A stretch of DNA of 64,000 nt from Terebella lapidaria (lineage: Eukaryota; Annelida; Polychaeta; Terebellida; Terebellidae), in NCBI GenBank assembly GCA_949152475.1, contig OX424562.1, forward strand, positions 24,180,209 to 24,244,208, written 5' to 3'. The stretch's first letter is position 1; every line of letters begins with the position of its first letter. The notes under the pieces are model-generated. The model saw only the letters and a program-made list of their open reading frames with translations, did not search any database and was not told the origin of the DNA. The position numbers were made by a program, and so were the translations under genes. Shown one piece after another: positions 1-64,000 of this stretch.

Positions 1-366
1 GTCCAAGTTCAGTGGTATACAATAGTTTTCCACTTGCAAAAATACATCCGTTACATTTGTCTACGAGTTTGCTCATTTTCACAATAGAAAATATCAGGTC
101 TTTCTGGACACATCCATTCAACATAATGCTGAACTAGTACGTGGCGCCGAGAAGATTGTACTGCTATTATATTGAGGGGAAGGGGAGTGTAGGTCCAATC
201 CCATTGGTTTTATATAATAATCTTTAAATATTGTCTAGATATTTTGCAAATTATATAGATGGCTGCTTCTTATCACCTACTCATCTCAGAATTCGTCTGA
301 TTAAAAAACTGTAGGCCTACATGGTGCACATACAGAAACATATCATGAATTTATATAGGCCCATAG
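1..366. other. Non-coding, nothing recognised
   Basis: AT-rich sequence at the 3' side of the minus-strand methyltransferase gene. It may hold that gene's 3' UTR. I saw no clear repeat or coding potential. Confidence 0.4.
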
Positions 367-1470
367 CTACAAGAATGTTGCATTTTTCTGAACCCACACG
401 ATATCCTTGGGCCACTCTGACCATCTGGTGAGATTCAATTTCTTGTGACTGCCATCGATGGGGGCGTACTGTCTCGATTGGAAGAATCGCACCAATTGCA
501 TTAGCCGAAGGCGATCATCCGAGTATTCCGGCTGACTGGAGAACCTCGACATAGCGGACCATTCCATCATGACAACAGGCACGTGCACGCGATCGAAAAG
601 ACGCTCCGCATGCGCAAACGCCTTGTGTTCAAAACCTTCTATATCAATCTTCATGATAGCCTCTGAAAAATTACAGAACGGTGCCAAATCGTTCATCACG
701 ATTGTGTTGGTAACTTCCAGGCTGTCATTCCCTTTTTCTGGGCGACCGGTGATTTGTTCTACCTCCAAAGCACCCTGGTTGGTATCGTGTTTCTTGACAA
801 CTACACGTCCTCTGATATCACCCAGAGCGTTGTGAAGAAGTTTCACACGTGATTGGAGGGACTCCAAGTACACTGCCCTGTGAACTCGAGTGACGTGGCC
901 TGTACTCGGCTCAACGGCCACGACATTCCGCCCCATCTTAGCGGCTGACAGGGTGTACACTCCAATGTTACACCCAATGTCGATAACTCCCATTTTTGGG
1001 TTCTTTCTGAGGAAATTCTGGAACTTCGTGAGTTCTCTTCGCTCCCACACACCCTGTCTCACAATCGCCTTCGAGATGTACACGTCTTCGTTTTCCGGAT
1101 AAACACATATTTTGGTCGTGGGGGCGGATTTCAATGTCACACAGTTGATCTCCAAGGTCATGTTCGGAGTGGCGCTCAGGTTGAAAACGTTACATTCTTT
1201 ACACAAATCCATGTTGGGCGATGAAGAATCGGTCACAAGTATCGTGGAATTCTTCAAAAGTTTTGATATTGGATGTTTCCCGGTTGTAGCAAACTCCAGG
1301 CGTGGCCTGAGCGTATTCACACGATAAGTGACCTTGGGATGGTCGACAGAACCCGCTGAACTCTCCAGAAGTTTGTCCACTGTTTGACTGGAGTAGAAGT
1401 TGAGAAAGATGAAACACACGTAAACGAAGACTCCCAGCAAAAGTCGCCTGCTTCCACATATCCTGGACAT
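367..1470 (-). CDS. FkbM-family methyltransferase, single-pass membrane protein
   Basis: Intronless 367-residue protein on the minus strand. A basic N-terminus is followed by one hydrophobic segment (about residues 9-27, LLLGVFVYVCFIFLNFY), which suggests a type II Golgi or ER membrane anchor. A lumenal stem with several N-glycosylation sequons follows (NST, NLS, NMT). The SAM-binding core starts near residue 160 with VIDIGCNIGVYTLSAAKMG and continues with an acidic VVAVEP strand. Further on is IMKIDIEGFEH, the conserved FkbM signature. By family knowledge these are SAM-dependent methyltransferases, often acting on glycans or small molecules. The substrate cannot be told from sequence. Length and architecture fit the expanded intronless FkbM families of marine invertebrates. 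The ATG at 1470 is chosen because it places the anchor directly after a short basic head. The frame is open with no sign of decay. Confidence 0.88.
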   Translation of the reverse strand: MSRICGSRRLLLGVFVYVCFIFLNFYSSQTVDKLLESSAGSVDHPKVTYRVNTLRPRLEFATTGKHPISKLLKNSTILVTDSSSPNMDLCKECNVFNLSATPNMTLEINCVTLKSAPTTKICVYPENEDVYISKAIVRQGVWERRELTKFQNFLRKNPKMGVIDIGCNIGVYTLSAAKMGRNVVAVEPSTGHVTRVHRAVYLESLQSRVKLLHNALGDIRGRVVVKKHDTNQGALEVEQITGRPEKGNDSLEVTNTIVMNDLAPFCNFSEAIMKIDIEGFEHKAFAHAERLFDRVHVPVVMMEWSAMSRFSSQPEYSDDRLRLMQLVRFFQSRQYAPIDGSHKKLNLTRWSEWPKDIVWVQKNATFL

Positions 1471-2439
1471 ATTTGCGACGGTTTGTGATACATGTAGTGG
1501 AGAGAAGACACGATTGTGGACTTGACCTCAAAGAGATTTTTTATGATGATCCGGAAAGAACAATTCCATCCAACAGATGCCTAGACTTATACATGTATTC
1601 CTTCAGTTATTTTTCTTCAGTTCTACCAGCTTTGTGCTCCTCATTAAGATTAAGATTTTTATTTGCACACGCCCCGATACAAATATAGGGGACATTGACA
1701 GATGATTCGCATCACTGATCAGAGCAGCGAATGACGATTTTGTGATTGTGTGTTCAGAATATGGTTCGCTTACTTATTTGTTCATATTCAATAGAGAGAC
1801 ATGAATAGTGTGGACGACTTTTGAGAGGTGTCAAGATAAATGCTCCCACTTTTGGGATAGGGCATTCGAATAACCTAATCGTTAAAGCATGTAATGTATA
1901 ATTATAAATTGACGTTGAACTCCGTGAGTATAAATTGATAATACGACGTTAATTAACAATGAAACTACATGTACAAGAATGTTTATCAATTACCGACCGG
2001 TATATCGGCATTAGGTCTATTCTTGATGCAAGTGAACGTACATGCATTCCCATTCAACCAGTCACCGAACTATATCACGAAAAAATTACATCCATTCTTT
2101 TAATGTCGGAAGAGGCATAAATACATGTAGTTCGTGTTGGTTCAAGCGCGAATCACAACATTAATTTAACATAAGACTAAGGTGGCTGATATGTGTCAGA
2201 ATTTATCCTCATTTTGAGCGGGAATAGAGAAAAAAGTGATACCGTTATTTCATGTCTAATTCAAGTCAAATGAATTTTAGATCATCATATTTCGTTTGAT
2301 AAAAAATGCTAAAAAATAAATGTGTTACTCTCTATACAGAACCTGGATATCTTCTTCATGAACCTCATGCACATGAGTTATACTCTGATTTTTCTAACTT
2401 GTTTACACTGGTTTTTGGCGATATTGTTGCGATGCTAAA
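1471..2439. other. Intergenic, presumed 5' flank of the FkbM gene
   Basis: No convincing exon or repeat. This side would hold the promoter of the minus-strand methyltransferase gene, but I cannot point to a TATA box or other clear element. Confidence 0.35.
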
Positions 2440-2900
2440 TGGTATCGTTCCATAACTTGGCATACTTCACCTGGAAGCCAAACGGCAATTTGCTACCAAA
2501 TTTCAGACTTCTATCGCAAAGAAGTTGGCAATCTAACCCAATGTTAAATGTCAGCCTAAAACGGGATCTCGAGAATCTGAGCATAATAGAGAATTTGGTC
2601 TTGTTTACATTAATCGGGATTTGAAGTATCATTGTAATTTTGGACAAGAAGACACAATGGGGTGTATTCTAGACAAACATGTTGATTTCGAAAGATTGCA
2701 CAGCTACAAAACCGAGTAAATGCACAAGATTGTGTGCGGACCCAGAAATTGAATGACGGGGCTAAATTTAACATTGGGGTAGATTGCTAACTTTCTTAAT
2801 TTTCGCAATAAAAGTCTGAAATTCGGTAGAAAATTGCCGTTTGACTCCCAGCCTCGATCAACAACCATTAGCCAAATACCATCGTCCTGAAACAAAGTTC
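2440..2900. repeat. MITE-like inverted repeat
   Basis: Two arms of roughly 80 bp (about 2470-2552 and 2766-2855) are imperfect inverted copies. Both contain the words AAACGGCAATTT and AATTTCAGACTT. A third, single arm of the same family lies at about 17828-17905. The spacer is short and non-coding. I did not find certain element ends or a target duplication, so the superfamily is unknown. Confidence 0.6.
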
Positions 2901-5487
2901 CGAAGTCAAACTACTAGTAGACTCCTGTCCGACGGACTAACTGAACCACCAGGGACATGCTCGATAACAATAAAATTATTATAAGTATACTAGTATGTAG
3001 TGATGAACTGGCGAAGATACATGAAGGCAAACTCTTCCAAACTCGAATTCTTGTGCGGAGGTCTGAAAGAAGGACTGTGGAGGGTATCGTGTCATAGCCA
3101 ATGTCATACATTGAATCTGAATCTTTTGCCGGATCTCAGTGAGATTCGATGTGGTCTGAGGCATATGCCTCAATTTTTGCAATGGAAGGGAGATCAGTGT
3201 GTTGCATCAAGTTCACACAAATTCCTAGTTTTGTGTATACATGTCCAGCCTATACGGAGCTGGCTTGAGCTACAATATTATCATCTACACCGCACGTTCA
3301 ACCTTGTCTTCCCTCATATGGCCAGATAAACATCCAGTCTTTCGCAACCGCAACTCACCGTCTGGTTCGTAGGTTTATCAAAGGAGTTTTTAGTAACGAT
3401 CATCGTTGCAAAATACACTGAGACATGGGATCCAGAAAACAGTTTTTCCTTGCCTGTTGCTAATATATTCTGGGACATTAACAGGGTTAACATTGGATAC
3501 ACAAACGTTCCTTGCGTTGGCCTCTGACTATTACGTGTCCAATACATTCCTACCTTGGATGATATGGTAATAAAATATGTCTGTATTATTTGTACTAATT
3601 GTACTGACATTGAACTTCGAAACCTAGTGTATCAAACCCGAATGTACACTTGGTGCCATTCACCGTTGAGGGAATCTGGCCCGTCTTGCAGCTTAACGCT
3701 TACATTTCCAGAGGAGCCACAAGGCTCTCGGCAGGGATACTTTGTCCAGGTGGTTACTAGTTTGTAGCGCCAGGACATCCAGAGGGATCGATACTTCTTC
3801 CTACAAGCCTCACTCGACACGCGCTAAAGTGAATAGTGTGGCGGATAGGAAAATTGTTCCGTTTGAATTGGACATCATATTGCACACTACCGACTGGAGA
3901 GCCCTCCACGCTTTTATATTATGAACTTTTGGTACGCATGCTTATTATCACTGAAAACCTGCTGATTTTATAAAGACATGACTCATGTACATGTCAGTCC
4001 GGATACACATTGCAGTAAATTTGCTGGACTATGGCTAAATCATAAGATGAAGATAATATAAACAGAAACGCATAACTTTTATAGGTTCCTGATAGAAACT
4101 ATATTTTTCAACGTACAATGTATATATATCATACTCAACCGCTGTATATAGGAAAATATAACCGCAGCAGTCATATTTAGAACAAGGTAGCGCAAACTGT
4201 ATTTAATGAAGCTGATCTGGGCAATTTCTATAAGCCAAATTGAAGTTTTATTAAATATTACCTTTCCTTTCAGAAACGGATTTCTGCAGACATATCTCAT
4301 GAGCAGTTCGAAGGAATTCCATCAAATGTTCTGAATGTGGCAAGATTTCGTTATCCCATGCGGTCATCAGAGACCCCCCCCCCCCCCCACACACACACAC
4401 AGATGGCCACCACCAACATCTGAATCAAAGTTGTGGTCTCAATCCCCTTTCATCATATACCAGTTATCCATAAGAGATCGGTTTCTGATTAGACAAATGA
4501 AGCTGTGATACACAGTAATATGCTAAATATGTATACAGAGCCATATTTTGAGTTTTGTACCTGAGCTTTCAGGAGTATTGTTACAGCAAATTTAGGCTGA
4601 TTTTAGGTCCTTGGGTATTATGAATGTGTAGATCCACAGATCTCAACCGATCGCATTTGTAGGTACTTTATGTATGGGCAGAATCATCATAGCGTTCAAT
4701 TTTGGCCACAAGCCGAGGCAAGATTCACCCAACTTCCCCAATATACCATCTTGGATCTTTGTCCAAGGCTAGGCCTACTTTTTCCGAAAAACAGCAAGCT
4801 GGCATTGCTGGCGTTTTAGGGCGCTCTCGCATCACTCTCGATCCCTGAGTCGAAAGTCAACCAATGGAATAATTAAACCCAAAATAAATAGGGTTCTGGT
4901 ATGTATGAACACCCAGCACCCAATACCATCATCCTTGGATATCGAACCTGAATCATGCTTGTTGGACTGACTGGACCGCAGAGATAGCTTTTAAAAAATC
5001 AATCAGACCTTCCACATATTATTGATAAGTAGTGCCAAATATTTTTTCAAAACGTCAGATTTTCATAGTCATACATGTATAGGAAGATCCAGGACTGTTT
5101 TGCAATCCTGGGTAGCCAGGGAAGGTCCGTTTTGGGCCCGGAGGAGTCCGGAATAGTCCCTAATGCACTCAGGGGGGTTAATTCTGTGGCTAGGGGTGTC
5201 AGGAAACAATTTCAACATTTATAAAATAAAACCAGGACACAATTTCAAAAATGTTGGAATTAAATCAGGGGCGAGTATGCTGTATCAGTAACTATTATGT
5301 GATGGATGTTGTCTTAGTTTGATAATTATACACCTCGATACCCAGAATTTGAAAGAGCATTTTCGTTTTTGAATGAACAATTCTATGCTGCGTTACATAT
5401 ATCTGATTCCCCATCGTCATCCCAATGTATATTTGTACTTTATACAAGGCGGTATCATTAGCATGATTCCTAGGACACTACTGCTGT

Positions 5488-5493
<6 letters not shown>
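2901..5493. other. Intergenic, low information
   Basis: Short open frames only, with no recognisable domain. A C-tract followed by a (CA)n microsatellite lies at about 4374-4402. Nothing else can be supported. Confidence 0.35.
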
Positions 5494-5526
<33 letters not shown>

Positions 5527-5531
5527 CTCTG
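5494..5531. repeat. (CT)n microsatellite
   Basis: A near-pure CT dinucleotide run of about 36 bp, interrupted once near its 3' end by CG. Confidence 0.9.
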
Positions 5532-8050
5532 GCTCACACAAATACACTACACACCCAGAAGCCTCTACAATATTGACTGACATTGAAGAGTTCATCTCGG
5601 AGCAGATAGCCTTGGTCTGTGGTCGTGTCTCTTGAAGAGCCACTCATCCCCCAAGCCGCCGCCACCATGGCAGCTAGCAGTGCTCCTCTACACCCTACAG
5701 TCACTGGCACACATGGGGCTTCTCCCATCTCTCACTCGACACCAACCTTCTCCACTCCATCGAGCCAGAGCGAGAGTCCAGCCCTGCATTCACCCCTTCC
5801 GCCCTAGCCCCTGCCAGCTCATCCTGACTGACTCATAACAAAGACCCTGTGGAGGAGAGGCCATGTGTTCGTGGAAGCCGCGGATGGTTCGCGTCTGATA
5901 TCTGCTACGAGAAAGCTCGAGATTGCTCGGGGCCACATTGACCAGACGAGCCTGCTATAAACCGCCTGCTGCAAATGTGTGCGCATCGATATTGCTGTGT
6001 GTGTCTGCTCTAAAGGCTGCTTGCGCATGCAGTCTCATGGCCTTGTGAACCCTGCACGCCCTCTGCATCTTGATAGCACTTGTCGGTGGTAGACGAGCCA
6101 GCCAGTCATCTGTCTATATCGCCCATGACGTCGTACGCATATCAAGCAGACATCGACAGTGCATGTATTCGCGAGAACCCACAGCAGAGAGCGTGTGAAT
6201 GTGAAACACGGATATCAACGTATTCGTGTTCATGCAGGAAAGTGTGTGTGTGCAAGAGGCTGTTTTATATCGACGATCTGGACCCAATGTGTGTGCTACA
6301 GTCGAGTAGAGCCCGACCAGAAAACAGCGGCCACTCCATCCATAGGCTTGGAGGAAATCAATACGGAGTGGCAGCGAGACCTTGTGCCACTGGAGTCGTG
6401 TGAGTGATAGTGAGAACGACCCGTGGGGAGACCGGGAACTCGCCTGCACTAACATGGCCAGCGCAATCCATACACGCCTAGTCAGCCAGGCTGCCAGCAT
6501 TGAATAGACGGGTGGTCAGGCGAGGCAGGCTGGTGGGCGGCTGGCTGTAATGTATGGTTCTCCAGCCGTCCACGCCAAGCCTGCGGCTAGACACTGACGA
6601 GGGACATCGCTGTCGTCAGCAGGTGCGCTCGGTCAGACTGCGTTATACGGGCAATATTGATGCTGATACAGGGACAGGAAAAGACGTTAGACGGGACTGT
6701 CACACCCGCGTATAGACTTCTGGCTTCATATGCGGGACAATCTGACACACACGAGAATCACCAGACAGGGTCATAATGACAGGGTCATGAAGACTGTATA
6801 TGTCACGTGCTTAAGAATACACCTTGTCAAAGTGTCATATTCCACCTGATCCCAGGAAGAATCGCTCTCGAAATATATATAACGACTGACAACACTGTTC
6901 GTGAACACGATTGTTTGTACGTTGCTGTTGGGCACTTTACACGTACATGCAGCCTACTATGCAAGGGCCTGCCTTCTACCAGTGGATTCGTCTACACTGC
7001 GCTGAATGAATATCGATTTGGCTGCGAGTTGAGAGCGGTCTTCACAGCGAACGAGAAGTGTTTCCTGCCGACCCGGTCGCCTACTGGAGGAGTTCACACG
7101 TGACGTCACAGCTGTTCAACATTTGGCTGGCTGCTGGTCGAGCGATCGAGTCATGGTTACATGCGGGGTTCTTCAGATACCAGCTGTGTGCCTCCGCTCT
7201 ATCGATTGTACAAACAATTCTGCGCACGGCAGTCTACGTCAGCAACCCACTGGTGTGTAGACCTAGCTCGTTGGTTTACCGGCCTACAACAGGATATTCG
7301 TTATATTACTGATAGACCGGTCCAGGCCTGTTCTTATCGGCGTGTACGTGTTCTCGGCTGACGACAGGAATTAGACACACTGTATTTTACCTGCGTTGGG
7401 CGTACGCCACATAATGGAGACAACTGTGTCTGTGTCTATCATACGACAGGAAACTGTGTGTTAACGATGATGACTCTCATGAACATTTGTCACGCGTGTG
7501 AAAATATGTAGCCTACCATTTATTTAAACCAGTGCTTTGTACAAGTGTTTTTTGTGCGCCGGTTGAGGATAATTTCTGGAACGTATTTTCCGCTGCGGTG
7601 GATTTTGAACTTCGACAAGAGGAACAGCTAACACTACAGATTCGAGCCTTGAGTTGAGATATTTTCAGCCACCAGACTCTCCATATGCAGATACCGCGCT
7701 CTATTTTCACCAGGCCATACACTGGCAAAGCTTCCTACACTCGACATTCGTGAACTCCTTGGAAACAGAGGAGCCTTGGCTGGATAGAGAGAGAAGTAGA
7801 GCCCTCCTCCCCCTTGTGTGATAACCACCAGCAAGGCTCGGATACAAGCTGTCACTGCATGAAGCTCTTTGAGCGCGGCTTACTTTCTCCGAACCAGCGG
7901 GCTCTGACAGCAGTCTGCAGCAGGCAGCTAGGGACAGAAACATCGCCGCAAAACAGGCCACATTGCTGACCCAGACATTGAACGAGGATAGCTATATAGA
8001 TTCAGACAATACTCCTTCGCTTCTCCTGCTCGATAGATAGCTCAGTAATT
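5532..8050 (+). promoter_or_regulatory. 5' region of the three-repeat gene
   Basis: About 2.5 kb upstream of the ATG at 8051, clearly richer in CpG than the preceding sequence. It has no long open frame. A compound site CACGTGACGTCA at 7097-7108 fuses an E-box (CACGTG) with a full cAMP-response element (TGACGTCA). I infer that promoter and 5' UTR lie here. A transcription start or a 5' non-coding exon cannot be placed from sequence alone. Confidence 0.4.
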
Positions 8051-11000
8051 ATGGCGGTCTCTGTGCAGTTGAAGAAGGGTGAGACCTACGGGATATCGAC
8101 ACGTGACCGAGCCAAGTTCGGCTGGCTCTCAGTAGAGGGCGTTGACTTGCCCTACATTGTGAGGGATGGCCGCGAAAAATTCATTCCCGTGAAAATGGTT
8201 GAACAATATATTCTCAGTTTTTACCCGAGTACTTACCCGAAAGAATTGCAAGACAAACCGCCTTTAGTGTGTACTTTCATGAAACAAGACGAGTGTGACC
8301 TTCTGAATAAGTGTTGTGGGAAACGCGCGGGCTTCGTTGACAAGTTTGCCAAGACAGACCCCGTGGTTAAATTAAATGACTTCTTGCAATTTTTCGGATT
8401 CGTGAAATCCACGTATCCTGATGTGGTTATCGGCGTGGTGACTCCACACCAGTCACAGTCGCAGCAGCCCCCACAGCCCCAGTCACAACAAGCCAAGGCT
8501 CCGGCCCCCGCGCCCGACACGGACTCTGGCTGGGTGCTTGTCAAGGATGCCATGATTCCGTACGTGCTGCGCGGCGTGGCACGATACGCCCCCATTAACG
8601 TGATCCGCGGGGCGGCACAGATGCTGGTCGGAGTGCAAGTGGATACAACAGTCGCCACGGAATCCGAGGTGCTGTGCCTAAACGCCATGTGCCAGAAAGT
8701 GGGCCTTGTGTTTACTTTCCAGGCGAACACCTGTCTCACGAACCTGCGCCTGCTCAAGCTACACGACCCGCAGTGCGTCATACGAGATCTCCCGAAGGAT
8801 AATCCCATGGACGATGTGAACTCGACAGCCGCGGCCAAGGGGAAACCCGCCAACGGCAACCACGTGGTGCGTAACCAGGGCAGCGGTGGTCAGCGCGGCG
8901 GGGTAGGTCCAGTGGCGACCGGGGCGGGCGCACAGAGACCATCTGCCAGCAAATCCCTGCAGGCTCTCGCCAACATGGCCAAAGGTCAAGCCCAGGTCTC
9001 TCCCGGACACTCGCCTCCTCAGGGTGTCAGACCTGCCAACTCACAACAGGTAAAGAGGCAGACAGTAGCCTAACTACTGTTGTTAATAATAATAATAATA
9101 ATAATAATAATTAATAATGATTAATTAGTCAAGCAAATAATTGAAATTAGTAACAAAGTTAATCTTCTTCATAAGATGCAATCCATAAACACGAGAAAAG
9201 TTCACAGGCAACATCTCATCACATTATACGTAGGCCTACTGTTTGGGACCGATAATCTCAAATATGATACTGACACTGCATAATGAATGAAGATTTATTA
9301 CCTGTCATAACCACAAAGCCAAATACAACTAGACATAAAAGCCTATAGGCTTTGTGGCATCCCCAATTTTTTCTGCTTTTTTTTTAATTGTGAAACTAGA
9401 TTGATATTATAATACATGTACACATGATATTATAATACATTAAAAAAAAAAAACAGACGAAAACATAAGGCCTCCCGATTTTTTCAATCGGGACGCCTAA
9501 TTAGCAGATGCTACATACAATTATGTCAACGATGTCAGAGATGCAGTGAGCATTTGATGGACCTTATATATGTGTAGACAACAGCGTGGGCTACTAGGTT
9601 TGTATGCTCAATATAGACCCTACTACACATTGTTGTATGCATGGGCTTTCAACCTTGAAGAATGTAGGTATATATTGATGAATCCTCGCGTCTTCATCTC
9701 CCATGACCCCGGACCGCGCCCTTAAGTGACTGGTGACGCTCGTTACTGACATCACATAAAATGCCATGGCAGTGTGATCACTGACGAAGAGAATACAGTC
9801 TGATATTCATGCGAAAAACTATATGTTGAGTGCATTCGCTTCACTGACCAGTGTTGGATATGGATGATTCTCGAAATGACGGCATCACGTATTCATGTGT
9901 GTTTATTGGGGGGTTTGGTGTCACGATACCACATATACATGGTATGCGTCAGTTATGTTTGATGTGGGCCCAATGATTATGAGGTTTTGGACTTGGCCAG
10001 CTCTTTAACGAATTGGAGAATAATTTGTACATGTATACAAACATGAGTATACCTGTAAGCATTGACTCCGGGATGATAATTCTAGTTGCTCATCACCCCT
10101 ACGACACTCACTCCTACGTAAGACAAACTCGGAAGACACTTGGCTGGAGAGACTCGTGATCCAAGGTGACACTGTGTGCCAGTGTCGGTGCGTGGTTGTC
10201 ATGGTGGCACGGTGACCTCGGTGAGAGGACAGGGCCCACGTGGCCGCGGGTGGGGCGGGGCAGGGCGAGACAGGTCCGAGGTTAGATGGATATCACTGAC
10301 TCCCGAGATATCACTGACTTGGTGAGCAGGATACTAGGCGAAGAGCGAACTATAGACCAAAGAGGCCCATGCAAGTGTAATGCAGAGCATTGTAGTGGCT
10401 GAACGGAAGCCTCTGATGTGGGATCAACTACATGTGTCTGAGTTCCTATTGATTCAGTTAAGTATATCAATATTTTCTGCTCTTCTGTTCTTTAAACAAC
10501 ACGTTACACATCCCGGTGATGTTATGGATCGTGGGAGGGATTGGGTTCTAATCGTAGTTTGGGTTTCCAATTGTTTCTGATAATGATATTTTCAGATGAC
10601 ACAATATCCAATAATTGTTACTAATGATGCCATATAATTATAGACATTTGCAGGACGTATCAGTTTCGCTTTAAGAAAATTACGAATATAGGACATGCAG
10701 TAGGACTCCAAATTGGGCAATGACACCATACCAGATAGCATACACATGTATTATGCTTTATATTGCACTACAAACCCCGCAACAAACCACACCCAATGAA
10801 ACTCACATTTACATGTATACTGGTAAACCATGGCACTGCCACTGCATCGTTTATCACTTTGAACGTGTACTTGTTTTCCAGACTAGCAAAGCCTCAGCAA
10901 ACACGGGTGCTCTGAAGAACGGTCCAGTGGTGAATCGTCCGCCAGGGACCGTAGTTACCAAGCCCACGGCCGCCTCTGCCGCCACAAAGCCCTCTGCTAT

Positions 11001-11805
11001 CATTCAGCCCATGGAGTGCCACGGAAAAACGATCTCCTGTTTGATCCGAGGTCGAGCCTCTCAGGCTTTCGCTCTAGTTGAGGCAGTGTGCCGCGTGTAT
11101 TTCCCCAATAGCAGCCTCGTGGACTTCATACACTTCATGGAGATGGACCTGGCAGTGACGCTCTACGTGCTGAAGAAATCTGAGGAAGACGCTTTCATCG
11201 AATTCTACGGGATTCCCACGAAGCAGCTGCGGTGTAATCAAGTGATCAAGCTGAAGGATCTGAGGGACCGAATGCCCCGGCTCGTGGCTCGCTTTGGGGC
11301 CAACAATCCCAGCCTGAGCCTCAGGGGACCCGGCTCCGTGGGCAGTCGGCCGGACAGCCGGGGTAGCTCGGTGCACACAGACATGGGAAATGACGGCCCT
11401 GATGTCGAGTTTAATCCCATTCACAGCGTCCTCGATTCTGCGGACATCTCGCCCGCGGACAGCCCGGCCAGTGGAAGTGACGTCACGCAGTCTGAAGGTC
11501 AAGGACGTAAAACGAGAAGCCTGGAGAGTACGATAATGCGAATTCTCGACAAGAAACAGGGAAACGAGAATGAAATGGAGTCTGACAATAGCGTGCTTGG
11601 CACGAAGGAAATCGTTGACGAGGCAGAATCCGATAAGGAACAGGAGCAACCTAGCAAGGTACAGCCGACCAACAAGAGGAAGGCGACGCCCAGGCGATGT
11701 ACGCCACAGAAAAAGCTGACATTGATCATTGACGGGGTGAGAACGGAGATAGAGGAGAACAGCAGTGCTGGCACGGAGGATAGTGACATGGAGGAATATC
11801 CCTGA
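8051..11805 (+). CDS. Unrecognised nuclear protein with three copies of a novel ~90-residue domain (two exons)
   Basis: Exon 1 is 8051-9049 (donor CAG|GTAAAG, phase 0). Exon 2 is 10882-11805 (acceptor TTTTCCAG, phase 0). Together they encode 640 residues. Three degenerate repeats are visible, at about residues 13-118, 159-240 and 377-465. Each starts with a strand such as LPYIVRDG, IPYVLRGV or ISCLIRGR, continues to a P-x-x-x-V helix, a middle block (DECDLLNKCCGKRAG; SEVLCLNAMCQKVGL; less similar in the third) and ends in a helix like VVKLNDFLQFFG, LTNLRLLKL or VIKLKDLRD. Linkers are rich in Q, P, A and S. The C-terminus is acidic and serine-rich, with a basic KRKATPRR stretch that suggests nuclear location. 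I do not recognise the domain and assign no function. An AATAAA at 12399 supports 11805 as the true end. Confidence 0.8.
9050..10881 (+). other. Intron of the three-repeat gene
   Basis: Begins GTAAAG and ends TTTTCCAG. It contains an (AAT)n microsatellite at about 9083-9118 directly after the donor and a 170-bp Helitron-like MITE at 9329-9500. Nothing else is recognisable in its 1.8 kb. Confidence 0.75.
9329..9500 (-). mobile_element. Helitron-like MITE (family A), minus orientation
   Basis: Read on the minus strand, the 5' end is an imperfect ~13-bp-stem palindrome containing TCCCGATT and AATCGGGA. The 3' end is a hairpin AAAGCCTATAGGCTTT followed by a short spacer and CTAG, then T in the flank. 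A hairpin about 5 nt before CTAG with T after it fits Helitron 3' ends (CTRR inserted next to T). The same two ends bound a longer copy at 18156-19473. The interior is short and AT-rich with poly-A, hence non-autonomous. Confidence 0.6.
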
Positions 11806-12398
11806 ACCATCTGTGTATATCTGGTCTTGTGAGGGTCACGAGCTCTACCAATCTAGTGTTCATCTTTGTTGATTGTAATTGTAGTGACAATTCGTAAAGT
11901 GTGTTTCTGAAGTATAGTTTTTGAGTCTATGGGATATGATTCATCTCCCAAGAACAGTGCAATGGATGTATGTATTCACACATACAAGCATTTTATATTA
12001 ATATAGCAGCAGAAATGCATGTAATACACAAGAGGCACATATATATTGTTTGATGCAAGTACACGTGTTGGTAATACACTGTTGTTTTTGTCGTTGTTTA
12101 TTGTTGGAAAGTAATTTTGTTCAGTATGTTTGCAAGTTTGCAAAGTCTCACCTGAAACAGAGAAATCAATCGAAACCCTGTGAATGAATGATACAAATGA
12201 TATCATGCTCGTTTTTCGAATGTTAAAACATGTTCAAGTTATATGTGGTTTAACCGGACAATATTGAATATCGGACCAGTTGGAGTTTATAGTGAGCTAT
12301 ATGGATTATTTGTGAATACAAGGTACTGTAGGCCTACAGAAGAGGTGTGGATTGGGTTTCTGGAACTCTTGTAAATCGTATGCATGTACAATGCGACC

Positions 12399-12404
12399 AA
12401 TAAA
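12399..12404 (+). terminator. Polyadenylation signal AATAAA
   Basis: Canonical AATAAA about 590 nt after the stop codon at 11805 and on the same strand. It fits as the 3' end of the three-repeat gene. Confidence 0.6.
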
Positions 12405-12424
12405 ATGTACAAAATTCCGAAATT

Positions 12425-13342
12425 TTACTAGATAGTAAATGATACAATATGGTACTAGAATTTTTTTCTCTGACACGAACACGTTTGCCTCGGATGACTA
12501 CATCAAGAGATTAAAGTTAGAATCACTTTTAGAATTGACAAAATTTATTCATTCTGCGGTAGCTTTATTTTGTCTATAGAATAAGATATCGTACAAATTT
12601 GGGTCTGAAAATGTGTATTACGTGCCTAAATAGAGGTGCCAAATCAAGATTCAAATCATTTTTTCCCTCAAAGCGGCCCGCCTTGCAAGCGATTTCTAAA
12701 CACAGTCTCGTGACGTCATTGGTATGTGTGTAGTTACTGTGGCAACCGGCAATGTAGGCAGGCCGATCATTATCTATCCACTGTTTTCATGCACGATTAA
12801 CGGCAATTTTCTGAGTAGCTGTTGTCGAACTATGCATATTTTCTTTATATTCCTGACTCTCTCGAGATGTAGTTTCAAGTTTGCGTGACAAACAAGAATG
12901 CTAAATTTGGCTGATTTTAAAATTGATTAACTTTAAAGTTACGGTAACGGTAAGTAGCCTTATAATGATTACAGACAGGCAACGTCAAACCCAGCTCTCA
13001 ATATGGTAGACAAAAAACTTATAAAAACAGTGGGCATCGAAGAGGAAAATCGGACTGACTGCATGTACCATGCATACCAAACTAACTTTCGAATAATATA
13101 GCATGTTTGGGCTTGTGCAATGAAATAAATTGTCATGGCACGTTGGTCAACATTGATGAAGGGCGTATAATCTGCTTAGCAGAAATCCATAGTACCTTAA
13201 TTTTATTGGTTTACGATACTACGTATTAGTTGATCTAATTTTACACTAAACTAGCCCAATATGACTGGAATTCATGTTTCCGGAATTCGTGGTTGAACTA
13301 CAGAATATATAGAACATGCTCAACCAGTCATGGCCGTCGTAC
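12425..13342. other. Intergenic, nothing coding
   Basis: No gene or clear element. A TGACGTCAT CRE-like word occurs near 12712 inside a short GC-richer patch. Confidence 0.35.
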
Positions 13343-13620
13343 ATTCATTCATTCATTCATTCATTCATTCAAATAGTTTATTTCACCACCAATCAAAGTA
13401 CATGTAACAATTTAAGTAGAATGGCAAAATACAATTGGTGAAAAGGGGAAGGCTGGAAGCTTAAGCTTATAACGCAAACCCCCGTTGACAAAATAAAAAA
13501 TAAAAGTAAACAAATACAATGAGTAACAACATGATACTGTGTGGATACCAATTCAATATAGTAACATAAAGAAATGTAACAGATACATTAAAGAACAAGA
13601 AAATACAGCTAACTGTGAGA
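13343..13620 (-). mobile_element. 3' end of a non-LTR retrotransposon (LINE-like)
   Basis: On the minus strand an AATAAACTATTTG-type 3' UTR end is followed by a (GAAT)n tail of about seven units (13343-13370). Tetranucleotide tails after an AATAAA-like word are typical of truncated LINE copies. No reverse-transcriptase sequence remains, so the clade is undetermined. Confidence 0.45.
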
Positions 13621-14122
13621 GTCGACATTAGAGCTCGAGCACACCATCAGCACCCTAGACAGCGGAATGTATTCTACTCAACGTAACCCCCCCCCCCCCT
13701 CCACATAAAAATGCTACCATAATGATATCCTCCCTTAAATGATTCCAATTCATTCCCGTATATTATGATGAAAGCATAGGCCTACTTCATTCATATTTTT
13801 CTAATAAGTAAACATTCATATTGAACTCAATGAAACAGATACTCCTGCTAAAATGGTATTGAACCTTAATGAAATATCCTTAAAAATATTTTAAACTATG
13901 AGGAATATCTGCATCTGATATCATGATATTTAACATATATGCCCACTCGGCTAATGAAAAGACCAGTTTAGAATATAAAGGATTTTCTGAAGGCTTCGCA
14001 AACCCAACACCTTGACATATAAAATACGTCAAATTATGGTAAATGTAGCCTTGGCATCGCAGACGAATCGTTGTGTTCGCTTCATAAGACCGAGGAATGC
14101 CACAGGGCACACGCAAGCTTAC

Positions 14123-14221
14123 ATGGATGCTGCACAGGAGATTGTGTGCTCCAAAATACGCGTCATTGCGGTAAAATTTGCTTAGCATTCTGGGAACGTC
14201 AATTTCCATCGGCTCCGCCAT
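14123..14221 (-). CDS. Candidate first coding exon, unknown protein
   Basis: The minus-strand ATG at 14221 lies in the context AAAATGGCGG, a frequent animal start context and YY1-like word. It opens 33 codons starting MAEPMEIDVPRMLSKFY and runs into CAT|GTAAGC, a good donor in phase 0. The composition looks coding. No downstream partner exon is recognised between here and the three-repeat gene, so this may be a decayed or false exon. I do not recognise the protein. Confidence 0.3.
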
Positions 14222-14829
14222 TTTGACGTTTTCCAAACAATCTCAGCATTTTGCGTAATTTTCTCAAACCTAACACATCGATTTATGCATTATACATGTG
14301 TGGAATATTCAAAGTTCACCATCAATTCGAGAGATTTCATGTCAAGGACGAAGAAAATTCTCATTTGAAGTAGGTTTCTAAACGTTTACATGCCAAAACG
14401 GGCGTCGATAGGTTGGCATGAAACCTCCATGAAAAAGTCAGCACATAGACATGTAGAGGGTTGGGGGCTTCGCCCCCAACGCTCTAATGTCAAAATATAT
14501 ATATACTGCTGGTGTAATACTGATATTACTTACATGTATGAACACTGCAGGTATACCCACTCAATAGTATTAAACTACGCGTTACTCGTGTATCAAACAT
14601 AATTTTACCAGATGTTCCGTCATATCCATACACACACAAAATAGCCTATTACTGCACATGTCTGAGAGTGCATACGTATGCTACAAAATTTCGTTGAAGA
14701 TAGACAGCCATAGACTAACAATGCATCGACTCAGAAATTACGTCTGATCGATTACCAGGAATCACTTGAATATATGAATATTTCTAGTGAACACAATACA
14801 ATTTGCATGCCAAAGTGTACACATAGGCT
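14222..14829. other. Intergenic
   Basis: No gene recognised. A short perfect hairpin (GTTGGGGGC / GCCCCCAAC) lies at about 14460-14481. Confidence 0.35.
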
Positions 14830-14832
14830 TAA

Positions 14833-16117
14833 GGGGCCGGTCATTATTTATCAGGTGGGGGGGGGGGGGGTTGGGTAAAAACTGGGGGGGGGGGGGTGTC
14901 ACACTTTCATTTTCAACATTATTGGGGGGGTCATACTTTTATTTTCAATGGAACTGGGGGGGGGGGGGGGGGTCGGAGTTCGAATTTCAGTTAATTTGAG
15001 GAAAATTTTATATTGAAATAGTGAATTGGGTGAAAACAATCCAATCAACCTGGACTGATGGTTCACTGGAGTATACAGCATTTGGAAACCATCCTTTTGT
15101 CACATTATCAGTGAAACTATAGTTCCGCCAAAATTTGATCCTAGAAAGGACCATCCAGGAACACCCAAGATGAGGAGATGTCGTGAATCGACCGCTCATC
15201 ACCCACAGACTGGAACATTGTCACCACGTATCAACTATGGACCTTAGTAGAATACAGCAGCACTACAGCTGAATACGGTGCCAGTCAGGATGATCAACAT
15301 GCAGGGCACTGTCACAGACTAACAATGGATCACCCGGTACATACCATGCTGACCAACATCTCATAACATCCAATGACCCCGAACCAGCATGTCAAAATTA
15401 CAGACCGATTTTCCATTTAACACGTTGCCAACACAGGAACCCCGACCACTAAGGATAATCCTCGATGAGCTCAGGACTGTCCTGGACCGCCATGAACACA
15501 GCATGGACCTTTCCATCAAGGATTGCAAAATAGTCCTGAATCGTCCCGGATGACGATATAGTGAATCTGATTTACTTTCTTGGTGGCCAGGACATTGGTA
15601 GACAATCGCGGATCATCACGGAACATTATGAATCCATCATGGAGCCAACACAGATTTGATTCAAGGTCGGGAAAGTACCAGTCCAGGATGGCCTGATTCA
15701 TCAATGATATGTGGAAGAGTCATAATTTTTCCGAGTTCACTCGGAGGCTGTCATTACCATACCGATATGATATGCCCACAAATAATAACTAAATCAGTTG
15801 TAATGGCACAAATTCATAATATCCACTTATGTATAGTAAAAAAAAATTGCGACAAAAGCCACAAATGTTTTAATAGAATTGTGAATGAAGTGTAAAAACA
15901 GCATTTAGATATCATACTGGCTCCTTATAATTGTCATCAATTGCGTATTATGGTCATGTATATGTACTTGGGGATTGGGGGGGTCACACTTTTATTTTTG
16001 ATCTTGGTGGGGGGGTCATACATTGTTTTTCAATATCGGTGGGGGGGTCAAACTTTGAAAACTCATTTCACGAAAAATCCATCCAACCCCCCCACCCGAT
16101 AAATAATGACCGGCCCC
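14833..16117. mobile_element. Harbinger-type non-autonomous DNA transposon with G-tract arrays
   Basis: Terminal inverted repeats begin GGGGCCGGTCATTATTTATC at 14833 and are matched in reverse complement up to 16117, with one mismatch just inside. Both ends are flanked by TAA (14830-14832 and 16118-16120), which fits the 3-bp target duplication of PIF/Harbinger elements. The element is 1,285 bp with no transposase frame. Each end carries about three direct units of a G-tract (7 to about 18 G) followed by GTCACACTTT- or GTCATACTTT-like text, all G-rich on the plus strand. The middle is unique non-coding sequence. Confidence 0.75.
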
Positions 16118-16120
16118 TAA

Positions 16121-17827
16121 ACCTTCTTTAGATTTCTTCGCGGAAACACTTTTTGTTTTACACTTTTTCCCATTCTCAAATGTTTCCAAATGTACATTAT
16201 GAGGGGCATAACATTGAGCTGAGCAATGCTTCCATAGTCTGTGATAGTAATACTATAGTGTCGCAGACTATAGGGTGTTCAAAAAGTCGCTGTGCAGTGA
16301 CGTTATGTATTTATTTCCAGTTATTATCCACTCTTTGAATACATAGATTCAAAGAGTTGCACAAGAATACGTTGTTGAGAAATAGAAACATGGCATATAG
16401 AACGAAAATAATTCTTAAGATTTACGATGTTTGCTCCAACAATTGATTGAGAAGTCCTCCGATTGCAAATTTCAATTTTTGTTTCCAGTTTCCGCAAGTT
16501 TATTTTCAGTAACACAGACACATTGTTGAGACATGGCTTACGATGCTTATGATTGCTTAGGAGATGTTCATATTGTTTTTTTGTCATGTAATTGACGTCA
16601 TTATGATCATGTGATTATCACGTAATGAATTCATGCAATACATTTAATTTTATCAACTTCCATGTAATTCACCACGTGGTAAGAGTGTATCTGGCTGTCT
16701 ATCACATAAGAGTGCACAGTGATTTTTTTCAACAGCCTGTATCATGCTCATTACACAAAACATACTCTATCCTCATGGGATTTGTCTGAAATCTCAATTT
16801 GGACATTTTGTGGAGAGCATGTATACTCTTTATTTCGAGCGCTCATGGTCACTCAAGGTCGAGATCAGTAATGAAAGGCTCCTATGATATCCCAGAATAA
16901 ATACAAACTTCATATGTGCATACGTTTGCAACTGCTCAGACTACACACGTACATGCCTATTCTGAAGAGGGAAACTCTCTATTGCTTTTTTGCATGTAGA
17001 GTGGACCGAGACGCGAACTGCAAGATTTTTGTCCGACTTAAAAAAATTCTAACAACTCAATTACTCTCAATTCCTTTTGAGAATGGAATGCCCAAACAGA
17101 GTACCACACATAATACATGTGTTATCCAGGAGTCTATGGGACCACGCCTCCTGTAGGATTTTAATCACTAGGTCTACACTTTCTTCACCATACGTCCCAT
17201 GTTATAGGCAAAACTCTTCTGAAAAGAAGTTCAACAGCATTGAACAAAAATACACGATGACATTATGATTTAGGCAATTATTGCTAGAGTAGGCCCATGA
17301 CGCACAGTTGTATTTTGTAGATTCACCACAATATAACGTATGAACATAGGCCTACTTAGAAGGCCTAATCTCAAAATTATCGATAATTCCATTAAATATT
17401 CAACTGTGTATTTACGGGTATGGTATACATGTCTCAAAACTTTATATGCATTTCCCTCCGAATAGATGTATATAATATAAATGGACTTGAATTTGGATGG
17501 TGCCTAATTTTGGGTATGCACGGTATTACCAAAATAGCTAATTTGCGACCGAAGAACTTCAATTCCTTCACTCCGTGGAATCGAAATTATTTTAATACAT
17601 TTTGAAATGTTTTTATTCATATTAATAAATTTTAAGTTTCATATATCAACACATTCCCTTCCATTTCTCAATAGTAGTCATCTGTGTATAATGGTTAACT
17701 AGTACGTTTTTTGTTTGTTCCATAGCTTACATGTGCTCATTTTTGCAAACCGTTCTGATATTTTTTTTTTATTCAAAGGACTGATATTCTGAATCAGTCC
17801 TTTGTTATGAGTGCTTTATTTCATAAA
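16121..17827. other. Intergenic, low information
   Basis: AT-rich with only short frames. A small perfect hairpin (AAAGGACTGAT / ATCAGTCCTTT) lies at about 17775-17803. Confidence 0.35.
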
Positions 17828-17905
17828 CATATCATAGACAAGTTTTTCTTTTTTTCAGATAAAATTCTGAAATTTGGTGAAAAATTGCGGTTTGATACCC
17901 AGCTA
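17828..17905. repeat. Single arm of the 2.4-kb inverted-repeat family
   Basis: Matches the right arm at 2766-2855 (words CTGAAATT and AAATTGC-GTTTGA). The partner arm is absent, so this is a solo or truncated copy. Confidence 0.45.
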
Positions 17906-18155
17906 AGACATACAAAATTGATCCGGTGATCCAAAACAAAACTACGGTCAAAAGAGTGTCTCAATTTTAAATGACGTTTCATTTTCGTGACGGAATACGC
18001 CTCCAGTTTGCAGATGCATGCATGCATTTGGAACAATTACACTCTTTCCTGATACAGAAATTTCAATAAGCCACACCGAACTGGAACAATGTGGCTTGTC
18101 CCAAAGAGGCGGGCCTCAGGCTTCACGCCATAAAATATTTTCTGCCATACAATAA

Positions 18156-19473
18156 TTAGGCATCCCGATTGAAAATCGGGAGGCCTTATGTTTTTGTCTG
18201 TATTTTTTTTTTTTTTTTTTTTTTTTTTCCCCGCCGTTTGGTTTCCGGATCATAACTCTTGAACGCCTTGATCTATCTTTCCGAAAATTTCACAGCTCAT
18301 CCGAAATACTTTGCTCCTAACCCCTATTGTTTTTCGTCGAGATCCGAAATCCAAGATGGCCGCCAGCGGCCATTTTGGAAAAAAAATCGGGCGATTCCTG
18401 TCAATGCCATAATTTGATTCAGGCAATTTCCAGGGGGAAAAAATTTTTTGGGTGTATTTTTTTTTGGACTTAGAATTTTTCCCTCGCCTGCCCCCATGCA
18501 GATGTAATACTGTGACTGAGCCATGCTACTGTATTCACTGACTGCAGCCTGCATGTCCAGCATGAGGCTGGGCTCTGCCCTCTCAGCCAGTGCAGCATAT
18601 GAGAGCTCAGTAATGCCTTACAAGATCAGCCACTCTGTCCAGCACAGCGATAGGCTCCGACCCTCTCAGCCAGCCCTGCTCAGTCATGCCTTACAAGATC
18701 AGCCAGTCTGTCCAGCACAGCAATAGGCTCTCAGCCAGCCCTGCTCAGTCATGCCTGACAAGTGATACAGCTAGCATGTCCAACTTGACCCCAGGCTCAT
18801 ATCCATGCATAATCCCTCACTCCCCCCTCCAAAGCCTGGTTTACTAGTGTGTGTACATGGTAAAAGAATGAAGTTCCACCCCACAGGATACAATAGTTGG
18901 TTAATAAGCCAACACACATGACACAACATGCTTGGGGGATGATTTGCCCTGTCTGTATTTATATTGTACAAACATGTATTGTTTGAATGTTTTGTTATTC
19001 AACTCTATTTCACATGCAATGACCAAATCATCATTGTTTTAGTTAGCTGGGAAATGTTTGGCTTTGGTTATAATGTGAATGCGAATATTCCACTGTTTGT
19101 ACCAGTTTTGGAATCACAAAATTGGCCAAGATGACACAGCATTCTTTTAGTCACGTATCATTTTACATTTGACAGGAGCACCTGAAAAATATCACGAACA
19201 TCCTGATTAAATATACTAGTACTCTGAATATTGGCTGGGTAGTACTCTGAATATTGGCTGGGTAATTGTCCATTCATTTTGGGTGGCAAATGTCTGGTGG
19301 GCCAAGTTGTCAAGATGATAGAAAGCAGTTCTGGTAAGAAACTGTCTGATGAGCTCTCACTCTTACCCACATACAATGGCCTATGTATCCTTTTTTCTCA
19401 GTCCAGTATGACCATTTGAAATGATAAGAACAAATTGGGGGATGCCACAAAGCCTATAGGCTTTTATGTCTAG
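18156..19473 (+). mobile_element. Helitron-like element, family A, long copy
   Basis: The 5' end is an imperfect palindrome (13-bp stem, loop GAA, words TCCCGATT and AATCGGGA). The 3' end is GGGGGATGCC, hairpin AAAGCCTATAGGCTTT, TATGT and CTAG, then T. GGGATGCC near the 3' end is the inverse of GGCATCCC at the 5' end, giving subterminal inverted repeats. This combination (5' subterminal repeat, 3' hairpin, CTRR-like end) is what is known for Helitron/Helentron elements. No Rep or helicase frame is present, so the copy is non-autonomous. A ~73-bp tandem repeat (about 18613-18760, containing ATGCCTTACAAGATCAGCCA) sits inside. The last 417 bp are included in the downstream tandem duplication. 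Confidence 0.6.
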
Positions 19474-20174
19474 TTTCAATCGTTTCCCTTTGGACTGAAA
19501 TCTCATCATGGAATAATAGGCATTGCATAGGTCCTATAATGGCCAGAGTCAGTACTTCGTACAGAAGTGTACTACAATACTCGAAATATCATATGGCTTC
19601 TGGGCTCGAAGGCTCCAGATTCTAATGCCCGAAAGTCTTCTGCTTCACATTTGACAATTAAAGCTCACATGAAAGTGACACTGAAAAAAAGAATTCGCTT
19701 CTGAGGCCATAGGCGATCAGAGTCGGTTCTTAGTACAAAACGTAACACAAAACTCAAAAAACATTTGGATTCTTGGACCGAGGGCCCCAGACCCCACTCC
19801 CAAAAGTATATTCTACTTCAAATTGGACAATAACGTACATCATTTCTTTTCGTCCTCAAATCTCATCATGATGTTATGGATACATCGGTTTTCTAATCGT
19901 CAGATTGAGTACAGATGTAATACAACACTCAAGACAGCACTTGGCTTCTGGGGCCCTTGGCGGACCCCAGACCCAACACCGAAAGTAGCTATTGATTAAC
20001 ATTTTTAAATAAGTTACACTGTTTCTCTTTGGTCTCAATTATCTTCATGGCATTATAGAGAGACAAAATCTACCGCAAAACGTACGAAGCATTTCAGTTG
20101 ATCAGTTCTCTAATTATCCATTTGTTTGGGTAGGTTGAGACAACACGATATTCTGCCATAGCCATAGCCAGGGC

Positions 20175-20299
20175 GGCCCAAGTATCATACACTGCGCCTC
20201 CTTCTATATTCAATAAGGATTAAAAAGGTGACAGACGGATTAAATGGCATGCTTTTAGTAGACGAGTAGTATTAAGGCGCAGTGTATGATACTTGGGCC
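20175..20299. mobile_element. 125-bp hairpin MITE (copy 1)
   Basis: Perfect 24-bp terminal inverted repeats starting GGCCCAAGTATCATACACTG enclose 77 bp of unique sequence. A perfect inverted repeat of this length with a tiny core indicates a MITE. No target duplication was confirmed. Confidence 0.7.
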
Positions 20300-20954
20300 A
20301 AAAGGGCTATTGGCAGTGGCATGACTGTCACAAATGTTACATGTATACGATCGAGTATAATGCAGTAAAATGTACATGTACAGTTATCATATCATATGTA
20401 TCACATGTACAGTGAATTATATGGCCCAAAAAAATCACACTGTTCAAATGTCAGGTATAATACAGAGAAATTTAGAGAAAAGTATTTTTCACTTCATGAT
20501 TAATATTCACTATTGTTGAGTTGAAAGTATATGGTTTGATATAAACAGTGTCTGTTTGATTAGCAACATTTTCAAGCTCCCAGAGCCTCAGAAATCACCA
20601 AAGAGCATCTGGAGATCCTAGGCTTCTGGGGCCCTAGGCGGGCCCCAGACCCCACGCCTATCTGCCTTGTACACTATGAGCCAGTATGTGCCCCGGACCC
20701 CTCCTTTCCCAAACTCTTAAATCCGTCCCTGCTAATATTATTGCATGGAATCACAATAAACAACGAATTCGTCGTTTTACTTCAGTCAGTCCATTTACAA
20801 GGATTTAGATGCTTGTGAAACAACTTTTTCACAATGCAGAATTGCAAAAAACGCCTATCTGCCTTGGACACTATTATAACGAACTCATAAAACCACCGTC
20901 CACCTCCGCAAAACCACCCGCGGAGGAGTGATCTCGTTCTTGCGGAGGTTCGAC

Positions 20955-22056
20955 CACGTGCATGCGGAGGATCGGCCACGTGCTTGCGGAGGATCGGCCA
21001 CGTGCTTGCGGAAGACCAGGCATGCACATGCGCAGAACAGCTTCCGGTGGAGAGCCCAATATAAGGAGGCAGCCACAGCTCTCTGGGAGTCAGTCGGGGC
21101 AAGGTACCAGAGGAGACACATCACCCTGAGACGGTTCTGTCCTTTGGACAGGCGAGGGAGAGGACTTAGCAGTTTGCCGTACCTCCGCACATATTGACCT
21201 CCGCAGTGCGGAGCCCCTGGACTCCATGTAAGGGAAATTTCAACGGGAAGGGTGTGGGTCCCAGATGAAGACAATCGTATGAATCCGGTCCAACGGCCCT
21301 TCAATTTATGAACCCCGGCCCTCTTCACTTGCAGCTGACGGCAAGGCGGCGATCTCTTCTTGCACACTGGTGCAAGCGTGAGGGAAGTCTCTGGTAGACC
21401 TCCGCAACCCGCGGACCTGTGAGGGACGTTCCCCGATGTGCGGAGACACTCCGTCTCCGCATTAGACGAACCTCCGCACCCGCGGACTTGTGAAGGACGT
21501 CTCTGACGAAACTCCGCACCCGCAGAGTGGCGAGGGAAGTTTCCTGACGTGCGGAGACACCCAGTCTCCGCAGGTGACGACCCTCCGCACCCGCGGACGA
21601 GGGAGGTGTAGCAGACGTGCGGAGGACCCTCCGCAAGGGCGAGGAGACTCTGCGGAGCCTCGGGACCTCCGCAGCGTGGAAGACCTCCGCAGAGAGAGGA
21701 CCTCCGCAGCGCGGAAGACCTCCGCAGAGCCACAGGACCTCCGCAGAAGTGAGGACCTCCGCACCGGCGACACCTCCGCGGACGACGTCGAGACGACCTC
21801 CGCAAGTATCTACCTCCGGAGACGGAAGAATTGCGGAGCCAGGGAACCTTCACCTCCGCATGGACTTCGCGTAGGAAGAGACTGACGCTAGTTCGGATGC
21901 CTAAAGTTAAAGCAGGGTCTTAGTCTAAACCTGGACCCGGTGTAACCTTTTATTATTGTAAAGCCCGGTGACTTAGTCTAAACCTGGTCACTGTGTAATT
22001 TGGGGAAACATTTCATATATTTTGTGAGTGAGTAACTTGTCGAATTTGGTAATAAA
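20955..22056 (+). promoter_or_regulatory. CpG-rich transcription-unit-like cassette (copy 1)
   Basis: Three E-boxes CACGTG at 20955, 20977 and 20999 are exactly 22 bp apart, inside a repeat of GGCCACGTGCTTGCGGAGG. CCAATATAAGG (TATAA at 21060) follows, then about 1 kb packed with some thirty direct or inverted copies of CCTCCGCA, then AATAAA at 22051. Sequence order is therefore E-boxes, TATA, body, poly-A signal. No ATG-initiated protein is convincing. It could be a non-coding transcription unit or a remnant of a repeat's promoter. Confidence 0.45.
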
Positions 22057-22260
22057 ACCCGTGTCTTTGAATTAATATGTCTTCAGCACTTTTCTCTAAC
22101 CAGAGAAATACTATGGAATTGCGGACGTCTCACTATTAATTGTCTATAGCGTTCGGACACAGAGACGAGAGGTACTACAAAAAGACTATACGAAAAATAA
22201 ACACAACGAGGAACAACCACGGCACCAAATAACCATCAATCGTAAAATCGCTACACTATC

Positions 22261-22439
22261 ATGGATGAATGTATGAACTAGAGAAAGATCTGGTGTAATC
22301 ACATGTTCGTGCCCCATGATATTTTTAAAACGTAGTTATCTGTAAACTAGCTATATCATATTTATTCACCATATACCCAGCAAATTGGGTTCAACATGTG
22401 ATTATACCAGATCTTTCTCTACTTCATAAATTCATCCAT
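22261..22439. repeat. Imperfect long hairpin (copy 1)
   Basis: Inverted arms of about 45 bp share AGAGAAAGATCTGGT and its complement, separated by roughly 85 bp. MITE-like; ends not resolved. Confidence 0.55.
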
Positions 22440-23660
22440 ACGTAACGACATCATGCGGTGAATACAATTTGTATGACGCTATTTAGTGAGAGAAAATTTG
22501 AGGCGCCAGTGTGTAAATTTTTGCGCCAAAAATCACGGAAAATTTGGCTTTGGTTATAATGTGAATGCGAATATTCCACTGTTTGTACCAGTTTTGGAAT
22601 CACAAAATTGGCCAAGATGACACAGCATTCTTTTAGTCACGTATCATTTTACATTTGACAGGAGCACCTGAAAAATATCACGAACATCCTGATTAAATAT
22701 ACTAGTACTCTGAATATTGGCTGGGTAGTACTCTGAATATTGGCTGGGTAATTGTCCATTCATTTTGGGTGGCAAATGTCTGGTGGGCCAAGTTGTCAAG
22801 ATGATAGAAAGCAGTTCTGGTAAGAAACTGTCTGATGAGCTCTCACTCTTACCCACATACAATGGCCTATGTATCCTTTTTTCTCAGTCCAGTATGACCA
22901 TTTGAAATGATAAGAACAAATTGGGGGATGCCACAAAGCCTATAGGCTTTTATGTCTAGTTTCAATCGTTTCCCTTTGGACTGAAATCTCATCATGGAAT
23001 AATAGGCATTGCATAGGTCCTATAATGGCCAGAGTCAGTACTTCGTACAGAAGTGTACTACAATACTCGAAATATCATATGGCTTCTGGGCTCGAAGGCT
23101 CCAGATTCTAATGCCCGAAAGTCTTCTGCTTCACATTTGACAATTAAAGCTCACATGAAAGTGACACTGAAAAAAAGAATTCGCTTCTGAGGCCATAGGC
23201 GATCAGAGTCGGTTCTTAGTACAAAACGTAACACAAAACTCAAAAAACATTTGGATTCTTGGACCGAGGGCCCCAGACCCCACTCCCAAAAGTATATTCT
23301 ACTTCAAATTGGACAATAACGTACATCATTTCTTTTCGTCCTCAAATCTCATCATGATGTTATGGATACATCGGTTTTCTAATCGTCAGATTGAGTACAG
23401 ATGTAATACAACACTCAAGACAGCACTTGGCTTCTGGGGCCCTTGGCGGACCCCAGACCCAACACCGAAAGTAGCTATTGATTAACATTTTTAAATAAGT
23501 TACACTGTTTCTCTTTGGTCTCAATTATCTTCATGGCATTATAGAGAGACAAAATCTACCGCAAAACGTACGAAGCATTTCAGTTGATCAGTTCTCTAAT
23601 TATCCATTTGTTTGGGTAGGTTGAGACAACACGATATTCTGCCATAGCCATAGCCAGGGC

Positions 23661-23785
23661 GGCCCAAGTATCATACACTGCGCCTCCTTCTATATTCAAT
23701 AAGGATTAAAAAGGTGACAGACGGATTAAATGGCATGCTTTTAGTAGACGAGTAGTATTAAGGCGCAGTGTATGATACTTGGGCC
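23661..23785. mobile_element. 125-bp hairpin MITE (copy 2)
   Basis: Second copy of the perfect 24-bp inverted-repeat element, carried by the tandem duplication and not an independent insertion. Confidence 0.7.
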
Positions 23786-24442
23786 AAAAGGGCTATTGGC
23801 AGTGGCATGACTGTCACAAATGTTACATGTATACGATCGAGTATAATGCAGTAAAATGTACATGTACAGTTATCATATCATATGTATCACATGTACAGTG
23901 AATTATATGGCCCAAAAAAATCACACTGTTCAAATGTCAGGTATAATACAGAGAAATTTAGAGAAAAGTATTTTTCACTTCATGATTAATATTCACTATT
24001 GTTGAGTTGAAAGTATATGGTTTGATATAAACAGTGTCTGTTTGATTAGCAACATTTTCAAGCTCCCAGAGCCTCAGAAATCACCAAAGAGCATCTGGAG
24101 ATCCTAGGCTTCTGGGGCCCTAGGCGGGCCCCAGACCCCACGCCTATCTGCCTTGTACACTATGAGCCAGTATGTGCCCCGGACCCCTCCTTTCCCAAAC
24201 TCTTAAATCCGTCCCTGCTAATATTATTGCATGGAATCACAATAAACAACGAATTCGTCGTTTTACTTCAGTCAGTCCATTTACAAGGATTTAGATGCTT
24301 GTGAAACAACTTTTTCACAATGCAGAATTGCAAAAAACGCCTATCTGCCTTGGACCAGGCATTATAACGAACTCATAAAACCACCGTCCACCTCCGCAAA
24401 ACCACCCGCGGAGGAGTGATCTCGTTCTTGCGGAGGTTCGAC

Positions 24443-25544
24443 CACGTGCATGCGGAGGATCGGCCACGTGCTTGCGGAGGATCGGCCACGTGCTTGCGGA
24501 AGACCAGGCATGCACATGCGCAGAACAGCTTCCGGTGGAGAGCCCAATATAAGGAGGCAGCCACAGCTCTCTGGGAGTCAGTCGGGGCAAGGTACCAGAG
24601 GAGACACATCACCCTGAGACGGTTCTGTCCTTTGGACAGGCGAGGGAGAGGACTTAGCAGTTTGCCGTACCTCCGCACATATTGACCTCCGCAGTGCGGA
24701 GCCCCTGGACTCCATGTAAGGGAAATTTCAACGGGAAGGGTGTGGGTCCCAGATGAAGACAATCGTATGAATCCGGTCCAACGGCCCTTCAATTTATGAA
24801 CCCCGGCCCTCTTCACTTGCAGCTGACGGCAAGGCGGCGATCTCTTCTTGCACACTGGTGCAAGCGTGAGGGAAGTCTCTGGTAGACCTCCGCAACCCGC
24901 GGACCTGTGAGGGACGTTCCCCGATGTGCGGAGACACTCCGTCTCCGCATTAGACGAACCTCCGCACCCGCGGACTTGTGAAGGACGTCTCTGACGAAAC
25001 TCCGCACCCGCAGAGTGGCGAGGGAAGTTTCCTGACGTGCGGAGACACCCAGTCTCCGCAGGTGACGACCCTCCGCACCCGCGGACGAGGGAGGTGTAGC
25101 AGACGTGCGGAGGACCCTCCGCAAGGGCGAGGAGACTCTGCGGAGCCTCGGGACCTCCGCAGCGTGGAAGACCTCCGCAGAGAGAGGACCTCCGCAGCGC
25201 GGAAGACCTCCGCAGAGCCACAGGACCTCCGCAGAAGTGAGGACCTCCGCACCGGCGACACCTCCGCGGACGACGTCGAGACGACCTCCGCAAGTATCTA
25301 CCTCCGGAGACGGAAGAATTGCGGAGCCAGGGAACCTTCACCTCCGCATGGACTTCGCGTAGGAAGAGACTGACGCTAGTTCGGATGCCTAAAGTTAAAG
25401 CAGGGTCTTAGTCTAAACCTGGACCCGGTGTAACCTTTTATTATTGTAAAGCCCGGTGAATTAGTCTAAACCTGGTCACTGTGTAATTTGGGGAAACATT
25501 TCATATATTTTGTGAGTGAGTAACTTGTCGAATTTGGTAATAAA
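24443..25544 (+). promoter_or_regulatory. CpG-rich transcription-unit-like cassette (copy 2)
   Basis: Duplicate of the E-box, TATA, CCTCCGCA-array and AATAAA cassette. The three E-boxes and the TATA word are preserved. Confidence 0.45.
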
Positions 25545-25748
25545 ACCCGTGTCTTTGAATTAATATGTCTTCAGCACTTTTCTCTAACCAGAGAAATACT
25601 ATGGAATTGCGGACGTCTCACTATTAATTGTCTATAGCGTTCGGACACAGAGACGAGAGGTACTACAAAAAGACTATACGAAAAATAAACACAACGAGGA
25701 ACAACCACGGCACCAAATAACCATCAATCGTAAAATCGCTACACTATC

Positions 25749-25927
25749 ATGGATGAATGTATGAACTAGAGAAAGATCTGGTGTAATCACATGTTCGTGC
25801 CCCATGATATTTTTAAAACGTAGTTATCTGTAAACTAGCTATATCATATTTATTCACCATATACCCAGCAAATTGGGTTCAACATGTGATTATACCAGAT
25901 CTTTCTCTACTTCATAAATTCATCCAT
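25749..25927. repeat. Imperfect long hairpin (copy 2)
   Basis: Duplicate of the hairpin at 22261-22439, carried by the tandem unit. Confidence 0.55.
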
Positions 25928-26233
25928 ACGTAACGACATCATGCGGTGAATACAATTTGTATGACGCTATTTAGTGAGAGAAAATTTGAGGCGCCAGTGT
26001 GTAAATTTTTGCGCCAAAAATCACGGAAAATCATTGAATTTGCACCATTACGTTTAATACAGTAAATTTGTTTCACCATTTCGATCTAAGAAGTAATTGC
26101 AGTAGTCTAGATAGGCTCTTATGCTTGGTTTCACTACATTCATGGGAACACATGTGATAGGGCCCAAGTGCTAAACAGTAAAACACAAGTCACAACTGCT
26201 AAATATAATCTCAGGCTCTCAGTCACTCTGTCG

Positions 26234-26979
26234 TAGGCATGTAACGATAAATCGATGATATCGATGATCGATCGATTGTACTGGGCCGAGCGATGATCGA
26301 TGTGAAATACTTGGAATCGATTTTTTTCATATCGTAAATTGTTTCGGATATTTTCGTGAGTGGGCAGTTTTGGCCGTGCGCCTTTTTTTAAAAAGCTAGT
26401 TCTTGTTTTGTAGCCGCGTATGAATACATCGAGAGAACTCCTACAGCACGTCTATGCAGCCTGTGTCAGACCGGTGGGTGCCGACCGTAATGCAAATTGT
26501 TTTCACCGCATGTTTCCGTAACGAATTTATGCAGATTTTTCAAAAGGATTAGGCGAAGTATATTGCTTGAATTATGATCTAATCTTGGGGATTGTTGAGG
26601 ACTATTTTTGCCGCGTATGTGCACCGTGTAGTGTGGATACACATGAGGTGTGAAATGGCTCCACATTTGATGATTCGAATGAAACTTCTTCAAACATTGC
26701 TATTTTTGACTCGGATCATCAATTACCAAACAACTTTTTTGGACTATTATTAAAACCTTGTGGTTTATTCATTTATTTCTTCCTGTGCCCTATAATACAT
26801 GCTAATCCCACCATCGTATCATGGCACTGGCGCCTCAGTGACCGCGGCGGTTCCAGCCGATATTGCCCATCAACAAGCGCGAGTATTGCCGAGTCAAGGG
26901 TCAGATTCGATGATCGATGATCGCTCGGTGGAAGGCAACGATCATCGATATCAAAATCTCCCACCGATTTACATGCCTA
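26234..26979. mobile_element. Non-autonomous hAT transposon (746 bp)
   Basis: Terminal inverted repeat TAGGCATGTAA at the left is matched by TTACATGCCTA at the right. Both ends are flanked by the perfect 8-bp target duplication CTCTGTCG (26226-26233 and 26980-26987), the hallmark of hAT elements. Subterminal regions are packed with ATCGAT and GATCGATCG words, which fits hAT transposase subterminal sites. No transposase frame remains. Confidence 0.85.
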
Positions 26980-27074
26980 CTCTGTCGGACTCTGGCCAGG
27001 GCCCTGACCAAAAATATTGACTGGATATCTAGATCTGCACAATGGAACGTTCTCTTGAATCGCCTTTACTGAGT

Positions 27075-27169
27075 TGCGCATGCGCAGTCAAGTTTTACAA
27101 GCGTTGCAACTGATTTAAACCACACCAACGAATGTGTGTTTCCTCATTTGTGTGACCTGCGCATGCGCA
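27075..27169. promoter_or_regulatory. Paired palindromic NRF1-type sites
   Basis: Two perfect copies of TGCGCATGCGCA (27075-27086 and 27158-27169), each followed by GTC, with further GCGCA words to about 27265. TGCGCATGCGCA is the known consensus of NRF1, which marks many animal promoters. I infer a promoter here, possibly for the zinc-finger gene whose first recognised coding exon starts 2.6 kb downstream. That gene's ATG sits 2 nt after an acceptor, so a 5' non-coding exon is expected upstream. Confidence 0.45.
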
Positions 27170-27889
27170 GTCGAGTTGCATCTGCGTGCACGAGACACGA
27201 GTTTGTTTGCGCAATTAACATGCGCATCGGACCTATGGGAACAGGGTAATATATAATTTATGCGCAGTAAATCTAGGCCGGGTCAGGAGGCAAAAACACA
27301 CATGTTGATGTTTAAATCGTGAAAATCCGTTAGATATAACTGGAGTTATGACCTCGAAAGTAATTTCCAAGATGGCTGGACATCCCTAGAAGCTATCAGC
27401 TTCGTTTGCATTGGTGTCAATTTGAAAGTCTTCTGAATTTTGTTGGGGGAACGGTGACTTTTTCTCCGGTGTATCACACCTTCAGCTTTGTTTTGGTATA
27501 GTGTTTACCCGGTTCCGGATAGAACTGTGGAGGGCCGCGTTATGTTTTCAGTTGGCAAGTGACATCTCATATATGAATGAAGGAAAAATGGTTATTATTT
27601 TCAGTATTTTCCTTTTTATTTTGATATTATGCTTTAAAATTCATACCTATATGCATCTTGGACCAAATTACAAGTAATAATTTCAATGTATGGATGAAAT
27701 ATGCATGTTTTTCAGATGACAATTGACCTCATGTAATATGACAATCTCGTGAATTTCATCCAAATCTCGCGCGGTTTGCTCATTCAATGGGAGGCAATGC
27801 ACAACGTTTCATTGTGATCTGGGGTTGAACAAGGCATATGATTCTAACCAATCACAACCATTTTGTCTCAGAACGCGTGTAGCAGCATG

Positions 27890-28135
27890 TAGTGTTCGGT
27901 CGAGCGCTCGCTCGTTATAATATTTCCAAAATTCCGAGCGCTCGAGCCTGAATTTGAATAATCGATTATTTCAACGTATTCATTTGTGCCTGTCTTGGAT
28001 CTCAAAAATTATAGTAGCAGTGAATGAGTTAGTGTTCTAGTGAGCACTCGAATAATCGTTCACTCGGTCGTTATTCTCAAAATTCTGAGCGCATCAACCT
28101 GAACTCGATTGATCGATTATTTCAACCCAAGTTCT
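27890..28135. repeat. Two-copy degenerate tandem repeat
   Basis: Two imperfect units about 158 bp apart share TCGTTAT, CAAAATTC-GAGCGC and ATCGATTATTTCAAC. No coding potential. Confidence 0.4.
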
Positions 28136-28639
28136 ATGCATGAATATATAGAAATTACAAAATTCAGGCCATATTTCCCCAAAATGAGTGTGGGGAATGT
28201 GTCAGTTTGAGTTGACAGATCAAGATGACAGTTCGAGTTGCCCCATCAAATATTCCTACGCCAACCTGTGTGCCAGTCTATGTGTAACTGGGGTCTTTAT
28301 GAATCACTCGATCATTAGTCCTGCTTATAATTCGTGTTTACTTATAACAGACAATAACAACAGTTTCTTGCAAACTTGTTGTTCTTGTGCTACCAAAACA
28401 CCTCCGAAGGTAACATTTCTCCAAATAAACCAGAAGTGATCTCACGGAGACTAGCAATCCACGGAATAAAATAGTTCCTGGCTTCGTTTCCGTTTTGTTC
28501 ACTGTTTGCAGTGAACTCTAGTCGATGTTGTAAAACACAAACCAAGAATGACATGATAAATATATCGACAGAAAAAAAAAATTCGGCCCAAATCGCGTTA
28601 CTATCCATTTTGGGCCATTTCTAGGCAAACAATTTTTCA

Positions 28640-29600
28640 CCCTTCGAAAAAACTTTTGGACTTTTTTTATGTAATGGGAGCTGCCAGAACTGTACTCATA
28701 GAATGTCTGAAGGTAGAGCTTAGAAATATTGGCACTTTCAAATGGGAAGTCATATGTGGTGACTTGTCTGGTGACCTTGAATTTGACCTTCGATGACCTT
28801 GAAAAGTCAAAGCAGCCATTTTTGGGTCAAAAAATGTCCAGATTTGCCTCTATATATGAAGTGCTTGCAGATGTTTGTATTATGAACATATAGGAATACA
28901 TATATGGCACAACTAATGAAGACCTTGAACTTGACTTCAGATGACATTGAGTACCAAATGTCTGACTTGGAATGTGCAAATTGGCCTGAGCGACCTAAAC
29001 GCTTGCACCCAGATAAATTTTTTGTATTATGTACATATAGAAAATCAAATGCTGCACACGTACATGTAATGGCGACATTGAAGTTCACATGGATGACCTT
29101 GGTAAATCTCAAGGTCGGTTACCTGCCATTATCCAAACCAAAATTGTCCAGTAACCTATCTTAGCCTTTGAGCAAATTTTTTCGTTTTCGGTGATATCTC
29201 GGAAACGTAGTGTCTTAGAGCAGAACGGACGTTAATTTTGGACTCGTCTTCGACAAACAGGTCTACGAAGTGTTATGGATGAACTTTTACCTTGATCTAA
29301 AAGTTTTTGCTGAGTTGGCATTTTTCGTTTCCAGCGATATGTCAGAATCGGTGCGTCCTAGAGGGAAACAGACGTTATTTTTTGACTCGTCTCTTTTACA
29401 CAGACATGTCTGAGGGGTATTATGGATGAACTTTGACCTTGACCTCAAAGTTTTTTGCCGAGTCAGCATTTTTTGTTTTCGTCGATATCTGGAAACGGTG
29501 TGTGACAGTGTCGTAGACCTGTGGCGAACATGTTATAATTATAATAAATTGGTCTTAACACCAAAATGCCTCCAAAGCATCTTTAGGCCTTGACGTCTAG
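28640..29600 (+). mobile_element. Helitron-like element, 3' end supported, 5' end unclear
   Basis: Ends in AAAGCATCTTTAGGCCTTGACGTCTAG followed by T in all but detail like the family A 3' end, shown here in broken form: AAAGCATCTTTAGGCC, then TTGACGT, then CTAG (29597-29600). The interior holds several TGACCTTGAA-type words and two copies of a GTTTTC-GATATCT-GGAAACG block about 150 bp apart, the kind of internal tandem repeat common in non-autonomous Helitrons. I could not define the left end. Confidence 0.4.
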
Positions 29601-29788
29601 TTTTGTGATGTTCTGTCACTTTCACAGATTACCGATTAGTTTTTGCACATGATAAGTGCTTTCCTAGTGATCACATCATGCCGGGGTGTCTCAATATACC
29701 AGTATTATACATGTACTAGGTTAGGAACTGTAATACTAGTATGTTGATGTTTTGAAGAGAAATTCTAACATATTTTGCTGTTGCAGAG

Positions 29789-30538
29789 ATGGTACTGAAA
29801 TCTGACCAAGAGCGGGTGATGGCATTGTTGAAAGACACAATCACGCTTCTGTGCAAGAACGGCCTGAACTTCAAGACCAAGTTCTGTGTTGATGCTGTGA
29901 TTGGGGTGACTGTTGATGAAGAGGAACTTTTCTACGTGTCCGTGAAAGAAGTGGTGAAGACGGAGAAAGGAGGAGAGACAAAGTCTGATTCATCAGGAGA
30001 AGAAGCAAGCGAACTAGGTGAAAGCCCAAGGAAGCGGCGCAGGAAAAGACGTCTGAAAGCTGGAGGTGATGAATCAAACGGAGAATATGGCGGTGACGGA
30101 CTGGGTTTGGATGAAGACGGGGCACAGGCAAGCGCCAGTTTCTCTGGAATGGAAGGAGGACAGCAAAACCCTGCAGCCGACAAACGTCCACGTATAAAGA
30201 ATGAAGACGGAGGAGAAAACAGCGACGAAGATATAATGTTCATCAAGCAGGAACTCGATGAGAACAGCGCCTGGTCACAAAGGTCGGAGGATACTAGTAG
30301 CGCGTTGATGTACCAGGGTTTCGGTGGCCATTCGGGGACAGATTCACAGCAGGACCAGAATTTCCCGTCATTGAGTGAAATGACTCTAATGCCGATTGAT
30401 TCAGGAGAAGGGCCCAGCGGAACATGGAGCAACCAGCAGCAGCAGCCCAGACAGTTCAAGCCTAGGGGACCAAGAATGTCCTCTTCTACACTCGAGTCCA
30501 GTCAGCTACAGCCAGGAGATGGGCCTGACAATCAGCAG
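29789..30538 (+). CDS. N-terminal exon of a zinc-finger transcription factor-like gene
   Basis: Acceptor TTGCTGTTGCAG lies just before the ATG at 29789. The exon encodes 250 residues and ends at a perfect donor CAG|GTGAGA in phase 0. Residues 1-60 form a compact domain beginning MVLKSDQERVMALLKDTITL and running through GVTVDEEELFYVSVKE. A basic signal RKRRRKRRLK (81-90) and three sumoylation consensus motifs follow (VKTE 56-59, IKNE 136-139, IKQE 152-155) in an acidic, serine- and glutamine-rich linker. This is typical of a nuclear repressor or activator lacking its own DNA-binding domain. I pair it with the terminal zinc-finger exons at 62184 and 62820. Reading through the donor adds 35 residues before a stop at 30646, a possible intron-retention form. 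An upstream coding exon cannot be excluded, but the ATG makes this exon the likely start. Confidence 0.72.
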
Positions 30539-32410
30539 GTGAGAGCAAACTTCACCAACATTTCTGAACGCAAAAGGAATCCACAGACTACAAGCATTGA
30601 CATTGAGGATTTTATTGCACTGGCCCTTTCAGGTTATTTGGGTTAGGGTCTTAGTGGACCGAGAAAGTGCGGAAACGCCAGGGCCTTGTAAAAAAAAAGT
30701 GTTGAGTTGAACAGCTATGATGCGTAAATTGAAGAATAAATCATTAGAGTGGCTTTTATTTTTTTTATTTCATCTGAAGTTCATCTCGTTCTTTGGGATT
30801 ACGTCATGTTTGAATACTAGTATAACATTTGAAGATGAATCTACAATGTCTGATGTCCACTACAGTATGTCTGTTCGTTGTTTATGCGCTGGAGCTCATC
30901 CTCCATGCCCTCAGCACAGCCAGTGGCCCATCGCACTTGAGCCTGGGGAATGCACAGTGCATTGCTTCTCAGTAAAAGAACTGTTGAGCGGGAGGTCATT
31001 AATTACCTTTTATTGCGGTCATTTGGCAGGACAAGATAGTGACAGCCCAATAAAAATGTTTGGAAGACGAAATCAAAACATGAACCATGAACAGTTTTGA
31101 TATGACTGCTCGTGTGTGCATGTGTGCCCGTGTAGGCGTGTATTGGTATTTTATATCGTAATCTCTAAAATTTTCATTTTGATATCAGGCCGATAATCAA
31201 GGAAATTCTGGTGGTCCTTTTGGGCCACTGTAAAGTCATATTTGGCGGCCCGACCATGTTTCTTCAGTGGCCCTGGGCCACCGGGCAAGTGCTATTGTCG
31301 AGCCCTGAGCAGTGTTTCATTTTGAATATGTGATTTAAGAGGAGTCCCGGAGACTTGCATATCTGAAAATCTTGAGTCCTTTTGAAATACAAATTGTTAT
31401 GCAAGTTTTTCAAACAATTTGAACTGAAGTCCGAGGTATTTATAATGCGAGGCGCAGTACCTCATTAACCATTTTTCGAATAATTTGAACCGAGAATCTG
31501 TCTGGCTTATTTATCACTCTATCAATTAATATTATTAGTTATTATGATATCTATTGTGCTATTTAAATGTTGTATCCCCCCAACGGCGGATACTATGGAT
31601 TTGCGATCGTTGCGCCGCGTCCGCACCAACATCCGCAAAGACTTTCAAGATTGTGAACTCGCAGCAGGTTGCAAATCTCAACTGATTAAATGATCATTTT
31701 TCACAGAGACATGTCTTATGGTACGATCATGACACCAATCGATTTTGGTTGCCATAGCAACCAATTTGGTCGATTGGCGACACATTTTGTGCTCAAATTG
31801 GCCGGTTCAGCATACATGGTTTGTGAACGCTCTACTAACATGACTAAGGGTGTAAGTTTTTGAATAATGATGATGCAGTCCAACAGGCTCAAAAGACAAT
31901 CAGACGAAACCTATTGTTTTTCCTATTGATGAAACAAATATTAATTAGTGAACAAGCTAACTATGACAATTAAAATACTAGTATCCACTTTGACATCTGT
32001 GATCAATAACTTACACTAAGAGCAAATGGCACTGGATTCTTGTTCAGAATATAGAATTGATGTTTCTGTTGAAAACAGAACATCATAACCAAATCTATTA
32101 TTGACCACAATAAGAAAAGTTGAGACCAGAAACATTTATTATTGGACTCAGTAAGGTAAAAGTTTTATCTAGTAGAGATTGAATGGTTGTAACTGAATGA
32201 GTTAATTTACTAACTAAGTCCGAGATGATAGGGCTACGGTGGATACACCCCAGCGGTCGTCGGCGACTGAATAGTCTATGCTATTTATGCTATTTCAGAG
32301 GTACAATTTATGCTATGCATGATATTATTTATGTTAAAAATCTTATACCATGAGATAATGACATGAGATCAGAATGATGTAAGTAGTATTGCAATAAAAT
32401 GTGTTTGTTT
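30539..32410. other. Intron sequence, mostly unremarkable
   Basis: Follows the donor at 30538. A fragment resembling the right end of the 41.2-kb MITE (CGGGCAAGTG and AGCCCTG words) lies at about 31190-31310. No exon is recognised. Confidence 0.4.
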
Positions 32411-33917
32411 CGTCGTCCGTCGTCATCCACATTTTTATCTTTTTTGTTTACGGGTGAATTCTTCTGAAATTTTGCACAAAAATACTTAAAAATAATTCAA
32501 GAAGGAGGTATTTTTTAGTTTTTTGATTTTCGCATTTTTTTCAAAATGGCGGCCGTTTTCGACGAAAAATGCCTGATTTTGGACTTTTTCTCAAAATCTG
32601 TTCAGTAACTTTTTTTCTTTTTGATACATAACACTCCTGATATGTACTCCTATGATGTCTATAAATTTCGTTGCGCTTGAATCGCTCGACCATTTTGGCC
32701 CAAACTCGGCCCAAATGGGACTTTCCCATGTTAAATTCTCCTATGCTTTATAATGGGACACATTATGCCTAATATCTCACTTAATATTGAGATTAGAGAC
32801 TAGGAATCAATTGTGGACATATAGGAAATGATATATGCTGAATATTCTCGTGACCTTGAATTTGACCTCTGACCTCAATTTCAAGGTCAGAGCACAAAAT
32901 GGCTGATATCTCGCTTATTATCGACTCTACAGCTTAGGAATCAATTGTGGACATATAGGAAATGATATATGCTGAATATTCTGATGACCTTGAATTTGAC
33001 CTTTGACCCCATTTTCAAGGTCAGGACAAAATGGCCAATATCTCGCTTGTTATCGACTTTACAACTTAGGAATCAGTTATGAACATATAGGAAATGATAT
33101 ATGCAGATTATTGTCATGACCTTGAATTTGACCTTTGACCTCGTTTTCAAGGTCACAGGACAAAATGGCTAATATCTCACTTATTATCGACTCTACAGCT
33201 TAGGAATCAATTGTGGACATATAGGAAATGATATATGCTGAATATTCTGATGACCTTGAATTTGACCTTTGACGGCATTTTCAAGGTCATAGGACAAAAT
33301 GGCTAATATCTCGCTTGTTATCGACTTCACAGCTTAGGAATCAGTTATGAACATACCCGTATTGGAAATGATATATGCAGATTATTGTCATGACTTTGAA
33401 TTTGACCTTTGACCTCATTTTCAAGGTCACAGGACAAAATGGCTAATATCTCACTTATTATCGATTTTACAGCTTAGGAATCAATTGTGGACATGTAGGA
33501 AATGATATATGCTGAATATTCTCGGACCTTGAATTTGACCTCTGACCTCTTTCTCAAGGTCCAAGGACAAACTGGCTCTTATCTTGCTCCTCTATTGACT
33601 GTATGGCTTGGGAATCAATTGTGGACATGATATAGAAAATGATATTGTGGACATGATATAGAAAATGATATACACTGAATATTTTGATGACCTTGAATTT
33701 GACCTTTGCCCCTTCATTTTCAAGGCCACAGCACAAAATTGCTAATATCTCGCTGATTATTGAATTTACAGCTTAGCAATCAACTGTGGACATGATATAT
33801 GCTTAATGTTATATATGCTGAATATTCTCTTGATCTTGAATTCAACCAGTGACCTGGCTAACATCTAAAATATTAAACATTGTCCGGTAACCTATCTTTG
33901 GCCCTTGGCCTAATTTT
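32411..33917 (+). mobile_element. Helitron-like family B element with ~134-bp satellite array
   Basis: Starts inside a (GTCC)-like head (CGTCGTCCGTCGTC) without the 5' palindrome seen at 50350, so it is 5' truncated. A conserved head of about 400 bp precedes some eight monomers of about 134 bp (about 32820-33860). It ends TGTCCGGTAACC and a hairpin GGCCCTTGGCC, then TAATTTTTT. Head and tail variants match the element at 54638-55966 more closely than the others, suggesting a subfamily. Confidence 0.7.
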
Positions 33918-34193
33918 TTATGAGCCTTATCTATCTGTGTGATGTATGATGCTTAAAATCAATAAGCAATGACATGTCAAGAAACATGTAGCAGTATTCA
34001 AGCAACAACTGTACTATGAGTACGACAGGCGTCGTAAGCGGCTGATGTTCATGTTCATGATCATGTTCAATATTGCAAGTTGGTAATGAAAATATACAGA
34101 ATATTGGCCAATTGTGAACTGCAATTCCTGTTTTGCCATGGGAAATGCCGATCATCGCACACTCAAGCAGCGATCGAGAATTTGATTACTGTA
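33918..34193. other. Short spacer between elements
   Basis: Nothing recognised. The last six bases (ACTGTA, 34188-34193) are the target duplication of the next element. Confidence 0.4.
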
Positions 34194-34778
34194 CAGGGCT
34201 CCCGATAGTGTAAAATAATGCGTAATTATGCATGACTTTTTGAAATTTATGCAGTGCTATCACGGCCAGTGCGTATGATTACGCACTCGAAAGATATGTG
34301 GAAACTAATTTAAAAACAATGACATCGTTTATTAGCTCAAAAAACGAAGTTCTAGAAAATAATCAAACAATGTCAATTTCCGCCAGAGACGCATGCGCTA
34401 TGCACTCGCTGGCGAATAAGTTGTGGGACACGTCATCAAAATTCGAGCACAATAAACTGCCGCGCCCCCGTGCGAATGGCTGCAACATCGAAAGCCTATG
34501 TTTGCGCCCCCTTGCGAATATAAATTTAAGGATTTCCCCACTTTCATTTCTTCAACATGACTCGACAATGAATTGACGAACAAGTGCATTTTCTGCAAAA
34601 GAAAACCTTCAGAACTGCTGTGGGCAAGGGCAATCGTTGACCATTAGGAATGTGCTGAAATTTTGAGAAAAAAACCTGGAGGATATGCGAGATTTGAAAA
34701 CATAATGGGAGCTGTCACTTTGACTGAAGAAAAACAAAATCACTGTACATCCATGTTTATTTTATACATCACCAATCT

Positions 34779-34945
34779 AAACTACTACATGCTCCTTTTC
34801 GATCCTTTGGATCGTTCTGGATAGAAATTCGCGTACTGAAAGCAAGGCACGATCGTCTGCCTGCATGACTCGAGCGCTCCTTTTGCCGCCAAAACCGCCG
34901 CGCATATGCGCGCGCAGCTGCGCAGAAGCTTCACTTTTCTGTCCA
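34779..34945 (+). repeat. Left inverted terminal repeat of the DIRS element
   Basis: 167 bp, inverse of 40924-41090 with no difference seen. Contains a GGATCG-centred palindrome and a GCGCATATGCGC palindrome. Confidence 0.88.
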
Positions 34946-35356
34946 CCGCCATTTTTGCTTGGCAGCTTTGGATTTTGGTTCCCGGTGAATTCGTAGAATT
35001 TAGTCTGCAAACTAGACTTTTGCGATATATTCTTACGGAATTTCACCTGCCACGTTCATAGACATCGTTTTGTGTCTATTTGGATAAGTATCGGTCGATA
35101 GTTTGTTACTTGCTAGATCGTCAGCGATTTGTTTAGCCAGTTCACCCTATTATCGTCCATCCGTCGTACTTGATAGTGTACTTGTTGTTTACATCTATCA
35201 ATAGTTCTACGTTAATTTTCTACTGTATATATTGTGTATACGTATACTGTAGTTTATATATTCGTAGTCCTCTTAGGGTTCTTTTTTCAGCGCGGTCTCA
35301 GGTTTGCATATTTTGCCCGCCCTGTTACTGTGTGTGGTTAGTTCCCTTGTGTGATC

Positions 35357-37456
35357 ATGACTTCACAATCCTCCCTTGGTACCGGTGCCATGGACGAACG
35401 TCCATGCCCGAAGTGTCTGGTCAATACCCTCCGAGGAGGGGAGAAACACAGTGTGTGTTTCGACTGTTTAGACCATGGCCCGGTATCTATGGAGGATTTG
35501 AGGTGTGATCTGTGTCGTTTCTGGCGTCCCTCTTCCTTCGTGCAGGCGACTGCAAAGTATTCCGAAGCCTCGTTGGCTCGTCGGGATGCTTTGAGGCTTG
35601 CGGAAGCTTCGGCTCCGCAAGTCCGCCAGTCGCCCATGGAGGTGGAGACTCCGCCTGTGACGGCACAGATTGCGTCCGGTGTTAGCCAGCCCCTGGGGCT
35701 AACACAGGACATGGTCAACGCGGCTGTGCAATCTTTCTTTGCACAGTCGTTATCGTCCCTTCAGGGTCCCCTCCTGCCGGGTCTCTCTTCCCTGCTTGGA
35801 CAGGGAGTCCCGGCCGGTTCTTCGGCTGCCCCTTCGTCGCAGGGAGAGCTTGCTCCCCCTGCTGGCAAGAAGTCGAAATCTTCTAAGAAGAAGGTTTCAG
35901 TTCTTGCCAAGGCGAAAGCAGCCAAGGAACCGCACTCCACCTTCGTCGTCCCTCAGTCGGGGCCGATCGAGGTGGAGGGGTCCGTAGTCTCTTCCCCGGG
36001 GCCTTCCAAGAAGAGGAAGCGTGCTTCCTCTAAGCGCCGTGGTGCTGAGACCACATCGATTTTCGATGTGGCTCAGGCTTCGTCCGACCTCTCGGTGGGC
36101 GACGATCAGGCTTCGGGCTTCGATCGGCGGGGCAGCTTGGATGGCTCATTCGGGTCCTCGGTCTCGAGGTTCGAGGGGGGAGAGTTCCCTTTGTTTGGGG
36201 GTGAGGCTCTCGATCGTTCGTGCGATCGGGAGTCTTCACTTGGCGGTCGTGCTCCTGGTCCTCGATCAGGGCACGATCGGGCGGGTGGTGCTGGGGTCGT
36301 TCCTCAGGGCCACTCAAGTCCTGTGTACGCGGATGTAAGTCGCCGGACGGGCGCGATCGCTGAGCAGGCATTCCCTCGCCCGTCCTTTGATGTACCCTTG
36401 GGGTCATCGAGGTCTTCGATCGGACCTGTGAGGTCCAACGATCGGGGGGGTCGAGTGGAAGCTGATCAGGAGTCGTCCTCCTCGGAGGATGAGACTTCCG
36501 ATCAGGCCGGGGGTTCTAACTTCCGGTGGGCTTTGGAGTCGGTCGCAAGGCGAATGGACTTGCCGATCGATGCTCCAGGGCCCTCACGGGGAACCGGTAG
36601 GTTCGCGTCGGCGCCAGTTCGTCGGCCGATCCGGCTCCCTGTGGCTCCCGCGTTGGTCAAGTCTTTCGACAAGATCAACAAGGGAGTTACGGCTAAGAAG
36701 GATGTGGCTCGTACGGAGTCGACATTCCCGACTAGCCGTGTTCGACCTGAGTCGATCGACACCTATCGGACTGTAGAGTCCGAGGGTGGACATCAGACTT
36801 CCGTCCCGGTCGAAGACCCTAACCTTCACCTGCTTTCCCGGAAGCAGGGTACGGTCTGGTCAGCTTATGTGAAAAAGGCTCGCCTTTCTCACTGGCAGAC
36901 GCTGTCTCATCAATTGATGGGGCAGCTCTCGTTGACAGATCACCTGACCACCTTGGTTCAGGAGTTTGTGGACGAGGCGGATCTGGAGGAGGGGAGTCGC
37001 GCCAACATACATGCAGCACTCGGCGTCTTGGCCGGAGTGGTCCATGCTGCTGAGCGTGACAGTGCGCACCTGGGCGCACAATTGGATCTCACCATGCGTG
37101 ATGCTGATCTCCGTCTGCTTGACGTGTCCGCTACGGACGTCGCTGAGCTACGTGGGAGGCCGCTTTTCTCAGGCTATACCTACGCCAACCTCTCTCGATC
37201 GGATATTTCCGTCATGCGGGAACATCTCCGGGATGAGGCTATGGCCAAGGCTTTGCTTGGGAAGTCGGCGGGGTCTGGGACAGGCAAGAAGACCAAGGGT
37301 CAGAAGCCTGCCCAGCCTCAGGCACCACATGCACCCGCTTCTACGCAGCCGCCCTTTCGTGGGGCGCAGCCTCCCCCTCCCCAGGGGGATGGCAAGCGCG
37401 GAGGCAAAGGGGGTGGACGCTTCAAGGGCAAAGGGAAAGCTTCTGGTAAGAAGTGA
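35357..37456 (+). CDS. DIRS ORF1, gag-like protein
   Basis: A protein of about 699 residues from the ATG at 35357, which I prefer to the upstream in-frame GTG. The N-terminus has a cysteine-pair cluster (CPKC, CFDC, CDLC). The middle is Ser/Pro-rich with lysine-rich patches, and the C-terminus ends in a Gly/Lys-rich basic tail, suitable for nucleic-acid binding. By position and composition this is the gag-like ORF of DIRS elements. It overlaps the start of the polymerase frame. Confidence 0.75.
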   Translation: MTSQSSLGTGAMDERPCPKCLVNTLRGGEKHSVCFDCLDHGPVSMEDLRCDLCRFWRPSSFVQATAKYSEASLARRDALRLAEASAPQVRQSPMEVETPPVTAQIASGVSQPLGLTQDMVNAAVQSFFAQSLSSLQGPLLPGLSSLLGQGVPAGSSAAPSSQGELAPPAGKKSKSSKKKVSVLAKAKAAKEPHSTFVVPQSGPIEVEGSVVSSPGPSKKRKRASSKRRGAETTSIFDVAQASSDLSVGDDQASGFDRRGSLDGSFGSSVSRFEGGEFPLFGGEALDRSCDRESSLGGRAPGPRSGHDRAGGAGVVPQGHSSPVYADVSRRTGAIAEQAFPRPSFDVPLGSSRSSIGPVRSNDRGGRVEADQESSSSEDETSDQAGGSNFRWALESVARRMDLPIDAPGPSRGTGRFASAPVRRPIRLPVAPALVKSFDKINKGVTAKKDVARTESTFPTSRVRPESIDTYRTVESEGGHQTSVPVEDPNLHLLSRKQGTVWSAYVKKARLSHWQTLSHQLMGQLSLTDHLTTLVQEFVDEADLEEGSRANIHAALGVLAGVVHAAERDSAHLGAQLDLTMRDADLRLLDVSATDVAELRGRPLFSGYTYANLSRSDISVMREHLRDEAMAKALLGKSAGSGTGKKTKGQKPAQPQAPHAPASTQPPFRGAQPPPPQGDGKRGGKGGGRFKGKGKASGKK

Positions 37457-40400
37457 CTCGTTGCGGGAAAGCGTAGGCTCTGTGGAAGGTTCAGTTCTTT
37501 CGGAATTCGATCTTCCACAACCTGGTCCAGTCGGGGGACGCCTGGCTCAGTTCGTCCGGAACTGGAGCGATCTGGCGTCGTCAGACAATTCAGTCGTGGC
37601 ATGGGTGAAGTTCGGTCTCACCTTCAGATGGGAGGCTGGAAAACCACCGATCAGACCCAAAGCGTGGTTCTTCCCTGTGCCCGGCGATCGGGAAAAGTTT
37701 CAGCTTCTGCAGCACGAGGTGCAGCAGTTGCTAGAGAAACGTGCGATCGAGGTGGTCAAGGACGAGAGAGGATTCTATTCTCTCATCTTCCTAGTGCCGA
37801 AAAAGACAGGCGGGTGGCGTCCCGTTTTCGATCTGTCAAACCTCAACAAATTCCTGATCATACCCAGGTTCAAGATGGAGTCGGCGCTTTCCGTCCAGAA
37901 AGCTCTGTCCAAGGGGAAGTGGGCAGTCAGTATCGACGTCAAAGACGCGTACTTACATGTGCCAATACACCCAGCTGATCGGCGATACCTCAAGTTCGCC
38001 TTCGAAGGTTCGGTGTATCAGTTCAGGGTACTTCCTTTTGGAGTAGCCACCGCCCCTTACGTGTTCACCCGTATCGTAAGGACGATGGCAGCCAGGTTTC
38101 GATCGGTTGGAATTCAATTCCACCATTATATCGACGATTGGTTAATCATAGCCGACTCCCCGTCTCAGGCTATAGAGCAATCCGGGTTCGTCCTCAGGTT
38201 GGCGACCAGCCTCGGCTGGATCCCCAATTGGGCGAAGTCTCATCTGTCCCCGACACAGAGGTTCGAGTATGTCGGGGTAGATTACGATCTAGAGCGAGGA
38301 GTAGCTCTTCCTCCGCGGAAGAGAGTTCTCAAGGCGATTGCGGCGATGGAGGTCGCGCTGACGCAGTCGTCGATCACAGCTCGACAGTTTCTGTCCATCA
38401 TCGGTCTGTTGGCGTCGATGGAGAAACAGGTGCCGTTCGGCAGGTGCTTCCTCAGACCCATTCAATGGTGTCTAGCGTTGCAATGGCGGATACTCACCGA
38501 TCGACTAGACCAAGTCGTATCGGTGGACGATCGTGCTCGGGAAGCAATGCATTGGTGGCGGGACCATCGGAATCTTTTCCGAGGGATGCCACTCGCGGAG
38601 TATCTGCCCGATCGGACCTTCTTCACCGATGCGTCAGAATTGGCTTGGGGAGCTCATATGGACGAGCACGAACTCTCTGCTGTGTGGAACACGAGCGAGA
38701 GGGCGTTGCACATCAATGTCCTAGAGCTGCGAGCGGTGAGACGTGCGTTCGAGATCTGGGGGCCTCAGAGTCCCCCAGGGACGAAGTGGTTGGTCTTCAC
38801 AGACAACAGCACAGTAGTGGCGCACATAAACAAACAAGGTGGAACTCGGTCGAGTCAGCTTTGTTTGGAGGCCGAGTGTCTGATCAGGTTTGCCTTCAAG
38901 TACCGTCTGTTTATCAGGGCGAGGCACCTGCCGGGTCACAGGAATGTCCTAGCGGACGCTCTGTCGAGACCGGACAAGATCATAGGCACGGAGTGGAGTC
39001 TGCATCCGGGGGTGTTTCGGCGCGTTTGTCAGGCGTTCGGGACACCGAACATAGACCTGTTCGCAACCTCTCGGAATCACAAGCGCCCGGTCTACTTCTC
39101 ACCTCTGCCAGAGAGCGAGGCACTGGCTGTGGACGCGATGTCTCAGTCGTGGGACGGGATGTTCGGGTATGCGTACCCGCCAACTCGATTCCTAACAGAA
39201 GTGCTGCACAAAGTAGCCAGGTCTCAGTGCGAGATTCTGTTGGTGGCGCCATGCTGGCCGATGCAGGCGTGGTTCCCCCTGCTACTGTCCCTCCTGATCG
39301 ATGTACCACGGGTTCTCCCGATCGAGGACAGGTTGCTGAAGCAGCCCGGGGCGGGATATATTTCACGATTCCGTCCACGTGCTCAAATTACACGTCTGGA
39401 GGCTATCGAGCGATCCTTCCAGGAGGCAGGATTTTCTCAGCAGGTGTCCGTACATCTCGCGAGAAAGAATAGGAGATCCTCCTCTAAAACGTATGAGGCT
39501 AAATGGAGAGTATTCGTACGTTGGTGTAACGGAAGGCGCATTGATCCGCTCTCTGCCCCTCTGAATGCAGTGCTAGACTTTCTCTGCTATCTCTTTGATA
39601 GGCTTAATTTGAAGCCTACTACGATCGAGGGATACAGGTCCATGCTGGGCCCTGTATTCCGTGCTAGGGGGATCGATTTAACTAATAATCGTATCCTTGC
39701 TGATCTCTTGGCGTCCTTTAGGACGCAAAGGCCACGTGGAGTTCCTACTCTACCGGATTGGGACATGGCTTTTGTGCTATATTGTCTTACTAAAGCACCT
39801 TGGGAGCCTCTCAAGGAAGTTTCCTTGCAGAGGTTAACTCTTAAGACTTTCCTGCTAGTTATGCTAGCAAGTGGTCGAAGACGCTCAGATGTCGCGGCGA
39901 TCGACGTATCGCGAGTCGCATTTGGCGCGGATGGGTCCGTTTCCTTATACCCAGTACGTGATTTTATGCCTAAAACACGTGCTGCAGTTGAGGGCGGGAA
40001 AGCGTTCTCCCCTATCGTAATTCCGTCACTGGGCGGTTACGTAGGACGGAATGAGCCGGACGCTCTATTGTGTCCGGTAAGAGCGCTGAAAATCTACATC
40101 GATCGTACCAGATCGATCAGGAAAGATCGCAAGCGATTATTTATTTCCTATCAGCCTAACAGGGCTACGGATATCTCCACAGCTACACTATCCCGATGGG
40201 TGAAGGTTGTAGTGAGGACTGTCTATGCGGAATCAGGTGCTGACGATCGAGTCACTTACAAAATATCGTCCCACCAAATCCGACACATCTCGATGTCTTT
40301 GGCGGCCAGGTCGAATATTCCGTTGGAATATATCGTGAGGGCTGGAATGTGGACTAATTCTACGACATTCATCGGGTTCTATCTGTCCAATGCTGCCGAA

Positions 40401-40463
40401 CTGCAGGACCAGTCGTCCAGATTTAGACTGGGTCCGCTGGTCGTAGCGCAAGCTGTTGTTTGA
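36966..40463 (+). CDS. DIRS ORF2: reverse transcriptase, RNase H, tyrosine recombinase
   Basis: One long frame whose conserved part starts near 37440, so the first ~490 bp of open frame inside ORF1 may not be translated. Domain order is reverse transcriptase (about 37700-38350, with a YIDD active-site box near 38126), RNase H (about 38600-38990), a linker region of the kind related to Dam-like methyltransferases in this family (about 39030-39300), and a tyrosine recombinase (about 39380-40400). The order and fusion are as known for DIRS-like elements. The frame is open throughout. Confidence 0.85.
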   Translation: MWTRRIWRRGVAPTYMQHSASWPEWSMLLSVTVRTWAHNWISPCVMLISVCLTCPLRTSLSYVGGRFSQAIPTPTSLDRIFPSCGNISGMRLWPRLCLGSRRGLGQARRPRVRSLPSLRHHMHPLLRSRPFVGRSLPLPRGMASAEAKGVDASRAKGKLLVRSDSLRESVGSVEGSVLSEFDLPQPGPVGGRLAQFVRNWSDLASSDNSVVAWVKFGLTFRWEAGKPPIRPKAWFFPVPGDREKFQLLQHEVQQLLEKRAIEVVKDERGFYSLIFLVPKKTGGWRPVFDLSNLNKFLIIPRFKMESALSVQKALSKGKWAVSIDVKDAYLHVPIHPADRRYLKFAFEGSVYQFRVLPFGVATAPYVFTRIVRTMAARFRSVGIQFHHYIDDWLIIADSPSQAIEQSGFVLRLATSLGWIPNWAKSHLSPTQRFEYVGVDYDLERGVALPPRKRVLKAIAAMEVALTQSSITARQFLSIIGLLASMEKQVPFGRCFLRPIQWCLALQWRILTDRLDQVVSVDDRAREAMHWWRDHRNLFRGMPLAEYLPDRTFFTDASELAWGAHMDEHELSAVWNTSERALHINVLELRAVRRAFEIWGPQSPPGTKWLVFTDNSTVVAHINKQGGTRSSQLCLEAECLIRFAFKYRLFIRARHLPGHRNVLADALSRPDKIIGTEWSLHPGVFRRVCQAFGTPNIDLFATSRNHKRPVYFSPLPESEALAVDAMSQSWDGMFGYAYPPTRFLTEVLHKVARSQCEILLVAPCWPMQAWFPLLLSLLIDVPRVLPIEDRLLKQPGAGYISRFRPRAQITRLEAIERSFQEAGFSQQVSVHLARKNRRSSSKTYEAKWRVFVRWCNGRRIDPLSAPLNAVLDFLCYLFDRLNLKPTTIEGYRSMLGPVFRARGIDLTNNRILADLLASFRTQRPRGVPTLPDWDMAFVLYCLTKAPWEPLKEVSLQRLTLKTFLLVMLASGRRRSDVAAIDVSRVAFGADGSVSLYPVRDFMPKTRAAVEGGKAFSPIVIPSLGGYVGRNEPDALLCPVRALKIYIDRTRSIRKDRKRLFISYQPNRATDISTATLSRWVKVVVRTVYAESGADDRVTYKISSHQIRHISMSLAARSNIPLEYIVRAGMWTNSTTFIGFYLSNAAELQDQSSRFRLGPLVVAQAVV

Positions 40464-40758
40464 ACCAGCTGGACAGAAAAGTCTTGGTTTTAACGTGCAC
40501 GTGTATATAAGCAACGCTTTGTGTTTGTGTTTGAATTCTTTATGTTACGGTCTCAAGTAGAGTTCCGTTTTCCACCGATGGGTGAAGAAGAAATTCGTGC
40601 ATGTCGGAGGCAAGCGATCGCACCGCTAGGTGAGTATCTTTATTATTACTAAAGATATATTGAAAATGTAGCATTTTAGCGATTCGCTTGAAATCAAGAC
40701 TATCGTCTGTTTTCATGACTCTCTAGCACTACTGCTCCACCGCCTATCCTTTGATTCT

Positions 40759-40862
40759 AAGGAGCATGTAGTAGTTTAGATTGGTGATGTATAAAATAAA
40801 CTTCCCAAATTTTAATTGTAAATTTGCCGTTTATTGTTATTACTCACCTCTAAACTACTACA
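40759..40862. repeat. Internal complementary region of the DIRS element
   Basis: The first part complements the left end (ATTGGTGATGTATAAAATAA) and the second part complements the right end (CTCACCTC and neighbours). By family knowledge this region serves circular-intermediate formation during DIRS replication. Confidence 0.8.
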
Positions 40863-40923
40863 GTAAAGGCCCTCCCATCCATCCCCGCCAGTTATGTGCT
40901 AGGGGCTTCCTTTTGTCGTTTGT

Positions 40924-41090
40924 TGGACAGAAAAGTGAAGCTTCTGCGCAGCTGCGCGCGCATATGCGCGGCGGTTTTGGCGGCAAAAGGAGCGCTCGAG
41001 TCATGCAGGCAGACGATCGTGCCTTGCTTTCAGTACGCGAATTTCTATCCAGAACGATCCAAAGGATCGAAAAGGAGCATGTAGTAGTTT
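40924..41090 (-). repeat. Right inverted terminal repeat of the DIRS element
   Basis: Inverse of 34779-34945. No mismatch found by eye over 167 bp. Confidence 0.88.
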
Positions 41091-41193
41091 AGAGGTGAGT
41101 AATAACAATAAACGGCAAATTTACAATTAAAATTTGGGAATTTTGAAAATTACCCCTTCATTTCAAAATTTACCCCTTGTAATTTGACCCATG

Positions 41194-41693
41194 CAGGGCA
41201 TTACATTAACTTTTTTTTCCACTTGCCCCATCGGGCAAGTGAGCATCAGTTTTCACTTGCCCTGACCAACTTTCACTTGCCCCGACTTTTTGATTTGTTC
41301 GCACGCACGAAATGCCTCGATCACATGCTTGTTTCATAGTCATTCTTAGTTCGAACTGACTTTGATCTGCCGCTTCCTGTTGCCGAAAGCCTGACATAAT
41401 TTAGTTTTTGTTAGAGTACATCTACTCACAGTCACCATAGTGATACCACAAGATCTGATCTGACACGCGCTGTGATTTGGTGACTGACTCGATCTCAGCG
41501 CTCATGTTCTGAACAGCTACACGGCCCAGTATGGGTGCTTTTTATCACTGCCGTGAAACAGATTTGTCCAAGATATATTGTAGATAGATTTTTTTTCACT
41601 TGCCCCATCGGGCAAGCACATTAAAATCGCACTTGCCCGTACACAATTTTCACTTGCCCCGGGCAATCGGGCAAGTGTTAATGTAATGCCCTG
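41194..41693. mobile_element. 500-bp MITE with 17-bp perfect terminal inverted repeats
   Basis: CAGGGCATTACATTAAC at the left and its exact inverse at the right, flanked by CCATG on both sides (41189-41193 and 41694-41698), a 5-bp duplication. Several ACTTGCCC and GGGCAAGT words form subterminal palindromes. CAGGG ends and subterminal repeats fit a hAT-like MITE with short target duplication. It lies inside the remainder of the 34194-41739 element. Confidence 0.75.
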
Positions 41694-41745
41694 CCATGGG
41701 GTACGGTACTCCTTCGAAAAAATCCTACCGGGAGCCCTGACTGTA

Positions 41746-44094
41746 CTTAGTTCTAGTGTTTTCGTGATGCGTCCCAAAGACTTGCATGTTGTATTTTATT
41801 TAGTCCATCTGAATTTTATTTCGTAAATGATGCAGGACTTGGGGGTGGGGGGGGGGGATGAAACAATGCCTGAGTCTTTTTTATCAACATGATTAACACT
41901 AAAGGAAAATTAATAACACTGAAATAGTTCATATTGGTACTCGGACAGAGCACTCAGGAGATTTTAACAAATTTACAGTACTAGTATATGAATCCAATAC
42001 AGATTGGACGCAAAGCTTAATATAAACTTCAATGCATTACCAGCGTGTGGTGTCGAAGTAAATTTCGAAACTAGATGTCAAACATGGAGACATGTAATAT
42101 GATGCACGTCCAGTTGATAGTCTGTCATATATGGATATGGTATATATTCAGGATTTACTATAATGCTTTCACTCAGCATGCTCAGATTTGGACTGGTTAA
42201 AAGTTTGATCCTGAATCACAGCAATTATCGTGTAGTAGTTGTACTGTACAACAAAGTACTATACAATGAACAATGAACACATGCTAGACATTTCATTGAC
42301 ATGAGGGTACTGAATATTTTATCTAAACTGTACTGTGGATTCCTTTTGTGATGTCACTAGTTGATAAGTTAATTAATTTTATACCTGGTATCACATGTGA
42401 TGTGTGGATGTGCAAACCAAATTTTTAAATGACTGTGATTTTTGTCTGAGAGAGTGGTTTTGCATTTCCATGAAAGAGTTTGATATGAGTAAGAGGCCCC
42501 ACTGCCCCCGAACTGTTAAGTAACCCTTAAAAGAACAACAAGGCACGGCCTTAGTATTGGAGTTCTAACTAGATTTCAGTGGGAGTTGGTCTCTTACCTG
42601 TATTAAACTCTACTTCCATGTCATAATTATTGACATATCAGTACTTGCTGTAAACCTGTTAATGTTCGCTACCTTCTAATTTGGTGAAACTCTTCGAACA
42701 AAATCACAAAATTCAGTGAATCCACACTTTGAAAATTGCTTTGAAATTGACGTAAAACTAAGCAAGACATGAACTTGAATGTTTATCGAACAGTCCATAT
42801 TCCAGAAACGCGAACAATGCCAAACATTGATGGGAGATAACGTAAATGGGTTTACAGATATATATACACTCAACAAGTAAACATACTCCATATTGATATG
42901 ATGACAAATGATACAAACTACAAGGTGATCCAGGAAAAGTGTACTGTTCATCACATTTTTTTTTGCACAGATAGAAGATACACTCCAGCGTATATAATGT
43001 TATTGTTTCGTCAAAGACGGTAAAGAGACTAATGAGGATCATGAGTCCTGTTAAACTACAGTCTTGAACAGGCCGCTTTTGCCCTGGGATCATCTTATAC
43101 ATTTCGTTATACTATAGCAGCATGATGAATACCATGATACTGCTATGAATTAGCATACACTCAAACTGAACATCAAATACATATTATACCGGTAATGCCA
43201 AAAATACAGCTGTATTCACCATTCAATGTATTTTGCTATTCGGGGCCAAATTATATTCCAGCTTGGAATCTTCAGAATAATGTATACTCTTATGTATTTT
43301 GAGGAATGAAGGATGAAGCCAGTATCCCATAGAAGTTCCCGTTATTGGCGCCCATATAATATAAGGTGTGGCTATACGTCGACCGAGGTTCTTCTCTCTA
43401 TATGGCATTAATCAGTTTCTCAGTTGCGTGTACAACGCGAATGCGATGACGTCCATGCTGGATTTATATATCAGAGCACATATGTGGATTAAACCCTACT
43501 CTTTCCATTCATTCCCATTACGCTCTCTCCAAACCTCACCAAAGAATCTACTAATTCAGCTCTTGTTACCTGAACTCGTCCAAAGAAAGGCAACACCGTG
43601 GGATCTTTGTACAACTAAGCTTTATTGCGGTCGATCCTAACGTTACAAAGTGAATCGACGCTGCATGCAGAGCCAACGATTTATGATCACATACATCATT
43701 AGAGTATTATACATGTATCTGTCTGGCAAAGAGTCCCGTTTTTAGGTTATTAGTATGCAAACATTGCCCAAACTTTGCATCTTGCGAATGTCAGCAAGCA
43801 ATGTAACAAATTGGTGTGGTTTATAATCCTGGTGTATCTGCCAACTACAACTGCTATCCAAATATTTTCATGATATGGACATTAGCCTATTCCAGTGTCA
43901 ACTTCTATGCTGTACGAGCCTGCACTGCTTCAGCCAGGAATGTTGATATACTGCTTCTGCTACTGCTATGTACATGTACCTAAATCCAGGGTGAATCTGT
44001 CCCCCTCATGTATCTCTAATCTATGTATCTTTATCTACCAATACGACAGGTGAGATCTACATGTACAATGTACACAGTGTGTGTTGGTCTCTGT
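41746..44094. other. Intergenic or intronic, nothing recognised
   Basis: AT-rich with short frames only. A G-tract lies near 41843-41857. If the zinc-finger gene model is right, this is part of its long intron. Confidence 0.4.
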
Positions 44095-45403
44095 TACATT
44101 AGTGTGATTACGGCAGTCCCTCCGAACCCCATGGTATGTCTGCCAATATAGTAGCTACCCTGTCTTTTGTGATCCCGTCTGCGATGGTGGTATATTGTTT
44201 CAACATTTGGGGGGACTTTCCAGCCCACGTGTGGCGAGATGTCACTATCTGGGACTGACGCGAGCGCTGTGAATGGTTTCGCCATTCCAAATGTTTGCCT
44301 GTTTGAGGTACTGTTGTAAATGGCTACTCATAACTGTTGACGACAGCCGCCGTGCTGCAACAATGAGCTCACCACCCGGAGCCACCGGTCTAAAGAGGGG
44401 ACCCCTGTCTAACAGTATACCATGCCGCGAGCAATATTGTTGGTAGGTTTCAATGTATGTAATGGGGCAGAAAGGGAAATCCCTGGCACCGTTTGAGAAA
44501 GAATGATTCTGGTAACTGAACATTAGCAGTTTTCCCAACAGTTTTGCATACTGTCCACGTGTCTGGTGTGTCTCCCTGAGTAAGTCCCTGTTAGTGAGCT
44601 GGCATAAATCAGCTCCTCTCGATCCTGAATGCCATAATAATGTGAAGAATGCCCTGTCCCTTAATAGGAGGAACCTGTCTCTCTGCGATAGATTGTCAAG
44701 TGCTAGCTTGTAATTCTTGAAACGGACCAGTTTTACCAGCTTTGGCTTTTTTCGGTCGGACTTGGGCCAAGGCTTGCTCTGGGCGAACTGCTTTTAAATG
44801 TTGTTTGATGAGTGGTGCAGCAGTGGGGTTACCCAGTCCCCAGACTGGCAGCCACTCTGCACCACGGCCGCTGTCACGAAATACTGCCCGAAGCTGCCCA
44901 ATCAGGCTATCCACCGAACCCCATGCCATACGCCTAGGACACGGGCAGCGAGAGCCATGGGAATTTTTGTATCTTGCGCAGCCAGGCTTGTGGGGGACCG
45001 TCTTCCATTTGTGTTCTTTTTGTATAAGGAACCGGCGAACATCGAATGGGTTGGCGCTCATGAGTGTGGTCTTGCACTCCACTGTCAGGCTATCCACCGA
45101 ACCCCATGCCATACGCCTAGGACACGGGCAGCGAGAGCCATGGGAATTTTTGTATCTTGCGCAGCCAGGCTTGTGGGGGACCGTCTTCCATTTGTGTTCT
45201 TTTTGTATAAGGAACCGGCGAACATCGAATGGGTTGGCGCTCATGAGTGTGGTCTTGCACTCCACTGTCAGGAATAGTTTGAGTTCGGCTTGTAATTTTA
45301 ATTTCTTCTTGCCATGGTGAGATGTAGTCAACAAGGAATCCAGTTCTTGCATGCGCCGTCGTTCGGGGAGACTGACGTCTGTAGGCTGGGACCAGGAATA
45401 CAA
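44095..45403 (-). pseudogene. Tyrosine-recombinase fossil (Crypton-like or DIRS-like)
   Basis: Minus-strand pieces match the metazoan tyrosine-recombinase genes with an ALOG-like N-terminal DNA-binding region (GCARYKNSHGSRCPCPRRMA, GSVDSLIGQLRAVF) followed by a catalytic region (HLQQYLKQANIWNGETIHSA, HVGWK). An acceptor-like CAG near 45407 suggests an upstream exon. The copy is broken. A 183-bp direct duplication (units from 44904 and 45087) repeats 61 codons of the N-terminal region. Assignment to Crypton or DIRS descent cannot be settled here. Confidence 0.65.
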
Positions 45404-46824
45404 GATACTGTTATACTACATGATATTTGTGACCACAAAAGGGGTCGACATACATTGTACATTTACACGTAACCCCCCTTAAACATGTTTCCCCATGACA
45501 ATCATTCAAACAGATGTCGGATATTTTCGTGGAAGACGATATTCTCCATGTGATTCAAATGGACCTGGTCACTCAAATGCCCCTGTGTGATGTTCATGTG
45601 TGGAATGAAGTGCCAGCCTCGTGTGTTACAAGTGTGGTCGAGAAAGGTATTACCAACCTTGGCACGAGCATTGACAATACTTGAGGCGGTAGTTAAAACG
45701 CCAGACAAGGCGATAGCCATGGGGTTTTCTTGTTGTAGGTGGTGCAACCAATCACATAATCGCTTGTGGTGTGGGTAGTGTGGGGCTATTTAAGTTTGTT
45801 TAATTTTGTGATACTTATTTCTTTTCAAAGCCAGATATTTCGTGGCTTTTATCACAGAGGAGCTATGTGGTTGACGTCATATGTGTGCACACTAGTTAGC
45901 AGCCTAAAGACTAAAAATTGACTTCAGTTTCCAATATAACTAAGTATTTTTCAGGAATTGAAAAACAATGGAGGCGGCACGTTCCCGCTCGCTAGATATT
46001 TCTTGGCGAAGTTATAACGTGCACAAACTCGCCAGTGATTTCAAAACTCTCTTCGGCCCGTTTTTATAAAGTGACACATTTGTAAGCACGTTTGACTCGA
46101 AGAAAAGCATTTGGGCTCTGAATTTCCCGCAAGACACCAGTCTGTTTTATGCGCATATAAATGGCCTTGACCTTCAATTAGGCTGTAAAATACGTCACTT
46201 CCGGTTTCGAGTTTGCTTGATGTCATGGACTGACTGGTCACAAGAAGTTTTCTCGATAAAAAAAATTGAAACTAATACGACTAAAACAGAATGGAGAATC
46301 CTATTTATCGATGGCTTCGGCGCACTTACGCTCGCCGACAGATTTCATGCTAGCGAAAATGAGCTTTGAAAATGTTGGCTAGCAAAACACGTGGACGTAA
46401 TTGCAAACGGGATTTCGCGAGCGTGAACGAGTTAGTTAAAATTTGGAGGCGGGTTTATTGTGGACGGCTCCAGTCAACTAGCTTCAGCCAGTTTTAGCCA
46501 GCTGACGCTCGCAAAACTAGTGAGGATTAACGAGAGCACGTGTGTACAGTCTAAATGCATTCAAAGATTCACCTACTTGTTAAAAAGGCAGAATGTGTTG
46601 AATTTATTCAGCCACAGAGAGGCGTCTTCTTTCTGTAGTTCAGTGAGTGGAAGCACTTTTAGTCCAGAAGAATCACTCTTATCATTTTGCTGAGCCACTA
46701 GTTCATTAATGTTCTTGCCAAACGAAACGTTTTCATTCACAAGTGTCTGAATGGCGTCGCTCAGGACTTGTTGATAACTGATGTTTCTCCGGGTAATTTT
46801 TGAATGTCCATTATCTTCTGGATG
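45404..46824. other. Intergenic, nothing recognised
   Basis: No domain or element ends found. A short minus-strand open frame at 45502-45747 has no recognisable features. Confidence 0.35.
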
Positions 46825-47123
46825 TTTTCCAGGGCCATATTTTCGTGCGATTTTGCGAGAATCACGATTGATTCTCGCAAATATATTTCGCGAGAATCAA
46901 GCGAATCACTACGATTGATTCTCGCAAATATATTTTGCGAGAATCAAGTGAACGTTGCTAGAACTTATCTAAAATTTATCCATGTTGAACTCTTCATTGT
47001 AAATATGAACATCCTTTGTCATATGATTCCAATTTTTGTATTTTTTAAATAAATGAAAGATCCAAATGAAACACAGTTGTAACTCTTTTATTTTCTTGCA
47101 TGGCCATGGTAACTAAGACTTCC

Positions 47124-47258
47124 ATTGAAACAGAACACAAACTGCCACAGTTTGATAACATGAGCAACATTGAAACAGAACACAAATTGCCACAGTTTGG
47201 CAACATGAGCAACATTGAAACAGAACACAAGCTGCCACAGTTTGGCAACATAAGCAAC
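47124..47258. repeat. 45-bp minisatellite, three copies
   Basis: Three direct units starting at 47124, 47169 and 47214, each beginning ATTGAAACAGAACACAA. It lies just downstream of the hAT transposase stop. Confidence 0.85.
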
Positions 47259-47273
47259 TCAGAAGTTGAGAAC

Positions 47274-50200
47274 TCAAGGACTTTCGGAGGATAGTTCTGC
47301 ATCGTTCACCATCTCATAGGCGGACTCCTTCTGCTTCTCTGCACCTCTCAGGAACGTTTTACAAGCTCTCTCCCCGAGGCTCGCCCTGTAGCCACCGTCA
47401 CGGAGCTCTACTTTTCGCATACTGAATTGAAGACAGTCACTTATCAGCTCAGGGCCCAGGGATGACCGCCAGTCCGTCAGGATTCTCCGGACTGAGGAGA
47501 AGCCTCTCTCCACGGTGGCTGTTGAAAACGGGATGCAAAGCAGAATCTCCACGAGCAGGAGAAAGTTTCCAAACCTCTCCTTGTCACTTCGGTAGACTGC
47601 TGGCCAGAACTGGGATTGTGACATGTCCCCTGAAGTGAGCCTTGGCCCAAACAGTAGCTTCAGGTCCTTGAACTCCTGCTGGACCACTGTGTGGTCACTC
47701 TCCATGCCAGCATGGAGTAGCGGGGTGCTGAAATGTTTCAGGAGCCATGCAACATCTTCAGCCGCAAATTTCATTAATGCCTTGAGGTCCGAGGGCCATG
47801 TAGAAATGTCCAAAAACTTTATCCTGGACAGCACATTAGACGACTTCTCAAACTCAGCAAAGCGCTCCCCCAAACATTTGTCCAGGCTGTCGATTGCGTC
47901 TGTTCTCCATTTTGAGGAAGCCTCTTCTGTGACAAATTCGTTTACTTTTATTTTCTCTTGACATTCGATGTCGACAAACTTCCCAAATTTTCTTGTGGCT
48001 GGAGTGGAGTCAAGAGTTGGAGGTTGATGCCTCACCAACATCAGTGTCGGTTGTCGCATCCTTCCGCAGCTGCTTGACCAAGAGTTTCACTCCTTTCTGC
48101 TTCCCAGGTGCAGCAAGACCACCAGACCTGGTGGTGGTGCGCACATGAGTGGTGCTGGATGCATAAATATCCTCAACCGCTGTCGTAAGTCATTCTCCTG
48201 CATGCCCGCTTCATCTCTTATGACTGCTTTTTCCACTTGCATAAGACGAAATGCCTGCTGGGCATCTGCTAGTGACCTGTCGTTGTCGGTTTGGAATATT
48301 TTTGCTGTTCATGTAAGCAGCGAAAGGATGTCTTCATAGACCCTACACTTCATCATGAAACTGCAGCTTGACCAGTGTTTGAAATAAGGGGAAATTACAT
48401 GCCGGACACCAGGGCTGGCCACTTCTGAAACTGGCCGGCCCGGCCAAAATTTGACCGGCCCTGCCAATACTTAACGAAACTTTTGGATAATCAATGTAAG
48501 TCAATTTAATGATGATACACACCACAAGTATATGCACATGGGGAAGGCGAGGTCCCGCGTGAATGCCTCTCAAAAATAAAGTCTACAACAACCAGACTCT
48601 ACACTAGTTTTATTTGATTTCTCGCGCTACATGTACATGATGTAGGTGTACTAGTCTGTTTCAACATTTCCATCATTATCATCATCATCATCATGATCAT
48701 TCGTGTCAATGTCTGAGAAGTCAGAACCATCGGACATCACTGGCATGACATCAGTGCCTCCAACCGCAGTTTTCCGCTTTTTCCGGCGCATGAAGCTGGG
48801 ACGTCTGTGTTCGTGGGAAGTCCAGCGATGTATAGCTGGAGTCGGATCAAATTCTGTGATGACAGGCGTGTGCATTTTTATCGTCAACAGCATCGTCAAA
48901 GTTGTTGCTTTCAACTGGTTACGATAAGCCCAGCAAAAACGCCATTTGTGAAAACTTGAAACCACGGATAAACTGTACATTTCGTTCTGGGGTTGGGCTT
49001 TCGCAAATTGCGAACTGCCGAAAAAATGATCTTTCGTAAATCACTGAAAATTTGACTGGCCCATCGGGCGTGACACTTCAATTTCTGGTCCATCCGAGCT
49101 GAATTTGGCTGGCCTCGGGCGTGCGGGCGTGCTCTATTTCAAACACTGAGCTTGACAGCTTTGTTAGCCAGGCTGCACACTTCGCAGCCAAATCTTTGTC
49201 TTCTCGCCTTTCCTTGACGTCACTAAAGTGCTGGTAATATACCACCCAGTTGTACCTGAGGGCATGTATAGCACCTCTTACATGAGGGAGGAATCGTGTC
49301 CCGAAAGATTTTGGTTGCTTGAGAACGCCCAGACGCTGGGCCTCGGCAAGTTTAAGCACGAGTGACCACTCTTTGGGGCTGTTTCTGAAGTGGTAGTACA
49401 TTTCCCTCAGGAAATCATCAACCTCCTGGAAGATTGGCTTCAGTGCACCATGGGCCCCCAACGCGAGTCTATGTGCAAAGCAATGGATCGCAACCAGCCA
49501 ATCACATGACCCTTGAGTTTTATAGAGTTCCATAAGTCCCTTCTTACTCCCAAAGTTGATTGCTGCTCCGTCAGCCCCACCTCCTATGGTTTTTTTGTAG
49601 AATCCGTTGTCCTTTGATGCTGATAGAATGTCACGAATTGAAACTTCATCCACGGGCTTGGTGTACCTTTCATCACTTTTCAGTGACAAGTCACCTAGCA
49701 GCATCATCTGCCTTTGAAGAGCATGGAATAATTTCCAGCATTAACGACACCGTAAGGCTGCATGCAAACAAATGCAAATAGTTGAGTTTTAGGGATCAAT
49801 TCATGAGCTGTCCTGATGTACATGAGCTCACTCTCATAGCTCAGGCGTCGTTTTGCTGCCGTGCTGCCATCTAGCATCCAGCTATGGAATCTTGTCTTCT
49901 GGATGAGGTCACACATATCTTGTACCATCTGTGTTGCAACGATGTGGTTGAAGACTTTAGCTGCATTTGCATTGTTGAAAGCTGATGTTGTCTTGAGTCC
50001 CATATCTTCTGCAGTTTCAAGCAGGCCAGCGAACTGTTCATAAGGCTGTTCTCTACGCCCCAGACTAATACTGGCCATGATTAGAGGCTTCAAGGCAGCA
50101 CAAGCCATATCCCTGGCACACCCAAAACTACTGGTAATAGTGTTAACCCGTTTCTTTGCTGGCTCTCCTGTTTCAATTTCAAGACACTTCAGATGTGCTT

Positions 50201-50287
50201 CACTAGACATCTGTAGGTTGGGCTTGAGTAAGTAAGTGGTTCCATGTTTGCCGTAATTGAGGACGTCGTTAACGACTTTGCCCTTGT
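47274..50287 (-). pseudogene. hAT-family transposase gene, decayed
   Basis: Minus strand. An acceptor (pyrimidine tract then TTTTAG) at 50288 starts the exon with YKGKVVNDVLNYGKHG. It continues through a catalytic-core-like region (SWMLDGSTA, GADGAAINFG, AIHCFAHRLALGAH) resembling the ZNF862/KIAA1586-type hAT proteins. The C-terminal dimerisation domain is at 47274-48059, with PFSTATVERGFSSVRRILTD near its end. The frame changes near 49705 and near 48060, an in-frame stop lies about 65 bp downstream of the inserted hAT element (near 48310), and that 776-bp element interrupts the core at 48372/49149. It is therefore not functional as it stands. The protein acted as a cut-and-paste transposase. 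Confidence 0.75.
48373..49148. mobile_element. Non-autonomous hAT element inserted in the hAT transposase
   Basis: Terminal inverted repeat CAGTGTTTGAAATA at 48373, matched by TATTTCAAACACTG ending at 49148, flanked by the perfect 8-bp duplication AGCTTGAC (48365-48372 and 49149-49156). Size 776 bp. Subterminal GGCCGGCCC-type palindromes are present. A minus-strand frame at 48651-48980 ends in a basic then Asp-rich tail (HRRPSFMRRKKRK), possibly the leftover 3' end of a transposase. Confidence 0.88.
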
Positions 50288-50349
50288 ATCTAAAAGAAAG
50301 AAAAAGAAAAGTATGAATCATACCATTGGATAAATGTTTTTTCGTTTTT

Positions 50350-53300
50350 AGGTTACCGGACCTATGGTCCGATAACCTATTGGCATGGCGTTGCGTCCGT
50401 CGTCCGTCCGTCCGTCGTCCGTCCGTTCACATTTTTATCTTTAAAGTATATGGTCCAATCATTCTGAAATTTTGCACAAAAATACCTAAAAATATTTCCA
50501 GGAAAGGTTTTTTTTAGTTTTCTGATTTCCGCATTTTTTTCAAAATGGCGGCCATTTACGACGAAAAATGCCTGATTTTGGACTTTGGCGGCCGTTCTCT
50601 CAAAATCTGTTCAGTAACTTTTTTAGGTTACCGGACCTATGGTCCGATAACCTATTGGCATGGCGTTGCGTCCGTCGTCCGTCCGTCCGTCGTCCGTCCG
50701 TTCACATTTTTATCTTTAAAGTATACGGTCCGATCTTTCTGAAATTTTGCACAAAAATACCTAAAAATATTCCCAGGAAAGGTTTTTTTTAGTTTTTTGA
50801 TTTTCGCATTTTTTTCAAAATGGCGGCCATTTTCGACGAAAAATGCCTGATTTTGGACTTTGGCGGCCATTTTCTCAAAATCTGTTCAGTAACTTTTTTT
50901 CTTTTTGATACATAACACTCCTCATATGTACTCCTGTGATGTGTATCAGTTTCGTCGCGCTTGAATCGCTCAAAGTGGGCCATTTTGGCCCAAACTCGGC
51001 CCAGATAGGACTTTCCCATGTTAAACTCTCCTATGCTTCATAATGGGACACATTACGCCTAATATCTCACTTAATATTGAGATTAGAGACTAGGAATCAA
51101 TTGTGGACATATAGGAAATGATATATACTGAATATTCTCGTGACCTTGAATTTGACCCCTGACCTCGGTTTCAAGGTCAGAACGACCATTTTCGTCGAAA
51201 AATGGCCCATTTTGGACTTTGACGATCGTTTTCTCAAAATCTGTTCAGTAACTTTTCTTCTTATTGATGCATAACACTCCTCATATGTACCCCTGTGACA
51301 TGTATAAATTTCATTGCCCTTGAATCATTCGAAGTGGGCCATTTTGGGCCCAAACTCGGCCCAGATGTGACTTTCCCATGTTAAATTTTCCTATGCTTTA
51401 TAATGGGACACATTAAGCCTAATATCTCACTTAATATTGAGATTAGAGACTAGGAATCAATTGTGGACATATAGGAAATGATATATGCTGAATATTCTCG
51501 TGACCTTGAATTTGACCTTTGACCTCATTTTCAAGGTCACAGGACAAAATGGCTAATATATCGCTTATTATCGACTTTACAGCTTAGAAATCAATTGTGA
51601 ACATATAGGAAATGATATATGCTGAATATTCTCGTGACTTTGAATTTGACCTTTGACCTCATTTTCAAGGTCACAGGACAAAATGGCTAATATCTCGCTT
51701 ATTATCGACTTTACAGCTTAGGAATCCATTGTGAACATATAGGAAATGATATATGCTGAATATTCTCATGACCTTGAATTTGACCTTTAACCTCATTTCC
51801 AAGGTCACAGGACAAAATTGCCAATATCTCGCTTATTCTCGACTTGACGGCTTAGGAATCAATTGTGAACATATAGGAAATGATATATGCTGAATATTCT
51901 CGTGACTTTGAATTTGACCTTTGACCTCATTTTCAAGGTCGCAGGACAAAATGGCCAATATCTTGCTTATTAGCGACTTTGCAGCTTAGGAATCAATTGT
52001 GAACATATAGGAAATGATATATGCTGAATATTCTAGTGACCTTGAATTTCACCCTTGACCTAAATTTCAAGGTTAGTCTTTTTATTTTCAAGGTCAGAAT
52101 ACAAAATGGCTTATATCTCGCTTATTATCAAATTTACAGCTTAGAGGTCCCTAGTGAACATATAGGAAATGATGTATGCTGAATATTTTGGTGATCTAGA
52201 ATTTGACCTTTGATCTCATTTTCAAGGTCAGAGAACAAAATGGCTAATATGTCGCTTATTATCATCTTAACATCTGCCCCTGATGATGCCAGTGTGTCTT
52301 TGGATAAACTATTTGGTCGGGCTTTGTTTCTATTGCAAAATGTTGTATTTTACGTTTCTTATTGGCATCATCAAAATTTGATTGTATTGGTGGTAATAGA
52401 TTGATACTTACATTTATACCACTGAGTCGGTGTCACTGCTGGCGGACGTTAAATCTGTCCCCGAGGATACCATCAACTCAGTAGCCTTCGGGCTTGTGAT
52501 TGGGTACTTTTGTACTTGTCATGTATCTATTCCATGGGGTTAGATTCGGATTTCTAAATTATTTTCATAGGTTGTTGGGCAGTAGTATACTAATTCCATC
52601 TGGTGTACAGTAGAAACAACTACATTTAACACATTGTCTGCCCCTGAAGACGCCAGTGTGTCTTTGGATAAACTATTTGGTCGGGCTTTGTTTGTTTCTA
52701 TTGCAAAATGTAGTATTTTACGTTTCTTATTGGCATCATCAAAATCTGATTGTATTGGTGGTAATAGATTGATACTTACATTTACAGCATAGGAATCAAT
52801 TGCGAATATAGAGGAATGATATATACTGAATATTTTCATGACCTTGAACTTGAACTTTGACCTCATTTTCAAGGTCACATCACAGAATGGCTAATGTCTC
52901 ACTTATTATCGACTTTACAGCTTAGGAATTTATTGTGGACATACTAGAAGTGATATATTTGTTAAAAATTTCATGGCCTTGAATTTATCAGTGACTTTAT
53001 TTTCAAAGTCACTGGACAAAAGGCTAATATCTAAAATGTATATTGTCCGGTAACCTTTCTTAGCCCTTGGGCTAATTTTTCTTTTTGATACATAACACTC
53101 CTCATATGTACCCCTGTGACATGTATAAATTTCGTTGCGCTTGAATCGCTCGAAGTGGGCCATTTTGGCCCAAACTCGGCCCAAAGGGGACTTTCCCATG
53201 TTAAATTCTCCTATGCTTTATAATGGAACACATTAAGCCTAATATCTCACTTAATATTGAGATTAGAGACTAGGAATCAATTGTGGACATATAGGAAATG

Positions 53301-54637
53301 ATGTATGCTGAATATGCTCATGACCTTGAATTTGACCTCTGACCTCGGTTTCAAGGTCAGAGCACAAAATGTCTAATATCTTGCTTATTATCGACTTTAC
53401 AGCTTAGGAATCAATTGTGGACATATAGGAAATGATAAATGCCGAATATTCTGATGACCTTGAATTTGACTTTTGACCTCATTTTCAAGGTCACAGGACA
53501 AAATGGCTAATATCTCACTTATTATCGATTTTACAGCTTAGGGATCAATTGTGGACATATAGGAAATGAGATATGCTGAAAATTCTCGTGACCTTGAATT
53601 TGACCTCTGACCTCGGTTTCAAGGTCAGAGCACAAAGTGTCTAATATCTCGCTTATTATCAACTTTACAGCCTAGGAATCAATTGTGGACATACTAGTAT
53701 AGGAAATGATATATGCCGAATATTCTAATGACCTTGAATTTGACCTTTGACCTCATTTTCAAGGTCACAGGAAAAGTGGCTAATATCTCGCTTCTTATCG
53801 ACTTTACAGCTTAGGAATCAATTATGAACATATAGGAAATGATATATGCAGATTATTGCCATGACATTGAATTTGACCTTTGACCTCATTTTCAGGATCA
53901 CAGGACAAAATGGCTAATATCACGTTTTTTCTCGACTTTACAGCTTAGCAATCAATTGTGAACATATAGAAAATGATACATTCTGAACATTGGCATGACC
54001 TTGAACTTGACCTTTAACCTCATTTTCAAAGTCGCAGGACAAAATCGCTAATATCTCGCTTATTATCGACTTTACAGTTTAGGAATCAATTATGAACATA
54101 TAGGAAATGATATATGCTGAACATTGCTATGACCTTGAATTTGACCCTTGACCTCATTTTCAAGGTCAGAGAACAAAATGGCTAATATCTCGCTTTTTCC
54201 CGACTTTACAGCTTAGCAGTCAATTGTGAACATATAGAAAATGATATATTCTGAACATTGTCAGGACCTTGAACTTCACCTCTGGCCTAATTTTCAATGT
54301 CACAGGACAAAATGGCTAACAGCATGCTTATTATCTACTTTACAGCTTAGGAATCAATTATGAACATATAGGAAATGATATATGCTGAATATTGCTATGA
54401 CCTTGAATTCGACCTTTGACCTCATTTTCAAGGTCACAGGACATAATGGCTAATAGCTCGCTTATTATTGACTTTACAGCTTAGGAATCAATTGTGGACA
54501 TACTAGAAATGACATATGCCGAATATTATCGTGTCCTTGAATTGACCAATAACCTTATTTTCAAGGTCACGGGACAAAATACTAATATCTGAAATATCTA
54601 TTGTCCGGTAACCTTTCTTAGCCCTGGGATAATTTTT
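50350..54637 (+). mobile_element. Helitron-like family B element, outer copy
   Basis: Starts with a 29-bp imperfect palindrome (13-bp arms, AGGTTACCGGACC / GGTCCGATAACCT, loop TAT) at 50350-50378, then a (GTCC)-rich head. It is split by an inner copy at 50625 and resumes at about 53081. The resumed part carries about ten ~134-bp satellite monomers and ends TGTCCGGTAACCT plus a hairpin TAGCCCTGGGATA, then a T-run. GTCCGGTAACCT near the 3' end is the inverse of AGGTTACCGGAC at the 5' end. T-rich target, subterminal inverted repeats and internal tandem repeats fit Helentron-type non-autonomous elements. Confidence 0.65.
50625..53080 (+). mobile_element. Helitron-like family B element, inner copy
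   Basis: A complete-looking copy of about 2.45 kb: 5' palindrome at 50625-50653, GTCC-rich head, conserved head region, about ten to eleven satellite monomers (about 51060-53040), 3' end TGTCCGGTAACC and hairpin TTAGCCCTTGGGCTAA, then a T-run. It sits inside a T-run of the outer copy, whose text continues directly after it. A ~155-bp block beginning CTGCCCCTGA is present twice inside (from about 52265 and 52629). No Rep/helicase frame is present. Confidence 0.7.
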
Positions 54638-55930
54638 TATCTTTTTTGTTTACGGGCGAATTTTTCTGAAATTTTGCACAAAAATACTTAAAAATAATTC
54701 AAGAAGGAAGTATTTTTTAGTTTTTTTATTTTCGCATTTTTTTCAAAATGGCGGCCATTTTCGACGAAAAATGCCTGATTTTGGACTTTGGCAGCCATTT
54801 TCTCAAAATCTGTTCAGTAACTTTTTTTCTTTCTGATACATAAAACTCTTCATATGTACTCCTATGATGTCTATAAATTTCGTTGCGCTTGAATCGCTCG
54901 AAGTGGGCCATTTTGGCCCAAACTCGGCCCAAATGGGACTTTCCCATGTTAAATTCTCCTATGCTTTATAATGGGACACATTATGCCTAATATCTCGCTT
55001 AATATTGAGATTAGAGACTAGGAATCAATTGTGGACATATAGGAAATGATATATGCTGAATATTCTCGTGACCTTGAATTTGACCTCTGACCTCAGTTTC
55101 AAGGTCAGAGCACAAAATGGCTTATATCTGGCTTATTATTGACTCTACAGCTAAGGAATCAATTGTGGACATATAGGAAATAATATATGCTGAATATTTT
55201 CGTGACCTTGAATTTGACCTCTGACCTCAGTTTCAAGGTCAGAGCACAAAATGGCTTATATCTCGCTTATTATCGACTCTACAGCTTAGGAATCAATTGT
55301 GGACATATAGGAAATGATATATGCTGAATATTCTGATGACCTTGAATTTGACCTTCGACCTCATGTTCAAGGTCACAGGACAAAATGGCTAATATCTCGC
55401 TTGTTATCGACTTTACAGCTTAGCAATCAATTATGAACATATAGGAAATGATATATGCAGATTATTGTCATGACCTTGAATTTGACCTTTGACTTCATTT
55501 TCAAGGTCACAGGACAAACAGGCTAATATCTTACTTATTATCGATTTTACAGCTTAGGAATCAATTGTGGACATATAGGAAATGATATATGCTGAATATT
55601 CTCGTGACCTTGAATTTGACCTCTGACCTCATTTTCAAGGTCCAAAGACAAACTGGCTCATATCTCTATTGACTGTATGGCTTTTGAATCAATTGTGGAC
55701 ATGATATAGAAAATGATATACATTGAATATTTTGATGACCTTGAATTTGACCTTTGCCCCTTCATTTTCAAGGCCACAGCACAAAATTGCTAATATCTCT
55801 CTGATTATTGAATTTACAGCTTAGCAATCAACTGTGGACATGATATATGCTTAATGTTATATATGCTGAATATTCTCTTGACCTTGAATTCAACCAGTGA
55901 CCTGGCTAACATCTAAAATATTAAACATTG
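51060..55930 (+). repeat. ~134-bp satellite monomers with nuclear-receptor-like sites
   Basis: About 27 to 30 monomers spread over the three family B copies, period about 134 bp (for example starts at 51541 and 51675). Each typical monomer holds TGACCTTGA, then TGACCTTTGACCTCA, then TCAAGGTCA, followed by ACAAAATGGCTAATATCTCG. TGACCTTTGACCT is a DR1 arrangement of the AGGTCA half-site. The two flanking words are the extended half-site TCAAGGTCA in opposite orientations. Confidence 0.8.
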
Positions 55931-55966
55931 TCCGGTAACCTATCTTCGGCCCTTGGCCTAATTTTT
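54638..55966 (+). mobile_element. Helitron-like family B element, 5'-truncated copy
   Basis: Begins within the head (ATCTTTTTTGTTTACGGGCG) immediately after the previous copy. It carries about seven or eight satellite monomers and ends TGTCCGGTAACC, hairpin GGCCCTTGGCC, TAATTTTT. The last 350 bp closely match those of the 32411-33917 copy. Confidence 0.65.
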
Positions 55967-56611
55967 CTTTTCTATTTTCTTACGGTATTGATAATTATGT
56001 ACACCAAATATCGATTACCAAATATGCATTGATTTAGAAGTAATTTTTTCTTCAAAATTAAATTTTTAAAAACTATATGTAAGAAATTTTAGCTTTACAA
56101 TTCAGATTTTTCAGGGTACAATCTATGCACAATTGTTTTCCCATTTTCTATCATGTGATGAGAACCATAGCTATAGATCTATAAAAAAAATATATATACT
56201 AAAACAATTTGGAAATAAAGTTGCGAACAAAACTTAAACATCAAGCCTAGTGGTATTTTTTATTGCTTGTATATATTTTGTTGTTAAGAATTAAAAAAAA
56301 GAAGATTTTATCTAAACTAATATATAATGACAAGCCTAGGCTTACAATTCTGGTGGGGCGGTGTAACCTAGCTGATAATAACAGATAAAACAGCAATCTA
56401 CATGTAGATGACAGGTCTATTCCAAAAAGGGAGTTGATATGATATTGTTTTGTTTGTGGAACTAAATACAGCAGAACTAATAAATTTATTTCAAAATCTG
56501 GCCAATGAACGCGTGCACCACGATGTCTGTATCGGACTAGGTCTGCTGTCATCACGTTATGATAACTGCCTCAGACCTCTGTACGTTAGTGCATTTAGCG
56601 TATATGGTGCG
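55967..56611. other. AT-rich sequence, nothing recognised
   Basis: No element ends or domains seen. Confidence 0.35.
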
Positions 56612-56821
56612 TTATGACGACATGATTCTGAACCCATGTGACGTACCGGGCTCGAACAGCTTCGTGATGCTTTGAGCAAACTTTACATTTGCTTTGACAG
56701 CTTTGTCATCTTCATTATAGATGAATTCGTATGTGTTTTTGAGATCGTCATCCCAGTCATCGAGTGTCGTTTTCAGCACAGCCCTTTTTTGGCTTACAAC
56801 ATCAGATTTTTTGCTCGACAT
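56612..56821 (-). CDS. Candidate first exon of the hAT transposase
   Basis: The ATG at 56821 opens 69 codons beginning MSSKKSDVVSQKRAVLK, with coding-like composition, acidic and lysine-rich. Donor-like words GTACGT and GTTCAG lie near codons 57 and 63. The second would give the phase needed by the exon starting at 50287. I did not recognise a BED finger, so the link rests on position, strand and phase only. Confidence 0.3.
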   Translation of the reverse strand: MSSKKSDVVSQKRAVLKTTLDDWDDDLKNTYEFIYNEDDKAVKANVKFAQSITKLFEPGTSHGFRIMSS

Positions 56822-57110
56822 GATCTGATGATCGGCTGCTCGAATCTGCAGACGATGTCTTCTGCAGAGAAACTAGGTCGTAACCTGGCAACAAAGGTTC
56901 ATGGTTCACGACGCATGCACAGACGAAAACAAACGGCAGGATGAAAAAAAGCACGATCGAAATTATGACCCGCCGGTTTAGATTCTCCCATGAAAATATC
57001 GCGAAAACTTTACAGGATTTCAAGATTTAATTGCGCGAATCAACGATGATTCTCGTGTGTGGAATTTTAGGCGAATCACGGCGCGAATCGATTCGTATTC
57101 ATCTAGGGTT

Positions 57111-57843
57111 TTAGTCCCCTAGAGTTCCTGTTCTTTTGTTATGATTATAGTCTTTTTGGATCGAAGAAACATGAAAAAATGTTTGTGACATACCCAGATT
57201 CTCCACCAAATGCAATGGTCTGTTTCTCAGATATTAATTGAGACATATTACCGGGGTACGGGACCGTATGTCACGGCCTCTGAATGAAGTGAGGTGCCAC
57301 ATCATTAGAAGTCCAGACTAATTTCCATTTGATTTATTAATGTCCAATCATAAGTGCTACATGTATTTGTTAAATAAGGATGTTCCAAATATTGTAGAGT
57401 CAGTAAAACAGTTCCAATAGAAGACCCAAAACGTAGCCATGAGCTCTCCTGTTTCCCTTTTTGTTTACCCCATAATGTTATGTACATAAAATTAACGTTT
57501 CTGTCCCCTCGACAGGTGTGGCTCGGCTGGTGCCGTCCGGCACTGTCATATTGAATTTTTCTTCCCTTTACACTATTCCAGATATTATCATTTATACAAT
57601 GTTATGAACTGATCATTTACCATCTATATTATTAATTATATTAATTACAGCCATATTGAATTTCCAAAATATAACATTATTACTGACTGAATACAAAGCC
57701 AAGACTGTGATTGGCCAATTACAAGGGTGATATAAACCCGTATTCTGACTATCTAATTTGGCACGCGCCACCTTCGATACGAGTTCCCGTATCCCTTGCA
57801 AGTCTCCTTTTCAGTCAGTGATGAGTTCAATACCTCGTTGCCG
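57111..57843. other. Intergenic or intronic, nothing recognised
   Basis: Short frames only, with no repeat ends identified. Confidence 0.35.
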
Positions 57844-57953
57844 GTTTACGAAATACGGAATTATATTTACATCTAGTTGTCTGTATCCCGCTCGGCCTTC
57901 GGCCTGATGGGATACGGACAGCTACACGTAGACATAATTCCTATTTCGTGAAC
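57844..57953. mobile_element. 110-bp hairpin MITE
   Basis: Inverted arms of about 45 bp, from GTTTACGAAATA to TATTTCGTGAAC, with a few mismatches. The centre is CTCGGCCTTCGGCCTG, which itself forms a small hairpin. The whole element folds on itself. No target duplication was established. Confidence 0.6.
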
Positions 57954-59230
57954 AAACATGGAATAACCAATAATTTCCATTTAGGGATGAGTGGGATGGT
58001 TGCAGAACCTCTGGGTATTGGGTTTGATAATAACAGCATTCTTTACATGAACTTTAGTTAATGTTCTGATATAGCTTGATTTTTGGCATTACCAGTATTT
58101 TGTTCATCCCAGTTTTCAAATGAACATTTCACTCATACCAAATAAGCAGATATGTGATTGTATTAGTGGTACATGATTATATGTCAGACTGAGATATTTT
58201 ACTTTTTTGACCTGAGGAAAGCCTCATAAAATTCTAACTACTTGACTACTAACTCAATTATGTGGAGTTATGTAGTGTACTACTAATGCCATAACAGTTC
58301 AGCTGTTGCTGTGACCTCCATTGATTTATTTATATATCATATGCCATGGCTATTATGGTCATTAACATATATACGTGTATAGAAATATATGATTGTCAAA
58401 TATGTTATTCAGTTTATACCAATGGCATAGATATATAACTATATATGGGGTCAAGCGATATTTTTTCATCAATGGGGTCAAAAGAGTAAATCTCCACTGT
58501 TTGTTGAACACAAAGACGGAAATAGCATATTGTTCTTGATAATTTGACTGATTCACCCAGTACTATTTAAATTCAGCTGTTGATACTGATAGATAACAGT
58601 GGGGATTTACTTGTGATGATGGAAAATATACATTGAGACATGACATTACATGCATCACAAAAACAAGAAGCTGTCGGCTGCCTAATGCAGCTGTTTGGAA
58701 CTGAACAGCAGATTTATGCTGTTCTTCGCAATCCTACATTTGAATTGTGGATTTTTTTTTGATCGTCCAAAGGTTTATGTTTGCTCAGTTGTGATTTATA
58801 GGCGTTTGGAAATTAGTCAATGGTTTTATGTTTTGGATTATCAATCAGATGGAGGAATATTGTTGTCATCTCCAGATGATAAATCGTACTATGGTTTTGT
58901 TCATGTTACTGCTTGGCCATGGTCCATGTGCGTATGGTTTCCTTGTAATCATATCACAGAGCACCATAATGAGCGAACTGTTTCATAATTATAGTATTAA
59001 GTATTCCACCAAACGGCAATTACCACTGCTCTCACTCATTGAATGCTGTTTCATGTGCTTGGGCATATTCACACCCCTCGCCTGATTGTAACGGTCGTCT
59101 CTGGGCCCCATAATTTATGCCGGTGAACAATAATTCATCCAAGGCTGCCGCGGGATTTTCTGGGAGATGTTACAATGTGTCTTGGATCTTGGTTATCGGT
59201 GTTAGAGGGTCGGAAAGTTCTAGCACTATC
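57954..59230. other. Intronic or intergenic, nothing recognised
   Basis: AT-rich. A plus-strand open frame near 58695-58988 has no recognisable domain and no splice support. Confidence 0.35.
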
Positions 59231-59306
59231 CGAGTGACGAGTAATGTATTTTCATGTGCTGTGTGTTCCGAGTGACGAGTAATGTATTTTCATGTGCTGT
59301 GTGTTC
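59231..59306. repeat. 38-bp perfect tandem duplication
   Basis: Two identical adjacent units beginning CGAGTGACGAGTAATG, followed by CCAG. Confidence 0.85.
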
Positions 59307-59949
59307 CAGAACAATTGAGCAATTTTGAATTCAAAGAACCAGTGGGGACTGTGTGTTTGATTATGTTCAGAATATTTCAGCGTCAATGTGTGAATATTTT
59401 TTATCCAGTCAGTGAACGACTGATTTTATGCACTGGGCCCATACGTTTTCACGATATTTGTAACTGTTGTTTATAGTTTTTTTTTCCAAGTAAATGCCTT
59501 CTTCACATTTTTATTCCAGTGCAAGACTGCTAGTTCTGATTTCGCTCTTACGCTATGATGACGTTAAGAAAACTCTCAACAAATTGGTTTTCTTTGGCAT
59601 ACACAAAATCTTCAGCACTTTCGTATACTATTAATTTGATGATCGATTGCAGTGGGTTGATAATGTTGTTTGATGGTTCATAATTTGGGTCGTATTTACA
59701 GCGTGATGAAGTGTGGTATCCGTCATGAATGTTCTGGTAATGAGAGATGATGTCTAGCATACTAGTAGATCGCAACTGTACTCTTTCTAATTGTTCAGTG
59801 AAAGTAACTTGCCACTGAGTCCTTTTTGTCCATATGCTGGGCAGCTTTTCCCATGTTTGTATTTTGATCCCATATTGATCATCAAAAAACCTTTCTTCAG
59901 GTTTTCAATCCCATTCCATAAATCATTCTGGTGTTCCATAGTTGGTCAC

Positions 59950-61165
59950 TATCTGATCATATTGTTGATAGCCATGTTTCTGTTGTGTGTCCATGTTGTG
60001 AAATCCATGTTCTGTAGACATTGCAGACCTCCCTCATGTTCTGTAACAGATGACTTTCTCCTGCGAGATCTCTGTTGGGAAGCCTTGGGCCCAAAGATGA
60101 GTCAACAACTAGTAACACATACTTGAAGCCATTTACGTGAGGAAGGGGTTCGAAAATGTACATGAACACGCCTGAAGATTCCCTCTGCAGGCATTGACTT
60201 TTGTGGTGCTTTGTGCTGCTACGCTTGTCTTTTTGTTTTGCTGACTGTACATACTTCTTCATCTCGCAGTACTGTACATACGCAGACACCTCCCCCACTC
60301 GACACCTGAAATGGCCTTCTTGGGCCCAAAGTGCCGTTAAACTTTATTCCTTCTTCTTCTCCCCCCACTCGACACCATCTATCATGCTCCAGGTTTCATT
60401 GATCATATTTCATGCTTTTCAGAAAAGTGGTTTCAACAGTTTTTAAATTCAGAGAATCATTTGTAGGTTTTTTCTTGGGTCGTTTTTCTCCAAAATTCAA
60501 CAGGTTCGTTCTCATACGAGTGAATATAGAGGGAGTAATGTGGTGTCGAACCTCATTCGAGTGAATATAAAGGCAGTAACGCGATGTCAATCTTCATTCG
60601 AGTGAATATATAGAGGCAGTAATTCGGTGTCAATCCTCATTCGAATGAATATAGAGGCAGAAATGCAGTGTCAATCCTTGTTCTAGTGAATTTAGAGGCA
60701 GTAACGCGATGTCAATCCTCGTTCGAGTGAATATAGAGGCAGTAATGTGGTGTCATTTATTCAGAGGCAGTAATGCAAGGTGACATCACAACATATGTCA
60801 CCTCGTCACGATATTTTTTTCGAAATGTAACAACATATTGCAATGGTGATATGTTGAGGAGAACCGGGTTGAATTCGTTTGGGCTCTGTGAGAAGTCGTA
60901 TGGTAGGCGCTTGAACTGGTACACATCGTGGTCGTTGGGGTGAACGCTATCTCGTGTGGGGTTTTATTTGTGGGAGTGCTTTGTGACGGTATTTTGATAT
61001 TCAGACATTTGAGATCTTGTTTGGGCGTGATGAGTTCTGCAGACACTGGCGGAATGCATACAATTACGGCATACCACACAAATTTTGCATAGTGCTGGAT
61101 ATTTCCGGTTTTGTATGTTTTTTTGAAGCAATGTGATGTTTCTTCATTGTTCGCTGGACCCATTC
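59950..61165 (-). mobile_element. Broken Gypsy-like LTR retrotransposon fossil
   Basis: On the minus strand, an integrase-like piece lies at about 59957-60298 (FEPLPHVNGFKYVLLVVDS), and pieces resembling reverse transcriptase lie at about 60800-61163, upstream as expected for a Gypsy pol order. It is heavily broken, with several disruptions. LTRs were not identified. An old insertion. Confidence 0.5.
60505..60780. repeat. ~47-bp minisatellite, about six copies
   Basis: Units share CGAGTGAATATAGAGGCAGTAA and TGTCAATCCT-like text in two blocks, with roughly 85-90% identity by eye. It lies within the Gypsy-like fossil. Confidence 0.8.
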
Positions 61166-62183
61166 ATACACTTCATCAGATGTGGTTGATTCGAGTTCTT
61201 CAACACCGAGAAATCGTGGAATCACATTGCCGTGTACATTCAAATACAGGATGCAGCTCTTGGTCTGTGACCTGTCTCACTGACTCATAAATGTCTTTTT
61301 GTGATGAATGATGAATGTATCTGTAAGTCGATTGTATTGTACGGGCCCCGTACCACCTCTGCACCATTCAAGTGCTGCATCTTGAACAGTGCACCAGTCT
61401 TTGAGGATGGGATACGCTCTTTTGCTTGTTTGAGTCACAAATTCAGCATGAACTGACTCAGCTGAACTTTATTTGGGCTACCTTGAACATCTTTACCTTT
61501 CATCGCTGTGAAATGACTGCGGGATGACGCATGTTTGCCGAGGTCATTTTTGTTCGGCAGGTTCGGCAAAAAAATTCTCTGCATCGCCGTACCTACTCAC
61601 CATAACCACTGTATCTGTACTTGCTGGAATTGTATGTGAGTCGAAGTCCAAATACTCTCGTCCATTGTGTTTTGAGGTCTGCAGTTTGAGCATGTACACA
61701 TGTGCAAATATATCTAAAAACTCTATTCCTGATGTCACGTCACTTGTGCAACGATACGATTTCTACGCATCTATTAACTGATTACTGATGACTAAATATG
61801 CACCCGAGAATTTTGATTGTTTATTGATGAAGAGATTGCCTGTCAAGAGCTGAACCCTGAAGATTGTGATGCTCCCTCAGCGAAAAAAAAAAACCAGGTT
61901 TCCCTATTGACACCAAATGACATTAGTGACACTGCTGCATCTGTATGCCAAAGTCTCATGGTCCGTTCACCTTTCATCAAATATTGCAAGCGACTTCACT
62001 CGTTTGAACCATTCACATTGACAGATATAGTGAGATCTCACTCTGGTTTTATGTTATCTGATATCACCAGGCCTTCCAGGATTGTAAACTTGTAGTTGTT
62101 TTCGCAGAATCACACCGTTAAAATTCATTCATGATAGATTGTAGCATCGTACATGTTTAATTTTTTTTCCATCTAATTTTCAG
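61166..62183 (+). other. Presumed end of the long intron before the zinc-finger exons
   Basis: No supported exon. It ends in a pyrimidine-rich tract and TTTTCAG at 62183. Confidence 0.4.
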
Positions 62184-62444
62184 AATTTTCCATACAGTTG
62201 TTCAGTCTGCCACAAAGGAGTGTCGAGTCGGGCAAGTCTTCGAAGACATGAAAACGCACATAAAGGCATATTTCCACATAACTGTTCATTTTGTGAAAAA
62301 GGATTCCTCTCAACGGATGGATTGCGAGGTCATCTTTATCTACACACTGGACACAAAGCATACTCGTGTAATTCGTGTGGTGAACGCTTCAGATACGAAC
62401 AGAGCCTGAGATATCACAGATCAAAGTGTGCAGGAAATTCTTGA
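62184..62444 (+). CDS. Alternative terminal exon A: three zinc fingers
   Basis: Acceptor CTAATTTTCAG, phase 0. Encodes 86 residues and a stop. Finger 1 is C2H2 (CSVCHKGVSSRASLRRHENAH) and finger 2 is C2H2 (CSFC, then GFLSTDGLRGHLYLH), joined by a TGHKAYS linker. Finger 3 is C2HC (CNSCGERFRYEQSLRYHRSKC). Putative contact positions -1, 2, 3, 6 read S-A-S-R, S-D-G-G and Y-Q-S-Y. The exon has no initiator and must be spliced to an upstream phase-0 exon. The donor at 30538 is the only matching candidate recognised. An AATAAA at 62658 gives it its own 3' end. It would bind DNA and set target choice for its isoform. Confidence 0.82.
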   Translation, partial: NFPYSCSVCHKGVSSRASLRRHENAHKGIFPHNCSFCEKGFLSTDGLRGHLYLHTGHKAYSCNSCGERFRYEQSLRYHRSKCAGNS

Positions 62445-62657
62445 TAGAGATAGATCGCACACTTCAGTTGTATGTTGTTTCTTGTTGTCGATAAAATTCT
62501 ACTTTTGCATTTATATTGGTGCCAGTTATGGTTGAATATCACGTTTGTTTGTCACGGGAGTAACTATATCAAAGCCAGGTTATGTGAAAGAAGCTGCACA
62601 TAATCCTCATTGATTTATACATTCATTTCCATACTCTCCATATTTCCGAACTCGATG

Positions 62658-62663
62658 AATAAA
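62658..62663 (+). terminator. Polyadenylation signal for exon A
   Basis: AATAAA 214 nt after the stop at 62444 and before exon B, which fits a separate 3' end for the exon A isoform. Confidence 0.6.
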
Positions 62664-62819
62664 CTGGATCGGCATGAATGAGATCTGTCGACGTCATTCG
62701 GATCATAACTGTATTCTGAGGTCTAATTCAGCAAGAAAGTGTAATCCTGTTATGATTTGATTTACAATTTTTGTTTTGAAATTTAACAAATGAAAAAAAA
62801 ATGTACACATTGTTTTCAG

Positions 62820-63071
62820 ACTGGCCCTCACGAGTGTACCACGTGTCACAAGGTTTTCCAGTGGAGTTCATCGTTGAAGCGCCACCTTAAAACACACAGT
62901 GGTATTTATCAATACAGGTGTGAACAGTGCGATAGAGGCTTCTATACGGCCGAGGATTTGCGAGGACATATGTATATTCACACAGGAATACGCCAATACC
63001 GCTGTTCCGTTTGCGGCCGAGACTTTCGTTACAAACGACAAATGGATGAACATAAATGTTCAACATTTTAA
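62820..63071 (+). CDS. Alternative terminal exon B: three zinc fingers
   Basis: Acceptor CATTGTTTTCAG, phase 0. Encodes 83 residues and a stop. Fingers are CTTCHKVFQWSSSLKRHLKTH, then CEQC with GFYTAEDLRGHMYIH, then a C2HC finger CSVCGRDFRYKRQMDEHKC. Layout, spacing and scaffold residues follow exon A closely (LRGH, FRY, the final C2HC), while contact positions differ: W-S-S-R, T-E-D-G and Y-R-Q-E. I read it as a tandem duplicate of exon A that has diverged in specificity. AATAAA at 63205 follows. It sits only 375 bp after exon A, and both use the same phase, so splicing into one excludes the other. Confidence 0.82.
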   Translation, partial: TGPHECTTCHKVFQWSSSLKRHLKTHSGIYQYRCEQCDRGFYTAEDLRGHMYIHTGIRQYRCSVCGRDFRYKRQMDEHKCSTF

Positions 63072-63204
63072 CCAGTTTGATGGTTGGTGTTGGATATCAG
63101 TATCGAATGTTGTTTGTAGACCAAATGGTTAGATATACGTTCTATGTTTAAGTTGTAAAATCCATGCTGTTGCACCAACAAATGTTTTTACCAATATTAA
63201 TGTG

Positions 63205-63210
63205 AATAAA
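63205..63210 (+). terminator. Polyadenylation signal for exon B
   Basis: AATAAA 134 nt after the stop at 63071. Confidence 0.6.
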
Positions 63211-64000
63211 GTCTAGGAAATTGAGGTGGACGTTCAGTAAAAACATCTGTACTTCAGTCGAATATGCTATTTGAATAACGAGGGTAAGCGTTCACTGAAT
63301 AGTATTCGTGTCCGAACTGTGGATTACTGTTACTTTTGGTCTAACTTCATCAATTTTGGTCTCACAGAGTGATGGCCAATGGCTCTGAGCTCTCATCTGC
63401 GGCATACGACGATTGAATATGTGAAATTATGCGTCTATTCTGTAAGATGTTTGCTGAATGTCAACATTTATCGATATTTCACGATATTTGACGATGCATA
63501 AACGTTTTGATTTTGACAATGGGAAGCATAACTTTGTTGGTATAAAAAAGTTGACCAAACACCTCATATACGGAGCCACACTGGCATCAATATCAGATAT
63601 ACTTTGCAAAGTAAACTGAGCAATCGAGGCATTTCCATATCAGGTCAAGTACGCAGATATGTTCCAACCTGTTACCAGCACGACAATGAGATTTGCGTTC
63701 ATGCCATACACATAAACTTCAATCAACGTCTTGGAGTGACAAACACGTAATGTACATCGGTTTATACAGCAAATAGTGTTGTGTTTTATTTTGTGTTGGC
63801 GATATAGAAGCTGAAAGCGAGCAATCAATGTAGATCCAATCTACTTGCCATGCATGTACATGTAAATAAAAATAAACATAATGATATGTATCGAATGACC
63901 TGATAATACTAGTACCGCATGATTTTGATACAAATGCATGTTACCATCACTTATCGAATCAGATAAAACCAAATGTTATAATTGGCTTTGTGTTTTTTTT
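63211..64000. other. Downstream sequence, nothing recognised
   Basis: No further zinc-finger exon seen before the window ends. More alternative exons could lie beyond it. Confidence 0.35.

Follow-up and report, generated by a model that had tools for sequence, protein, structure and literature searches.

The closest described systems come from flies, where lola and mod(mdg4) yield many DNA-binding or protein-binding factors from one common 5' part. Drosophila lola (longitudinals lacking) is described as having a BTB-bearing common region followed by many terminal exons, most of them fingered, and three of its isoforms are reported to be without fingers (PMC1947980). For mod(mdg4), a common N-terminal exon and a variable 3' region are described, with mostly FLYWCH ends (PMC4667647). 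Both loci carry a BTB domain of the TTK type, which has been described from arthropods alone (PMC11426971). No non-arthropod locus of this exon-swapping design was recognised in a non-exhaustive search of the open-licence full-text literature.

In the window, by which we mean the whole 64-kb stretch of DNA analysed here, a candidate gene appears to combine one common front part with at least two alternative DNA-binding ends (Table 1). We consider it probable that these features form a single locus on the + strand, in which a shared N-terminal exon (N exon) is joined to either of two alternative finger exons, A and B. An earlier note on the same DNA had called this a lola-like locus. The anatomy fits a single 5' exon with a choice of zinc-finger ends, and this reading is partly supported by the sequence, but membership of lola did not hold up, since no BTB was found. 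The earlier placing of the locus in a non-insect is plausible. Like lola, the locus has a common 5' exon without a DNA-binding domain, phase-0 boundaries (30538, 62184 and 62820) and several terminal zinc-finger exons with a stop and a poly(A) signal, of which two are known here, from sequence alone. Unlike lola, it has three fingers per exon and no BTB that could be found, and two endings were seen in a window that ends at 64000, against about 20 in lola. As in mod(mdg4), the N-terminal exon is common and the 3' region variable (PMC4667647); unlike mod(mdg4), the locus has neither BTB nor FLYWCH among the Pfam matches listed here, FLYWCH being absent from the 24 families listed for exon A and from the best 25 of 39 for exon B. 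In lola, common and variable exons are brought together by cis or trans splicing; if spliced as proposed, the locus would work like lola without being a member of lola or mod(mdg4).

Table 1. Features of the candidate locus, in window coordinates.
Feature	Start	End	Strand	Description
Shared N-terminal exon	29787	30538	+	2 nt, ATG at 29789, 250 codons, phase-0 donor
Donor read-through	30539	30646	+	in frame, 35 codons and stop; AATAAA at 30735
Presumed intron to exon A	30539	62183	+	31,645 nt; listed repeat/transposon stretches
Terminal exon A	62184	62444	+	fingers C2H2, C2H2, C2HC; 86 residues and stop; no Met in exon
AATAAA after exon A	62658	62663	+	candidate poly(A) signal
Terminal exon B	62820	63071	+	three fingers, last H-x1-C; 83 residues and stop
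AATAAA after exon B	63205	63210	+	candidate poly(A) signal

The exon limits, phases, stops and AATAAA signals reproduced the earlier sequence observation almost base for base, and the recomputed totals for the joined products, 336 residues (N exon and A) and 333 residues (N exon and B), came out the same. The ATG of the N exon, read in genomic DNA, has G at both -3 and +4, and the frame stays open from it to the donor CAG/GTGAGA. The phase-0 donor reported at 30538 is confirmed, this being the last base before GTGAGA. Scored with splice weights that are generic metazoan frequencies, not trained on the host species, this donor ranks 3rd among the 3641 scored GTs of the window, and the acceptor at the start of the N exon ranks 74th of 3404 AGs. 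This acceptor-like site suggests at least one more exon upstream. The open frame around the N exon extends over 296 codons from stop to stop, versus a maximum of 231 in 60 Markov-1 windows. When left out of training, the N exon scores 0.16 bits/codon in its own frame and -0.13 to -0.29 bits/codon in the other five, under a codon model trained on four ORFs, two of which (8051 and 10852) lack a Pfam match and were accepted as genes for their coding-like appearance. It is the only non-overlapping coding-like segment above 14 bits on the + strand between 25.3 and 35.3 kb.

The protein encoded by this exon shows little resemblance to described families. A Pfam scan of its 250 residues (E up to 10, with HMMER filters removing most matches above about E 0.1) gave no family at cut-off, and hence no DNA-binding family, and gave no match to BTB, KRAB, SCAN or ZAD. 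The sole match, STN1_2 (E=0.044, 14.1 bits vs a cut-off of 27.2), was rejected. An exon farther upstream, beyond the examined part, could in principle add a domain. Residues 1-64 may form a helix and a beta hairpin, a low-confidence assignment based on AlphaFold2 run on a single sequence with no alignment, which gave a helix at 2-23 and two strands (mean pLDDT 65). Of 230 Foldseek matches in the PDB, none reached E<=0.001, the lowest E being 1.1, and no fold was drawn from them. The translation shows a basic, NLS-like run, and psi-K-x-E sites occur at residues 56, 136 and 152, where shuffling gave a mean of 0.30 sites (5000 shuffles, P(>=3)=0.0026). We take these motifs, by their pattern, to be a putative nuclear localization signal and putative SUMO sites; the combination of a nuclear signal and sumoylation-type motifs without a DNA-binding domain, as noted earlier, is borne out to this extent, and the joined products would presumably act as nuclear factors. 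Peptide-pattern searches with the N-terminal domain gave 7 pattern matches in viral_contigs and 96 in genome_contigs, and a search with exon A gave one in viral_contigs; none was confirmed. As these are non-animal collections, the lack of a relative in them is uninformative on age.

The frame of the N exon also runs on past its donor to the stop at 30646, and the AATAAA at 30735 sits 89 nt beyond this stop, with a GT-rich stretch after it (0.70 of 40 nt). A finger-less product of 285 residues is thus possible, and an isoform ending at 30646 is a candidate. The same read-through, AATAAA and GT-rich stretch would also suit a rather unlikely arrangement of two genes, in which the N exon is a last exon with its own stop and poly(A) signal and the fingers are part of another gene, with short 5' exons located in 56-62 kb or hidden by transposons. 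Two genes would further accord with the very long intron of 31.6 kb that a single locus requires. On the other hand, the donor of the N exon is among the window's top three by score, and the exon's NLS-like run and SUMO-type sites come without a recognised DNA-binding domain, both of which argue against two genes.

Further evidence on this point comes from the need of exon A for a 5' partner, which follows from the lack of Met in the exon and from the 13 codons upstream of it, none of them ATG, that lead back to an in-frame stop. The + strand from 30640 to 62150 was scanned for stretches that run from an ATG to a phase-0 donor, with a minimum of 40 codons and a donor score of 7 or more. Six other candidates came up, all six inside hand-set transposon or repeat stretches. 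Five of these lie in a DIRS-like element, and the sixth (48145-48312, codon score -17.9) lies in a hAT/repeat stretch that is taken to be transposon partly by assumption. The N exon is therefore the best 5' partner found, and at the thresholds used, which leave 5' exons shorter than 40 codons or with weaker donors outside the count, the window holds no better one. Likewise, the only coding-like segments above 14 bits downstream of the N exon on the + strand are in the DIRS-like element. The codon scan could nevertheless miss other short exons, since it scores the finger exons themselves as negative (A -0.31 and B -0.22 bits/codon), and this blindness favours the two-gene arrangement, while the lack of any qualifying stretch outside transposons and repeats between the N exon and the fingers weighs against it. 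The pairing of the N exon with the finger exons is argued by exclusion: exon A needs a partner, and the N exon is without a recognised DNA-binding domain and ends at a strong donor in the matching phase.

At the other end of the proposed locus, the two phase-0 acceptors previously reported at 62184 and 62820, each opening a three-finger exon with a stop and an AATAAA, were both found. Exons A and B are homologous, with 32/77 residues identical, and the motifs LRGH and FRY are indeed common to both. The fingers are ordinary C2H2 fingers like those of ZNF568, HIC2 and ZBTB24, a likeness generic to the finger; at E<=0.001, exon A has hits to 132 distinct PDB sequences, the best 60 of them listed. 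The N-terminal part of the locus gave 0 matches in a PDB sequence search at E<=10. The third finger ends in H-x3-C in A and in H-x1-C in B, so that the description of both last fingers as C2HC needs correcting for B. Presumed contact residues differ between A and B at 8/12 positions, and other non-ligand positions differ at 37/54 (Fisher p=1); differences at contact positions are thus not the special feature that they had been taken for, and special diversification of the contacts was rejected as unsupported. Over the 77 aligned codons, 50 third positions, 37 first positions and 28 second positions differ, an excess at third positions as would be expected of old duplicates under constraint.

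Both acceptors are in phase 0 and lie exactly five codons ahead of the first zinc-binding Cys. They rank 191 and 349 of 3404 AGs (top 6% and top 10%) and are good, though short of outstanding. Acceptors at least as strong occupy 0.30% and 0.55% of window positions, which gives a joint chance of about 1.6e-5 for a fixed offset, a figure that would rise if other offsets were allowed.

A search by tblastn found no more finger exons in the 64-kb window, which ends 929 nt past exon B. This proximity of the window's end would leave room for a quite improbable alternative, namely that the N exon joins other terminal or internal exons past 64000 and that A or B is decayed or unused. Decay would agree with the unusual H-x1-C end of the third finger of B; it is opposed by the open frames of both exons, the intact ligands of their first two fingers and the conserved boundary. 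In addition, AlphaFold2 with a two-row alignment predicts exon B as three beta-beta-alpha units, the third helix being short (mean pLDDT 74), which likewise counts against this alternative.

The earlier statement that both finger exons are without an initiator stands for exon A. It needs qualifying for exon B, where an in-frame ATG at 62790 lies 30 nt upstream in the presumed intron, with no stop between. Exon B could on this basis be a small intronless gene starting at that ATG, which we regard as highly improbable: the context of the ATG is weak (C at -3, A at +4), it overlaps the tract upstream of the acceptor, and the homologous exon A has the same boundary and no ATG.

If the N exon is joined to A and B as we favour, the two finger exons would be used in a mutually exclusive manner. 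Six donors in exon A score above 0, none of them in phase 0, the best two scoring 4.7 each in phases 1 and 2. In-frame splicing from A to B is thus unsupported, and since A also ends in a stop, the simplest view is that A and B are alternative ends. Use of the signal of A removes B, and the choice of an end would then be the choice of a poly(A) site. The AATAAA signals by themselves are weak evidence, the chance of one within such a distance being 0.10 for A and 0.066 for B. In the proposed mechanism, the N exon would provide a small N-terminal domain that probably serves protein-protein contact, together with the NLS-like run and SUMO-type sites but without any recognised DNA-binding domain. 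Splicing from the strong phase-0 donor of this exon would lead into one member of a tandemly duplicated set of two or more terminal exons, each supplying a different three-finger DNA-binding end with a stop and a poly(A) signal of its own, so that selecting the terminal exon would also select the site of polyadenylation. Where the donor is left unused, a finger-less form would result, which could compete with or modulate the finger isoforms.

A broader reading, which we offer tentatively as possible though less than even, is that a lola-type exon-swapping factor arose independently in an animal outside the arthropods, with an undescribed dimerisation-type domain in place of BTB, a tandem array of finger exons continuing past the window, and a combination of splicing and alternative polyadenylation. 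If true, this would show that swapping of end exons can evolve more than once and without dependence on BTB multimerisation.

Some features of the locus sit less easily with a joined reading, namely the length of the 31.6-kb intron, the presence of two endings only, and the ATG at 62790, which lets B start itself. The presumed intron does carry many transposons, as stated earlier, and may have taken up most of those in the window, whose upstream sequence was annotated in less depth. Repeats and transposons, listed by hand, cover 17,218 of the 31,645 nt of the presumed intron (54%), with the stretch 50345-55966 entered whole. Tandem repeats with a 134-bp unit lie at 32.4-33.9 kb and 50.3-55.9 kb. 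A Pfam hAT C-terminal match is confined to 47274-48086; the frames at 49078-50321 have no Pfam match above cut-off, and the frames neighbouring the hAT match are assumed to be its remnant. An Rfam search at gathering thresholds gave 0 matches. A 6.3-kb element has 170-bp perfect inverted ends, a reverse transcriptase and a phage-integrase match below cut-off, and is called DIRS-like on these three features. The presumed intron also contains an ALOG-domain frame, a hint, short of an identification, that the host is probably a marine animal. Beyond land plants and the algae related to them, ALOG domains are described as belonging to DIRS1-like elements or their remnants, the hosts named in that account being cnidarians, molluscs, echinoderms, Branchiostoma and a brown alga (PMC3537659).

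Several mobile or repeated sequences lie within the presumed intron leading to zinc-finger exon A. One is an element bounded by 170-bp perfect inverted ends, in which one frame carries a reverse transcriptase and a sub-cut-off phage-integrase match and another, of 701 codons, has no Pfam match. Its inverted ends and domain matches class the element as a DIRS-like retrotransposon, one whose open frames are long. A separate open frame encodes an ALOG domain (E 2.2e-31) and holds a 183-bp segment twice in tandem, without a mismatch (44902-45084, 45085-45267); DIRS1-like retroposons have been reported as carriers of ALOG domains in animals (PMC3537659). The two arrays of 134-bp tandem repeats share a 275-bp flank, 99% identical (at 33644 and 55692), which suggests that a single mobile element carrying the repeat is present here in two copies.

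Features of the window outside the zinc-finger exons
Feature	Position	Strand
FkbM-type methyltransferase	367-1470	-
Coding-like frame 1	8051-9073	+
Coding-like frame 2	10720-11805	+
Duplicated stretches	19057-24660	
134-bp array 1	32432-33918	
DIRS-like element	34776-41093	
ALOG-domain frame	44696-45415	-
134-bp array 2	50345-55966	

Two long frames that look coding lack a Pfam match at E<=5 and may belong to the same gene. For the first, PDB sequences give no match at E<=1, and a weak internal repeat extends over 28 of its residues (E 0.001). The duplicated stretches, spaced about 3.49 kb apart and identical across the reported 300-bp families (19057/22543; 20873/24361), reflect either an assembly artefact or a tandem duplication that happened very recently. 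The methyltransferase match (E 2.2e-05, above the cut-off) occupies a single frame, with a hydrophobic stretch in its N-terminal part.
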